Positions 1 to 64,000 of a stretch of 64,000 nucleotides of DNA are shown here, piece after piece; position 1 is the stretch's first letter; each line of letters opens with the position of its first letter. The stretch spans positions 2,048,501 to 2,112,500 of the forward strand of contig OY987246.1 of NCBI GenBank assembly GCA_963920765.1, read 5' to 3'. Source of the DNA: Ulota crispa. Its lineage: Eukaryota > Streptophyta > Bryopsida > Orthotrichales > Orthotrichaceae. Position numbers and translations under genes: made by a program. The notes beneath the pieces are model-generated. The model searched no databases. It was not told the DNA's origin and was given only the letters and a program-made list of their open reading frames with translations.

Positions 1-323
1 CTCGCATTCACAGCACCGCCTCCTTCCTCCGCATTGCTGCTCCGCCCGCCACTCCCTGCGCCCATCGATGGCGCCGAACCGAACGCAAAACTGCCGCCCC
101 CAGCAGGACCGCCAAACTGCTGCTGAGGGTGCATTGCTTGCGGTTGCGCGTGCACGTGCGCTGCCTGCTGCTGCTGGTTCGAAGACCCCTGCTGCGCCTG
201 ACCTGTCGCACCAGGCTGCTGCTGATGCTGAGATGCTTGCTGCGCTGCTTGCGAGTGCGGAGGGCCGCTCTGGGAACCCTGCACGTAAGAAGACTGTTGC
301 AACTGCTGCTGCTGCTGCTGCTG
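1..323 (-). CDS. TIC: TIC exon 17 (partial, C-terminal poly-Gln)
   Basis: Residues 1841 onward, cut by the window edge before a stop. Begins with seven CAG codons and continues Gln/Ser/Ala-rich (YVQGSQSGPPHSQ, QPQAMHPQQQFGG), then Gly/Ser-rich to the edge. Acceptor TTTTGCAG immediately before the CAG run; the first CAG is ambiguous as intron or exon. Phase 0. Confidence 0.75.
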
Positions 324-3300
324 CTGCAAAACACGACCACTGCACGCTCAGTACAAACCCCCCACTCCGGCTGTCAATAACTACCGTGCTGCACACACCC
401 CTGGCAATAACACTCATAACACCCGCCTCTTTCCATCACATTCACGCTCCTTCTCCGAATCGCCAAACCCATGACCACTAGTAATATCCACGCGCAAATG
501 CACGCCCCATTGCTACAGCAATCACCATCCACAACAACAATGCACGGAAATCCGATTCAAAATCACACGCCACGCCCTCCCACCATAACATCTTCTGCCC
601 CTACTCATATCGCCTCGCATGCCCCACCTGCAACTCTCCCTACATCCCAAACCCACTGCCGTCACGCTCACGTACATGTTGAAACAACTGTTGCTGCTGT
701 TGCCGCCGCATCAGCTGGTGCTGCTGGTGCTGCTGATGAAACTGCTGGTGCTGCAGCAACTGCGCGGGAGCCAATTGTGTCTGCAGCAGCCCTTGCGCCT
801 GCCCTTGCCCTTGACCTTGCATCGCCGCCTGCAGTTGCTGGGAGCTCTTACTCGACATGTTCTGCACCAGAGGACTCGGCCCCAGTATCGATGAAACGTG
901 CCCCGCTGACGAAGGCGACGACGCCCGCTTTCCCCCACTCCCACCCTTCCCAGGAACTGGGAACCCTGACTTCCCAGATAGGCTGCTCTTCGCTGGGTTC
1001 GCTCCCGAGCTTCTCGTCGGTGGAGCCATCGCAGCGCCACCCGGCGATGCCGGAGGACCTCCCATGGCTGCGCCCATCCTCCCGCTCGCCCCCGCGTTCG
1101 CATTCGAGTTCGAACTTGCACCTGCGCTCGAGTTCCCGCCTCCTTGCACTGCCCGTTGCGCCTGTTGCCCCTGCGGGTTCTTCGCCATCGCAGCCGCAAG
1201 CACCGCTTGCAGGTTCGTCCCCGGAGCTGTCGGACCCGCCTTCGCACCCGACCCCACTACGGCCCTCCCACTCTGGCTCTGGCTCTGGCTCGGGCTCGCT
1301 GTCATCACCGCATGCTGCCCAACCGCCTCTTGCCTCCCCCCCAGCCCTGTCGCCGCGTTCTGTCCCCCAGAGCTCAACCCCCGCGTGGGGGATGCCTTCC
1401 CACCCGCCCCCGCCGCCGCCGCCGCCGCCCCTCCCGCTCCCACGCCAACGCCAACGCGCTCCGCAAACGCACCCTGCGTGCCCGCCTGACCCCCGCCTCC
1501 TACCGCCCCGCCGTTTGGCCCCGCCCCCGCGCCTGCGTCCCCACCCCCCGTCGCCCTCCCGCCTCCCGCCTTCGACCCTGCCGTCGTCCCCGCCTGCACC
1601 TGAGCCGCCGTGGGAGCCCCCGCGCTCAACGCGCCACCCGACTGCCCGCTCGACCGAACACCTATCCCGGCGTGCGTCGGAGCCATCAGATTCAACGTCG
1701 TTCCCATGCTCCGACCACCACCTCCGCCGCCCCCCGCCAACGACTGCACCCCACCACCCGCTTCCAACTCTCGACCCACCACAGATGCTCCCCCCGACGA
1801 TGCCGCCCTCTTTCCCTGCGACTTCCGTTCCTCCACGCCCTCCCGCTCCCGTCCCCGACCACCGCCACTCCCGTAACTTGCATCTGTCCCGCCGCGCCCA
1901 TCCTCCCCGCTGCTTCTCGCACTCTGCGCACCATGCCGCTGCTGCTGCTGATGCTGCTCACACCACAACATCCCCCGTCAGCCAAACCGCACGCACAAAC
2001 TCCCGCTCCCTGCTCTCCCCGCGCCCGCTACCCACTCTACCCTCCCTCCAACCCCCACACCGTTCCCTACCCTCACAACACTAACCCTCCCTCCAAACCC
2101 CCACCAACTCTACAGACCTCCCCAACTCATCTACTCCCTCGCACCCCACCTCCCTCCCATCTCCGACCACCGCCCTTACCTGCTGCTGCGACTGCTGAGC
2201 TTGCGCTTGCGCTTGAGCTTGGAAATGCTGCAACTGCAGCAGCTGTTGATGTCCCTGCTGCATCATGCTTGAGTGACCCGCGCCTCCACCCATCTGCGCC
2301 TGGCCCGGCGCCTGCGCATGCCCGCTCCCACCCCCTTGACCCTGCCCTCGCCCGCTCTCCGCCATGCTCTGGATCATCGCGTGCCCCTGTGGCGCCATCA
2401 CCGCATGCTGCAACTGCAGCAGCTGTTGATGTCCCTGCTGCATCATGCTCGAGTGACCCGCGCCTCCACCCATCTGCGCCTGGCCCGGCGCCTGCACATG
2501 CCCGCTCCCACCCCCTTGACCCTGCCCTCGCCCGCTCTCCGCCATGCTCTGGATCATCGCGTGCCCCTGTGGCGCCATCACCGCAGCCACCGGGGCTAGA
2601 CCCAGAGGTCCCGGACCCACCGACGCCCCGCGGCTGTTTCTCGCCGCCGCCATGTTCATGTTCGTGTTCGTGTTCACCGCGAACCCCTGACTCGTCGCAC
2701 CCTCCATCCCCTTCCCGCCTCCCACTCCCCCGTGATACTGCCCCTGCCCTTGCCCCTGCTCCCGAGACTTCGTCTGCTTTCCCAACCCCCCCATCAGGTT
2801 GTACTCCGCCGCGCCCGCACCTACCCCGCCTCCGCCGTGCAACGACATCCCTCCTGCCTCGCCCGACACCGCCATTGGCCCGCCGCTCCCAACCCTCGCA
2901 CCTCCCCGCGTCATCGGGTACTTGCTCTCCCCCGACGACCCGTTCTCTCCCACCGCCGACCCCTCCCTCTCTCCCGCCCTCCCCGCCGCACCTTGCACCC
3001 CCTGATGCGAACCTGACTGCCCTGCCACAGCCCCTCCCCCGCCCAGCCCACGGCTCCCACCTTGCTGCTGCGCCGTTTTCGACACTAGACCCGCACCGCC
3101 ACTCTGCTGCCCGCCTTGCTGTTGCGACTGCGCCACCAGATGATGCGCGTAGTACCCGCCAGGGGCAAAAAACTGCGCAGCCGCCTGCACAATCCCACCG
3201 CGTTCAGTCCCACCCACATCGCTCCTCCTCCCCCACCAACTGCACTTGCACAACCACCCAGCCTTCCACCCCCTCACCTGTTGCGCGCCCATGTGTGCCG

Positions 3301-6300
3301 CGGGCCCGCTGAACGCTGCCGCCCCGAAATGAGGAGGAAACTGTGCGAACGGGAAACTCCCCGACTGCGCCTGCTGCATCATCGCCTGCATGTACTGCGC
3401 TTGCTGCACTGCCGCCGACGCCGCCACGCCGCCGCTCCCTCCAGATGCCGACCCGCCTACAGGACCGCCCGCCCTCGGTACCAACGCCGAGCTGCTACCC
3501 CCGCCCGCACTCATCGCTCCCCCGGGCCCGGACCCTGGCCCTGGCGGCAAGTTCAGGTTCGTGCCTCCCATCCCACCGCTGGCCCCGCCGCTCGCACCCG
3601 ATGGGCTCCCGCTCCCGCCATTCGGGAACCCAAACATTGCACCGGTCTGCACACATCCATAGCCATCCTTCCCCGTCAGACCAAGACATCTGCCCCGACT
3701 TACATCTCCTTCGCATCATCCGTTGCACCCGACACACTACCCCACCACGCCCGGAACCAGATGTACTTCCCCAACTCCCTCACGCCTCCCCCCAAAGTTA
3801 TACCTGCAGCGTCAGCGCCGGTGCCCCTTGCCCGTTCCCTTGATGCTGCCCTGGAGACTTCCGGCTCGCCATGTCTATGCCGTACGCCACTCGCTCCTTC
3901 GCCCCCTGCATGCCCGCAGCTGCTGCAGCCGCCACCATCGCTGCATTGAGCCCCCGCTCCGCCTCCAAGTTAGCGGCCCCCGGCCCTCCCCCTCCCGTGG
4001 GCCCGCTCGCGGTCGCTCCGCCCGTAGCGCCCACCACCCCGCTCCCTCCCGAACCTCCGAACAACGACTCCGAAGGACCCAAAGGCACGTTCAAATTGTA
4101 CGACTTCGGGTACGTCTGGCTACCGCCCGTGAAAAACGACTGATGCCGGAGCTGCTGCTGCATGTCGATGAACCGCGCGATGTACACGTGCTGCGCGCAC
4201 CGTTTCCACGTCGTTCCCCGCGCGCCCACCATGAATGGAGCCACCTGCACACCGATCCACCCCTTGTACGCATCAACACCCGAAACATCTTCCCCCCTCA
4301 AAGCAACATCGTCTCCGCTCTGTCCACAACCCATGCCGCCAAATGAACAAAACACATCCCCGCTTATCCATCACACACTTCCTTGCCCACAACCTCCGCT
4401 TTCTTATCATCCGCTCCTCACATCAGTACCTGCGCGGCAGGAGAGCTGTCTTCCGCTGCTGCCACCGCCGCCGCCGCAGCCGGAAAGTACCTGCATCATC
4501 CACACACAAGACCTTCAGCGCGCCACACACACCCTCCAAGCCATTGCATCCACGCACATCCCCTACCACCCAGCCACCCCAACCTCGCACCTCTCCATCG
4601 GATCCCTAAACCTGCTCACTCCGCAGTACTCACCCCAAGCCGCCCGCCATCCCTGCCGGCCAGCCCAGCATTCCCACCGACATCGGCAGAACCGCAATGT
4701 TCCCGGGCACGCTTGCACCATTCGGACCGGGACCCGCAGAACCCAGCATTGTCGGTGCACCAATCGCCGTCCCCAATCCTGTCCAATCACCCAAACCGTC
4801 AGATCAGCCAGATCCCACTCCCACACCACGAGGCCTCTTGCCCTTCACGCGTCCGAAGATATTATCTCGCAAGCCGCAGAACATTGGACACACCCAACAA
4901 AGCCGGCGACTTGAAAACACCTAGTCCAGAAAAACCGATCCCAGAGTCAAAGAAACATCACATGCCAGGGACGTTGTGGAAGAGCGTGTCGAAAACACGA
5001 CTTCCAGTTAGCTTGAACAGGCGCCAACTGCCCACCCGGCCTCCCTACCTTCCCCCAAATTGTAATGATATCTCGTCATCATTCACACCGACACTAACTC
5101 CACCCACCACCCCCAGTCCCCAACCCCCCGCCAGATCACCGCCGGCACTCCACCCTCGCCGACTCCCTGCACACTGCGTACCTGCTCGCTCGGCCCCCTT
5201 CTGAGCCCTCCCGTTCTCGGCCTTCGCGATCTTGCCCGTCCTCTGCACTGCCATGCCCGCCTTGCTCAACTCCGCCCGCTCCCGCTCCCGCTCCCTCTCC
5301 TTCTCCATTTCCCTCTCTTTCGCCGCCTCCTTCGCTGCCTCTCGCGTGTTTTCTACTTCCCTCCGCCGCTCTCTCTCCGCGCGCTCGCGTTCCAACTCGC
5401 GTTCTCTCTCCCTCTCTCTGCCCCTCTCCGTCTCCGCCCGCTCCTTCTCCTCTCTCTCGCATTCCCTCTCTGGCCTGCCACTGTCCTCGCCCTCCACCAC
5501 TGTCGACGCATCCACCTGCAAAAAGCACCAACCCACCACCCTTGTCACTAGCCCCTCTTCGCTCCTCACCACAATCCAAGCCAATCGCCCCCTCTGCTCC
5601 ACCTCCTTGTCTTGCAATTGCACTCCCACTTACCAAGCGTTTCTCGATCACTTCTCCCACATTCCTCTCCCCGCCTTCACCGTCCTTCTCAACGCACGGT
5701 ACGCATCCTGCCTTGCTTGGAACCGCCTGAAAACAACGCACCATGCCCTCCCAGTCAGATTCCGCCTCCTCCCGGAACCGCCATCTCAAAGCACTAGCAA
5801 AAACCGCACCCGTCCCGCAAATCACCACCGCTCTCTCCTCAAACCCGCTCCATGTGCTCTGAAACCTACCATCAGGTCTATGTCCCGCTTCGCCACGCGA
5901 TCCATATCGCTCAGACCCGCTGTCGTCTGAGGAAACCTGTCACAGCCACGGCCACCCAGTCAGCACTGCGAGCACGTCCCCTTCATCCCACCTTCGCTCC
6001 ATAACCCCCACCGCCCGCTCGAATACACTATGCATCCCCTAACCTCAACCCAGCTCGATCCGCAATCGCTCCCCACCTCTTGTCGACTTCCGTCTTCGTC
6101 GCCGCTGCCCCCACACCAGCGCTTGTGATGGCCGCGGCCTCCGACTCTGCGTTCCCATTCCCGTTCGCAGCCAATGCACCACCCGCCGCTTCGCCGCTCG
6201 CAGCCTTCTTCTCCCTCGCCGGCGAACCCGCCACTCTCTTCTCCCCCGAATTTGAGCTCGCCCCCTCCGGTTTGCCGCCGCCGCTCCCTACCTTCTTCTC

Positions 6301-9300
6301 CGGATGCACGCCCTTCTTCTCGGCGCTGTTCTTCTCAGCCCGATCTACGGCCCCGTCCACTGTCCCGCCTTGGGTCGACGCCGCTCCGCCGCCCAACCCG
6401 CTCATCCCACTCGACGCGCCACCCAAGCCGGGCGCGCTGCTCGCCGTGACTGCCACATTGTTCGCACCTGTAACCACGCCCACCGTGGCCGTCCCGCCGC
6501 CCTCCACCTTCACGCCACTCCTGTCAGCAGTCGACGCCCGGCTCGTGCTCTGATCCGCGTCTTTCACTGGACCCACACCGCTCCCGCCAGCGCTTGCTGG
6601 GCTTGGACCCGTCCTGGACTGAATCGCGCCACCTTCTTCCGTCCGATTTCTCGCCTTCGGTCGCTTCCTTTTCGCACCTGCACAACCACCACGCCACTCA
6701 CCGTTGTCACAACCCACTCCCCGCACCACCCACAGCATCCACGACGTCCGCGCGGGATCGTCCACCGCATCCATAAGCTCCCTCGCATCTCATGCCCTCC
6801 ACACTCCATATAGACACTCAACCTGCCATCGCTCTTGTTCTCTACGCACGCACCCCTCCAAGCCAATGCACATGCCCACAGCTTCCACACCACCGCCACT
6901 GCGAAAATCATCCATACCGTCTGCAGCTGGAGCCGCTGCTGTGACCGGAGGAGAAGGTGCCGGAGGTACCCCCGAAGCCACGCCAGGTGACTTGCTTCGA
7001 ATACTCACGTTCCCACCAACGGCCGCCAGCGATGCACCACCCGCGCTCGATCCCGACGGAACCATTGTGGGCCCGTTCGGAGCTTGGGGTGGCAAGTTGC
7101 TGCCACAGATCTTCGTCTCATGCTTCGCCTCGGCCTTCGCCTCGTTCGCTGCCGCTTTTGCCTCTGCCTTCGATCCCACTGCCGATCCCGACGGAGGAGG
7201 CTGCGTGAACATCCTCGCCAGGTCGAACAGAGCCTCGGCCACCTCCACCTCCTGCTCAGACACCAGAGATGGTGTCGAAACCTGGCAATTCCGCACACAC
7301 CAACAACTCTTCAGCCCTCTGCCAACCCTCCACTTCTCCGAACCACAAAACTCCGCCCAACACAACGTTCACACAACCCTCCACACACTCTAACTCCCCA
7401 AATTCCACAACACCTGCTGTCAATCGCGAATCCAACTCCCACCATTGCCGGGAACCGGCCCTATATCCACCACTTAGCCTCTCTGCGGACACGTCTACGC
7501 CCCTCGCCACTCCCGCACGACTCTAAAACTCCGCCCTTCACAATGTCGGCCTTCAACCGCTCTGGCAATCCCTCCGTGTCCACCCCCCTCCTCTACTTGC
7601 CACAACACCCTCGCTCTAGCAATCACACTCGCACCCCTACGTCAAACACCACGACATCATCCTCGCGTCGTCGCCTTGCGCGCTAACCCTCGACCGCACT
7701 CTCGCACACATACTCACACTCCCAACGCTACACATTCGCGCTCCTCACTTCCTATCACGCAATCACTGGCTCAGCTCCACATTACCTTCGCTAGCTTATG
7801 ACCCCGAGATTTCGACCCGCTCGGTTTCTGCAATGCCAACCAAGGCCAACCCATCAATACTTCCCACCCAAACATTCCCAATCCCCAGCACAATCGACCT
7901 CCCAGCTCAACCACCCCGAACTTCACCCCTCGTACCGTCCGTCTCCCCGGTTTCAGCGACGCGATCGACGAAGATGAAGGCGTGCTCAACGGAAGTGGCA
8001 TCGGTGCTGCCACTGCGAGAACCACGTGAGCAGGAGACTCGGCCACCGATGCCGGCGCTGTGTCTTGCTGTCGCTTCCCCATAGCTGCAACACCACCATT
8101 CTCCGAGTCAGCCCAACGCCTCCGCAAACACCACTCCTCCCACCCACCCCCCTCCTCACTCCATCGCACTCACTTACTTCACTATCAATTAGACCCAATC
8201 CCAATCCCAATCCCGATCCAATCCCAATTCAATTCCTCCCTGCTCACTGCGAAATAATCCACCAACCTGTGCGCGCCTTCCGAGGCACCGCTGGCGGATC
8301 CACCGCAACACCATCTTCTGCAAACTGCCACACTCCACACCACCATTTAGTCACCACACTCCTTCCTGCACAACCTGTCCGCTAATTCCCCCACACTCAC
8401 ATCTCCTCTCTTCATAATCCTTCCGCTCTGCACCCATTCCGCACCTACCACCCCTACCCGCCACGCTCACCTTCGCCGGAGGCCGCGGCTTTCCCGGCCG
8501 TCGGGGAATTATCGGAGGCGGAGGGTCGTCATCGTCTTCCGACACGCCCATCTCCGTGTCTTCCGTCGTCTCCTCCACCTCATCGACCGGACTGTTCCGG
8601 GCGTGCACCTGCATCTCCTGCGACCCCTGCCGCTTCCTTTTGTTTCGAGAGCTCGGCCCTACGATGCTCGTTGCCACCGCGGGCCCCCCGCTCACCCCAC
8701 CCCCGTCTTTCTTCGCCCTCTCCCGTAATCGGGAATTGTGCACCTCGTCCATCATGTCATCCGCATCATCACCGACTGCACAACATTCAAACCGTGCGGG
8801 CTCAGCATCACTGCCCCAAACCTCTCCACCGATCTAACCTCACAATCTTCTCGCTGCCTACCCACGCACCAATCCACAACTCTCGCTACTCGCCTTGCTT
8901 TGCCCTGACCACTCCACCCAAATCCACACCAATCTAGCACTCCAACTCGCCCGAGCTGCACACTCCATTTCAACCCGCTCAAACCAGAATATATCCGAGA
9001 CATTGTCCCACCACCGTCGCCTCCACCCACTCGCCCGCTGCATTGTCACCACCAAACCTAAGACGTGTACCGCAACTGATTTCTCGACGATCACTATCGG
9101 AACAGACAATGCGTAATGCGACCGCAGTGTTTCCGCACCTCACACAGACTTCCCCTGTTCAACACAACCCACCCTAATGACTGTCGATTTACTAAATGAC
9201 GCGTTCCAAAACGTCTTTTTTCCAGCTCGACGATCGCGATCAATGCTAACGTTCACTCAACTACGCCTGGCACAGGGCTCTCGTTTCGCTCCCCAACCAG

Positions 9301-10668
9301 ACCAAACCCACCACTGTCGGCAATCCACGCAATTGTGACTCTCGCTCTAATTCGCGTGAAGGACACCCGAGAACAGTCTTCGCCGTCGCTGGAAACACGT
9401 GACTCCGCCTATGTCCTCCTCCGAACCGCAATCCGGGGAGCCATGCGTATCAGCTCGTCCTTGCGCACAACAGGCTATCTCACGACACGCAAGCCTCCAC
9501 ACAATCAATCATCTACGTATACCGCCCCCCCTCGCTTCTTTGATCTTGGCAGGAAGCCGCGACCACCGAAGACTCGAAACGCGGATACCAATATTGAGCC
9601 CCTCGTTTAACGTATCACCTCATCCCCTGGCCTCCGCTTCCACTATCAACAGCCCTCGCTCTCACACCTCTCCGTGCCATCGACTCTAAACCAGCAAGCG
9701 TCTACAACATCTTTGGTCAAACGCCTCGTGCAACTGTGTGGAGGCGCCCTGGCCAGGCTTGCTCTACTACCCCAAACTCAACTGTCGACTTCAACACCCT
9801 CGGATATGCGTTCCACGGATCTGAACATCAACAAAGCAAGGGACGATCGAAGTTCTCGGCCTGCCGTGGATACCACGGAATTCCAAAAATCACTCCGGTT
9901 CAACATTTATCATTCCTCTTTCCTCAGTCCTTTGTCACTCCTTTCTACCCACTATCCTCGGTCCCCTGTCACTCCTCTCTTCCCACCAGTCTCTTCTCAT
10001 TCGTCGCGTGTCGCTCACAGCCGCTCATTGCATAATCACTCACGAATTCTGCACTCTCTGACCCCTACTATCTCTCCAATCAGTGCCCGCTCTCGGCCGA
10101 AGCCTCTCGCAATGAAAGTGCAACAGAGACGATTACTGCCTCGCCCGCAAGCACGACAAATAGGCATTGCGCCAGCGGACATGCACTTCTCTATTTCGGG
10201 GCCAGACTTCGAGCTGGCATGCCGACTCTCACCCCCAACCACGCTTTCATCGGGTCGGGGACCGCTTGACTTCATCGAGAACCTCGCTCGATTATCTGGG
10301 ACCACCGAGGCTCCTGCGAAGACAGCTTATCACGAAAGACAAGGCTTCTACGAGTCTCAGCAAACACTTGCTATCCACCACAATATTTCGAAGGGAGAAT
10401 TTAGGGTCTGAGAAGGACTGCAGCAGCCACAGAGACTACGTGCAAGGAACGGCAAGAAGAGATCACGAAAGGCAAGATGTGCGGAGAGGGAGAGGTGACA
10501 AGCAGGAGAGTGCGTGCAACAATATCAGGATTTTTTACGCAACCGGAGGGATTCAGGATAACAGAACACCGCACCTGCAGCGTCTTTGAAACCCGTGCGT
10601 GGTCGCCGGGGCGCATGAACTAAGCCGCCCCCTCCACCCCCGCGCCGACCCTCGCGGCCGCGTTCCAT
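1..10668 (-). CDS. TIC: TIME FOR COFFEE (TIC) family nuclear protein, 17 exons, 3' end beyond the window
   Basis: Spliced minus-strand gene. In Arabidopsis, TIC and its paralogue TKL are large nuclear proteins without catalytic domains that set circadian clock amplitude and period and link the clock to metabolism and jasmonate signalling (family knowledge). Joining the exons listed separately gives an open frame of at least 1,947 residues; every junction is GT/AG and every phase matches. TIC blocks seen in order: MERGREGRR at the N-terminus, DDMMDEVHNSRLRER (about 35-50), VPRKART (about 148-155), VSEQEVEVAEALFDL (about 225), AKRKRPKARNR (about 340), KRDIDLM (about 567-573), an Arg/Glu-rich segment (605-715), LPMSVGMLGWP (about 745), KRCAQHVYIARFI (about 817) with YNLNV, AQYMQAMM with FPFAQFPPHF (about 1045), QFFAPGGYYAHHL (1083), then Gly/Gln-rich sequence. 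The start is chosen because MERGREGRR aligns with the family N-terminus. Family identity is strong; orthology to TIC rather than TKL is not resolved. Weakest points are the exon 4 donor and the exon 13 acceptor. Confidence 0.9.
676..1953 (-). CDS. TIC: TIC exon 16
   Basis: Residues 1415-1840. His/Gln start, then long Gly/Ala/Ser-rich sequence with TTLNLMAPTHAG, TNLQAVLAAAMAKN and a Gln/Met-rich tail (QHQQFHQQHQQHQLMRR). Acceptor TGAGCAG|CATCAG, donor CAT|GTACGT; 1,278 nt, phase 0. Plant TIC C-termini are also Gln/Ser-rich; little here aligns residue by residue. Confidence 0.8.
2180..3184 (-). CDS. TIC: TIC exon 15 (contains a 60-residue tandem duplication)
   Basis: Residues 1080-1414. Starts AAAQFFAPGGYYAHHLVAQ (family: PFFNGSFYSSQMIHPSQ), followed by low-complexity Gly/Gln/Ser sequence. 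Near the end it carries two nearly identical 60-residue units (see the repeat at 2225-2584). Acceptor TTGTGCAG|GCGGCT, donor GCAG|GTAAGG; 1,005 nt, phase 0. Confidence 0.85.
2225..2584 (-). repeat. 180-bp tandem duplication inside TIC exon 15
   Basis: Two head-to-tail 180-bp copies (2225-2404 and 2405-2584) differ at only two bases: one silent (Ser codon) and one changing Ala to Val in GH(A/V)QAPGQ. Each unit encodes 60 residues (HAVMAPQGHAMIQ ... QQLLQLQ) in frame, so the duplication adds 60 residues without disturbing the protein. The near identity suggests a recent event or ongoing homogenisation. Confidence 0.95.
3278..3646 (-). CDS. TIC: TIC exon 14
   Basis: Residues 957-1079. Gly-rich start (TGAMFGFPNGG), then NLNLPPGPG, and at the end AQYMQAMMQQAQ with FPFAQFPPHF, the counterpart of AQYLAILQNNGYPFPIPAHVG in TIC proteins. 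Acceptor TGTGCAG|ACCGGT, donor ACAG|GTGAGG; 369 nt, phase 0 on both sides. Confidence 0.85.
3804..4319 (-). CDS. TIC: TIC exon 13 (KRCAQHVYIAR block)
   Basis: Residues 785-956 with the strongest TIC signature: KRCAQHVYIARFIDMQQQ followed by YNLNVPLGPSESLFG, matching KRCATHxYIARxIxxxQQ and CNLNV of the family. Then a Gly/Ala-rich stretch and GIDMASRKSPGQHQGNGQG. Acceptor GGACAG|AGCGGA is used; a second in-frame acceptor GTGCAG|GTGGCT lies 75 nt downstream and would remove 25 residues. Donor GCAG|GTATAA, phase 0. Confidence 0.85.
4430..4490 (-). CDS. TIC: TIC exon 12 (61 nt)
   Basis: Residues 764-784: YFPAAAAAVAAAEDSSPAAQ. It completes the G-Y-x-P motif that follows LPMSV in TIC proteins. Acceptor GATGCAG|GTACTT (phase 2), donor GCAG|GTACTG (phase 0). 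Confidence 0.75.
4634..4778 (-). CDS. TIC: TIC exon 11
   Basis: Residues 716-763. Contains NIAVLPMSVGMLGWPAGMAG, matching the family's LPMSVASWPGGLPPMGYM region. Acceptor ATTGGACAG|GATTGG (phase 1), donor TTGGG|GTGAGT (phase 2). The hydrophobic, Gly-rich composition contrasts with the charged exon before it. Confidence 0.8.
5182..5515 (-). CDS. TIC: TIC exon 10 (Arg/Glu-rich charged segment)
   Basis: Residues 605-715. Begins VDASTVVEGEDSG, then about 60 residues made almost only of Arg, Glu and a few Ala/Lys/Met, predicted from composition to form a long charged helix or coiled coil. TIC proteins have Lys/Glu-rich sequence here but this run is unusually regular. Acceptor TTTTTGCAG|GTGGAT in phase 0; donor GCAG|GTACGC in phase 1. 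Confidence 0.8.
5634..5726 (-). CDS. TIC: TIC exon 9
   Basis: Residues 574-604 (AVPSKAGCVPCVEKDGEG ... IEKRL), directly after the IDLM motif as in the family (DLMAPPPLRSSPERDGE). Acceptor TTTTCAG|GCGGTT, donor CTTG|GTAAGT; exactly 93 nt, phase 0 on both sides. Confidence 0.75.
5870..5936 (-). CDS. TIC: TIC exon 8 (IDLM motif)
   Basis: Residues 551-573, ending VAKRDIDLM, the conserved (F)xxDLMAPP motif of TIC proteins split by the next intron. Acceptor GTGACAG|GTTTCC accepts phase 2; donor GATG|GTAGGT leaves phase 0. Confidence 0.75.
6044..6677 (-). CDS. TIC: TIC exon 7 (KRKRP block)
   Basis: Residues 340-550. It opens with GAKRKRPKARNR, matching the conserved PKRKRPRPVKY basic block and a likely nuclear localisation signal, then a long low-complexity Gly/Ala/Ser/Lys/Glu segment ending DKRWGAIADRAGLR. 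Acceptor TTGTGCAG|GTGCGA, donor TTGAG|GTTAGG in phase 2; an alternative GG|GTTGAG donor five bases upstream is also phase 2. Confidence 0.8.
6918..7281 (-). CDS. TIC: TIC exon 6 (VEVAEALF block)
   Basis: Residues 219-339. It opens with VSTPSLVSEQEVEVAEALFD, the clear counterpart of the conserved DEIEIEIAEVLYGLM helix of TIC proteins, then an Ala/Lys/Glu helix and a Pro/Ala/Ser-rich linker. Acceptor GCCAG|GTTTCG in phase 0, donor GACG|GTATGG in phase 1. Confidence 0.85.
7786..7827 (-). CDS. TIC: TIC exon 5 (42-nt microexon)
   Basis: Encodes KPSGSKSRGHKLAK (residues 205-218), a short basic segment matching the family's PKxRPPKxxSK stretch before the IEIAEVLYG block. Acceptor ATTGCAG|AAACCG, donor GAAG|GTAATG; phase 0 on both sides. 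Confidence 0.75.
7936..8084 (-). CDS. TIC: TIC exon 4
   Basis: Residues 155-204, starting AMGKRQQD (equivalent to the family's STKRSHE after PRKARSA) and ending in a Ser-rich stretch followed by SLKPGRRT. Acceptor TTGCAG|CTATGG. Two phase-0 donors are possible, ACG|GTACGA (used here) and GGG|GTGAAG nine bases further on, so the 3' edge is uncertain by three codons. Confidence 0.75.
8267..8317 (-). CDS. TIC: TIC exon 3 (51 nt)
   Basis: Short exon encoding residues 138-154, including PPAVPRKART, the counterpart of the conserved VSVPRKARSA motif of TIC proteins. Acceptor TTTGCAG|AAGATGG, donor ACAG|GTTGGT; phase 1 on both sides. Confidence 0.8.
8458..8775 (-). CDS. TIC: TIC exon 2
   Basis: Residues 32-137. 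It contains DDADDMMDEVHNSRLRERAKK, equivalent to the family's acidic segment followed by the LRDR block, then a basic patch NKRKRQ (a possible nuclear localisation signal), an acidic run (SEDDDD), and PRRPGKPRPPAKVSVA, which corresponds to the conserved P-P-A-K-V-x-R-A region. Acceptor TTGTGCAG|TC; donor GCGG|GTAGGG in phase 1. A nearer GTGAGC donor was rejected because it breaks the frame into exon 3. Confidence 0.85.
8776..10574 (-). other. TIC intron 1 (1.8 kb)
   Basis: Donor GTGCGG at 10574 and acceptor TTGTGCAG at 8776. On the + strand it is C/T-rich with no recognisable gene. An open frame on the opposite strand (9674-10411) has no recognisable motif and is treated as chance. No TTAA-flanked element was recognised inside this intron, unlike the intergenic DNA to the right. 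Confidence 0.7.
10575..10668 (-). CDS. TIC: TIC exon 1 (start codon)
   Basis: The ATG is read from 10668. The exon encodes residues 1-31, beginning MERGREGRR and followed by a Gly run and an Arg-rich stretch ending TGFKDAA, which matches the TIC N-terminal pattern (M-D/E-R-x-R-E-x-R-R ... R-R-R ... F-R-D). Donor GCAG|GTGCGG leaves phase 1, which agrees with exon 2. A 94-nt coding exon followed by the longest intron (1,799 bp). Confidence 0.8.
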
Positions 10669-11983
10669 GACGGCTATTGAGGAGCGAGCCCCCTGCTATC
10701 TTCTCTGTTTCTCCTTACCCCTGCAACTTCCTCGCCCGAGCGAGCCAGAATGAAACCCCCGCCGCTTCAGAGACTCTCAACGGGGATGGAAGGAAACGCG
10801 CGCACCCCTGTCCACGCAGTCCCTGAGATAGTTCTCCACACACCACCGGAAATAGGGAAGACAGATGGCGAAAGACAAAGATCTAAAGCGCTGAAAGAGG
10901 CCGCAACTGCAACCGCCAGACCGTGGGATTCATCAACTTCCCCTCTCGGCAGGAGTAAGGCGCCCTTACGAGAGAAGCTTTCCTCGAACCCCAGAGCTGA
11001 CGCAAAATAGGCACGAAAAAAAAGTCTGGAACCAGAGAAAGAACCCGTGCAAGAAATTATATCACAGAATCAAATGTCACCAACCGTAATCAGCACATGG
11101 CCCGACAACTCTACGCGCCACGGAATCTCTCCATCCGATCAGACAAAAGACACCTACGAAAATACGAAGAGGGCAATAACCACGGCGCCACCATCGCATC
11201 ACGGCGAACACTGCCTACGCAATCTCGTGGTCCCGGCAAAGGATGGTAGCAAAACAACAACCCCGACACAAGAACACCAGGACGACAACGGAGCACCAGG
11301 CGCCATCGCAGCTGCTGCTCTGCGACGCCACTACCGTCGACCAGATTCAATCCGCCTCCACCTCATCACCTCTGTCCTCCCAGACAACGCATCTCTCTCC
11401 AGGAGCCTCGCCTTGCCAGCAATCTAGAAAGTCCTACTTTCCTTGCGTTCTACCACTCTTCTTGCCAAACTACTCGGTGGTGAGAGGGTCAGCAGCACAA
11501 TCACCAACGCGCAGGTGTCCGAAACAGACGATTCCTACCAAAGTCACTCGCATACTCTCGTTCTAACCTTAGCGCAACTGAAATGGCACAACTACTACCA
11601 AAACAACTCACAAGCCGGTCCGGCTGTGCCAGCGGAGCGGCAGAGAAGAGCAAGGCTCAAGTAGCTGTTGAGGTAACAACAGCTGCGCCCTGCCCTCACA
11701 GAAACGCCAACACAACACAACAACACAACACAACACAACACAGCGCAACACCTTGCTTTGCTTCGGAGGACCGAACTTCCTCACCCACCATGATCCCCAT
11801 CCCTATCGAGCGCCAATGGGCGCTGCCCTACGCCTTTCAGCCCCGCTTGGTAGGTTGCTGCGCCTCCCTCCTCCAATCATAGCCCGTGAGGGTCGGTAAT
11901 TCAGGCGGGGTGTACTTTCACCCTGTGGGCCCTCCCCGTATGGCCATACCATCCTCATGATCCCATCCATGCCTTCCGTGTAT
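10669..11983 (-). promoter_or_regulatory. 5' flank of the TIC gene (5' UTR and promoter)
   Basis: GC-rich DNA upstream of the TIC start codon. I see no TATA box close to the ATG and cannot place the transcription start. It holds a CAACA-type microsatellite (about 11707-11743). Short open frames on the + strand have no recognisable motif. GC content drops sharply at its right edge. Confidence 0.45.
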
Positions 11984-12267
11984 GGTCATACGTGTTTGTG
12001 GGGGACTGGGGGCAGAGTGGAAATCTTAGCTCAGCTATTTTTATAAATACTACGGGTAAGATTAAAAAATCTGCCCTCCTTTTTGGAGTAGTTGGCCAAT
12101 TCTATCCCCCGTCCTAAATCTGGGTCTCTGAATCCAAAAGTGAATTAAAATTTCTGAAACGAAAGCTCCTGGTTGCAATATTTCGAAACCTTTTGCATTT
12201 TTATTGGCGAATGGAAAACCAGAGCTTCTTCCACCCTGGCCCCTCGAACACGTATGTGCAATAAACC
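11984..12267. mobile_element. L-family inverted-repeat element, copy L1
   Basis: Ends are inverted copies related to CATACGTGTTTGTGGGG ... GTGGAA on the left and TTCCACCCTGGCCCC ... CACGTATGTGCAATAAAC on the right. Other copies (20104, 20399, 42190, 53733, 56169) share these ends. Non-coding. It marks the border between the GC-rich gene domain and the AT-rich repeat domain. Confidence 0.55.
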
Positions 12268-13015
12268 GAGCCACATCCATGATCCATGCCTTGCAATGTG
12301 TGGCTCCCTGACGGCTGCCCGCTGCCCGCTGCCCTATGCACTGCCCCGGCGCATGTGCCCGAGGGGTTATTGGGTCTGCTTTTGCGACCTAGCTGTGTAA
12401 CTTTGGAGGTGAGTGGGTCGTCGGAAAAGTCCATGCGCTGGAATGAATGCGTGTGCATTTATTGCGTCAGCCACTACTCACGGACCTGCTGCCCTGGCGT
12501 AGGTCTGGACCCAGGTTCGGTTCCGAGCGGGACGTGTGTGGGCATGTGTTGCATCGTGCGGAATTGCTGGTCCCGGCCATAAAGCCGAGTGGATTTGTTT
12601 TGAAAATATTTTGATGCGGCGTGGCTTTATCGAGCCCATGATTCACTCACATGAGTGCTGTTTTTTGTTTGGTAAATATCTGGTTAGTGCACAGGTTTTT
12701 GTGGAGTTGGCTGTTTAGTTCATTTTTTTACCACACAAACGGTGGGGGAGCTGCTCAAAGCCTTTGGTTGGGTTGAATTTGGATTTGAGTTCTTTGAACC
12801 AATGTTTTGATGTTTTCAACCAGTGTGGGCTGCACATGGATTTGGTGGAGGGTTTAAATTGGATTGAGAATTTGTCAACCCTGGTCCCAACAAGGAGTTC
12901 GGTGGAGGTTTTGTGTGGTTTTAGATGGACTCAGACTTTGTTAACACATTTTGGAATAATTTACTCGGTTAAAATCATCTCCAAACTGCTTAACAATTAG
13001 TATAGAAACAATAAG
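12268..13015. other. Transition sequence, nothing recognised
   Basis: G/T-rich on the + strand from 12300 to about 12950, then AT-rich. A 78-codon frame (12764-13000) and shorter ones show no family motif. No TTAA element with two ends found. Confidence 0.4.
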
Positions 13016-13900
13016 TTAACCCCTAAAACTCCTTCGTGTTTACATGCTCAAATGACTTCAAACTGACCTCTCTCAATAAAACAATAAGTGGATCAAATTT
13101 TTGAGTCTTTTTCAATAATTCAACTGTAAGATCTATTTTATTGCTTACTTATGTACACCCTCTCAAGATTTCAGACTTTGTAAGAGCATATCTCATTAGA
13201 CAATAACACCTAAAGTAGGACCAAAGTTTTTTTTTTGAAGCTTCTCTAAAACACCAATTTTTATTTTGGTCATCCAAAATGATATCTTCCACTTTGTGAA
13301 CTTCTTGAGCAATTTGAATTTCTTGTAGAGCTTGAAGATGGCTATACCCCGCACAAATTTTATGATCACTCTATGTTTAAAACATAGTGGAAAAACATTG
13401 GAAGTGGGAACTACTTTGTTGAAATTGTTATTACTCAAAGAATTTTTCATGAAAAGTATTCTTGTAGTAATTCATCTCAATTGCAAAGTCCATGCAATGT
13501 GATGTAAAACATCATGTGGAGTACTTGCCAAAGTAATTTTTTTCTAAAAATAAAAAATAAAATTGAAGTTATTATATAGTCAAGGAGAGTTGACTGCAAA
13601 TTTTGCCTATTGATTGAGCCATTGTAAATAGCTTTTGAACACTTTGTAGGCAACACCCTCCTCAGTCCCTTTGTTTCTGATTTTTTTAGAGATGCTTGTG
13701 TTGACACCTAAATCGCATATAGTACCACATCTTAGTCAAAAATTATTCGATTCCAAAAAATAAGTTGGAAGGATTGCAAGCTTTTCAATATGAACATATG
13801 CACCCTTATTTTCACAATCTCATCTCAAGCATTTACACAAAAAATGCTTTCCCAAATATCCAAAAAGCCCAAAGTGGGCTACTTGGTCCTTAAGGGGTAA
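13016..13900 (+). mobile_element. TTAA element, family A copy 1 (piggyBac-like MITE)
   Basis: Starts TTAACCCCTAAAACTCC and ends CTTGGTCCTTAAGGGGTAA (right TTAA mutated to GTAA). 885 bp. It aligns along its length with copies at 28006 and 31622 (shared internal words such as TTACATGCTCAAATG and GAGTACTTGCCAAAGTAA). Non-coding. Confidence 0.8.
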
Positions 13901-14160
13901 ATTTAGGATGCATAGTTATACAATATAGTGTAATTTTTCAAGGGAAAAGTTGACGATTATTACTGAAAATTTGCTATCTTTGAACAAATGCCTTCAATTT
14001 TTCAAGAATTGCACGAATAAAACTTAACATCACAAAGAAGCATCATAAGATAGTTTTGCAAGTATTCATCTTTTGTTTTGTCTTTGTGTGTTCCTAAGCT
14101 TCAAACAATTTTCTCTATGATATGTATATAGGTATATATATATACATATACATATATACA
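13901..14160. other. AT-rich spacer ending in a TA/CA microsatellite
   Basis: No gene. Ends with an alternating TATA/CATA stretch (about 14120-14160) that borders the next element. Confidence 0.5.
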
Positions 14161-14568
14161 GGGAATTACTACAGCGACACCCTAAATTGCTAACAAGACA
14201 CCCCCTTTGAGCATGAAATTTGATAATTTAGAGCTATTTTTATTTATTAGTGGTCCATCATTCATTCAATCATAACATTATCACCTCCTTGAAAGAAAAC
14301 ATGACAATTACAAAAAAAATTGAAATGTTGTTGCACCAATACTATTTTTTGATAAATTTTTGCTTTCAATAACTCAAAATTCTTATATTTTTAGTTTGAA
14401 ATTTAAGCACACCTATTTTTTTATTTTAGTATAACCTTAGAATGTCAAAGGTGAAACAAATTTTTTGATTCAAATTAAAAAATTAGCAAAATTAACATTA
14501 AAAATCACATTTTCATGCTCAAAGGGGGTGTCCCGTTAGCAATTTAGGGTGTCACTGTGGTAATTCCC
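14161..14568. mobile_element. P-family TIR element, copy 1
   Basis: Terminal inverted repeats of over 50 bp: left GGGAATTACTACAGCGACAC, right ending GTGTCACTGTGGTAATTCCC. The repeats continue through CCCTAAATTGCTAA and CACCCCCTTTGAGCATGAAA. 408 bp, AT-rich interior, no coding capacity. A relative lies at 32794. Confidence 0.8.
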
Positions 14569-15656
14569 TATATAGTTAAAGCATTCATTACAAGATCTAA
14601 AAACATTGATTTTGAAAAAGTAAAATAACTATGTCAAGGATAATTGTGCAATTTCCAAAAAAACCAAAGGCGTTTCTACAAATACTGCAAATTTTGGGGA
14701 TACACATCAAATTTTCCTTTTTTTCAATTAGGAATGATCCCAAATGTCATCTTTACGATTAGCTCGACTAGCTAATACGTTGCCTAAAATTCTAGAATGA
14801 TACAAATTAAGTACTATGAAATCACAGTTTTCTTGCTATAAAATCAAAATGGTGTGCAATTTTGTTAAATTTAGCTAAATCTGTGAACATTAGTAGTTGA
14901 TATTTTAGCCATGGTTGTCATGGAATGTTCTTCATATGCCGACTCTTGATTTCAACCCTTAATCATCAGCAACACATTTTGCTTCTTGGTGTACATAGGA
15001 AGTGTAGTTTGAACACAAAGATTTGCTTACAAGGTTCAAAAACTCTAATTCATTTTGGTTTTTATTTTTATTGTAACAAGTAGGTATGATTTTCACAATA
15101 AAGTAAAAGATTTTTAATTTTTCTGAAAAAGTGTTGTACAAGTAAGAAAAATATATATCCACATGAAAGGTCTCAAAATGCAAAAACATGTTGCACATGG
15201 TATCTTTGTCAAGTCTAAGCAGCTAATGTACTGTACTACATGAGGGCATGTCATCGGAGAAGGATACATGCCCAATTGTCATTTTTCCAAAACATCCACT
15301 CACCGCCTCCTTGTAAGCTACACAAACGCTTATCCCGCTAATGATTATGCTATGTATAGTATTTTTCTTTGCAATACGTAAATGGCTGTATCGCACAAAG
15401 CTCAGATTCTTTGTTTGAGCTTGTATCATTTTATTTCCACCCATCTAAAAATTTTATTTCAAAAAATGCCAACAACTATATAATTCACCGAAAGCTCCAA
15501 TGCATATGCAAACATGAAGAGTTTTTACATTTAAAACATGAATACACACACAAAAAAACCCTTAGGTGTTTAAAAATTTCAGCCTAAAAACAAATAAGTT
15601 ATTTGTTTATTCTTTTGACGTATTCAATGAGTCGTCACAATCAAGCGGACCTTACC
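14569..15656. other. AT-rich intergenic DNA, nothing recognised
   Basis: About 1.1 kb with only short chance frames (longest 79 codons, no motif). No paired inverted ends found. Confidence 0.5.
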
Positions 15657-15888
15657 TTAACCCCTGAAAGGCCCTTGGGCTGTCGAGCTACATTATCAAA
15701 TACGGTTGCAATAAACATTCAGAAGTTTGAATCAGTTGGAAATTAAGTGTTACAACCATACATATTGAAGGGTTGTATGATGGTGGGTGCATAAAAAAAT
15801 TTGGAAAGCTCTCAGAGCAACTCAAATACGTCTATACATATGCCCATACATATGGCCGTAGAGGGCTTTTGTGTCATTCAGGAGTTAA
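15657..15888 (-). mobile_element. TTAA element, family B copy 1 (232 bp)
   Basis: TTAACCCCTGAAAGGCCC at the left, TCATTCAGGAGTTAA at the right. Interior includes the pair ACGGTTG / CAACCGT and GGTGGGTGCATAAAAA, shared with the copies at 39858, 40101 and 46634. All four are exactly 232 bp with both TTAA included. Confidence 0.85.
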
Positions 15889-15935
15889 TATAATTGCCCA
15901 AAGCAACACTCTTACCCAAGGGTGAGAGAAATGTA

Positions 15936-16232
15936 TACACTAAATAGTGCATTTGGGTTGCCTTACCTTGAAAGTTACCTCATTACTCAGTGCTTGGTTA
16001 CTTGGAGGCACATGCGACTTTCTAAATACTAAGAATTCACACGGTTTACAACTTGGAGGTTGTTAGTTTGTTTTTACTTAGCTTTGTTGTTGTTGCCAAG
16101 CCCTCATTGCTATTAAAATTTGTCTATAGCAATAGTTATTGATAAATAATAGTGTACTATAAACAAGTATTTCTATAGTGTAAAATGCTAAAAAAATTAG
16201 TGTGGGGCAACCTAAATGTAATATCTAGTGTA
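15936..16232. mobile_element. N-family TIR element, uninterrupted copy N1
   Basis: Inverted ends TACACTAAATAGTGCATTT...GGTTGCC and GGCAACCTAAAT ... TAGTGTA; about 297 bp, non-coding. As the uninterrupted member it is the reference for insertions in N2 (16231), N3 (28862) and N4 (44777). Confidence 0.8.
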
Positions 16233-17356
16233 CACCAAATAGTGCATTTAGGTTGCCTTAACAATTAGGTTGTCTTACCTAGCAAAGTTGCCTCATGACT
16301 CAACCTCGGCCACCTAGAGGGGCATGCAACTCTCTTTATGCAACAATAATTCCTAATTATGTGCAAAGTTCCAGCTTTCTTGCCCCATGTCTTTGGCGCT
16401 TGTTGCTGCGCCCAACCTTTACTTGCTTCCTCCATTGTTTATCATAGCAATTATTGACAAAAGTCACTATAGTCTTGGTCAATATTTAAATAGTGTGAAA
16501 CGTCAAGAATTTAACCCCTAAACTATAAAAGTTTGTTAAATAGTCGGTTGAAAGTTTGAGTAGGTACCTTTCAAGTCAATTTTTGGAGGATGTTTTTGAA
16601 ACTTGGAGACAATGTGCACACAATGAATACCTTTGTGGGAAAGAAAACTCCAATTGGATGCTCAAGTAAAAAGTTATGCTGACCAAAAGATTTTGGGCAC
16701 CTTGGGCAGTTTGGGCATCCTTGGAGAATCTTATGCTAAAACTCTCATTAACTTTTGAAACTTGGCATATATGTAAATAATAAAACATGGCACACAATTG
16801 TAAAAAAAAATGAGCTCTCACATCACATTCTAAGAGGAGTCAAATTTTGTTAATTATGTTTGGATAGTTTCAAGAAAAAATATTTTCTTCTAACTTTAGG
16901 CCCTATTATCTTTCAATCTATAAACCCAAAGCTCTTAATTTTTTTAAATTTTCCTCATGTTTGTCTATAACTTTTCACCGTTCAGATTTCAAACAAATGA
17001 CTTCCTCATTGCACAGGAAATCATGAAAGAATGATTAATGTTTTACCAATTCACTAAACCTCTTTGCATTGCAGGATGATTTATAATAAACTAGATTCTA
17101 TATTTGCTTCTGAAATTTTTCATGAGTTGACCTAACATCATGTACTTATGAATGGTCAAAAAGTTCATATTTGTGTAGAGCAAAAAACTTACTTTACAAG
17201 GCCTCAAAGTTTGCTAACCTTATTTTGCAAGAATGAAGAAAAGTTGTTTTTCTCACTTCAAACATTATAACCTTACAATCTGTGTGGTCAAATGGGCTAA
17301 TTTTTTTCTCACACATTTCTTTATAACTTGTACATTACACTTTTGTATGGTTTAAA

Positions 17357-17397
<41 letters not shown>

Positions 17398-17517
17398 TTT
17401 TAAATTTTATTTTGAAATTTAAACAAATCATCAAAAAATGGCGTTTTTGGTTGTATTTTTTTGTGCAACACCCGTCTGGCTTTAGGGGTTAATATGGGGC
17501 AGCCTAAATGCACTAAG
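16231..17517. mobile_element. N-family element N2, split by a family F element
   Basis: Left part starts TACACCAAATAGTGCATTTA at 16231; right part ends GGCAGCCTAAATGCACTA about 17515. The middle (16511-17492) is a TTAA element. The right end abuts a CACTA MITE and the outermost bases are missing there. Confidence 0.75.
16511..17492 (+). mobile_element. TTAA element, family F copy 1, nested in N2
   Basis: TTAACCCCTAAACTATAAAA at the left, GGCTTTAGGGGTTAA at the right; 982 bp. Homologous through its length to 42641-43626 and, inverted, to 62449-63424 (shared GGATGTTTTTGAAA and GAATCTTATGCTAAAACTCT). Contains a (TA)n microsatellite at about 17360-17393. Non-coding. Confidence 0.85.
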
Positions 17518-17649
17518 CACTAGTAGAAAATTGTGTTGAAGTCAACATAAACTACATGATGTTTCTATGCTTTTAACACAAATTTCTGCGTTAGAAGCAT
17601 GGAAACATCATGTAGTTTATGTTGACTTCAACATAATTTTCTACTAGTG
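17518..17649. mobile_element. CACTA-type palindromic MITE
   Basis: 132 bp, almost a perfect hairpin: left arm CACTAGTAGAAAATTGTG, right arm ending ATAATTTTCTACTAGTG, with arms of about 55 bp. CACTA(G/C)TAGAAAA is the known terminus of plant CACTA (En/Spm) elements. Candidate 3-bp flanks are AAG and AGG (one mismatch). Confidence 0.85.
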
Positions 17650-17949
17650 AGGGTAGTCGGCTCTAAAACCGTTTGGTCATTTCAAACTGACCATGTAGGG
17701 TCACAAGAACAATGCACAAAGGTTCTTAAATGGGTCACATTTTTTTATGTTCACAAATTGTAATTGTGCATGCACAGTTTTAGAACCTCAAGAGAGTGAC
17801 ATGAGCTACCATTAAGTATGCTTATTGGTCATGATTGTGTTGAGTTTTGTCTTTTAATAAAATATAGATATATGTCATACTAAAATAAACAAAAACATGT
17901 TTTTAGTCATGATTTGAGCATTGGAACATGGAATGGGTGCTTGCACACT
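17650..17949. other. AT-rich spacer, nothing recognised
   Basis: 300 bp between the CACTA MITE and the next TTAA element; no gene or repeat boundary seen. Confidence 0.5.
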
Positions 17950-18700
17950 TTAACCCCTAAGCGCCCATGACGTTTTCACCAAAATCAAGGTTTTTGGCGA
18001 CTGGCAAATTTGATGCATTCTATCTTAGTCAATCAAATGATCCACAAAAAGTGACCATTGAAAATAGTGGAACACCTACTTAGAAAATGGTTTGCAAATT
18101 TTGGGAACAATTGATTATGGGAGATGGGAGACAATAACATTTGATCAAACAACATGTGATGACAAAATCTCATTTTTTGGTGGGTAGTTGCTATTTCATG
18201 ATTTTTACAAAATTCTATAAGCCCATGATTCATCTTAAATTTTGTGTGCAGCAAAATTTGATGTGAAATCACACACTTGTAAATTACTAAAGATTGCACT
18301 TCTTTTTATGTTAAGTTTTAGGGCATCAAATCGCTTTTGCACGGAAAACAACGACGGTGACAGTTGCCATAATAAGGGTCTAGAACATGCTTGAACCCTT
18401 GCTAACAACTTTCCCACTGCCACAAAGCTTACACAAGGAAGCTTGCAAGGGATATTGATCAGTTGCAACCTGTAAAACGCTGCTTGTCACCACTTCCCAT
18501 ATGGTGTTTCACCTAATCAAATCTCTTGCAGCTCTTACACAACATTTGGCTTTCCTCACCATTACTCCATTGGCATGGACAATTTGAATGCCTTCATAAT
18601 TGCAATTTATATCAAAACCAAAAAGTTAGATCAAGTACCTTAAACAAGACTTTAAATTCGTGGGAGCCAGATTTGAGGAGCTCGAGCTCTCAAGGGTTAA
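17950..18700 (+). mobile_element. TTAA element, unassigned family
   Basis: TTAACCCCTAAGCGCCCATG at the left and GAGCTCTCAAGGGTTAA at the right, 751 bp. Interior is less AT-rich from 18320 on and has no recognised coding sequence. No second copy seen in the window, so the boundaries rest on the two ends only. Confidence 0.6.
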
Positions 18701-18750
18701 GAGCCTCATTGGAGCATTCTAGGATTTGTAGTGGTTGCTTTTAGGACTCA

Positions 18751-19252
18751 GAGCATCTCCACCAGTTGGCCGGTGGAATGACACTCCATATGGCTCAGCC
18801 CGGCCCCTTCATGGAGAATCAGCTCGTTATATAATTCTCGTGTCCACCAGATTGAGTTTAAGAGGACGCATTACAAGGTTTGGAATTAAAAACTTTGCCA
18901 AAAATAGGTGCAATTTATGGATGCTCTAGGCATCTTTGCCTTTGCAGCATGGGATGCTCTAGGCATCTTTGCCACGACAGCATGAGTAAGTTAGTAGTTT
19001 AGACTTTAGAGAACTGATGGCAAATAAATTGGGGCCTCACCAACCATCAAGGCAATAAATAAAAGTGTTAGAGCCACAAATCAAGCACGCTACAAATGAA
19101 AACTACCACGGCTGCTGAGAGTGCCCGGAGCCTTCTTTGACGTAGTTGGGCAAAAATTTGCCATCACCGTGTCAACGCTGGACATTCTAAAATCAAAAAC
19201 AATCCTAAGGCCACGGTAAATGATAGGCCAAAGCCAACCGATGGAGATGCTA
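18751..19252. mobile_element. GAGCATC TIR element, copy 1
   Basis: Left GAGCATCTCCACCAGTTGGC, right GCCAACCGATGGAGATGCTA (inverted). About 502 bp; candidate flanks TCA/TGA do not match. Contains two tandem copies of a roughly 35-bp unit with GGATGCTCTAGGCATC (18915-18982). Non-coding. Confidence 0.65.
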
Positions 19253-20103
19253 TGAAATGTGCTCCATTTACAAGCCGCCTTTGCATCATGAATGCTACCA
19301 CCTATGATTAAGAATAGATATATATGCACCTTTTTTTTTTATCAATTGTAATTAATTCATACCAACTCAAAAAAATTCAATTAAATGGCCATAAAATCAT
19401 TTCTTCTTTGACTTTCTACCAAAAATATACCAAAAATATTTCCAAGCTGCTAAACTGACTTGATTTTGCACAAACGTCATCTTTCCCTTAGATGGTCGGT
19501 TTACAAGCCGACTACCTTATTTGGCGTACGTTTTGTAAACCCAAGCTCATTGTGGCGCTTCCCATTATTTGTTGGTTCTTCCGCGGTGGGGAATGATGTG
19601 TTGGGAGAGTTTTGGTTGGTGCGCAGAGGCTTGCATGTTCAGCCTTGAAAGTTGATTTTTGAATGCCTTATCTTGTGCGCCATGTTCTTCCATAGAGTAT
19701 TTTACCTTTAAAGTATTCTCAATCTCTCTCTCTCTCCACTTGCCCCTCTTTGATCTTTTGTCGTAGGCTGACACTCACTCACTGCCGATGAACAGAAGAA
19801 TCAGTGGATATGTAAACTGAACCCAGCAGTTTTGCCCAGGGTGGAAAAAGACTATGATTTTTTCACCTGGGGAAATTATTGTTTTCTTATACTGAAATTA
19901 TTGTTTTCTTATCCTGACCACTCGTTGGCTAACATGAGGAATTTTAATTTATGATTTTTTCTGGATTCACAGACCTGAATCACTCTTGAGGTAAAATTGA
20001 ACAACTTCATGATGGGGGGGCACATTATTGGTTTTTACCCTTGTTCTTGAGTAAATTAGAAACGTCACCCCCCGGTCCACAAACTGGTATGTTCCGGGCT
20101 CAG
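19253..20103. other. Intergenic DNA, nothing recognised
   Basis: Holds a CT microsatellite at about 19721-19738. Bases 19835-19870 (CAGGGTGGAAAAAG ... TTTTTTCACCTGGGG) look like a remnant of the L family. No supported gene. Confidence 0.4.
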
Positions 20104-20371
20104 TTCACTGCACGTATGTCGATGTGGGGTCAAGGTGGAAAAGCTCAGATTTTTCACTCACCATAAAATGTAAGAGTTTATATATGTACTATTATTAGAT
20201 TGAATTTGAAAATTTTTGAATTCACATTTGGATTCCAATATCTTGCTTTTGCTTAAAATTGTTGAGGGGACACAATCAAATAAAGTAAAAATAGGAGGCA
20301 AATTATTACTATTGCCACATAAAACGTTGAGCTTTTCCACCTTGGCCCCACATCAACTTATGTGCAGTAAA
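20104..20371. mobile_element. L-family inverted-repeat element, copy L2
   Basis: Left TTCACTGCACGTATG ... GTGGGGTCAAGGTGGAAAAG, right CTTTTCCACCTTGGCCCCAC ... TATGTGCAGTAAAC. Inverted arms of about 45 bp, non-coding interior. Confidence 0.75.
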
Positions 20372-20398
20372 CTTGCACCATGTGATTTGTGGGCTTGA

Positions 20399-20627
20399 TA
20401 TATTGCACATACGTATTTGTGGGGCCAAGGTGGAAAACTCAGATTTTCCACTTTTGAAGTTATCTTTGAATTTAGAGTTCCTGATTTCACCTTAAATTCC
20501 TGGTTAGAGATAAAACTGAACCATTACAAAACAGAGGTAAGTTCTTATTATGTATTTTTGTTTTGTCTTGTTTTTGTAAAGAAGATGAGATTTCCACCAT
20601 AGCCCACATACACGTATGTGCAGTATA
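20399..20627. mobile_element. L-family inverted-repeat element, copy L3
   Basis: Left TATTGCACATACGTATTTG ... GGGGCCAAGGTGGAAAA, right TTTCCACCATAGCCC ... CACGTATGTGCAGTATAC. Lies 28 bp from L2 as a tandem pair. Confidence 0.7.
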
Positions 20628-21054
20628 CCAAGCCTGCCTGTCAGTATTTCTAGCCAATCAATGTGATGTGTGTGTTAGGTTGGCAGTGGCACTGTGCCTT
20701 TCTGCATTTTTAATATTTTCTGTGTAGGAACCGGGTAACGTGATCATCTATCATTCGGTTAGTTACAGGTTAGCAAAATGAGGTTGAATTTTCATTCACC
20801 AATTAAATTTGCATCGGTTTTTCAAAACCAACCCATATGCATCACTGTTCTGTGACTTACGGCCAACCATGAGCGCTACAAATCAGCAAAGGGAGGACAC
20901 AACAGTAAACGTGCATGAAAGCGGGCTCAAAATTGGAAAGCGGAAACGGTGTTTGGGTGAGTTTCTAGAAAGAAGCATCTGAATTTTGGGAGACTCACTT
21001 ATTTTATAGTTGAAAATGCTAACGACTAAGGTAGGAGGTCTATAAATCGACCAT
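20628..21054. other. Intergenic DNA with one AAGGTAGGAGG motif
   Basis: No gene. TAAGGTAGGAGGTCTATAAA at about 21028 matches the end of a separate TIR family (see 39003, 50671, 56565); its partner end was not found here. Confidence 0.4.
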
Positions 21055-21706
21055 TTAACCCCTAAATGCCCAAGTGACCAGATATGGATCTTTACAAAAC
21101 TGTGAAGATGAATAAAAACTTATCAAATCATTAATTTCAGTATTGTTTTTTCAATATAAGTTTGTTTTGAAGTCTACTTTCAACATCAAAAATCTGATTT
21201 TGAAAATGAAAGTTGATGATTTTTCTACTCAAGATTTTGTGTAAGAATGTCCACTGCAATCTTAAGTTTTCTAGTGTTGGAAGATCTTGAAAATGAGTTT
21301 CAAATACACTAGAGCTTGAAGAAAAACCCACATTAAAAATCCATTTAAAAAAAATGTAGAAGTAGATTTTTAAAACTGTAAATTGACTAGAGTTAGACAT
21401 GTAATGACCTTAAATCTCATTTTTTTTAGTGATCAACTTTTTAGATTTGACATGTGAAATGAGGATTAGAAGACTTTAAGTCACTTTTACAGTTTTAACA
21501 CCCTCATGTTCAAACAGTATGATCTTTCAAACTATAAGTGACATTGTTGTGTTTTCTTTTTCCATGTAATCTCTAACATGTTTAATTTATATTTGTATGA
21601 TTACAATTGAAAAAAATTTCATGGAATTTTTGAAAAATTTGTTTCATTGTTTTGTTTCATGAAAATTCCAAGAAGCTCAGATAGGGCTTGGGCAATTATG
21701 GGTTAA
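21055..21706 (+). mobile_element. TTAA element, family C copy 1
   Basis: TTAACCCCTAAATGCCCAAG at the left; GGGCTTGGGCAATTATGGGTTAA region at the right; 652 bp. Homologous to 34417-35075 and 59831-60484 (shared CATCAAAAATCTGATTTTG-type and ATTTTGTG..A..GTGTCCA words). Its right TTAA (21703-21706) is also the left TTAA of the next element. Confidence 0.8.
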
Positions 21707-22331
21707 CCCCTCAAAGACCAAGTAGTGTTTTCACCAAAAACTCTCCAAAGCTTCCATTTTTAGAGCATCAATAAAATTTGAAAAAAAGAACATTTCTATG
21801 CATATGTAACCATATGATCTTATAGCTTGATAGTTTAAGAAGATTTGGAAAAAAACACAAAATTTTCCATTGCATGGATTAGAAGATAGAATGGTTTGAA
21901 TATTCAGAAACGTCTTGTCAAAAATCAGGCACCTACCCTTCAAAAAGTAAAATTCCTAAGAAAAAAAGGCCATGTTGGTGGTTCTTCTCTACATTCCTTA
22001 TACTCCCTAAGTAGGGTACATGTCCAAAACCAAATCAAAACATCTTGAATTATACAATATATGGAAAAAAATAGTAAGTAAAAAGAAGTAGAGAACTATT
22101 CAAAACAATAAATTATTAAGAATTTATTTATGGAGATGAAAAATGCCAATCCCAATGGTGGTAATGTTGTGATGAACAATATATATCCTTTGGCTTTGTT
22201 TTTTTCCAAGAATAATGAAAATATAGTAGGATAAAGGATTTCAAAGTTTATTTTAAAGTAGAGAATCTATTAGCAAAATTCTGAGCCCTCCAGAAGGCCC
22301 CTACAAATGGCGGCGCGGTACATTATAGAGG

Positions 22332-22382
<51 letters not shown>

Positions 22383-22881
22383 TAAAACTATCATTGCACA
22401 TGATCTAACTCTCGATCTGACTGCTCGCAGATGTCAGAATCTGCCATTTCTAACTGTCACAGAAATGGCAATTTTTTTCTCTATATGCACATCTCTCATG
22501 TCATGGTAGGGGCGTTCTAGAAGACTCAAATTTTTCCAAACAAAAACTCCTCATAACTTTCATTTCATTGATAAAAATAAAATGATTCATTGCTTTCCAC
22601 ATTCACATAAGTCTCATAAACCAATTTTGGGTTTTTGTTTTTGAAAGAAGTGATTTTTAAAAATCTACCTAGGCTGCCCACCGTGTGAAAAAAACAACAT
22701 AGTAGGCCATTTCTTCCTATTCATACTTTCAAATATCTTGAAATTTAGTGCGTATGAAAGATAAACCTTGTTCCCACGTTCTATTAGAATTTCAGCCTAA
22801 AATTTGAAAATCTCCAATCAGAGTACCTGCCCAAAATTGCAATGTTGCCTAAAAGAAGGGGCTTGGTCCTTTAGGGGTTAA
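21703..22881 (+). mobile_element. TTAA element, family D
   Basis: TTAACCCCTCAAAGACCAAG at the left, GGGGCTTGGTCCTTTAGGGG then TTAA at the right; 1,179 bp. Contains a long (TA)n run (about 22327-22376) and, in its right half, the ACTCCTCATAACTTTCATTT segment shared with families E, H and J. Non-coding. Confidence 0.75.
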
Positions 22882-23056
22882 GTGCATTTATACTCAATAT
22901 ATTGTTTGGACATAGATAATAGAGAAAACATAAGTATTAATTTTAAATAAATCAACATTATACGTTGTACAATGGGAGAACAAAGAGATTGAGAAATGGA
23001 GAGTGGGGCAACAATTTTTGAATTTGCTCAATTTTGTAGGATTTCTACTAAAATCT

Positions 23057-23995
23057 TTAACCCCTAAAGGATTGAGCTCTTTTTTGTGTCAGAATCATTG
23101 AAAACTGCCACTTCTAAGGGATGAGTAAGAAGGTAGGTTCTTTTTTCTTTTTTGGGAAATCCAACTGTAGGATCTTGCCTTATACTAGAAGAGGTACTTG
23201 TGGGAAAAAAATCAGATCATTCTAAATAGAGATGAGGGAGATATTTACATCTGAAGTGAAAATAAGGTATTTTTCCGAGCTATCCAAAACATTTAAAAGC
23301 CTTTGACCACTCTTACATGAAAAAAAGTGCTCTACACAAAGTTGAGATTTATTTTTTCCATGTAAAAGATCAAGTTAGGCATGTGTGGGAGAATTTTCAA
23401 ATCAACTGGAACTATACAACACATGGGAAAATAATAGTAAGTTAGAAGAAGTAGAGAATGAGTCAAAGCACTAAATTGTTAAGAATTTAATTATTGAAAT
23501 GAAAAATGCAAATCCCAACGGTTATAATGTTGTAATAAACAATCTACATCGTTTGGTTTAGTTATTTTTCCAAAATATTGAAAACTGTGAAAAATATAGG
23601 GCTTCAAAGTTTATTTTAGAGTAGAGGATCCGTAATTGCCCACAAACTAAAACGTCTCATAACTTTCATCTCATTGATTGAAATGGAATGATTCAAAGCT
23701 TCCCATGTGTAAAAAAATCTAAAGAACCAATTTCAAATTTTAGTTTTAGAAAAATGGAAATTTTAAAGAAGTTTTTGGGCTGCCCGGATTGCCCTCCCAC
23801 CCTTGGGCAGCAAAAATTCTTGCATAACTTCTTTGTCAAATGTCAAAATGAGGAAAAAATTAGATGCCCACATAGATCTTTGAATTCCCCATCTTCCATA
23901 AAAGTTTTGGAAAATTACACAAAGCAGTTTAGCCATATGTACATGCCTGAAATCTCCATTATCCCCCAAAGGGGCAACAGTCCTTTAGGGTTTAA
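23057..23995 (+). mobile_element. TTAA element, family E copy 1
   Basis: TTAACCCCTAAAGGATTGAG at the left, GTCCTTTAGGGTTTAA at the right; 939 bp. Homologous to 25096, 56969 and, inverted, 37429. A 105-codon frame over its right half (23688-24005) is partly kept in other copies but disrupted, and matches no known protein. Confidence 0.8.
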
Positions 23996-24711
23996 AAACT
24001 TGTAAAATTTGCACCGTTGAGTTTAAAAATTTAGCTTTTTAGTAGTGTTTTTACCTACTTGAGCCAAAAATGAAATTCTTGTTTGAGATTACTAGAGTTA
24101 AGTGTTGGACTAAAATATCCCAATCTTTTTGTCCCCCCACTGTACAATGATACAAATAAAAACACAATCATGCTAATACAATCCATGAAATGTACTAAAT
24201 AACCAAATCTCAAGAGCCATCTATGTGACGTTTTTATTTAGTGTGGATTGATTTTTGTGCACAGACATGATAGTAATTAAGGTGTCACATCAATAATAAA
24301 TGACATTGCTGAAATTGGAGATGGCAAGGCTTGGTAAGGAAATAAATTGTTATCTTTATTACTTATTCAACAAAACAAATATAGTAGTGAAAACATGAAA
24401 CAGGTTTTCACTACATGTTGCTTTTGTTAAACTGTGATACTTTATTGAATTTCATTTTGTTATTTTAATTGCTATATATGCACATGAATGCATTGATCAA
24501 ATATTTAAATTAAATCATGGACTTTCAATTCAACAATAAGTCCACTTCAAGAGCTATTGACTTTCAAAGATTTGAAATGTCACATCACTTACTATACATG
24601 AAGAATTAGAAGTCAACCAAATTCATATAAGTGTTTTATAATATGGACACTTTTGTAACTATTTTGTATCCTAATCATTTTAAGCTCCACATGAATTATA
24701 ATAAACGACAT
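23996..24711. other. AT-rich intergenic DNA, nothing recognised
   Basis: About 0.7 kb with stop codons in all frames and no inverted-repeat boundaries seen. Confidence 0.5.
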
Positions 24712-24720
24712 TAAAGTAAA

Positions 24721-25025
24721 GGGAAAATTTCATAGATACCCCTGAAGTTTGCCATAATATCATAGAGACCCGTGCTTAATTTCACAGATACCCTTGGACC
24801 AAAATTTTCAAGTGTTTTTTTTGTTGTGCATGCCATTTTCCTTGTTTCTTGTGTGCAAGCGTAACAAGAAAGTAATAGTGTGCCCACAAAGGGAGAAGGG
24901 AAGTGACATGCACAACAAAAAAAAATGTTTGAAAATTTTGGTCCAAGGGTATTTGCGAAATTTCTAAAAAAGCAAAGTGTCTATGAAATTATGGCAAACT
25001 TCAGGGGTATCCATGAAATTTTCTT
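24721..25025. mobile_element. Q-family TIR element with 9-bp target duplication, copy 1
   Basis: Left GGGAAAATTTCATAGATACC, right GGTATCCATGAAATTTTCTT, with arms extending about 50 bp (CCTGAAGTTTGCCATAAT). Flanks TAAAGTAAA (24712-24720) and TAAAATAAA (25026-25034) form a 9-bp duplication with one mismatch, typical of Mutator-like elements. 305 bp, non-coding. Confidence 0.8.
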
Positions 25026-25095
25026 TAAAATAAAATAGAATTCTTGTTGTATAGTATGCAAGTCCGCATCCTCTTGAGAATGTAAAAAGAGACCT

Positions 25096-26018
25096 TTAAC
25101 CCGTATAGGACCAAGCCCTTTTTTCTTTAAAAATCACTGAAAATTGCTACTTTTGGGGGCATGAGTTGAAAGGTAGGAAAAACAATTATTTTTGGAAATC
25201 CAACTATAAGATGTTGCCCTCGACTATGGGAGGTACTTGTGGGAAAAAAATCAACTCATTCTAGATGTAGAGGAGTGAGATATTGACATTTGAAGTGAAA
25301 AAAAAAAGTTTTTCCCTACTGCCCAAAAATTTCAGAAGCCTTTGATTGCCCTTAAATCAAAAAAATTGCTCTACGCAAAGTTGAGGTTTATTTTTTCCAT
25401 GTAGAAGACCAAGTTAGGTAAGTGTGGGAGAATTTTCAAATGAATTAGAGGTGTTAATCATACTTTGTAAAATCTTGCAATGCCATAAGGCCATGAAATT
25501 TGTAAATACACTAGGCAAAATCGGAGGATCTATGTAAAATTGAGAAATATGAATAATGTTGATCCAAATGGTGAAAACCAAGGAATCTTAGTCTACTACA
25601 ACTTGGAAAAAAAAGAAGTCAAGAAACAAATTCACAAAGAGCACAAAAAAGTAAAGTAGCAAAGGCAAAAGAAAGGAATTATGGGAGTCTTGTACTTGCC
25701 TACAAACTAAAACTTTTCACTCATAAATCCAAATTGAATGATTCAAAGCTCCCCATATATATATAAATCTAAAGAACCAATTTCAGATTGTTATTTTGAA
25801 AAAAAAAATTGGTTGCCTGATCTCGCATGTTTTCAAAAATTCATGCATAACTTCTTCAATAATTGTCAGAATGAAGGAAAAATTAGATGCCCATCTAGAA
25901 TTTTAAATTCCCCATCTTCAATAAAAGTTTCAAAAAATCACGCAAAGTACTTTAGCCATAGGTACATGCCCAAAATCCCATCTGTCCCCCATAGGGACAA
26001 TGGTCCTTTAGGGGTTAA
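25096..26018 (+). mobile_element. TTAA element, family E copy 2
   Basis: TTAACCCGTATAGGACCAAG at the left, GGTCCTTTAGGGGTTAA at the right; 923 bp. Aligns with 23057-23995 throughout, including GGGAGGTACTTGTGGGAAAA and AAACTTTTCACTCAT-type blocks. Confidence 0.85.
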
Positions 26019-26248
26019 AAGAAATTGTTAGGTATTGATTGAAACTTGACTATTATTCTAAGACTTGCTCAAAAACATGCTAAAGAACAAGAAATCAAAA
26101 TATTAGAAGAATCTGTATTTTTGAAAGAACAAATATAGCAAAATGCATACATGTGGAGCATAACTTATAGGCTATTGACAAAAAAAAGTTGCTAAAACAC
26201 CTTACTTAATTTCCTATTCAAATAGGTGTGGAACATGTCATTCACATA

Positions 26249-27092
26249 TTAACCCCTAAAGCCATGAACACCCTTTTTTGGAAACATATCAATTTTGGGC
26301 ACCTCACTACCAATGGGGGTTTCATTTTTTTTCTTTGAAATTTTCACACATGATGTGTCCAAGGAGTAGCTTTAAGGCCCAACAATTTTCATTACTTTTG
26401 ACTTCATGATTCAAAAGTTATTGCATGATATGTACTTTTCTTTACTCTGCGGGCAGCTAAAAAACTCTTTAAAAATTATATCTTTTGATTTTTTTTTTTG
26501 AATTGGTACTTTAGATTTATTTGTACTTGAAAAGCTTTGAATCATTCCATTTTGATCAAAGAGATGAAAGTTATGAGGAGATTTTGTTTCCAGGCAGTTA
26601 TGGATTCTCTATTCTAAAATAAAGTTTGAAGTCCATTAATTTACTCAATTTTCAATATTTTAGAAAACAAAAAAAAACTAAAAGATAAAAATTGTTTATC
26701 GCAACATTATAACCATTGGGATTGGAATTTTTCATTTCTATAATTAAGTTCTTAATAATTTAGTGGTTTGAATCATTCTCTACTTCTTTTTACTGACTAT
26801 TGTTTTTCTATGTGTTTTACAATTCTAAATAATTTGAAATTTTTCAAATGTGTACCAACTTGCTTTGAAGAACAAGTCCAAAGAACTACAACCATTTTGG
26901 AGTTTTTTTCATTCAAATATGACCTTGTGAAGTGTAGCTGCCCAGATTTTGGCGAAGGCAAAAAATGGCTCTTTGTCAATTCAAAATGAAATATTCAACA
27001 ATCTACATGATGATGAAAACTCTTGAATTTTTTTTCACATCTTTTGATACTAGTGTAGTACAAGATTTTATGGCTTTGTTTGTCAAAAAAAG

Positions 27093-27124
<32 letters not shown>

Positions 27125-27193
27125 TTGGTACTTGTACTAGAAATGGCAGTTTTGGAGCAATTTTGGTGAAAATTTGAGCTTAGTGCTTTAGGG
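26249..27193 (+). mobile_element. TTAA element, family H copy 1
   Basis: TTAACCCCTAAAGCCATGAA at the left; the right end GTGCTTTAGGGAA merges with the next element. Left part matches 50717 and 58302 (TTTCACACATGATGTGTCC, GTTATTGCATGATATG). Includes a poly-T tract (27091-27119). Right boundary uncertain by a few bases. Confidence 0.65.
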
Positions 27194-27431
27194 AACCCCT
27201 AAAGGACCAAGCGACCATTGTACATACTATATACACTGCTATATAAGTGGTATTTGGAATGCATCCACACCTCTACTACATTTGATATCAACACAAAAGT
27301 TAAAATATAGACAAATACAGTTCTAGTGAGCTAATCAAGATCCCAAATTAAAACTTTTTGTTGGTAACAATATGCGAGTTATACAATAGCTACATCTATG
27401 TACAATGGTCGCTCGGTCCTTTAGGAGTTAA
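27190..27431 (+). mobile_element. TTAA element, family I copy 1 (about 240 bp)
   Basis: Left AACCCCTAAAGGACCAAGCG, right CGGTCCTTTAGGAGTTAA. Interior ATGCATCCACACC and CAAGATCCCAAATTAAAACT is shared with the interrupted copy at 29208. The left TTAA is degenerate and fused with family H. Confidence 0.75.
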
Positions 27432-28005
27432 ATGCAAAAACAAAGAATACTTCCAAACAAGGATCTTTATTTATTATTAAGATAAACAATATATATTTAC
27501 TAGAAGTAGAATCAAGCAAATCTTACACTGTCAAATAGAACACAATGGCAAAACTAAAAGATGAGCTAGAATTTCAAAAGATATCTTTGTAAGAATAAAG
27601 AATTTATATTCAACTCTAATACATATCCATTGTCAAAGTGTTTCACTACAAGCTCATACTGTATATGCTCAAAGTCTTTTCAAAAGTCTGAACTTCTCCT
27701 GCAAGCAATTTTTTTGAAAGTGACTTCTCAATAAAAATCCACCTATTCAAGCCTATTTTCTTCCAGGAACTTCCTTATGATTCTAAATGGTTCTACTAAG
27801 GAAGATTTTCTACATTTTCCACATTAAATGTCGATGACAACACTTTCTTGTCACAACAAATTTTGAAGGAACATGAATATCCAACTCTTTGCATATGTAG
27901 ATCATTGAAAAAGCGTTGAATGATAATAGCAACAAAATTATCTCTGTCAATTTTAGGGCAAAATATTGATAGTTTCTTCAATCATTGTTTTTTAACAAGA
28001 TATTT
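27432..28005. other. AT-rich intergenic DNA, nothing recognised
   Basis: About 570 bp with no gene and no paired ends; a minus-strand 61-codon frame (27796-27981) has no motif. Confidence 0.5.
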
Positions 28006-28787
28006 GTAACCCCTAAAGTTCTCTTGTGTTTACATGCTCAAATGGCTCAAAGTTGACCTCTCTCAATAAAATGATTAGTAAATCAAAATTTTGAATTTCT
28101 TTCAATAATTTAACCGTAATATCTATTTTGTCACTTGCTTATGTACATCTTTTCAAAAATTCAAGCTTTGTGATGGCATACTTCATTAGATTATAACGTT
28201 CAAAGTAGGGGCAGGTTTTTTTTTGAAGATTCTCTAAGGTGTCAATTTTTTCACCCAATGCTTAAAACATAATGATAAAAAAAATGAAAGCAAGAATTGC
28301 TTTGTTCAAATTGTCATTACACTAAGAAAACTTCACAAAAGAGATTCTTATAAAAATAAATCTTCATTACAAAGTTTGTACGATGTAAACCTAGAATATC
28401 ATGTGGAGTACTTGCCAAAGTAATTTTTTTTAAAATTAAAAAGTAAAATAGAAGTTATTACATAGTCAAGGAGAGTTGATTGGAAATTTTGCCCATTGAC
28501 CAAGCCATTGTAAAATGCTTTTGAACATTATCTGGGCAACACCTTCCTCAATCCCTTTGTTTTTGAATTTTTTGAAGATGCTTGTGTTGACATGTAAATT
28601 GCATATGGTACCATATCTCACTCAAAAATGATTTCAATTCCATTTTTTTTAGGGAGATATGCAATCTTTTCAATATGAGCACATACACCCTTATTTTCAC
28701 AATCTTATCTTATGTTTTTACTTGGGAAATGCTTGCCCCAAATATCCCAAAAGCCCAAAGTGAGCTCCTTGATCCTTTAGGGGTTAA
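28006..28787 (+). mobile_element. TTAA element, family A copy 2, internally deleted
   Basis: Left GTAACCCCTAAAGTTCTC, right TGATCCTTTAGGGGTTAA; 782 bp. Compared with copy 3 (31622) it lacks about 100 bp after GGTGTCAATTT, but is otherwise very close to it over long stretches, including the segment from CACCCAATGCTTAAAACA on. Confidence 0.85.
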
Positions 28788-29411
28788 GGCTGGTGAACCA
28801 CAAAATGGTAGTAAGGTATGTCAATTCCCTCATCTACTCATTCAATTTAATAATTGATCATTACACTAAATAGTGCATTCAAGTTGCCTTAACAATTTGG
28901 TTGCCTTACCCTAAAAAGTTACCTCATGAATCATTGCTTGATCACTTGAAGGAGCATGTGATTTTCTAAATATCAAGATTTCCCATGGTTTAGGGCCTTG
29001 ACATTGTTAGTTAGTTGTAGTTGCCATGCCCTTATATTGCTATAAAAAGTTATTTATTGCAATAATTCTTAATGAAAATTACTATAGTATTACTAGTATA
29101 TGTACCCGTTGTACCAGCGGAGGCAATAGGAATATCCTTGCAATAAACAAATTCTCTGCTAGTAACAAACTATAGTAAATTTAAAAATTCAAACTATGAA
29201 TGATTGGTTAATCTTTGAACGACCAAGCAATCTTTTGCAACCAGAACAATATGAGGTCTTTTTCTTGTATTTGGAGTGCATCCACACCTTTACTACATTT
29301 GAGATCAACAAAAAAGTTAGAATATAGATCAATGTTGTTCTAGTAAGGTAGTCAAGATCCCAAATTAAAACTTTTTGTTGATAGTAAATGCCACTTATAC
29401 ATCAGCGTACA

Positions 29412-29987
29412 TTTATATTAATAAAAGACTAGCGTTCAGTCAGTTAGGGCCTATCATATAATAGCATTCAATCAGTTAGGGTTGGGCCTAAGTTAGGTTT
29501 GGGCATAACTAGGATCGAAAGGTATAAATGGATAAAGTAAAATCACCTATGACTCTCTTTTATGTGCTTCACTAGACGTTAACAACAAATCATTGGCAGT
29601 TGCACCACAACTTTCTCTTAGCCAAAAGAGGGCACGGGGATAGGAGGACACGGGGATAAAGGGGCACGGGATAGGAGGACACGGGGATAGATGGGCACAA
29701 GGATATGGGGGCACAAGGATAGAGGACATGGGGATAAAGGGGCCTGGGAATAAAGGGGCACGGGGATAGGAGGACACGGGGATAAGGGGGCACAAGGATA
29801 GGAGGACACGGGGATAAAGGGGCACAGGGATAGGAGGACATAGGGATAAAGGGGCACAGGGATAAGGGGGCATGGGGATAGAGGCACTGGGATAGAAGGC
29901 ACGGCGATATGGGGGCACAAGGATTGGGGAGCATGGGGATAGGGGGTGGGGGGCATAAACCTGTCTGTATGATGGATAGTATACTAG
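29412..29987 (+). mobile_element. Helitron-like element 1 with G-rich minisatellite
   Basis: Begins TTTATATTAATAAAAGAC (variant of the TCTATATTAATAATAG start of its neighbour) and ends ACCTGTCTGTATGATGG then TAGTATACTAG, a decayed hairpin plus CTAG. It carries about 320 bp of imperfect repeats of GGGGATAGGAGGACAC / GGGGATAAAGGGGCAC (29630-29950). Long minus-strand open frames over this array in three frames are a by-product of the repeat. Confidence 0.75.
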
Positions 29988-30413
29988 TCTATATTAATAA
30001 TAGAATACCAATTAGTCAATTAGGGTTGGGCATGACTAGGACAGTGTTGGGCATGAGTAGGAGAGAGTTGGGCATGACAAGGATCTAAAAGTTATAAATG
30101 GAATAAAATAAAATCACTTATGGCTTCACTAGACGTTAACAACAGGTCATTGGCAGTTGCACCGTCACTGGAAAATCACTTATGGCTTCACTAGAGGTTA
30201 ACATCAAGTCAATGGCAATTGCACTATCACTGGCAATTGCACCACAACTTTCTCTTGGCCAAAAGAAGGCATGGAGATAGGAGACACGGGGATAGGGGAC
30301 ACAAGGATAGGGGGTAGAAGGATAAGGGCATGGGGATAGGGGACACGGGGATAAGGGGCACAAGGATAAGGGGTGGGGGCATAATCCCGTTGGTACAATG
30401 GGTAGTATACTAG
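29988..30413 (+). mobile_element. Helitron-like element 2, tandem to element 1
   Basis: Starts TCTATATTAATAATAGAA directly after the CTAG of element 1; ends with hairpin CCCGTTGGTACAATGGG (30386-30402), then TAGTATACTAG, followed by T. These are the diagnostic ends of Helitrons (rolling-circle elements, insertion between A and T). Same organisation as element 1 with a shorter G-rich repeat (30275-30380). No Rep/helicase coding. Confidence 0.8.
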
Positions 30414-31195
30414 TACTATGTATTATAGTAGCTACGTCCTTTAAGGGTTAACTCACAAACGCCATCAATTGGATTCAAAGTAAATCCTCAATGTAAACCA
30501 CTTTGTGCATATACCCTCTCTCTACTTTATGTATTTAAAAACCCTTAAACCTTAAATCAACACAAGATTTTAAAAGGCATTCAAAGAATAAGCAAATCAC
30601 CTTGTTGTTGTCGAGTACCATCAAAAAATAGAGTTTTTCAAAGGAGGTTACGCAGCAATTGACCAGCTTGCATCCCAAATAAACTGGTCCTCCTCCTCCT
30701 CACCAAATTTCAATGCATGAAACATTCTCAAAATAGTCGCACTTTTTACATTCTCATTTTGCCAATTAGAGTGAGCAATTCCATGACTCATGCAGTGGTT
30801 AAAAATAAAGTTAACAGAATATGCTTTCTTAAAATAGCGGATTATTAGAAATCCCACATTTTTAATTCTCTTTCAACCAATCAAAGTGAGTAGCTCCATG
30901 ATTTATGTGGTGATTAACAGTAAGGTATAACAAATCACTCAAAGTTGCACTACCACACTTTCTCTCAATAAATTAGGTTGAGCCACTTCATTGGTTATTA
31001 ATAGTGGGTTGCTAGAAGTTCCACCACAACACTCTCTCAGTCAATCGGAGTGAATCAAAAGGTTGTATTCTATTCTTGGTTGTATTCTTCTATGTATAGA
31101 AAAGATTATATTTTATGATTTATAACAACTAAATATTAAATAGTGTAAAATATTATGAAATTAGTATGAGGCAACCTAAATGCACTATTAGTGTA

Positions 31196-31621
31196 GATTC
31201 TACATGCTCAATTTGTAACAAAGAATATCCCCAAGATAATAGGAGACACTTCTGGAGTGGTGCTTGTCTTTTTGGTTTAATTTACCATAAAATCTTCGTC
31301 ATAAGAATTGATGTATTTTGAAGTTGCGAATAATTATGGAATGTTGTTTTTATGGTTAAAGACTTGCTTGGTGACAATATGTGAATGGATTCTAACTTTT
31401 TGCACAAATAATCATTTCTAATATGAGATAGATCATCGAGCTCTTGTATTCCTCATTTGCACGTAAAAAAACAATAAACAATAAAGTTTTTGATTGAATT
31501 GATAATGTTTTGAATAGAAAACGCCATAAACAATAATCATGGATAAACCCAAATATAACTACATGAAATTGATGGCATTGTTGAGTAGAAGAATCCATCG
31601 AGATTTTCTTTAGAGATCCAA
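31196..31621. other. AT-rich spacer, nothing recognised
   Basis: About 430 bp, no gene or bounded repeat seen. Confidence 0.5.
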
Positions 31622-32505
31622 TTAACCCCTAAAATTCTTTCGTGTTTATAAGGTCAAATGGCTCAAAATTGACCTTTCTCAATAAAATGATTAGTAAATC
31701 AAAATTTTGAATTCCTTTTAGTAATTTAACTGTAATATCTATTTTGTCACTTACTTATGTACATCTTTTCAAAAATTCAAGCTTTGTGATGGCATACTTC
31801 ATTAGAATATAATACTCAAAGTAGGGGCAAAACTTTTTTTGAAGCTTCTCTAAGGTGTCAATTTGTTTTTTTAGTCATTCAAAATGATATCTTCCACTTT
31901 ATGAATTTCTTATGCAAATTAACTTTATTGTAGAGCATGAAGTTGGCTATATGCCTTACTAATTTCATGATCACCCAATGCTTAAAACATAATGATAAAA
32001 AAAATGAAAGCAAGAATTGCTTTGTTCAAATTGTCATTACACTAAGAAAACTTCACAAAAGAGATTCTTATAAAAATAAATCTTTATTACAAAGTTTGTA
32101 CGGTGTAAACCTAGAATATCATGTGGAGTACTTGCCAAAGTAGTTTTTTTTAAAATTAAAAAGTAAAATAGAAGTTATTACATAGTCAAGGAGAGTTGAT
32201 TGGAAATTTTGCCCATTGACCAAGCCATTGTAAAGTGCTTTTGAACACTATTTGGGCAACACCTTCCTCAATCCCTTTGTTTTTGAATTTTTTGAAGATG
32301 CTTGTGTTGACATGTAAATTGCATATGGTACCATATCTCACTCAAAAATGATTTCAATTCCACTTTTTTTGGGAGATATGCAAGCTTTTCAATATGAGCA
32401 CATACACCCTTATTTTCACAATCTTATCTTATGTATTTTCTTGGGAAATGCTTGCCCCAATATCCTAAAAGCCCAAAATGGGCTCCTTGGTCCTTTAGGG
32501 GTTAA
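31622..32505 (+). mobile_element. TTAA element, family A copy 3
   Basis: TTAACCCCTAAAATTCTTTC at the left, CTTGGTCCTTTAGGGGTTAA at the right; 884 bp, the same size as copy 1 (885). TTAA is intact on both sides. Non-coding. Confidence 0.9.
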
Positions 32506-32793
32506 TGACCTTAGGATATTGCCATGGATTTTTGTAGTTTTATGTTTACCCTGAGCATCATTTTGGATGTTTTTGTGCCTTTTGTGCCAAAATTAACTAT
32601 GATGGATTTGGTCCTTAAATGATAATCCGCATACTTCTTTGATTTGCAAATAAGTTGAGAATATATGCAAAAAATTTGAAAAGCACATACAAAAAATTTG
32701 AAAAGCACATACAAAACGTGGGAATAGCTTCAAATGTCCAAAAACATAAAAAGTTCATAATTACATGAATTGTCCATGGGTAGTTAAGTATAT
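32506..32793. other. AT-rich spacer with a short tandem duplication
   Basis: Contains two copies of a 24-bp unit (AAAAAATTTGAAAAGCACAT) at about 32668-32715. No gene. Confidence 0.5.
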
Positions 32794-33174
32794 GGAATTA
32801 CTAAAATCACACCCCAAATTGTTAAATTGAGACTTTAAGGTGCACCTTGAACATGCAAATTGAGAGTCATGACATTACCATTTCCTTAAAAGAAAGAAGA
32901 ATCAATACAATATTTACTAAATCTTTATTCCACAATTATTTTTTGTATTTTCCTTCTAATCCTACTTCATGTAATTTCAAAGGCTTATATGTTCAATTGC
33001 ATGTTAGAGCACCCCCAAATTATATGGATAGAGCCCTAGATTAATAGAGGTGAAACAACTCCTTAATTCCAAATCAAGGATTTTATTATTAAATCCTCAA
33101 CTTTACATGCTCAAGGGCCAAGGATCACCTTAGGTTGTTTCTTTAACAATTTGGGGTGTTATTTTAGTAATTCC
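32794..33174. mobile_element. P-family TIR element, copy 2
   Basis: Left GGAATTACTAAAATCACACC, right GGTGTTATTTTAGTAATTCC; arms continue through CCAAATTGTTAA. 381 bp, non-coding. Ends resemble those of 14161-14568 (GGAATTACT ... AATTT.GGGTGT). Confidence 0.75.
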
Positions 33175-34109
33175 CCAAATGTAGACTATCATATTATTAT
33201 ATGTACTAAAAGCATCTCAAAATCAGATTTTAGTTGAGATTTTAAACCTCCATTTTCTAAAAGACTTTGAATACATAGAATAAAGCTCAATGAAGTAAAA
33301 ATGATGATAAAACCATATACAAATACTAAAAAATATTGCAACTTCGACTAATGAGTATAAACTTTTGCAAATCTTTAGAGTTTCTCATGTGCTACATTTA
33401 GCTTACAATTACTATATATGTATATACATACACATATACATATATAGAGGCTTTTTGTTGAAGCTATGATGATATCCTAGCTATAATGATATCCTGGTGT
33501 TGAGCAAAGTTTAATAAAATCGTTTGTTGTCAAAGAAAATATTGTATTGTAATTTTTGAAACATGTTGTCATTGATTTCCGTTTGCATTCGTTAATATCA
33601 AAGTTACATCAATGAATAAAATACTCTAACTTGCCCTATATTTTTTACACATTGAATACCTCAACCACCACACACAAAATGATTGTGATTTTATTTAATC
33701 AAGCATTGTTTATCTTTGTTCACTTATAATAGAAAAATATGAAAGATCAAATGTACTTTTATGTTAGGACATTTTATCACTGGATGTTCAGCAATAAAGA
33801 TTTGCAAAGAGAAAAATATTCTTGCCTTTGATGGTCTCATAGTATATATGATTAAATGGTTCTGACTTTGTGTAAAAAGAAAACCATATTTATGCAATAC
33901 AGCACAAAAATACTACTTCCTAAATTGCATGTGCAAAACCCTTTAACGATCTTGCGCTTCACAAAACAACCTTTAGTGGTTGCTTGAAGTTCTAATAATC
34001 ATGTTACAAACTCTTTTACTACCAATTTGCCACTTTTGGATATGTTTTACAAATTGAAAAGCTTAGGTGATAACTATAGGAGGCGACTAGCTAGATACAC
34101 TCCAGTTGC
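33175..34109. other. AT-rich intergenic DNA, nothing recognised
   Basis: About 0.9 kb without a gene; a TA/CA microsatellite at about 33410-33447. Confidence 0.5.
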
Positions 34110-35102
34110 TAGGGAGACACCCTATAGCTTAACCTATTAAATTTGAGATTATTATTATGTTGAAATATAGTGTAAAATTTAAAAAAAAATAGCACACATC
34201 TGCATCTGCAAGTGTTGTAAACATACCACAAATATGTCTCATTTGTGACATGGTAAAAACTTAAACTTATAAATGAAGGGAGTCATTAGTTTAAGTCTTG
34301 ACCATGTCACAAATGAGACATATTTGTTGTATGTTTGCAACACTTGTAGATGCAAATGTGTGCTAAAATATTGTTTTGATTTTATTTCATTTTTCAACGT
34401 AATAATAATCTCAAGTCTAATCCCAAATCAACACTAAGGATAGAATGTGTCCTCAACCAATTTTTGAAGTTAAATAAAACCTTACCAAAATACTATTTTT
34501 AGCAATTTATTTTTTTGAAAAAATATTTTCGAAGTTTAGTTTTAGCTTCAACAATCTAGTTTTGCAAATGATTGATTATGATTTTTCTATGCAAGATTTT
34601 GTGCATGGGTGTCCATTGCAATCTTGACTTTATGTAGTATTGAAGGCTCTCGGGAATGAGCCTCAAATACACTAGATCTTTGAGAAGAAATCACATTAGA
34701 AATTCATTTAATAAAATTGTAGAGTAGACTTGAATTAACAAGTCATAAATTGATTGGGGCTATAAATGTTAGGCCCTTTAATCTCATATTTTTTTAGTGA
34801 CCAAATTTTTAAATTTAACATGTAAAAAGAACATTGAAAGACTTCAAATCACTTTCACAATTTTAACACCCTCATGATCAAACATTATAATTTTTTAATC
34901 CATAAGAAATATTGTTGTGTTTTCTTTTCTAATGTGATCTCTAACATGTCTAGTTTTATTTATACGGTTACAATTTCAAAAGAATTTGATAGAACTTTTC
35001 AAAATGTTGACTTTTTATTCAAATTAGAGCAAATTCCTAGAAGCTCAAGAAATTCTAAGGTCGTTTTGGGGTTAAGAGGTTGGGCTATAGGGGTGTCTCC
35101 CT
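34110..35102. mobile_element. R element: long-arm inverted repeat, split by a family C insertion
   Basis: Ends TAGGGAGACACCCTATAGC (left) and TATAGGGGTGTCTCCCTA (right). Inner arms of over 100 bp pair, for example AAATATGTCTCATTTGTGAC with GTCACAAATGAGACATATTT. The right arm is interrupted at a TTAA by 34417-35075. Non-coding. Confidence 0.75.
34417..35075 (+). mobile_element. TTAA element, family C copy 2, nested in R
   Basis: Left CTAATCCCAAATCAACAC (decayed TTAACCCCTAAATG...), right GTTTTGGGGTTAA; 659 bp, homologous to 21055 and 59831. The uninterrupted left arm of R shows TTAA at the matching position. An 85-codon frame (34874-35131) spans the end and is not conserved. Confidence 0.8.
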
Positions 35103-35103
35103 A

Positions 35104-35598
35104 CTCATCCCAAAATGGGATAACCATGTAGAGAATATGCATGCATATATCGGATGAGGTGTCATGCTCTCATTCGTAGCAAACAGAACCCAGTTGAATC
35201 TTGCAGCTCAATTTGCAAGCTGGGTAAAGTCAAAGTCAATTACATACGAAGTGAGAGTACGTATTTTACTCCTCACCGTGGATTGGGACCACTCAAAGTG
35301 CTCCCCGAAAATCCTCACCGTAGGATGAACCGAAGAAGGACTACCGGATCGGACAATCTTCGGTGTGGCATTCAACTCAAACTGTCCTTCCGAACCTGTC
35401 GACGAGCCTTCGGTTTGCTACAAGATTTAGAGGGTAGGTGCGTGAGTAGGTACGTGAAACGCCCTATCTAGTGTAGGAAACGGTCTCAATACTGTCCGCA
35501 GAAGTTGAGGGTATCGTATCTCAGCTTTACGGTATCTTGGGTGAACATACCCATCGAAGCGTACTCAGCGCAGCTCAGCAAAATGAATGGAAAGTAAT
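35104..35598. other. GC-richer island of unknown origin
   Basis: About 480 bp (35110-35590) with clearly higher GC than its surroundings and a 105-codon + strand frame (35154-35471), also partly open on the minus strand. No family recognised. It could be a gene fragment or captured DNA. Confidence 0.35.
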
Positions 35599-35607
35599 TT
35601 AAAATAG

Positions 35608-35931
35608 GGAAAATTTCATGGATACCTTTGAAGTTTGCAATATTTGCATAGATATCCAGGGTTTTCCAGAAATTGCACACATATCCTTGAATCACAATTT
35701 TAGGCATTTTTTCTGTTGTGCATGTCACTTTCTTCTCTGTTAGTGCGGGGATTGCTCTTTTTTGTTTTGGTTTTATTGCTCTCCTTGCTTCAATATGGTT
35801 GCAAAGGAAGTAGCTAGCACAACAAAACAAACACCTATGATCATGATCCAAGGGTATTTGGGCAATTTTTGAAAAATCAAGGGTATCTATACAAATAAGG
35901 CAAACCTCAAGGGCATCCATGACATTTTCCC
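35608..35931. mobile_element. Q-family TIR element with 9-bp target duplication, copy 2
   Basis: Left GGGAAAATTTCATGGATACC, right GGCATCCATGACATTTTCCC. Flanks TTTAAAATA (35599-35607) and TTTACAATA (35932-35940): 9 bp, one mismatch. 324 bp. Shares TTCTGTTGTGCATGTCAC-type interior with 24721-25025. Confidence 0.85.
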
Positions 35932-35959
35932 TTTACAATAGTACCTTTTAACATGACGC

Positions 35960-36690
35960 TTAACCCTTAAATGCCCAAGGCACCAAATTTAGGCGCTTAG
36001 GAAACTTTGAAACCTTGCTGCTGAAAGTAGAGATTTGATTGTTTTACGGGATTTTCTTTTGGAGAAGTTGTGGGCTGAAGTTAGCTTTAGCATTCAATTT
36101 TATTGTCCTTCATATCTTACTCCAATTGTTTTTGGTGGAAGCTAAATTGCAAACATATCTCTTGCGCACCAAAAAGTGTGACAAATAATGTCACTAAAAA
36201 GCCTATGACAAGCTACCACATTGAAAAAATGGGCAACAAGTTGAGAATAAAATGAAGATTTTCCTTGGACACTTCCTTAGATACTCCATAATGAAATACA
36301 AACAAGGAGGGTGAAAGCAAGAAGAACTAAATGAAAATGAGACATATATTGGTAAAAACTTCATGTGCAAAACATCTTTACACCCATTCCTCTTCTTTGG
36401 AGATGAAAAAGATAATTTCTCAATGTTCAAATAATAGGATTTTCCCAAATCAAGGACGGAGTGGCATATCCCCATTCTTTGAAGATTAAGAATGGGGTGA
36501 AGGTGTGACCACCCTTGCCACAGATTATGGAGCCTCCAAATCTATTGATTTGACTTGATTCAAAAGAACATAAACATTTGAAAATGAAACCATAGACCAA
36601 AGCGTTGTAGAATCAAAGAGAAACTTAAAAAAGAATTTGGAATTGTTGAGTTTGATTGTTCAAAGACAAGGCTAGCATTTAAGTATATGC
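35960..36690 (+). mobile_element. TTAA element, family G copy 1 (right end unclear)
   Basis: TTAACCCTTAAATGCCCAAG at the left, homologous to 45793 (GGCTGAAGTTAGCTT, CAAGTTGAG). The right end is not clear; GGCTAGCATTTAAGTATA near 36687 may be a decayed terminus. Confidence 0.5.
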
Positions 36691-37428
36691 ATGATTCACA
36701 CTAGTACAGTTACCTGTCTTATCACATGCTTTTTTGAACCTCATGTGAGTACTGAGGTAAGGTTTAGAGGTGACCGTGACACGGTAAAATTAAAATCTTC
36801 ATGACTTTGATTGTTTGCACAATTATAAGGAACTTGTATATTGCACCTACCTATGATCTACGTAGCATGGCAAATGATTTCAAAAAATAAAAGGAGTTTG
36901 GAATAGACGTGGGATAACCACAGTCATTTATCTTCAAAATGGGGTAATTCACATCCTTCAAGTCATGTAAATTCATTTACCAAGGTAAATGCAAGTTTGT
37001 GCTTAATCCCCATCCATCCACCCCCTTCTTACTTGCCAATCCGGTACTAATTACTCAATGGACAAGTAAGGGGGGGCATTTGTTTATAAGTATAAGATGG
37101 GGTAATTCACATCCTTGAAGTTATTTGAAATTTACATAATATCAAGATATATAATTGGTATTAGTTTTCTGTGCTAGAATTAATTTTCCATTACTTATTT
37201 GAATATTCCTACATACCTTAGTGCATCTTAACTCTTTTCCAAAGCATATTTATGCTATGTAGAAATGCATGAAAATTATTTCAAATGAAAACAATTAGTC
37301 TAACACAACAAGAGAGAAATTGTTTCAAATTTGGAACTCTAAAAACTTTCTTTCAACATCAAAATGTCTATTTTTACAAAAACAACACATATTGTCTATT
37401 GTCCTAATAGCACCATTAGTAAACCACT
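36691..37428. other. AT-rich intergenic DNA with a local direct repeat
   Basis: GGGGTAATTCACATCCTT occurs at about 36944 and 37086. No gene. Confidence 0.45.
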
Positions 37429-38344
37429 TTAACCTCTAAAGGCCCAAGTGGTCCCTTGAGGGCCAAGTGGGGTTTCACACATGTACCTACAGCTAAACTA
37501 TTTTATGGGATTTTCTGAAATTTTTATTCAAGATGAGGAATTCAAAGATCTACGTGGGCATCTAATTTTTTCTTCATTCCAACATTTATTGAAGAAGTTA
37601 TGCATGAATAACTAAAAAATAGGGGAGAAACAAGCATCCAAAAAAATTGCGTTTTTTTAAAAATAAACATCTGAAATTGGTTCTTTAGATTTTTATATAT
37701 GTGGGAAGCTTTGAATCATTCAATATTGATTGATGAGATGAAAGTTATGAGAAGTTTTAGTTTGCCAGTAGGTATGGGGCTTCCAAACCTCCATTTCATT
37801 TGCCCCTTGTAAAATTTGGTGCTTTACTTTTTTGAGCAATTTGTGTTTTTTTTTTCACATGTTTTTTCCCACATTGTAATAGACTAAGCTTCCTTGGTTT
37901 TCACCATTTGGATCAAAGTAACTCACATTTCTCAATTTTACATAAATTTGCCAATTGTGCCTAGTGTATATGCAAATTTCATGGCCTTACAGCATTGCAA
38001 GATTTTACAAAGTATGATTCACACCTCCAATTCATTTGAAAATTCTCTCACACATACCTAAATCTCAGTCTTACGTAGAGCAATTTTTTTGATACAGGAG
38101 TGGTCAAAGGCTTTTGAATGTTTTGGGCAACACGGAAAAAAACTTTTTTTCACTTCAGATGTCAATATCTTACTCCTCTACATCTTGAATGAGCAAACTT
38201 TTTCCCACAAGTACCTCCCATAATCTAGGGCAAGATCTTACAGTTGGATTTTTGAAAAAAAACTTTATTTCCTACCATTCTATTTATTCCCCCAAAAGTG
38301 GCAATTTTCAGTCACAAAAAAGGGCTTGGGCCTTTAGGGGATAC
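37429..38344 (-). mobile_element. TTAA element, family E copy 3 (inverted)
   Basis: Left TTAACCTCTAAAGGCCCAAG, right GGGCCTTTAGGGGATAC (TTAA lost). 916 bp, reverse orientation relative to 23057 and 25096 (here ACAAGTACCTCCCATAATCT). Confidence 0.75.
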
Positions 38345-38547
38345 CAAACACTTGGCACATGGTAACACACAAAAAGCTATCATATATATAAGAGATTTCC
38401 TTAACATTTTATTTTCTTTTGGCACATTCAATTGATTGTCACAACGTAATGGTAGCAAGGAGTAGCCATATTGACTCTACACCAACATTATTTTATTGTA
38501 CAAAAAAATTCATCACAACAATAGTGGAAATTTTGATTCTCTTGTGA

Positions 38548-39004
38548 TTAAGGCCGCTTTGCACTATGGCTGAAGGTCGAGAGGTAGTCGATTTCCACCA
38601 ATCAAATTTCAAGAAACCAAGACTTTGGCCTCTTGACCTTTCACACTAGAGGCCAAAGTCCAAAGTCCCTCATTTCCCATGACATCACTCTTTCATCCAA
38701 AACAATTGCCTCTCAAGAAAAAATTCGGTCAGGGAAAAATAAAGATCCAAACTATAATTGAGAGGCCGTCAATTTTTTTTTCCATAAAATAATCAAAAGC
38801 CAATAAGATCTTGGCCATTAGATTTGGAAGGTCTAATAAATGTTATGACTTTGGACTTTGAGCTTAAACTTTGGAGGCTTCACACTAAGGATAGCCAAAG
38901 GTGTCAAAAACTATATTTTATTACCTATTTTCAGCCCATTTATTTGGCCTCTCAACAAAGTTTGGCCACTCAATCCCAAGGCCTCTCCACTCGGTTGGCC
39001 ATAA
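38548..39004. mobile_element. O-family repeat, copy 1
   Basis: Homologous to 61526-62030: shared CACACTA(G/A)AGG(C/T)CAAA, ATATTTTATTACCTATTTT-type and CCACTCAATCCCAAGGCCTC segments. Left end GGCCGCTTTGCACTATGGCT. Class unassigned; the right end is truncated at the next element. Confidence 0.5.
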
Positions 39005-39155
39005 GGTAGGAGGTTCTAAAATGGTGCACTACTCTAAAACGGTGCACTTCCTCAAATGTAATCAATTTGTACATGTTATTTTCATAGCCCTTCAACAATG
39101 TACAAGTGATGTACATTTGAGGAGGTGCACCACTTTAGAGCACCTATGACCTTTC
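39003..39155. mobile_element. AAGGTAGGAGG TIR element (about 150 bp)
   Basis: Left AAGGTAGGAGGTTCTAAAAT then GGTGCAC; right GTGCACCACTTTAGAGCACC then TATGACCTT, inverted. Inner arms CTCAAATGTA / TACATTTGAG pair as well. Abuts the O repeat. Confidence 0.6.
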
Positions 39156-39229
39156 CACTTCAATATTTCATAACCAAGTCCACAAAACTCCAAAAATTAT
39201 GAAATATCTTGGGTTAGATGCCATGTACA

Positions 39230-39806
39230 ACGTTTCTACAAGATTTGTTTTAGTGATTATTATTATTTTAAAACTCTTATTGAAGCCTAGTTTCAACATC
39301 AAGAGTCTGATTTTGAAAATGAATTAAAGTGATTTGTCTATTCAAGATTTTGTGCAAGGGTGTCCATTGCAAGTCTTCACTTTCTAGTGTTGAAGGCTCT
39401 TGGAAATGAGCTTTAGGTACACTAGAACTTAGAGAAAAATTCATATAAAAAATTTGTAAAATAGATTTTGAGAAGCTGTAAATTGATTGGAGTCAAGCAT
39501 GTTATACTTTACATACTCATATTTTTTGGTACCCTCAATTTTAGGTTTGAGATGCAAAAAGAGGATTAAAAGGCTTCAAATCACTTTTGCAATTTTAGCA
39601 CCCTCATGATCAAACATTATAATCTTTCAATCCATAAATGATATTGTTGTGATTTCTTTTCCTATGTGATCTATAACATGTCTACTTTGAATTTGTACGG
39701 TTGCACTTTAGAGAAATTTGATAAGATTGATCAAAATGCCGACATTTTTTTCACTTTCAAGCAAATTCTAAGATACTCCAAACTACCATGGGCAGTGAGG
39801 GGTTAA
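39230..39806 (+). mobile_element. TTAA element, family C copy 3 (left end not found)
   Basis: Homologous to the family C interior (ATCAAGAGTCTGATTTTGAA, ATTTTGTGCAAGGGTGTCC) and ends GTGAGGGGTTAA. The left terminus is decayed or deleted. Confidence 0.65.
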
Positions 39807-39857
39807 GCTTGAACTTCTAACACAAGTAGGAATTGAACAACAAATATGATGAGCCTC

Positions 39858-40089
39858 TTAACCCCTGAACGTCACAAAAGCCCTTTGCGGCCATATGTAT
39901 GGTTGTATGTATAGACGTACTTGAGCTACTCTGAGGGCTTTCCAATTTTTTTTATGCACCCACCATCATACAACCCTTCAATATGTACGGTTGTAACACT
40001 TAATTTCCAGTTGATGCAAACATATGAATATTGGTTGTGACCATATTTGGTACTGTATCTCCTGAGCCCAAGGGTCCTTCAAGGGTTAA
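39858..40089 (+). mobile_element. TTAA element, family B copy 2 (232 bp)
   Basis: TTAACCCCTGAACGTCAC at the left, GTCCTTCAAGGGTTAA at the right. Opposite orientation to, and nearly a mirror of, the copy 11 bp to the right. Confidence 0.9.
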
Positions 40090-40100
40090 AAAGGTCCTTC

Positions 40101-40332
40101 TTAAACCCTAAAGGACCCTTGGGCTCTAGAGCTACAGTATCAAATACGGTTGCAACCAATATTCATATGTTTGCATCAACTGGAAATTAAGTGTTACAAC
40201 CGTACATATTGAAGGGTTGTATGATGGTGGGTGCATAAAAAAAATTGGAAAGCCCTCAGAGGAGCTAAAGTACGTTTATACATAAAGCAATACATACGGA
40301 CGCAAAGGGCTTTTATGGCGTTCAAGAGTTGA
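40101..40332 (-). mobile_element. TTAA element, family B copy 3 (232 bp)
   Basis: TTAAACCCTAAAGGACCC at the left, TTCAAGAGTTGA at the right. Together with copy 2 it forms an inverted pair of about 475 bp; the right TTGA is shared with the next element. Confidence 0.85.
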
Positions 40333-40741
40333 CCCCCTAAACGACCCAGCGTGCCGCTGCGGCCAAAATAGGGTATTTTTCCCGTATTTAGAGGTGTTGT
40401 TGTTTTGGATTTCGCTTGGATTTTTGAGGGTTGTGTATTGCTATTCATCTCCACCTTTTGCGATGTTCGGCATGTTTTTGCGATTGTTTTTCTGACTTTG
40501 CGAAGCGTTTGTATTGGAAGTGGGCTACAAATATGTAACTAGAGCGTATCTGTGGCTTACGGATCCCTGCGGTGAATCCCCGAAATGAACACGCTGCCGA
40601 AGCGCCTAGTGCAAGCACTCTCATCTAACTGCTCGGATTCACAATCCGTGTCAAGAAAAGAACAAAAATCAGATTTATGTCATCATAGAATTACAATACA
40701 GGCAGGATTTTACGGTTTCCCTGTGCTCGTTTAAGCGTTAA
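40329..40741 (+). mobile_element. TTAA element, unassigned, about 413 bp
   Basis: Left TTGACCCCCTAAACGACCCA, right GTGCTCGTTTAAGCGTTAA. The ends are imperfect inverted copies (CTAAACGA / TCGTTTAAG). GC-richer interior; no coding sequence recognised. Confidence 0.55.
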
Positions 40742-41171
40742 ACTTCCTCACAACTACTGTAAGTTACCTCCCTTTCCTTACATGAAGCTCTTGCCAAATA
40801 AAAGCTTTGCCAAACAAAATAAAAGCGCAACACCACCACTCTTAAACGTCAACCTCACAATCACGCACAGCCACGTATGTTCCACTCTGAATCACGAGAC
40901 ACAATAATAGGCTGTTCTAGACACGTCCCCGGGAAAGCGAAAACCCTAAATCCGAAGCTCCGTCCGGGAACTGATCAATCCTGGCAGTCAAACGCCCCAG
41001 AAAGACGGGCAGCCAAAGCCAAAATACTAGAGTTGAAGGGGTCGCCGGAAGAAGGGCTCGGTTTACTGTATGTACGTGTTTGTGAGACCAGGGTGGTAAA
41101 GCTCTAATTTTTCACCCGCCAAAATATGTGAGAATTTAGATATTTACCATTAGGAGATTGGATTTGAGAAT
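40742..41171. other. Mixed-composition spacer with one L-family end
   Basis: GC-richer sequence 40860-41060 of unknown origin. From about 41064 it reads TTTACTGTATGTACGTGTTT then GGTGGTAAAGCTC, the left end of an L element; a matching right end (ACACGTCTGTGCAGTAAACC) appears at about 43707-43726, beyond two nested TTAA elements and another L copy. Confidence 0.45.
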
Positions 41172-42089
41172 TTAATCCCTAAATTTTTTTTGTGTTTAGA
41201 GGCCCAAAACTGCTTTAAAATACTAATTCCCCAAAGCAAGGTCAAAATCTTCATTGAAATTTACATTTTAACAAATCCAACCGTAAGATTCTTTGGTTGA
41301 CTTGCACAAGTATATTGTCCCAAAATTTCAAAATGAATATCCCCACTAATTGCAAGACCAATGTGCCTAAATTTCAAAATGTAGGCTTTTCTAGTCCTTC
41401 CAGAAGGTGAAGTTTTGTTTTTCAAACCTTTTAGAGAAAAACACATATGTTGTATTTCTTGTGCAATTTTGGCAATATGTTGGAAAATGGGTTGAAAGCA
41501 TATATAAAAAAAATTGACCTAAAAAAAAAAATTGGATTCATTTTTACAAAAAAAGTAAAGTAAAAGGTACTGATGAATGAAAGATATAACTAATATGCTA
41601 ATAAGTTTTGGAAGAATTTGAAAATTGTTAACCCCAATGGTGAGAATGCTCTCTAACAAACAATTAGTAACTTTGATTCTCATTTAAAAAATTTCAAAAT
41701 TGAGAGTAAAAGGTAACTTTATACGTTTATTCTACCCTCTTCCTACCTTCATTGCCCGCAAAATAAAAATCCTTTTAACTCTTACCTCATTATTTGGAAT
41801 CGAGTGATTCAATTTTTTTGGTAGATATCAATCTATACAATTCTATAAATAAAAAAATAAAAAATTTAGAATTGTTTTTTTGCTGCCCGGTTTGACATTG
41901 AAATTGAAAAAACCTTCTAGCTTTTGCATTACTTATCGGAATGACATGAAATAAAGCTTCACATGTAGATTATGATGAGTAGCATCCATTCTAAAAATTT
42001 CATGAAAAAATTCCATATTATGATGTCAATAGAGCTTGCCCAAGTTCTCATAAAGCCCAAAGTGGGCTCCTTGATCCTTTAGAGGTTAA
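41172..42089 (+). mobile_element. TTAA element, diverged family A member
   Basis: TTAATCCCTAAATTTTTTTT at the left, GGCTCCTTGATCCTTTAGAG then GTTAA at the right; 918 bp. The end resembles family A (GCCCAAAGTGGGCTCCTTG), the interior is diverged. Confidence 0.7.
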
Positions 42090-42189
42090 AGTTCATATTT
42101 CCAATCAAAAATTTCAATTATCTCAGAATTATATGAAATGTTCATTACAGGGCAATGTATCTATTATTTCCATGAGAAGTTCAGAAATT

Positions 42190-42590
42190 GACTCTAGGCC
42201 AAGGTGAATTCATCCCCTCATTGCCCTTTTCTTGGATGAATGGGGTCAGGAGCTTAGTTAACTCCTTTATGAGGTTGTGGGGCTAGGGTGAAAAAAACTT
42301 TGATTTTCTCCATTTCAAAACTTCTAAGAAATTTACCATTATGAGATTGAATTTGGAAATTTTGACTTCAAATTTGGATTCAAAGATCTTGAGTTGATCT
42401 AGAACCCATAAGGAGGATATTGTTAAACACTACAAAAATAGGGGAAATCTATTATTTTATACCCTTTCTTGAGAGTTACAGAGCTTTTCCACCCTCTCCC
42501 AAAAACATGAATATGTAGTGGACAGTGCTTCAAGGCCCCATTCATACAAGAAGCAGGCAATGAGGGGTCAATTCACCCCAAACTTGAGTC
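42190..42590. mobile_element. L-family element, copy L5 (long inverted arms)
   Basis: Left arm from GACTCTAGGCC through CCCCTCATTGCCC and GGATGAATGGGG; right arm the inverse through GGCAATGAGGGGTCAATTC to GAGTC. Arms of about 110 bp around an L-type core (TTGTGGGGCTAGGGTGAAAA). Non-coding. Confidence 0.7.
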
Positions 42591-42640
42591 TACAACTTGG
42601 AAGAGAATAAAACTAAGCAACTCCATAAAGGAAGGGAAAA

Positions 42641-43626
42641 TAATCCCTAAAGAACAATTGTCCGTTCAACAGCCACTTAAAATTTGGATAGGTTCCTATG
42701 AAGTCAAATTTTGGTGGATGTTTTTGAAATTTGGAGACAAGGTGCACACAATGAACACCTTTATATGAAAAAAAAACCCCCCTATGAGATGCTGGAGTAA
42801 AAAGTCATGCTGCCCAAAAGAATTTGGGCACCTCCGACAATTTGAGCATCTTTGGAGAATCTTATGCTAAAACTCTCATCAACTTTTGAAACTTGGTGTG
42901 TACGCAACTAAGTAAATATGATATACCATTGTCAAACATAAATTGAGCTTGCAAATCACATTCTAAGAGGGGTGAAACTTTGTTAACTATGTCCAACTAT
43001 GTCCAACTATGTCTGAGCGGTTACAAGAAAAAACATTTTCTTCTAGCTTCAAGCCCTATTATCTTGCAATTTGTAAATCCAAAGTTCTTGAAAAAAACTC
43101 ACATACTCCAAATGTTTGCCTCTAACTTTTCAACATTCAAATTTCAAATAAAAGACTTCTTTGTTGTACAAGAAATTATGAAAAAATGACTAGTATATTG
43201 CCAATTCACTTAGCCTCCTTACATTGCAAGATGATTTAGAATAAGCTAAATTCTATATTTGCTTTTGAAATTTTGCATAAGTGAACCTAACATCATATAC
43301 TTATGAATGGTCAAAAATCTAAATTTTGTGAACATCCAAAATTTCACTTTAGGAGGGCTTGAAATCTATTGATTCTGCTTTGCAAGATTGAAAAAAAAGT
43401 TGTTTTCCTCACTTCAAATATTATAATCTTATAATCTACGCAATTGAATGGATTGATTTTTTTTTTTTTTAACTCATTGCCTTACTCATACTACACTTTG
43501 GTAAGGTTGAAACTCCAAAAAAAAGTTTTTAATCTAAATTTTGAATAAATCATCAAAAAAAAATGACAGTTTTGGATTTTTTTTTCCTCTCCAACATCCT
43601 TCAGCCCTTCGGGTCCCAGGGGTTAA
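42641..43626 (+). mobile_element. TTAA element, family F copy 2
   Basis: Left ATAATCCCTAAAGAACAATT (TTAA mutated), right TCCCAGGGGTTAA; 986 bp. Aligned with 16511-17492 along its length, including the terminal GACAGTTTTGGATTTTTTTT stretch. Confidence 0.75.
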
Positions 43627-44321
43627 TTACTTTAATCCTTGTTTGCGGAAAAAAAAGATACAGGAAAGAAGCTAAGATTTTCCACCCTCCACCCTGGCCC
43701 CACAAACACGTCTGTGCAGTAAACCAGTCAGGAGCTGAGCTTCATCAGAGTGCAGTAAACTCCGATCCGGCACTCGGTTGGTCGATCCGGGCCGGAGCTG
43801 CTCCGAACCGGCAAGATAACAGGCCTTGCGGCCTGCGGGGGGCGGAGTCCGAATATTCTTCAGACCGAGCCTGCCTTTACCCTTTTTCAGTTGCGCAGAT
43901 ATTATTGTGGGGCTGCAACGTTCCCACCTTGAGATGCCGCTGGATGCCCCACTTCCCGAACCTGCCTCCGACCCTGCTCTGGTGTTGGTGTGGCTTCGGA
44001 CCGGTACGTGACCTGGTAGGCTGTCATCATTGTCATGCTCATGCTGGAGCTGCATTTTCCTGGTGACCTCTCTGTGGCGACTGGCCACTAAAGTTACCCA
44101 CTCCTGCAGACAAGCACAAAATGAGAGGGGCCCTCTCTGCCTCAGGCTTCAATCACCTTTCCTTGAAAAGGTAAAAGGTTCTCAGTTTCAGATGGGGGGT
44201 CCAGTAGCGAACTGTTTCATTCTTTTCCCATTGACCAAGCGACACGCACCCTCGAATACATGCAAGTATAGAAGGAAAATAAAAGAAAGAGAGGATAGGA
44301 TCTCCACGTGTGCCCGTTCAT
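43627..44321. other. GC-rich island of unknown origin
   Basis: From about 43730 to 44170 the DNA is GC-rich and open on both strands (+ 43563-44066, - 43672-44088) with no recognised family. It begins beside an L-family right end (TTTCCACCCTCCACCCTGGC). Possibly a captured gene fragment. Confidence 0.35.
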
Positions 44322-44700
44322 TTAACCCCTAAATGCCCAAGGAGACGAAAACCTTTCCCTCACTGCCCAAAAAGCACCATGCGCAATATGTGAAAAAAGC
44401 ATTCTCATCTGATATTTTTTGAGAAGTGGTCATGGAGATGTGCTCCATCATGGAATGCCAAAAATAGCCTCATTGAATGCCTTCATATTTTTTTAAACTT
44501 CAATTTGTTTATTCACAAGCATGGTGTTAGGTCTCTTGTTGTTCTTCTTGTAATTTTTTTGAGGGCACCGTGCATTGTTGATAATTGCAACTTTTGGGGA
44601 CAATATTCTATTGTGTGGGCTTATGCCACACCATTGTGTTAACATTATAGAGCAATTGTAGTGGGGCAATCATGGGAACAGCCAGGCGTTCAAGGGTTAA
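44322..44700 (+). mobile_element. TTAA element, unassigned, 379 bp
   Basis: TTAACCCCTAAATGCCCAAG at the left, AGGCGTTCAAGGGTTAA at the right. No second copy seen. Non-coding. Confidence 0.65.
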
Positions 44701-44776
44701 ATTTTGGCAAACCTAACATATCTTTGAGATGGATTTTGAAATTTCATCCATTTAGCTATCAAGGTAGGAATGCAGA

Positions 44777-45641
44777 CCAAATTTTGCGTACAAGTTGCCT
44801 TTGACAATTAGGTTACCTTACCCTAGAAAACTACCTTATGACTCATTGCTTGACCACTTAGAGGTGCACGTAACTCTCTAGATTTTAGAATTTTAGATGG
44901 TTTTCAACTTGGAATTTGCTTGTTTCTATTTTTACAACATCATTGTTGTTACCAAGCCCTTATTGTTATTGAAATGTGCTAATTGTAGTAATCCTTGCTG
45001 AGGATTATTGTAGTATTAGTAAGTATTTATATAGTATAGTATAGGCACCCGTTGGTCCAACGGGACTCAAAAATAATTTCAAGCCCAATCATGCAAAACA
45101 CGTCCCCCACAAGAAAATAATTATTACTTTTTATGAGCCCACTCCAATTTCAAACTTTACCCAAAACATTTGCCTTTGTTTACAATACATTTCTTTACAG
45201 CAAGGCATTTTTTGTTCTATACCCATAGAGTTTTTTACCCACACAATAAAAGGAACATCATTGTTTTCTCACATACAAAAACATTATTTAATTTTTACCT
45301 ACACCAAATTTTTATCCACATAATCATTATTCACACGATTTTTTTATATATTTTTATTTTTTACCCATGTAATTTTGTTACATTTTTTTATTTGCCCATG
45401 TATTTTTTACACATGCCATTTTTACCCATACATTTTTTTTGCACGCAAGATTTTATATAAGCAAGTTTTTACGCACACAAGTTCTTTACCCAAACAAGTT
45501 TTTACCCATGCAGGTTTATTACCCACGCAATAACAAGATTGCGATAAAAAGATTGCCAATATTTGTAAGTTGTATTTTGTTGTATATATAGATAAATGTC
45601 AGAAAATTAGTGTGGGGCAACCTAGATGCACTATTTTGTGC
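44777..45641. mobile_element. N-family element N4, split by a Helitron
   Basis: Left part with AAGTTGCCTTTGACAATTAG, right part TAGTGTGGGGCAACCTAGAT then GCACTATTTTGTG. Aligns with N1 on both sides of an insertion of about 550 bp. Confidence 0.7.
45040..45592 (-). mobile_element. Helitron-like element 3 with ACCCACAC-type minisatellite
   Basis: On the minus strand it starts TCTATATATACAACAAA (45592 leftward) and ends with perfect hairpin CCCGTTGGACCAACGGG (45048-45064) then TGCCTATACTA. The interior (45200-45545) is an imperfect repeat of TTTTACCCACACAA / TTTTTACCCATGCA units. No helicase coding. The left boundary is ambiguous within a TATAG repeat. Confidence 0.7.
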
Positions 45642-45792
45642 AGCTATAAACGGCCCAAAATATCTTAGCTGAGTCTGTAACAAACATACTTTTCATGTTT
45701 ATTGAGCTAGAATATTCCAGCTTCCAATCAAATTTTGGATCTAGAAACCTATAGGAAATTTAAGGAATGAATTAGAGTTGTACGGCTAGACT

Positions 45793-46948
45793 TTAACCCC
45801 TAAATGCCCGAGGCACCAGATTTTGGTGTCCAAAATATTTCAAAAAACTTTGAAATCCTATTGTGGACACATATTTTATTGTTTTTAGATTTTTTTGGAA
45901 AAGTTGCGTGCTGAAGTTAGCTTCACCGTTCAAATTCAACTTCCTCCATATCTTATTCCAAGTGTTTTTGGTAGAAGGTTAACCGCAAGCATACATTTTG
46001 TGTCATGAATAGTGCCATGAAAAGTGTCATGAATAGTGTTGTGAATAGTGTCACGGAGCCTATGAGAACTTGCCACATTGAAAAGACAAGCATCAAGTTG
46101 AGCAAAAGGTGAAGATTTCCTTTGGGCACTCCCTTGGGCAGTAAGGGCCCTTTTATTGAAATTTTGACATCTAACAAAATCTTAAAGTGCTTTTGGACTA
46201 ATTTCAATTGGAATATCTTTGTTATAGAAATTAGGACTCTTTCATTGTAGAATTTTCTTTCATTCAACTTAATTTTTGGTCAATAATTGAAGCTAAAATA
46301 TTTCTTTGTATTAGGTGTTTGCACTTTGATAGTTGCGTTGCAGGCTCATTTGTGAAACTATAGTCATGGATTTGGAAGGGGGGACATTAGTTTTGAAGAA
46401 ACAACAACAAACACTAAAGCATCCTAAGTGGCTGCTTCCCAATTTTGTATCCAAAAGTTGTCAATTAGTATTAGAGGTTTTGGGCAGCTCCAAAAAAAGC
46501 AAAAAATTCTATAGTCATCATCGTTCAATTACATAATATCTTTGTATCCGTGTGCCCATTTTGGGTTTTTTTAATAGCGCCATCTAAAAACCTTGAAGTT
46601 CAAGATTCAATGGTTACAATTTTGTTTTGATGTTTAACCGCTGAACAGCCCAAAAGCCCTTTGCAGCCATATGTATAGTTGTATATACAGACATATTTGA
46701 GCTGTTCAGAGGGCCTTCCAAAAAAATATATGCACCCACCATCATGCAACCCTTCAATATGTATGATTGTAACACTTCATTTCTAGCTAATTCAAACTTC
46801 TGAATATCAATTGAGACTATATTTGATACCGTATTTCTAGAGCCCAAGAGCCCTTCTGGGATTAATAATGATTTTACGAAGACAATTCAAAAACTTCAAA
46901 ACTGCCTTCCAAACACAAGAAAAACACCCTTGGGCATTTAGGGGTTAA
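45793..46948 (+). mobile_element. TTAA element, family G copy 2, interrupted by family B
   Basis: TTAACCCCTAAATGCCCGAG at the left, CCTTGGGCATTTAGGGGTTAA region at the right; 1,156 bp including the nested 232-bp element. Carries three variants of GTGTCATGAATAGTG in tandem (about 45999-46054). Confidence 0.8.
46634..46865 (+). mobile_element. TTAA element, family B copy 4, nested in G (232 bp)
   Basis: TTAACCGCTGAACAGCCC at the left, CCTTCTGGGATTAA at the right. More diverged than copies 2 and 3 but identical in length. Confidence 0.85.
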
Positions 46949-47763
46949 AACTGGTTTCTATGTATTGCACAAGTAGAAACATTGTTTATACATTACAAGT
47001 TTCTATTCGTGTTGCCCGAAAAACAATATAAAATGGTTTTCCTTTAAAAAGAATTAGTGTATGTGAAACAAACGCAAATTGTTTTGTTGTTACAAAATAA
47101 GAAAATCATAAATCATTTGATGAGTATGCAACTGTAGCAAATAAATCACATTTTTCTTCTTCTTTTATAAGTTTTGCTAGATGCCTCAATAGACGATGAT
47201 ATGCTTTTTGCTATTTCATACTACTAGGCAACCGTTCCAATTGGTTGAAAATTAAGAGAGTTGGTTATATCGATGTGACAAATAAGCAACCCAACCTATG
47301 TATCCAATGAATATTTTGTTGTCCTACACTAGTGGAGAGGCCCTAAGATTTGATTTTTTCCAAAAAGAGTAAATTTTACCTATTGTTAATATATGTACTG
47401 TCAAACAAACGCCACAAAGTTCAACAAACATGATAGGCTGTTTTCACCCGGAAATTGCTTTCGAGGTAGTTCTTTTCCTAAACTACTTTGCCACTTTACA
47501 ATCTATTTCGATTATAAATTGTTAAGAATAGTGTATAGATCAACTCCAGGCCATCTTTCATGGGTGATTGGCACTGATAAAGACTCCCTACCGTGCATTC
47601 TGTACACGTTGTGCCACTAGAGCACCGCATTAATCATTAAACAAACTCAACAAAAACAACCAGCTCGATATCAATATAAGGTCCCCTCCACGCTAGAGAC
47701 GAGAAGCCATGGGGAGCAAATTTCAGCCAATGAAATTCACAGAAATTGAGAAGATCAAGCAAC
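46949..47763. other. Intergenic DNA, nothing recognised
   Basis: About 0.8 kb. A 75-codon + strand frame (47393-47620) has no recognised motif. Confidence 0.45.
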
Positions 47764-47846
47764 ATAACATTCAGTAGCCTGAAGAGAGGCTGTCTTTCCC
47801 TCTCTTCAGGTATCATCCACGAATTTCATCTTGACAAAGCAAACAA

Positions 47847-47884
<38 letters not shown>

Positions 47885-48050
47885 TTCTGACACGTCTAGC
47901 GCCCTTAACGTGTGTGCACTGTACTAAGCCTCCCTTTCATAAACTCTGACAAATTCAACCAAGTGTCCCCATAGCTAAAGAAAGGTGTGGAATATTCCAC
48001 ACCATTCTCTTGGAGGGAGGGCAGCCTTTACTAGTGCTACTGAATGTTAT
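47764..48050. mobile_element. TIR element with internal poly-T
   Basis: Inverted ends ATAACATTCAGTAGC and GCTACTGAATGTTAT, continuing imperfectly through GGCTGTCTTTCCCTC / GAGGGAGGGCAGCC. Contains a 30-base poly-T (about 47850-47879) and a nested hairpin (CCTGAAGAGAGG ... CCTCTCTTCAGG with loop). Confidence 0.6.
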
Positions 48051-48273
48051 GAACGTCACTTTATACTTGAAATTTTTTTTCAAAAGAGAAGAAAAAGAAA
48101 AAGAATGAGGTGAACAACACTCTTGTTTTATGTAACAATGAAGATGCATAGTTTTTGGGTCGATCAAAATTTGTGTCATGTCTAGCAAAAGCTGTTGATC
48201 TCATGAAAAATTCTAAGGGAATGTTTGGATAATATTGTTCCAATTAATTAGTTATTTTGATTTTTGATAAATT

Positions 48274-48743
48274 TTAACCCCTAAAGGACCAAGCCCCCTT
48301 TTGGAGGACAAATGGGATTTTGAGCATGTACCTATGGCTAAACTACTTTGCGTGATTTTTTGAAAATTTTATGGATGATGGGGAATTCAAAGGTTTACAT
48401 GGGTATCTTTCATTTTGACATTTATTGAAGAAGTTAAAAATGGATTTTTTGGAAAACATGCAAGGTTGGGCAGTCCAAAGACTTTTTTAAAAATTGCCTT
48501 TAAAAAAATAAAATATGAAATATGTTCTTTAGACTTATATATACATAGGGAGCTTTGAATCATTCAATTTTGATTAATGAGATGAAAGTTATGAGAAGTT
48601 TTTATTTGTGGGTAGGTGTGGAAAATCTCAAAACCATGCCTACCTGCAAACTGAAAGTTCTCATAACTTTCATCTCATCAATCAAAATTGAATGATTCAA
48701 AGCTCCCCACGTCTATAAAAGTCTAAAGAATCTATTATATATA

Positions 48744-48827
<84 letters not shown>

Positions 48828-49067
48828 TATATATAATTCAATTTTTAAAGAAGTTTTTGGTCTGCCCAATCTCACTTGTTTTTTGAAATTCATTTTTAAC
48901 TTCTTCAAAAAATATCAAAATGAAGAAAAAATTAGACGCTCATGTAGATATTTGAATTCCACACCTCCAATAAAAGTTTCAAAAACTTACAAAAAATAGA
49001 TTAGCTGTAGGTACATGCCCGAAATCCATTTGTCCCTCGAGGGGACAGTTGGTCCTTTAGGGGTTAA
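48274..49067. mobile_element. TTAA element, family J copy 1 (foldback) with (AT)n core
   Basis: TTAACCCCTAAAGGACCAAG at the left, TTGGTCCTTTAGGGGTTAA at the right; 794 bp. The two halves are near-complete inverted copies (GGCATGTACCTA, GAAAGTTATGAGAAGTTTT) meeting near 48640, with a roughly 100-bp (TA)n microsatellite in the right arm (48736-48835). Confidence 0.85.
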
Positions 49068-49277
49068 TAATTTCAATTTTTAGGCAAAATTCAATTTTGT
49101 AACTTCTTCTCACTTCACATTACAATCAAAATATGTTACTTTCAAAGGTCAATCTTTCAAATACAAACCATGACCCATGAGAGATTTTCTTCATGACTTT
49201 TCACGTCTAGTGTAAAGGGGGCCTAAGGCAAGAACAACCAAAATCAACAAGTGAACTTGAAGAATATTGTCTTCAAC

Positions 49278-50323
49278 CCAACCCCTAAAGGCTCAAGTGG
49301 ACCCTCGAGGGCCAAGTGGGGTTTGGGCATGTACTTATAGCTAAATTACTTTATGTGATTTTTTGAAATTTTTATAGAAGATGGGGAATTCAAAGATCTA
49401 AGTGGGCATCTAATTTTTTCCTTATTCCGACATTTATTAAAGAAGTTAAAAATGAATTTTTAGAAAATAAGGGAAGGCAAGCAGAGTAGTTTTTTTTAAA
49501 AATTGCATTTAAAAAAAATTAAAAAATGAAATAGGTTCTTTAGACTTATATATACGTGGGTCGTGGGGGGCTTTGAATCATTCAATTTTGATAAATGAGA
49601 TGAAAGTTATGAGAACTTTTAGTTTGCAGGTAAGATATGGTTTCAGTCAAAATTGAATGATTCAAAGCCCCCCACGTATATAAGTCTAAAGAACCTATTT
49701 CATATTTTTATTTTTTAAAAATGAAATTTTTAAAGAAGTTTTTGGGTTGCCTAGCCTCCCCTATTTTCCATAAATTCATTTTTAATTTCTTCAATAAAAG
49801 TTAGAATGAAGAATAAATTAGATGCCCATGCATATAATTGAATTCCCCATCTTCTATAAAAGTTTCAAAAATCACACAAAATAATTTAACTGTAAGTACT
49901 TAAGGTAGGCACACTCATAAGCAAGAATAAGGGTTTTGGAGTAGGTAAAATAATTGAACAACTTTGAGAAAAATATTGTAAGCTAGGAAATGGAAACCAA
50001 AAATATTGGCATCAATTTCAAGGTTCCAACTACAAGCATTTGTTCACAAAGATTTTTCAAAGTCCAAAATCACTGAAATTATAAGGACCATGTGTAAAAG
50101 ATGCTAAAAACAAGGCTTGCTGGTTCTCAAATAGTGAAATGGGTACTCAAAACCGTCATGGAGTCACCCACAACCATCACTTTGTCACCCATAAATATCA
50201 CCTAAGTATCCATAAGCACCCTAAGCACCCTGACATTGTCAGTAACGCCCATGGGTGCGGCTACCTTACATGCCCAAGACCTGACTTGGCCCCCAAGGGT
50301 CCACTTGGACCTTTAGGGGTTAA
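49278..50323. mobile_element. TTAA element, family J copy 2, carrying an insertion
   Basis: Left CCAACCCCTAAAGGCTCAAG, right CCACTTGGACCTTTAGGGGT then TAA. Foldback arms as in copy 1. The right arm is broken after GTAAGTAC by 49898-50270, which begins AAGGTAGG and ends CTACCTT, a separate TIR insertion. Confidence 0.7.
49896..50271. mobile_element. AAGGTAGG TIR insertion inside J copy 2
   Basis: J consensus reads GTACATGCCC. Here GTAC is followed by TTAAGGTAGGCAC and, about 370 bp later, GCGGCTACCTTACATGCCC. Short inverted ends AAGGTAG / CTACCTT; the flank duplication is TAC or TTA and cannot be settled. Interior has repeated GTCACCCACAACCATCAC-like words. Confidence 0.5.
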
Positions 50324-50542
50324 TAGAACTTCGTTGTAAATTCAAAGCTTTTGAGGCAAAATAAACGATGGATTCAGTTAAATCCAAACCTAATCTTCAC
50401 TTTTGCAAGTTTTTCTTTTCTTCCCGTTTCACATGAATTTGATTCAGAGGCTTGCACAAAAAGCGTGGAGCACAGAGTGACCATGCTAATTACATCGCTG
50501 AAGCATATATCAAAGTTCCTTCATATGTCATTCTTGCATATG

Positions 50543-50669
50543 ATTCATCCATTTCATACAGATTGATATAATTCATCCATTTCATACAGATTGATATAAT
50601 TCATCCATTTCATACAGATTGATATAATTCATCCATTTCATACAGATTGATATAATTCATCCATTTCAT
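50543..50669. repeat. 28-bp tandem repeat, about 4.5 copies
   Basis: Unit ATTCATCCATTTCATACA plus GATTGATATA, essentially identical in all copies. It ends directly at the next AAGGTAGGAGG terminus. Confidence 0.95.
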
Positions 50670-50670
50670 G

Positions 50671-51573
50671 TAAGGTAGGAGGTCCATAAATCAACCATTC
50701 AATTCTACCTAATTCATTAACCCTTAAAGCCTTCAGCATCCTTTTTTGGCAACATAGAAATTTGGGCAGCTCATTATCAATGGGTTTTTCATTTTCTTTT
50801 TTGAAATTTTCACACATGATGTGTCCATGGAGTAGCTTTAAGGTCCAACAAATTTCATAAGTTTTGACTTAATGGTTCAAAAGTTATTGCATGATATGTT
50901 GTTTTTTTTGCTCAGCAAGCAGCTCATGTAGCTCACAAAAAATTCTTTAAAAAATACATTATTTTTATTTTTATTTTTATTTTTGAAATCTGTTTTTTAG
51001 ATTTATATAAATGTAGAAAGCTTTTAATCATCCCATTTTAATTAATGAGATGAAAGTAATGAGGAGTTTTAGTTTGCCAATAGGTATGGAGTCTCTCAAA
51101 ACCACACCTACTGGCAAACTAAAACTCCTCAGTACTTTCATCTCATCAATTAAAATTGGATGATTCAAAGTTTTCCACATTTACATAAATCTACAAAAAG
51201 AAATTTACAAATAAAATCAAAATAATAATAAAAATTTAATTTTTAAAGAAATTTTTGTGAGCTGCTTGGGCTACTTGCTGAGTAAAGAAAACAACATATC
51301 ATGCAATAACTTTTGAACCATTAAGTCAAAACTTATGAAATTTGTTGGACCTTAAAGCTCCTCCATGGACACATCATGTGTGAAAATTTCAAAGAAAAAA
51401 AAAAAAAAAAAAACCCATTGATAGCAAGCTGCCCAAATTGCTATATTGCTAAAAAGGATGCTCAAGGCTTTAGGGATTAATGGCAATAATAGACATATGA
51501 AGGAATATGTTACTCATTCTTAAATAAGGAACGCATTTAGAATGTGGTCACTTTTAAAGCTTCCTACCTTAGA
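50671..51573. mobile_element. AAGGTAGGAGG element hosting a family H insertion
   Basis: Left TAAGGTAGGAGGTCCATAAA, right AAAGCTTCCTACCTTA (inverted). The central 50717-51480 is a TTAA element. Confidence 0.55.
50717..51480. mobile_element. TTAA element, family H copy 2 (foldback)
   Basis: TTAACCCTTAAAGCCTTCAG at the left, CTCAAGGCTTTAGGGATTAA at the right; 764 bp. The halves are inverted copies meeting near 51095 (GATGAAAGTAATGAGGAGTT / AACTCCTCAGTACTTTCATC). Confidence 0.85.
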
Positions 51574-52026
51574 GCATCCCTAATGTGTACACTGTGAATG
51601 GGACTCGGAAGTAGCTGGTCATGCATTGCTCCTCCCCCCTTTTAAGTATGCAGTTTCTTTCACTGGCCGGATCCTTCCAATGTTGACGCAACTCCCATCA
51701 CAGATTCAAGCAAGGTAGTAGAAGAATGTAAGTACTTGCAAGTTGTTGCTGAGAAATTGCAGGCTATTGCAAGCTATTATAAGACATCACAAACAACGTG
51801 TCACTCCGTCAGCAAATGCAGTGCGCACTGGGAAATCGAGTTGGGGCACGGGAAAACGAGACAACATGTCGCTCCATGAGGTGGTTTTAACGGGGTCAGG
51901 TCCGGCATTTCTGTTCCGGTGACAACGTTGGAGCCCTAGAAATCCCTAAACCTCTCGCTAAAGTGGCTCCCACCAAGCAAAACGCAGGCCCGTCTCTTTC
52001 CGAGTATACACATTGATGATGCTCTT
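51574..52026. mobile_element. GAGCATC TIR element, copy 2, with TTA flanks
   Basis: Left TTA then GAGCATCCCTAATGTGTACA; right TATACACATTGATGATGCTC then TTA. Inverted ends of about 20 bp with a 3-bp TTA duplication, as in PIF/Harbinger-type elements. GC-richer interior (51620-52000), no recognised coding. Confidence 0.7.
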
Positions 52027-52029
52027 AGT

Positions 52030-52446
52030 TCTTACAATTAGCTCTTGAGAACATTCATAGTCCATTTGTACACATTGGATGCCGATTCTCTAGTCTTGGA
52101 GCCCCTTTCACAATGAGCTAGTCATTGTGACTCCAATGGCGTGGCTAGTGTGGCAAAGTGCTTGCAAATTTTCATACTACTTCCAAAGTTGCATAAGCCA
52201 ACATGCAATGCTATCCTCATGAAAATTACAAGAAGGGCGGTATAGGACCTAACACCTTTTCTGTGAATCTTCTCACAATCCAAGGTACTTCAAAAGATGA
52301 GTGCATTCAATGAGGTTAACTTTTGCCTTTCATGATGGACCATGTTTCCATGACCACTTTTTTTTAGATAGATAAAATCAAATTTCTTACATCCTGCAAA
52401 CAGTCTTTTTGTCATCTGTTAGATAAAAAAAACATCTGTATTGGCA
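52030..52446. other. Intergenic DNA, nothing recognised
   Basis: About 400 bp, no gene or paired ends. Confidence 0.45.
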
Positions 52447-53312
52447 TTCAACCTTTTAAGGTCTGTGCATCCAAAATGTGGATGCACCTTGGTCAATCTT
52501 GATTGTAACTTTCAAAATATCAATTTTTGGTACATGGTTCAAACTAATAAAATGAAGCTTGACAAGTTTTCTTTCTATTCCATATAATTTCTTTGAAAAA
52601 TGCCATAACTTGGAAGAGTTATTGCCATTGAAAGCTCCAAATGTTAGAGTCCAAATAACACAATATGGTGTGTTTTTCATTCATATTTTCAATTTATAAA
52701 TACATTTTTATTTTAAACTAGAAAACTATGTTTTTCATCCTACCATTCTTTTATGGTAGAAATTACAATTTTTTTAAGTTTACATTCTAAATGATATGAT
52801 TTTATTTCCACATTTAGCTTTAAAAAATCACAATATTTGAAATTTTCATCAAATTTGTTAAAAAAAAATAGCATAAGTAGAAATTGAATGTGTCTTCTAG
52901 CAAAAAGTATCAATAATGTTATACATTAATCAAATATAAGGATAAACTTGGTTTGATAGTCAAATCTGATTTTAAATTTTTGGTTTTGGCTGATTTGGGT
53001 GTAAAAAGTAAAATAACCAATTGAACTTTTTTCACACTAATCTATAATGCTACTTGTACCTCTTGCAAAAAGTTCAAGCAATTTGGATTTTTTTTGCTAT
53101 TTTAACTTATTTTTGTTCATTTTTTGAAAAGAAAATAATAACAATTACAAATTTTCATGAAACAAACTGAAATTTCTTGCAATGATATATCATCCATAGT
53201 TTCAAGCACCAAAAACATAAAATTGTTGTTTGAACACACTTTAAAAGGTAAAATTTAGCTTAGACATGAAGTTTGACCATTTCAAAATGGATCACGTCCT
53301 TTAGGGGGTTAA
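52447..53312. mobile_element. Probable TTAA element, left end decayed
   Basis: Clear right end CGTCCTTTAGGGGGTTAA; the left end is probably TTCAACCTTTTAAGG near 52448. Very AT-rich, non-coding. Single copy in the window. Confidence 0.4.
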
Positions 53313-53723
53313 GGGTTAATCTTCAAATTGGGTTAGTTTTTTATCCATTTCTTTTTATTTCCTTTTTACCGGGTAGCGAAAGTACCTCTTTCACTAGGTA
53401 ACTAGAATTTGAGCAGGTAGTGAACCAATCTGCACAAATCATCTTGACAGTACTGAAGACTGACCGCTGAAATTCTCCATCAGCAAAAGCTCCACTTCCA
53501 ACATCTTTTTGCATATTCAGCCAGTCACAACAAAATGGGTGCTTGACCTGAACAGCCTCTGGAGTGTAGGACACGTTCGTAGGTTTTAAAGAATGTTTGC
53601 AAGCGTTGGGGCACAAGTAACCCTCTGTCAAGTTTTTGCATACCAAATGACCATGATGTTGATTTTAGGAATAGTCCTCCTAAGAGTGCTGAGGGCTATT
53701 GTAGAGTTGGGAGTTTGGGACTT
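53313..53723 (-). other. Unassigned sequence with a 101-codon Cys-containing frame
   Basis: The minus-strand frame 53646-53341 reads with several Cys and few low-complexity stretches (HPFCCDWLNMQKDVGSGAF). It is the least repetitive frame in the AT-rich part, but I recognise no family and no splice context. It may be a captured exon or chance. Confidence 0.25.
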
Positions 53724-53732
53724 GGGAAACAA

Positions 53733-54143
53733 GGCGATTGATATGTCTACCACACCCTTTCAGCTATTCTATCACACCCAGGTATAAATTTTAGATTTTT
53801 ATCACTAAATAGTTGAATTTGAGAATTTGGAATCCAGATTTGGACTTAGAGATCTTGATTTTGTCTAAAACCATAAAAAAAAAATTGTAATTGAACAACA
53901 CCCAATGAAAAAGCTTAGCTCAAGGGAAAATAATTACTTTTACTTTTGTTTATAAAAAAAGATAAGCTTTTTCATCAGGTGTTGTTCAATTAAATTCTTT
54001 TTATGATTCTCTACCAAATCATAGTCCCGAAGTCCAAATTTGAATTCCAAATTCTCAAATTCAGCTTTTTGATGGTAGAAATCTAAAATTTACCCCGGGT
54101 GTGGTAGAATAGCTGAAAGGGTGTGGTAGACACATCAATCCCC
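53733..54143. mobile_element. L-family element L7 with 9-bp target duplication
   Basis: Long inverted arms: left GGCGATTGATATGTCTACCA, right TGGTAGACACATCAATCCCC; arms extend through ACCCTTTCAGCTATTCTA to AGCTTTTTCAT. Flanking GGGAAACAA at 53724-53732 and 54144-54152 is a perfect 9-bp duplication. 411 bp. The interior resembles L5 and L6. Confidence 0.85.
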
Positions 54144-54184
54144 GGGAAACAATTAGTTTGTAAAAGTATTATATCCATTAGAAA

Positions 54185-54519
54185 CTAACCCTGAAAAGGA
54201 CATTTGCGGTCCTTGTGGGGGCAGCCCTAAGAATAAGAAACAAATGTGGAGGTTTGGCATGAATGCATCATCAATCACAACTACAAAAACAACCACATGG
54301 GAAGTTGGTCTGAAACTTGGGCAAGAATGAGATTCTTTAGAAAAGCTTACGTTCTCATTGCAAGCAAGCATGGACAAATTCAATGTTACAAATAAATGCA
54401 AAAGATGACTAGCTTTGAGTCATGTTGCCTAGATTACCACCACTGAGTTGCACTCTTGCACAAAGAAATATTGTGTGAACACCAAGGTCTTAGAGCTAAG
54501 TATGTCCTTTAAGGATTAA
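54185..54519 (+). mobile_element. TTAA element, unassigned, 335 bp
   Basis: Left CTAACCCTGAAAAGGACA, right TGTCCTTTAAGGATTAA. Ends are inverted; TTAA is decayed on the left. Non-coding. Confidence 0.6.
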
Positions 54520-55486
54520 CAACAAAATTGTCAATTACATCTCAATCACTTTGATTTGTATATACAAGAAATCAACCATGCACATGTAAAAAGTTATTAA
54601 TTTATGAAGCTAATAAGTATTGTAGACTTACCACTATTAAAAATTTATGAGTGCATGGTTGTTGAATTTTGAGGTTAATAGGTGTTGCACATCCGCAACC
54701 ATGAGAATAATCATGGATTTTGTAATTCTTCAAATATAAGATTGATAAGCATTGCACTAGTTCATCTAATTGTGTTATACTTTAGCATTTTTGTTGGGGT
54801 GAAATGTTTAAAAATTTCCAAATGTGCTCCAACACTGAAACTCTTGGTCCGTAAGGGTCGAAGGATGACTTGAATTATAAATCTATTTGTCGGGGAGACA
54901 AACTTTAAGACTGTGTCAATATCGACTTTTGGAGAAGCCATTGTTGTTAACCCCTTTACACACATGTGAATGAAAAACTATAGCGTATTCCAAGATACAT
55001 GCAATAGTCTCCGTTTCAGTGACCCAGATTTGATGTTTATAATTATCTCAAGTGGCTATAATCACTGCTGAAATGGACTTAAAATATATATAACTCCAAA
55101 TAGTACTAGCTAGCGTCCTATGTGACCAATGAGTGATTTCAACAGCTTACATTAAGAGCTGCTCAAAATAGAATGAACACATTCAAGTATGCTTAGGAAG
55201 GAAAAAAAATTGTCTCTTCTTCAACTATCTCTTTTAACTATTTGATTAGTTTAGTCATTGAATGCTTCATGATTTTATGCAAAGTTCTCAATCAAATCAT
55301 GTGTAAGAAATAAACTTGCAAAATGAAGATCTTGGTCCAAAATCTCTTAGGCCATAATGTGTGTTTCATCCTCCCGAGCTCTTGTAAGAGTTACCACTTT
55401 GATATTCACGTTTATTGTAGCAATACATAAGCAATGACAAGAACGTCAAATAATATAAATTTTAAAAAAGAACATTGATATGTGTA
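54520..55486. other. AT-rich intergenic DNA, one orphan TTAA terminus
   Basis: TTAACCCCTTTACACACA at 54947 looks like a single terminus without a partner. No gene. Confidence 0.4.
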
Positions 55487-56115
55487 CAGTCGTGTACAGT
55501 AAACATATGAATTTTTTTGCAGGAAAACTAGAGCTAAAAATTTAGGAACTTCCGGAGGACATAATTTTCTCAAAAATTGTCCGTTTTTGAAACCAAAAAT
55601 TGCGTTGGAATCCCATTAAACCTTGGTACTACATGATTTGATAAAAACAAAACTGAAATTTTACAAATGATAAAAAAAGTTTGGCTACTTCCTATATGGT
55701 ATTTACCATCTAGTACTTCCACCTCTTGTCGAAATCACAGCTTGAATTGATTGGCATACTTGCAATAAGAGTTTGTAATTGCTCAATGGATACCTCATCC
55801 CATACTCTTTGAATGATGTGTATCATTTCTTGCTTGTTCTTTGGCAGTTGGTGGTGGCGTAGCCCAATCAAATTCAAGTGATGATTTTGGCAAGAGGTGG
55901 AAGTACACTATATAGGAAGTAGCCCATTTTTTTTTTATCAATTATAAAATTTCAGGCTTTTTTTACCAAATCATGTAGTACCCTTCAATAATATTCCAAC
56001 ACAATTTTTGGTTTCAAATACGGACAACTTCTGAAGAAGTTATGGCCTCCAGAAGTTCCTGAATTGTTTAAATAGTTTTCCTGCAAAAAATTTGTATGTT
56101 TATTGTACGTGACTT
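55487..56115 (-). mobile_element. Tc1/mariner-type relic with long inverted repeats
   Basis: Left end follows TA: CAGTCGTGTACAGTAAACAT; the right end is its inverse (ATGTTTATTGTACGTGACTT). Arms of over 200 bp pair through CTTCCTATAT and CACCTCTTG. Between them lies the end of a Tc1-type transposase. Flank TA on the left, TG on the right. Confidence 0.8.
55703..55887 (-). pseudogene. Tc1-type transposase, C-terminal fragment, frameshifted
   Basis: The minus strand reads LNLIGLRHHQLPKNKQEM, then RVWDEVSIEQLQTLIASMP, then after a frameshift near 55750 QAVISTRGGST and a stop. This is the C-terminal signature of Tc1-family (DD34E) transposases: the region after the N-P-I-E motif (here N-L-I-G), the W-D-x-(I/V) helix, SMPxR, and QAVIxARGGxTxY. 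The catalytic domain is missing; only about 60 codons remain, so it is inactive. Confidence 0.8.
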
Positions 56116-56168
56116 TGCATTGGCTCTTTGTTATATGTAATGTACATTAGGGGTGTCAAATTGACCAA

Positions 56169-56568
56169 TCAGTAGCCAGCCTCCCTCCACCATCCCTTGC
56201 TCTTTCCTCCTCTCCATATCCAAACTCAATTTATTGCACATACGTAGATGTGGGGTCAAGGTGAAAATGCTTTGATTTTTCACTTACCAACAAATGTAAG
56301 ATTATCAATATTTATCATTTTTAAACTAAATTTGGGAATTTGAATTCATTTGAATTCAAAAATCTTGAATTAATTTAGAACCACAAAGAAAGATACAACC
56401 AAAAAATGTCCACAATAAGAGACAAATTATGACTTTAAACCTGGTTTATTAAAAATTTGAGACTTGCCACCTTGACCCCACATGGACGTATCATGTGCAA
56501 TAAACTAGGTGGGGAGGGTGGAGATGAAAGAGCAAGGAGGGTGGAGGGAGGGTTGGTTGCTAAGGTAA
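56169..56568. mobile_element. L-family element, copy L6 (long inverted arms)
   Basis: Left arm CAGCCTCCCTCCACCATCCC ... TTGCACATACGTAGATGTGG; right arm is the inverse, CCACATGGACGTATCATGTG ... GGGTGGAGGGAGGGTTGG. Arms of over 100 bp, AT-rich core of the L type. About 400 bp, non-coding. Confidence 0.8.
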
Positions 56569-56900
56569 GAGGTTCATAAACCGACCATCTAAGAGCTGAA
56601 ACTAAATTTTGGGGAGGTGAAACTTCTTGAAATATTTTTCAATAAATTTTCCTTGAAAGATAAGAGGAATTGGCATCTAACTTCAAGTTATTTTGTATAT
56701 TTAAGAGCAATGTGGAACTAGTTATGAAATTTTGAAGTGGAAAGGTCATAGTGCTCTAAAATGGATCACTTCCTCAAATGTACGTTCACTGTAGAGTACA
56801 TTTTTGAAAGGTTATGAATAAGGACATGTACCGGTGGAGTTCGTTTAGGGAGGTGAGCAATATTAGTGCCCTAACGGAGTTCAAGCTCCTACCTTAATTG
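56565..56900. mobile_element. AAGGTA TIR element beside L6
   Basis: Left TAAGGTAAGAGGTTCATAAA, right GTTCAAGCTCCTACCTTA. It contains a second inner terminus AAGGTCATAGTGCTCTAAAA at about 56743, related to 39003-39155, so it may be composite. Confidence 0.5.
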
Positions 56901-56968
56901 GTAGATTTGACCCCATGTGTACATACTACAAAAATAAGGTGTACATATATACAGTATATCAATCGCTT

Positions 56969-57895
56969 AACCCCTCAAGATCCAAACCCTTTTTTTAGTG
57001 AAAATCACTAAAAACTCACTTTTGGAGGAATGAATAGGAAGGTAGGAAAAAAAGTTTCTTTCAAAAATCCAACCGTAGGATCCTATGGGAGGTACTTGTG
57101 GGAAAAAATTAGCTCATTCTAGATATAGAGGAGTGAGATATTGACATCTAAAGTGAAAAAACAATTTTCCCCCTTAATGGCCAAAAATTTCAAAAGCCTT
57201 TGATTGCTCCTATATCAAAAAAAAATGCTTTACACAAAGTTGAGGTTTGTTTTTTCCACGTAAAAGACCAAGTTAGGTATGTGTGGGAGAATGTTCAAAT
57301 GAATTAGAGGTGTGAAACATACTTTGTAAATTCTTCCTATGCTGTAAGGCCATAAAATTTGCAAATACACTAGGCAAAACTGGAGGATATATGTAGAATT
57401 CAGAAATGTGAATTACTTTGATCCAAATGTTGAAAACCAAGGAATCTTAGTCTACTACAACTTGGCAAAAGAAAAGTAAAAAAAAAGGAACTAAAACACC
57501 AAATTTTACAAAGGGCAGAAGGAGTTCAGGTTTGGGAGTTCCATATCCACCTGCAAACTAAAACTTCTCACTCATCAATCAAAATTGAATGATTCAAAGC
57601 TTCCCATATACACAAAAATCTAAAGAACCAATTTTAGAGTTTTATTTTTTTAAATGGAAGTTTAAAAAAAAAAATTTGGGTTGCCCAGACTGCCCGCCTT
57701 CCTTGTTGTTTAGAAATTCATGCATAACTTCTTTGATAAATGTCAGAATGAAGAAAAATTTAAATGTGCATATACATCTTTGCATTCCCCACCATCCTCA
57801 AAAGTTCCAAATTTTTTATAAAAATTAATTTAGTCATAGGTACATGCCCGAGGTCCAATTGTTCCCGAGGGGACACTTGGGCCATTAGGGGTTAA
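56969..57895 (+). mobile_element. TTAA element, family E copy 4
   Basis: TTAACCCCTCAAGATCCAAA at the left, TTGGGCCATTAGGGGTTAA at the right; 927 bp, aligned with 23057 and 25096 along its length. Confidence 0.85.
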
Positions 57896-58301
57896 AATAC
57901 CAAGTTTTGCTAAATTTAACGGCGTTTGTGAACACTAATTAGTACAAGGCATCTGTACACATTGTCTCTGATTTGTTGATAAATTCTTGAAAGAGCAAGG
58001 AAACAAGAGACAAGAGGATTGTGGATATAATGCGCTGTAACTTACCAGGAATCCAGTACAATATTTGAATTCCATGCATGTCAGATGGCTCAATTTCCTA
58101 CTAAGTTATAATCTCCTTTGGAACTTTCTTGCATTCTTAGGTTGGCATCAGGGTTTTTTTTTTTCATTTTACTAGGGTAGAGCGACCCACGCCCAACCGT
58201 GCAAGCACGTAAGTAGGAAAAAATGGACAGAATTGGATAGAACCATTCATCCATAAACTATACTAACATCACTAAATTTTATCCAAATTTTGACAACTTT
58301 G
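57896..58301. other. Intergenic DNA, nothing recognised
   Basis: About 400 bp with no gene or bounded element. Confidence 0.45.
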
Positions 58302-58566
58302 ATGTTTATTTCTTGTTTTTTGGCAACATAGCAATTTTGGGCAGCTCACTACAAATGGAATTTTTATTTTTTTTCTTTAAAAATTTCACACATGATGTAC
58401 CCAAGAAGTAGCTTTATGGTCGAGCAATTTTCATAACTTTTGACTACATGGCTCAAAAGATATTGCATGATATGTTGTTTTCTTTTTCCGGGGGGGGGGG
58501 CAATTTGGGCAGCTCCTAAAACTTCTTTAACATTATATTTTTTATGACTTTTTTTGAAATTGGTTC

Positions 58567-58598
<32 letters not shown>

Positions 58599-59055
58599 CT
58601 TGAGAAGCTTTGAATCATTCTAGTTTTATTTATGAGATGAAAGTTATGCAGAGTTATGTTTTGTAAGTAGGTATGGAGTCTCTCTAAAACCATACCTACC
58701 CACAAACTAAAACTCTTCATAACTTTCATCTCATAAATCAAAATGGAATGATTCAAAGCTTCTCACATATACATATATATCTAAAGAACCAATTTCAAAA
58801 AAAAATCAAAAATATGTAATTTTTAAAGAAGTTTTAGGAGCTGCTTGGACTACCCCCAAACAAAGAAAACAACATATCATGCAATATCTTTTGAACCATG
58901 TAGTCAAAAGTTATGAAATTGCTTGACCATAAAGCTACTCTTTGGGCGCATCATGTGTGAAAATTTCAAAGAAAAAAAATAAAAACTCCATTTGCAATGA
59001 GCTACCTAAAATCGCTATGTTGCCAAGAAATAGTGCTTGGGCCTTGAGGGGTTAA
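58302..59055. mobile_element. TTAA element, family H copy 3 (foldback)
   Basis: Clear right end GCTTGGGCCTTGAGGGGTTAA region; the left end is decayed near 58302. Arms pair (GGCAACATAGCAATTTTGGG with the CGCTATGTTGCC side). Contains a (TA)n run (58571-58598) and a G10 tract (58491-58500). Confidence 0.7.
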
Positions 59056-59179
59056 GGAGGAATTTGGGGATTTCATCCATTTTTCCAATGAAAACATTGC
59101 CATGGTAACTAATGACAATTTGAGGTAACAAACCCATTACATTATTATCACAATTGAGCTTGCAAAGCAACTGTCAAAG

Positions 59180-59599
59180 CACAACCACCTAATCCAAAGA
59201 ATTTTTGTAGCTTCAAATTTTGACCAAAAATCATTATGAAAGAAAGAAAATTCAACATTGAATGAATTTTTTTTTTTACAACAAAGACGTTCCAAGTGAA
59301 ATTAGTCCAAAAGCACTTTCAGATTTTTTTAGATGAAAAATTTCAATATAAGGGCCCTTATTGCCCAAGGGAAATTTTCACTTTTTTCTCAACTTAATAC
59401 CCATCTTTTCAATGTGGCAACTTGTCATAGGCTCCATGACATTATTTAGGACACTATTCATAACGCAAAAGGTATAGGTGCAGTTTAGATTCCATCTAAT
59501 ACAATTAGAATAATCAATTCTATTCCTTCAACAAGGTTTCAAATTTTCTTGAATTTTTTTGAGCACCCAACTTGGGTGCCTTGGGCATTTAGGGGTCAA
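59180..59599 (-). mobile_element. TTAA element, family G copy 3 (inverted, partial)
   Basis: Homologous in reverse to 45793-46330 (TTGTCATAGGCTCCATGACA, CAAAAGCACTTT) and ends GCCTTGGGCATTTAGGGGTC then AA at 59599. Left end not found. Confidence 0.6.
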
Positions 59600-59689
59600 A
59601 ACCTATGTACACGTTTATAGGTGTAATTTGATATTTTGACAAGAGGAATTTAGGCTCACAGCTCATGGGTCCCCGCTCACAATTTAGCA

Positions 59690-60680
59690 TTCCTCTCTAA
59701 GAAGATTAAGGTGGAAGCACCCATGTCCAATAACGCCCCATTCCCAACTAGTAGGGGGTGCTATTTCCACCATGAGCAAGGATAGGTGCTTTGGAATGTG
59801 TTTTTCTGACTTTTTCAAGGTTGGTGCTACTTAACCCCTATATGCCCAAGGCACCACATTTTGGTGCCGACAACATTTTGAAGTTCAATAAAATTTAACT
59901 AAGCTACTATTTTTAGTATTTAGTATTTCAATATTATTCTTTTTGAAGTCTAGTTTTAACTTCAAAAGCCCGATTTTGAAAATTATTAATTGTGAATTTT
60001 CTATTCAAGATTTTGTGCAAGGGTGTCCATTACAATCTTGACTTTTTTAGTGTTGAGAGCTCATGAAAATGAGCCTCAAATACACTAGATCTTGGAGAAA
60101 AATTCACACTAGAAATTCATTTTAAAACTTTGTAAAAGAGATTTTGAAAAACCGTAAATGGATCGGAGTTATGTATAGTATGCCCTTTGACCTCATATTT
60201 TTTTGGTGACCAAGATTTTAGATTTGACATGTGAAAAGAGGATTGAAAGGCCTAAAGTCATTTTTGCAGTTTTAACACCCTCTTGATTAAACATTATAAT
60301 CTTTCAATCCATAAATGGTACTGTTATGTTTTCTTTTCCTATGTGATATTTAACATATCTACTTTGAATTTGTATGGTTACAATTTACAAAAAGTTCATA
60401 CAACTTATCAAAATATTGGCTTTTTGTTCAATTTAGAGCAAATTCCTGAAAGCTCAAAAAAGGCCTTGGGCATTTAGGGGTTAAGTCATGCCACGTGTCC
60501 CAAGGTGAGGTAAGAAGCAATGAGCTGAAAGTAGATTGGCTAGTATTGGAATTGCATACATCTAGACATTGGCAATGAATGTGTAACACTTTTTGACTCC
60601 CAAAATTCATAGTAATTTCAGTTTTGTAAATAAAATTATGAAAAATTTGCAGTCCCAATACTTCTTATCTTCCTACATGG
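59690..60680. repeat. M repeat, copy 1, split by a family C element
   Basis: 59722-59834 and 60481-60680 together match the uninterrupted copy 63580-63890 (GGTGCTATTTCCA / GGTTTGCTATTTCCA; TTAAGTCATG; AAAATTTGCAGTCCCAATA / AAAATTTTGCAATCCCAATA). Class unknown. Confidence 0.7.
59831..60484 (+). mobile_element. TTAA element, family C copy 4, nested in the M repeat
   Basis: TTAACCCCTATATGCCCAAG at the left, CCTTGGGCATTTAGGGGTTAA region at the right; 654 bp. The empty counterpart of this site lies at 63692-63695. Confidence 0.9.
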
Positions 60681-61525
60681 AAAAAATATTTTTTACCTCA
60701 AACTCTTTGTAGTTTTGTGCAGAATCGCTTAAGTTATTGGATATGTGTGCTTCCACCTTATATCATATAACGTGCTTGCCTTTCCGCGCCTAGAGAAGTT
60801 GTATAGTACATAAGTTAAACTTAGTTAATTCTTTCAACATTGAAAAATGTTGCATGAAAGGTGTGACTTGTGATGACACATCTGTCAGTGCATTTGTAAG
60901 AACTGAAAACTGTAAAAAACAGAAATCAACTGGGCACCTTTGCAGGCACTGGGGCCTTTGCAACAGCAGGTTCACAATGCACATGAGGAAAGAGCAAATG
61001 GCTGGTACAGTTGTACTCACACTGGGTCCCATCCCATCCCATCCCATCCCATCCCATCTCTGTGCTGTCCAACTATTGTAAGGGCATGTCAATGTTGAAG
61101 AAAAATCTGTCCTTGTGCATGACAGATTTTGCATCACCAGTTTCGTAGACTTACTCTTATTAGCAATGCTAAATTTTTTATGAATTTTCATATTATAAAT
61201 TCCTCAAAATTGCCAAAAGCACTGAAAACATGGTAAACATTCAACCTCAAATCTCACAATAATAAAAATTTAGGTAAAAGTCTTGCTGCATTTAGCAGCA
61301 CTTGAAAACATTAGTTAGCAGTGGAAGAGCATGTTACAAGGGAGGTGTCAATTTTGACATTTTTTTTTTTTGTCAATTAGGTCACCCTAATTCAAACATT
61401 TTTATTGTCAATTTGGATATGTTTTTGTCAAATTTTGTCAATTTGTACGTTTTAGTCAATTTGAACGTGTCACTATAGACATTTTTTCTTATGCAACAAG
61501 GTCAATGCAAAAGAAGAAACCTAAG
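60681..61525. other. Intergenic DNA with microsatellites
   Basis: Holds (CCCAT)n at about 61027-61056 and a GTCAATTTGGACAT-type degenerate repeat (61355-61490) related to 63898-64000. A 133-codon minus-strand frame (60790-61191) runs through the microsatellite and has no recognised motif. Confidence 0.45.
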
Positions 61526-62030
61526 GGCCATTTCACACTATGGCCAAATGTTGAGGGGTTGTCAAATTTCACAAATGAGGTTGCAAAAAATCAAGACTTT
61601 GGCATCTTGACCCTTTTTCACACTAAAGGTCAAAATCCAAAATTTGTTACCTCAAAATTGCCTAAAGGACATCATTTTTTAGCCAAAACAATATCCTCTA
61701 AAAAAATTAGGGTCAATCAAAAATAGAAACCCAAACAACTTTTTTCATAAGATAATAAAAAAACAACAATATTTGAGCAGTTAGAAGGCTTGGATTTTGA
61801 GTTTGGCCTCTCGAGGATTCACACTATGACTGTTTAAGTTGAGAGATTATGAAAACTCATTGCCAAGAGTTTGGACCTTATTCTTTGAAAAATTCACATT
61901 AAATCTGGCATAAGGTTTCAAAAAATATATTTTATTACTTATTTTTAGACCATTTCTTTAACCTCTCAACAAATTTTAACCACTCAATCCCATGACCTCT
62001 CGACTTGATCACCCGTAATGCGAAGCAAGC
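61526..62030. mobile_element. O-family repeat, copy 2
   Basis: Left GGGCCATTTCACACTATGGC, right CCTCTCGACTTGATCACCCG then TAATGCGAAGC, imperfectly inverted (CACTATGGCC ... GAGAGG). Homologous to 38548-39004. Non-coding; class unassigned. Confidence 0.55.
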
Positions 62031-62448
62031 TAAGAACGTTCATTGGACACTCAACAAAACGGAGAAAAGTATTTGAATATATTTTTTCCTGGTTTCACAA
62101 GATATCACTTGAACTCATAGTACTTTGACAATTAATCAAATGATAGTGTTTTTGCTAAATTCCGGCCACCTTTATAAACATTGGAGATTTGGACTATGGT
62201 TCATGTTTCTTCATTATTGTTGAGTCTTTATAGGGTTGGAGAGAATTTGGGCTTAACTCACCTGTACTCCTCGCTACTACTTCGGCTATAACTCGAACTT
62301 GACTGGATGCAGCATGCTTTGAATGTTGACCTACCAAAAACCACTCTTTTCTACATCTGGTCTCTTCAATTTCCAATTTGCTTCAACTACAAGGCTAGTC
62401 ATGAATCCAACTATTCGTAATTAATTTGGTTAGCTTTTTGAGTTGTCT
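62031..62448. other. Intergenic DNA, nothing recognised
   Basis: About 420 bp, no gene recognised. Confidence 0.45.
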
Positions 62449-63424
62449 TTAATCCCTAAAGGACCAAGGGGTTGCTTCAAGAAACATTGTCAAAAACTGG
62501 GTTTTCTTGGTACGTTGATCAAAAATAAAAATAGATTTTTTTTATTGAAACTTCAACCATACAAAACTACAGTGAAATATTTATCCAATGTGTGGTGAAA
62601 CTTTCAGACCATTTGACTGAGCAGATTGTAAGATAATAATGTTTGAAGTAAAAAAAACAACTCTTTTTTCATTCCTGCAAAACAAGGTCGGCAAACTTCA
62701 AGCCCTCATGGAGTAGATTTTTTTGCTCTACACAATAATGAGGTTATTGATTATTCATAAGTATATGATATTAGGGTTACTCATGAAAATCTTTTGAAGC
62801 AAATATAGAATCTAGCTTATTCTAAATCACCCTGCAATGCAAGGAGGTTTAGTGAATTGGCTATACACTAGTCATTTTTTCATAATTTCTTATGCAACAA
62901 AGAAGTTTTTTATTTGAACCAAACGATGAAAAGTTAGAGGCAAACATTTGGAGTGTATGTGAAAAAAGTTTCAAGAACTTTGAATTTACCAAATGCAAAG
63001 ATAATAGGGCTTGAAGTGAAAAGAAATTATTTTTTCTTGAAACCGCCTAAACATAGTTGGACATAGTTAAAAAAGTTTGGCCCCTCTTAGAATGTGATTT
63101 GAGAGTTCAAATTTTCTACCTTTTTTGACAATTGAATACCATATTTTATTAATTACATACATGCCAAATTTCAAAAGTTGATGAGAGTTTTAGCATAAGA
63201 TTCCCCAAAGATGCTTGAGCTCCCCAAGCTGCCCAAATTCTTTTGGGTAGCATAACTTTTGAATAGGGCATCCAATTGGGAAAAAAAACTAGATTTCTAC
63301 TTGGGGATACATATCTACATCTTGTGTAACACTTTTGAGAACATCCAATATGAATTGACTTTGTATGACCCTACCCGAGTTCTCAAGTGTTTGTTAAACA
63401 AACTTTTGGCCCTTTAGGGATTTA
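62449..63424 (-). mobile_element. TTAA element, family F copy 3 (inverted)
   Basis: Left TTAATCCCTAAAGGACCAAG, right GGCCCTTTAGGGATTTA (TTAA mutated); 976 bp, reverse orientation relative to 16511 and 42641 (here GAGAGTTTTAGCATAAGATT). Confidence 0.8.
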
Positions 63425-63539
63425 CTTACCTAGTTCATCTTTCACCTAATACATTAAAAAAGATAAAATGCAAGAAATTTAGGTAAATGCATTGCAAATT
63501 TGATGAGCAATAATTGCAACTTAGTAGTGGACTCATGCT

Positions 63540-63897
63540 ACCACTACTAATAGAGCCATACTAAGGTGAGTCCATTCACAACCTTGCCCTAAACCCAACT
63601 TGTAGGGTTTGCTATTTCCAATATCAATCAAGATAATTTATCAATCAAGTCTTGGAATGTGTTCTTCTTTCCTTTGCAAGGTTGGGACCATTTAAGTCAT
63701 GTTGTGTATCCCAAAGTGGTAAACCAGAAAGTAGGAAGTAATGAGCAAAAAATAGTTTGGCTAACATTAGAATTGCATGAGTTTAGAGGTTGGCAATGGG
63801 TTTGAAGCACTTTTAACTCCCAAAATTTGCAATAATTTTAGTTTTGCAAATAAAATCATTAAAATTTTGCAATCCCAATATTTCTTACACTACAAGG
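63540..63897. repeat. M repeat, copy 2 (uninterrupted)
   Basis: Matches the flanks of 59831-60484 across the insertion point (AAGGTTGGGACCATTTAAGT), giving the pre-insertion state of that site. Confidence 0.7.
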
Positions 63898-64000
63898 GAA
63901 TTGTGTCAATTTGGACATCTTTTGTAGATTTGGCCAAGTTGATTTGGACATTTTTTGTATTTTGGGACATTTTTTTGTCATTTTGGACACATTTAGTTAA
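63898..64000. repeat. Degenerate TTTGGACATTTTTTGT repeat at the window edge
   Basis: Imperfect repeats of TCAATTTGGACATTTTT, related to 61355-61490. Cut by the window end. Confidence 0.5.

Follow-up and report, generated by a model that had tools for sequence, protein, structure and literature searches.

Non-autonomous piggyBac transposons with common TTAA-bounded ends, and their long transposase-bearing relatives, in the moss Ulota crispa

The AT-rich part of a 64,000-nucleotide stretch of the Ulota crispa genome (contig OY987246.1, positions 2,048,501 to 2,112,500; hereafter the window) includes numerous short elements that are almost certainly non-autonomous piggyBac transposons moved by the transposases of long parents located elsewhere in the genome (probability about 0.96). 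The same ends are found on transposase-bearing elements, two kinds of MITE are related to such elements by deletion, the TTAA target is duplicated, and the copies number in the thousands. We infer the cut-and-paste chemistry, the cross-mobilization and the cause of the amplification.

Opposed ends were paired by hand from a list of weight-matrix sites, and for partial or one-ended copies the other limit was placed by homology. The window includes 20 two-ended elements (16,406 bp) and one more that is nested, 21 in all, with lengths of 232-1244 bp, as well as eight partial or one-ended copies. Together they amount to 20,967 bp, or 41% of positions 12,500-64,000, close to the roughly 20 kb that a first-pass annotation of this DNA had attributed to them. 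Lone ends at 42089, 44322 (perhaps paired with 44700), 53311-53319, 54519 and 59599 suggest about five further copies, and the annotation's figure of at least 30 elements is fair if partial copies are counted. The interval 53312-54519, which as a ninth partial element would have raised the total to 22,175 bp, was rejected because both of its ends have the same orientation. The palindrome 53737-54143 was also rejected as part of a piggyBac element and taken as a separate repeat, being found at differing positions within elements and having other ends. As had been noticed earlier, elements of different length and interior have their ends in common; the interiors form several unrelated groups, defining several families and not one.

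Family A consists of 13016-13901 (886 bp, both ends present with the right TTAA reading TTTA, homologous to the other two), 28006-28787 (782 bp, both ends, with a stretch that is 97% identical to 31971-32505) and 31622-32505 (884 bp, both ends). Family B includes the 232-bp elements 15657-15888, which has both ends and homologues at 39858-40092, 40100-40330 and 46634-46868, and 39858-40089, recognized by homology and ends; the copy at 40101-40330, with one clear end, is 84.8% identical to 15656-15886, and the copy at 46634-46865 is nested in the element 45793-46948. Family C includes 16511-17492 (982 bp, both ends, within a multi-copy repeat that has empty paralogues), 42641-43626 (ends partly decayed, 75% identical to 16512-17357) and 62449-63424 (976 bp, by homology and ends). 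In family D, 21055-21706 (652 bp, both ends) is homologous to 59831-60484 (654 bp), which lies within a high-copy repeat with empty paralogues, while 34462-35075 (78% identical to 59876-60485) and 39248-39806 have a recognizable right end, the latter located by the weight matrix, and a left limit taken from homology. Family E comprises 23057-23995 (939 bp), with both ends homologous to those of 25096-26018 (923 bp, minus strand), 37429-38344 (916 bp, both ends, with homology to the right end of the long element X38) and 56967-57895 (929 bp, by homology and ends). Family F includes the foldback element 50717-51480 (764 bp, full-length inverted self-match of 86%), the one-ended partial copy 26249-26610, homologous to 50716-51096, and 58316-59055, with a right end and a left limit placed by homology.

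Other two-ended elements are 21703-22881 (1179 bp), which has one TTAA in common with 21055-21706; 27192-27431 (240 bp), in which 20 of 24 end positions agree and GGAA stands in place of a decayed left TTAA; 29208-30451 (1244 bp), which includes a minisatellite at 29625-29946; the plus-strand element 45793-46948; the foldback element 48274-49067 (794 bp, full-length inverted self-match of 66%, with a run of TA at its centre); and 49278-50323 (1046 bp), with left-end and interior sequence aligning to positions 3-187 and 417-795 of the long element X26. A possible element at 17950-18700, whose weak pair of ends agrees at 14 of 24 positions, was counted as partial, as was 35960-36278, which has a left end of the type of the long element E12 and is 68.9% identical to 45793-46135 and 67.8% to positions 1539-1812 of another long element, E22. 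None of 20 window ORFs (11 in the G+C-rich start and nine in the AT-rich part) matched Pfam, and Rfam gave no matches in the window. The elements of the AT-rich part qualify as MITEs in that none of its nine ORFs matches Pfam and two kinds of them are internal-deletion relatives of longer elements.

The end motif TTAACCCCTAAAKG was found 53 times in the window with up to two mismatches, compared with a mean of 1.56 and a maximum of five in 100 shuffles. A 20-position weight matrix built from those matches scored 10 or more at 64 sites versus nine in the reversed window and gave the consensus TTAACCCCTAAA(G/T)G(A/C)CCAAG, the same ends, preceded by TTAA and inverted at the opposite side, that the first-pass annotation had described. 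When the inner motif CCCCTAAAKGNCC was picked without regard to TTAA, allowing one mismatch, in the window and loci L009-L084, exact TTAA preceded it at 46 of 64 places and a sequence within one mismatch of TTAA at 52 of 64. Inverted agreement at the termini of the 21 elements extends over 12-21 bp in ten, over 36-105 bp in four and over the full length in three foldback elements, and was not found in four. According to the cited part of a study on corals, piggyBac terminal inverted repeats are 12-19 bp long with a CC[C/T]T terminus (PMC2872659); the window elements end in CCCCT. A genome-wide search, as the annotation had proposed, yielded 49,213 ends versus 154 in the reversed control. By rough extrapolation, piggyBac-ended elements would make up about 7-11% of the 275-Mb genome.

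The element boundary is TTAA, a 4-bp target that is duplicated. On both sides of the nested element 46634-46865 the flanking sequence aligns to positions 5660-5663 of E12, i.e. TTAA was duplicated on insertion, and the empty paralogues of this site read TTAA (L047) and TTCA (L050). When the flanks of 59831-60484 were joined, all 40 scored genome matches crossed the junction, and the ten empty paralogues inspected had a single TTAA. The joined flanks of 16511-17492 were spanned at the junction in 42 of 46 genome matches, but here TTAA was found in one of the ten empty paralogues inspected, the others reading TTAG (eight) and TTGG (one), so the copy that served as target must have been a TTAA variant.

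The genome has at least 120 matches to the piggyBac transposase domain (PF13843, DDE_Tnp_1_7), all above the family cut-off and the best with an E value of 1.3e-73, from the 116 of 528 first-look candidates that were scored. None of the 120 listed matches is located in the window (412 of the 528 candidates being unscored), in agreement with the earlier remark that the autonomous source lies outside it. Five two-ended elements of 5.5-8.8 kb harbor a PF13843 gene between ends of the window type, and no other superfamily was found there: E12 (5746 bp), E22 (5456 bp, with TCAA instead of TTAA at the right end), X38 (8255 bp), X26 (8530 bp) and X25 (8829 bp). Their length is due in part to inserted palindromes. 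Neither of the two outcomes that the annotation had named as refuting its reading, an autonomous partner from another superfamily and empty sites with a boundary other than TTAA, was thus borne out. These five were obtained from 11 extended transposase loci, the first six of which had been picked by similarity to the window; at the other six (L034, L011, L009, L013, L023 and L032) two clear CCCCTAAA ends were not obtained, and for L034 and L011 the left end of the element was not located even after extension. Flanks of 1.5 kb, taken at 30 transposase loci, had contained no TTAA-anchored inverted pairs and no CCCCTAAA ends except for one site with two mismatches inside the matched part of L033. 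This absence seemed to speak against the annotation until longer flanks resolved the five loci.

The E12 transposase matches PF13843 with an E value of 2.6e-59, piggyBat in the PDB with 1.7e-16 and entry 6x67 with 3e-13. Its translation has D-containing motifs and a visible Cys/His cluster at the C-terminal end, and no zinc-finger match in Pfam. Across the 30 loci the first catalytic column is D in 27, the second in 22 (seven N, one E) and the third in 26; the first two align with the D residues of solved relatives and the third is presumably the remaining member of the triad, so that these proteins appear to be DDD transposases. Stops are present in 110 of the 120 listed matches and therefore present activity is only putative. 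The X26 and X25 transposases differ at 147, 113 and 269 first, second and third codon positions, respectively. An upstream protein segment, ORF1, is common to X25, X26, X38 and X11 and has no match in Pfam.

Alignments to these parents show that two kinds of window element arose from long piggyBac elements by internal deletion. Read in reverse, 25096-26018 begins with 179-194 bp that align to the left ends of X25, X26 and X38 (8.3-8.8 kb) and finishes with 513-555 bp that align to their right ends, and 45793-46948 consists of the left 225 bp of E12 (64% identity) and its last 586 bp in two pieces (83% and 94%). None of the transposase-bearing elements recovered is a parent of family A, B, C, D or F. 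In the most likely mechanism, the DDD transposase encoded by the much rarer 5.5-8.8-kb parents would recognize the common ends of about 20 bp, excise the element and join it to a TTAA that becomes duplicated. Family E and 45793-46948 are products of internal deletion in such parents, whereas the other lettered families (A, B, C, D and F), which have little in common but their ends, probably owe their movement to the same or related transposases acting in trans.

It is somewhat unlikely that these five families rely instead on piggyBac transposases of clades other than those with CCCCTAAA ends, their ends being convergent or ancient. A second, deep piggyBac group does account for 20 of the 30 loci, and of the three members that were extended, two show TTAA-bounded pairs flanking the gene that are possible but unconfirmed: TTAACCCCTCATCGCC / TTAACCCTTCATTGCC at L009, which agrees at 12 of 16 inner positions and is the best of 338 TTAA combinations, and TTAACCCTTTAGGGACC / TTAACCCTTTAATGACC at L013, spotted by eye in the list of ends and not by the pair scan. 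However, the CCCCTAAA(G/T)G ends of the window families are those that characterize the first group. No CCCCTAAA pair was found at the extended second-group loci (L009, L013 and L032) or at L023. Kolobok, another superfamily that duplicates TTAA (PMC6004289), is a very improbable source of the window elements and was rejected on ends and transposase: in the part of that source cited, Kolobok ends are RR (AGGRR or AG) versus CCCCT here, the transposases between window-type ends match PF13843, and the E12 ORFs show PF13843 as their sole domain at E values up to 1, with no Kolobok THAP or H2CH domains. The idea that AT-rich DNA with motifs resembling CCCTAAA, the plant telomere unit, merely mimics transposon ends is refuted by the empty sites, and end counts far above chance in the window and genome, inverted pairing and family homology also oppose it.

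Searches of the genome point to a streptophyte host, probably a bryopsid moss; a nuclear RuBisCO small subunit gene with an intron, and LEAFY, mark it as a green plant. DNA transposons of the piggyBac kind have been studied mostly in animals, and Bouallegue et al. have reportedly worked on their diversity. The first-pass annotation considered piggyBac MITEs little described in green plants, which holds only in part. In the passages cited, one review includes PiggyBac among the MITE superfamilies of angiosperms (PMC10004981), another names it as a plant superfamily (PMC10794571), two animal papers mention the occurrence of piggyBac in plants (PMC10813416, PMC10140906), and PiggyBac is entered at 0.00% in a table on a fern genome (PMC6890710). 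On the other hand, piggyBac is unmentioned in the main text of a MITE survey of 207 plant genomes including four bryophytes, and we found no description of an endogenous moss piggyBac in the literature searched. In this moss the ends number tens of thousands and parents can be identified. Should this be confirmed, a major component may be escaping those plant repeat pipelines in which just the five usual superfamilies are scored, and mosses would offer a natural system for studying piggyBac and the history of its spread among kingdoms. A more speculative reading, less likely than not, is that of a moss lineage with unusually long parents that encode a DDD transposase and the conserved ORF1 segment, among the largest piggyBac expansions of land plants and with some copies still mobile.

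Among known systems, as described in the passages cited, the coral CMITEs and AmiPB1 of Acropora are alike in TTAA duplication, the CC[C/T]T-type terminus, identical ends of MITE and autonomous element, and an empty allele; their host is an animal and their interiors are weakly similar, whereas the moss elements have 180-555 bp per terminus in common with their parents (PMC2872659). Daphnia Pokey and its mPok MITEs also belong to the piggyBac superfamily, but Pokey inserts both at a specific site in rDNA and elsewhere (PMC3849761, PMC4912750); rDNA aside, no such site preference was seen in the moss. The T. ni and bee elements resemble the moss parents in the DDD core and TTAA and possibly in their C-terminal Cys-rich region, and T. 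ni piggyBac also in its CCC terminus, which is CAC in many bee elements; they are 2.2-3.5 kb long with inverted repeats mostly of about 14 bp, in contrast to 5.5-8.8 kb for the five moss parents (PMC10140906). Angiosperm PiggyBac MITEs are alike in plant host and superfamily name, but were classed by terminal repeats and target duplication, the cited passage giving no transposase-bearing partner (PMC10004981). MITEs of piggyBac are already known in animals, and what is notable here is the host, the scale and the long parents.

Matched with up to two mismatches, the end motif TTAACCCCTAAAKG occurred 53 times in the window compared with a shuffle mean of 1.56, and a weight matrix built from these 53 matches gave the consensus TTAA CCCCTAAA (G/T) G (A/C) CC AAG. 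At a matrix score of at least 10 there were 64 sites in the window and 9 in the reversed window; no site reached the listing score of 8.5 before position 13016, i.e. in the 12-kb G+C-rich start. Pairing of opposed ends by hand yielded 20 two-ended elements plus a nested one, ranging from 232 to 1244 bp and adding up to 16.4 kb. Together with eight partial copies their union is 21.0 kb (41% of 12,500-64,000), and lone ends at 42089, 44322, 53311-53319, 54519, and 59599, whose partner side was not found, suggest about five further copies. The first-pass annotation, which had described many elements with common ends amounting to roughly 20 kb, is borne out by these figures.

The interiors sort by similarity into several groups: family A (at 13016, 28006, and 31622), the 232-bp family B (15657, 39858, 40101, and the nested copy at 46634), family C (16511, 42641, and 62449), family D (21055, 34462, 39248, and 59831), family E (23057, 25096, 37429, and 56967, with relatives at 48274 and 49278), and family F (50717, 58316, and part of 26249). 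Among the 21 two-ended elements, self-comparison detected terminal inverted agreement of 12-21 bp in 10, of 36-105 bp in four, and none in four; three are foldbacks over their whole length (61-86%). Two adjoining elements have a single TTAA in common (21703-21706). Most pairs within the window are about 70-85% identical; the family A parts 28251-28787 and 31971-32505 are 97% identical, which we read as a recent duplication or conversion. Elsewhere in the genome, locus L079 includes a 726-bp near-perfect palindrome (Y09, 43-768; 95.9%) with a TTAACCCCTAAAGGCCC end that resembles the element at 48274.

A profile search of the genome (274.8 Mb, 157 contigs) with PF13843, the Pfam piggyBac DDE transposase domain, gave at least 120 matches, every one listed above the cut-off, with 116 of 528 first-look candidates scored. 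None of the 120 matches listed lies in the window, in agreement with the earlier statement that the autonomous source is absent from it. The shared ends were not found in the 1.5-kb flanks of 30 fetched PF13843 loci. The outer flanks of six of these loci resembled window sequence, chiefly a separate palindrome at 53737-54143 in the case of L012 and L022, and family E too in L025, L026, L034, and L038. Flanks were extended for these six and L011, and then for L009, L013, L023, and L032. The search for a piggyBac-type transposase between the same ends, which the first-pass annotation had proposed, thereby located five two-ended elements with a PF13843 match inside: E12 (5746 bp), E22 (5456 bp, with a right end TCAA instead of TTAA), X38 (8255 bp), X26 (8530 bp), and X25 (8829 bp), derived from L012, L022, L038, L026, and L025, respectively. 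They represent five of 11 extended loci out of the 30 fetched, a proportion biased by the choice of the first six for their similarity to the window. After extension L034 showed a right end and L011 a candidate right end, with no clear left end located in either, and no CCCCTAAA pair was found in L009, L013, L023, or L032; candidate TTAA-bounded pairs with a different sequence were seen in L009 and L013. The palindrome at 53737-54143 (about 407 bp, ends GATTGAT.TGTCTACCACACCC) recurs inside or beside E12, E22, E25, E34, and E38; it is a foldback repeat in its own right and lacks TTAA/CCCC ends.

The E12 gene matched PF13843 with an E value of 2.6e-59, the solved piggyBat transposase with 1.7e-16, and PDB 6x67 (entry name 'Transposase'), which we take to be the T. 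ni piggyBac transposase, with 3e-13. Its translation includes the motifs VDEMM, DNFFS, and GVDVADQ, a Cys/His cluster at the C-terminal side, and one TGA interruption. Of the 30 loci, 27 have the first catalytic D, 22 the second (with N in seven others and E in one), and 26 the third. The N at the second position is found in L010, L015, L016, L020, L021, L024, and L030, and many transposase copies have TAG stops; both would fit C-to-T mutation at methylated sites. Ten of the 120 matches listed are stop-free, several of them being fragments. A midpoint-rooted tree of the 30 loci separates groups of 10 and 20, and all five two-ended elements fall in the group of 10. Differences at the first, second, and third codon positions number 147/113/269 between X26 and X25 and 87/63/171 between E12 and E22; the excess at the third position between related elements shows that coding constraint acted on the transposase gene.

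An upstream open stretch, ORF1, is common to X25, X26, X38, and X11 (the extended L011), with 34-47% identity in the matches to X26. It is located 3-4 kb upstream of the transposase, or about 0.5 kb in X11, and had no Pfam match. Its codon-position differences (62/47/83 for X26-X25, 77/71/95 for X26-X38, 55/51/76 for X11-X26, and 74/54/68, without third-position excess, for X25-X38) suggest that any constraint would be weak at most. The upstream ORF of E12 matched E22 over 50 codons only (19/17/21). One possible reading of ORF1 is an upstream exon.

Two window elements can be related directly to these parents. In the element at 25096-26018, taken in reverse, 179-194 bp from the start and 513-555 bp from the end of X25, X26, and X38 are represented at 72-89% identity. 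For 45793-46948 the counterparts are the initial 228 bp of E12 (64%) and its final 586 bp, the latter aligned as two pieces (83% and 94%); about 118 bp between the aligned parts are unaccounted for. Both elements are internal deletions with both ends kept. When a single member of each of families A, B, C, D, and F was compared with X25, X26, E12, and X11, no such relation appeared, except for a 61% stretch of the family C member to X26; these families would have been moved in trans.

The TTAA boundary proposed in the first-pass annotation was examined at insertions. The 232-bp family B element is nested in 45793-46948, and E12 5660-5663 aligns on both sides of it, which defines a 4-bp duplication, TTAA. 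Empty paralogues of this insertion, i.e. related copies without it, were E12 (L047, TTAA) and E22 (L050, TTCA, taken as a decayed TTAA). For two other elements the flanks were joined with one TTAA and matched to the genome. With 59831-60484 the junction was crossed in all 40 scored matches (909 candidates), and TTAA was exactly at the junction in 10 of 10 empty sites inspected, taken from full-length gap-free matches. With 16511-17492 the junction was spanned in 42 of 46 rows, three of the other four lying within the window itself; however, the 10 empty sites inspected had TTAA once, TTAG eight times, and TTGG once, so the target of this insertion would have been a variant copy. Overall the empty sites support the proposed TTAA boundary. 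The repeat hosting 59831-60484 occupies 59711-60604 and 63602-63778 and has 909 first-look candidate places (40 scored). Copies of the multi-copy repeat holding 16511-17492 (1703 first-look candidates, 40 scored) lie at 16119-16223, 31132-31187, and 45583-45633.

The genome-wide search with the terminal motif that had been suggested (20-base pattern, up to three mismatches) found 49,213 ends compared with 154 in the control. Fifteen 4-kb samples evenly spaced over the ten largest contigs (60 kb) included 10 ends, confined to five samples; the resulting 0.17 per kb is consistent with the 0.18 of the genome-wide count. The window, with 34 ends in 64 kb, has three times the genome average. By extrapolation the genome share would be about 20 Mb (7%) at 0.82 kb per end pair, or about 30 Mb (11%) at the window rate of 21.0 kb per 34 ends. 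In the accessible portion of a 207-genome survey (PMC12550479), the fraction of plant genomes made up of MITEs has group averages of 0.7% to 2.2%.

Window positions 1-12000 have a G+C content of 56-67% (4-kb steps), long overlapping ORFs, and a 180-bp tandem duplication at 2225-2585; no Pfam match was obtained with the 11 ORFs tried. The host genome includes nuclear RuBisCO small-subunit genes, with an apparent intron in the one read, whose top-scoring PDB chains, presumably land-plant enzymes, outscore a second set that we assume to be from Chlamydomonas. Radial-spoke genes are present, implying motile sperm. The single LEAFY DNA-binding domain, in two exons, has D and C at two places, which we take to be positions 312 and 345 and to represent the type II state. 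Mosses of the class Bryopsida have type II LEAFY only, according to the portion of PMC6588583 available.

PiggyBac MITEs with known partners have been described, as far as the accessible text goes, in corals (PMC2872659) and also in Daphnia. Little description in green plants, as the first-pass annotation had it, holds in part. No account of an endogenous moss piggyBac was found in the literature searched, mostly outside subscription journals, and the word piggyBac is absent from the main text of the 207-genome survey as available (PMC12550479) and from the available text of a Physcomitrium expressed-transposon study (PMC7466625). On the other hand, passages of two reviews name it for plants, one as one of seven angiosperm MITE superfamilies (PMC10004981) and one among plant superfamilies (PMC10794571), its occurrence in plants is stated in passages of the animal papers PMC10813416 and PMC10140906, and a fern genome table includes PiggyBac, at 0.00% (PMC6890710). 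We therefore call the piggyBac kind already known, and the host, the abundance, and the long parents unusual. Three of the five parents measure 8.3-8.8 kb, whereas bee piggyBac elements are 2.2-3.5 kb in the available part of PMC10140906.
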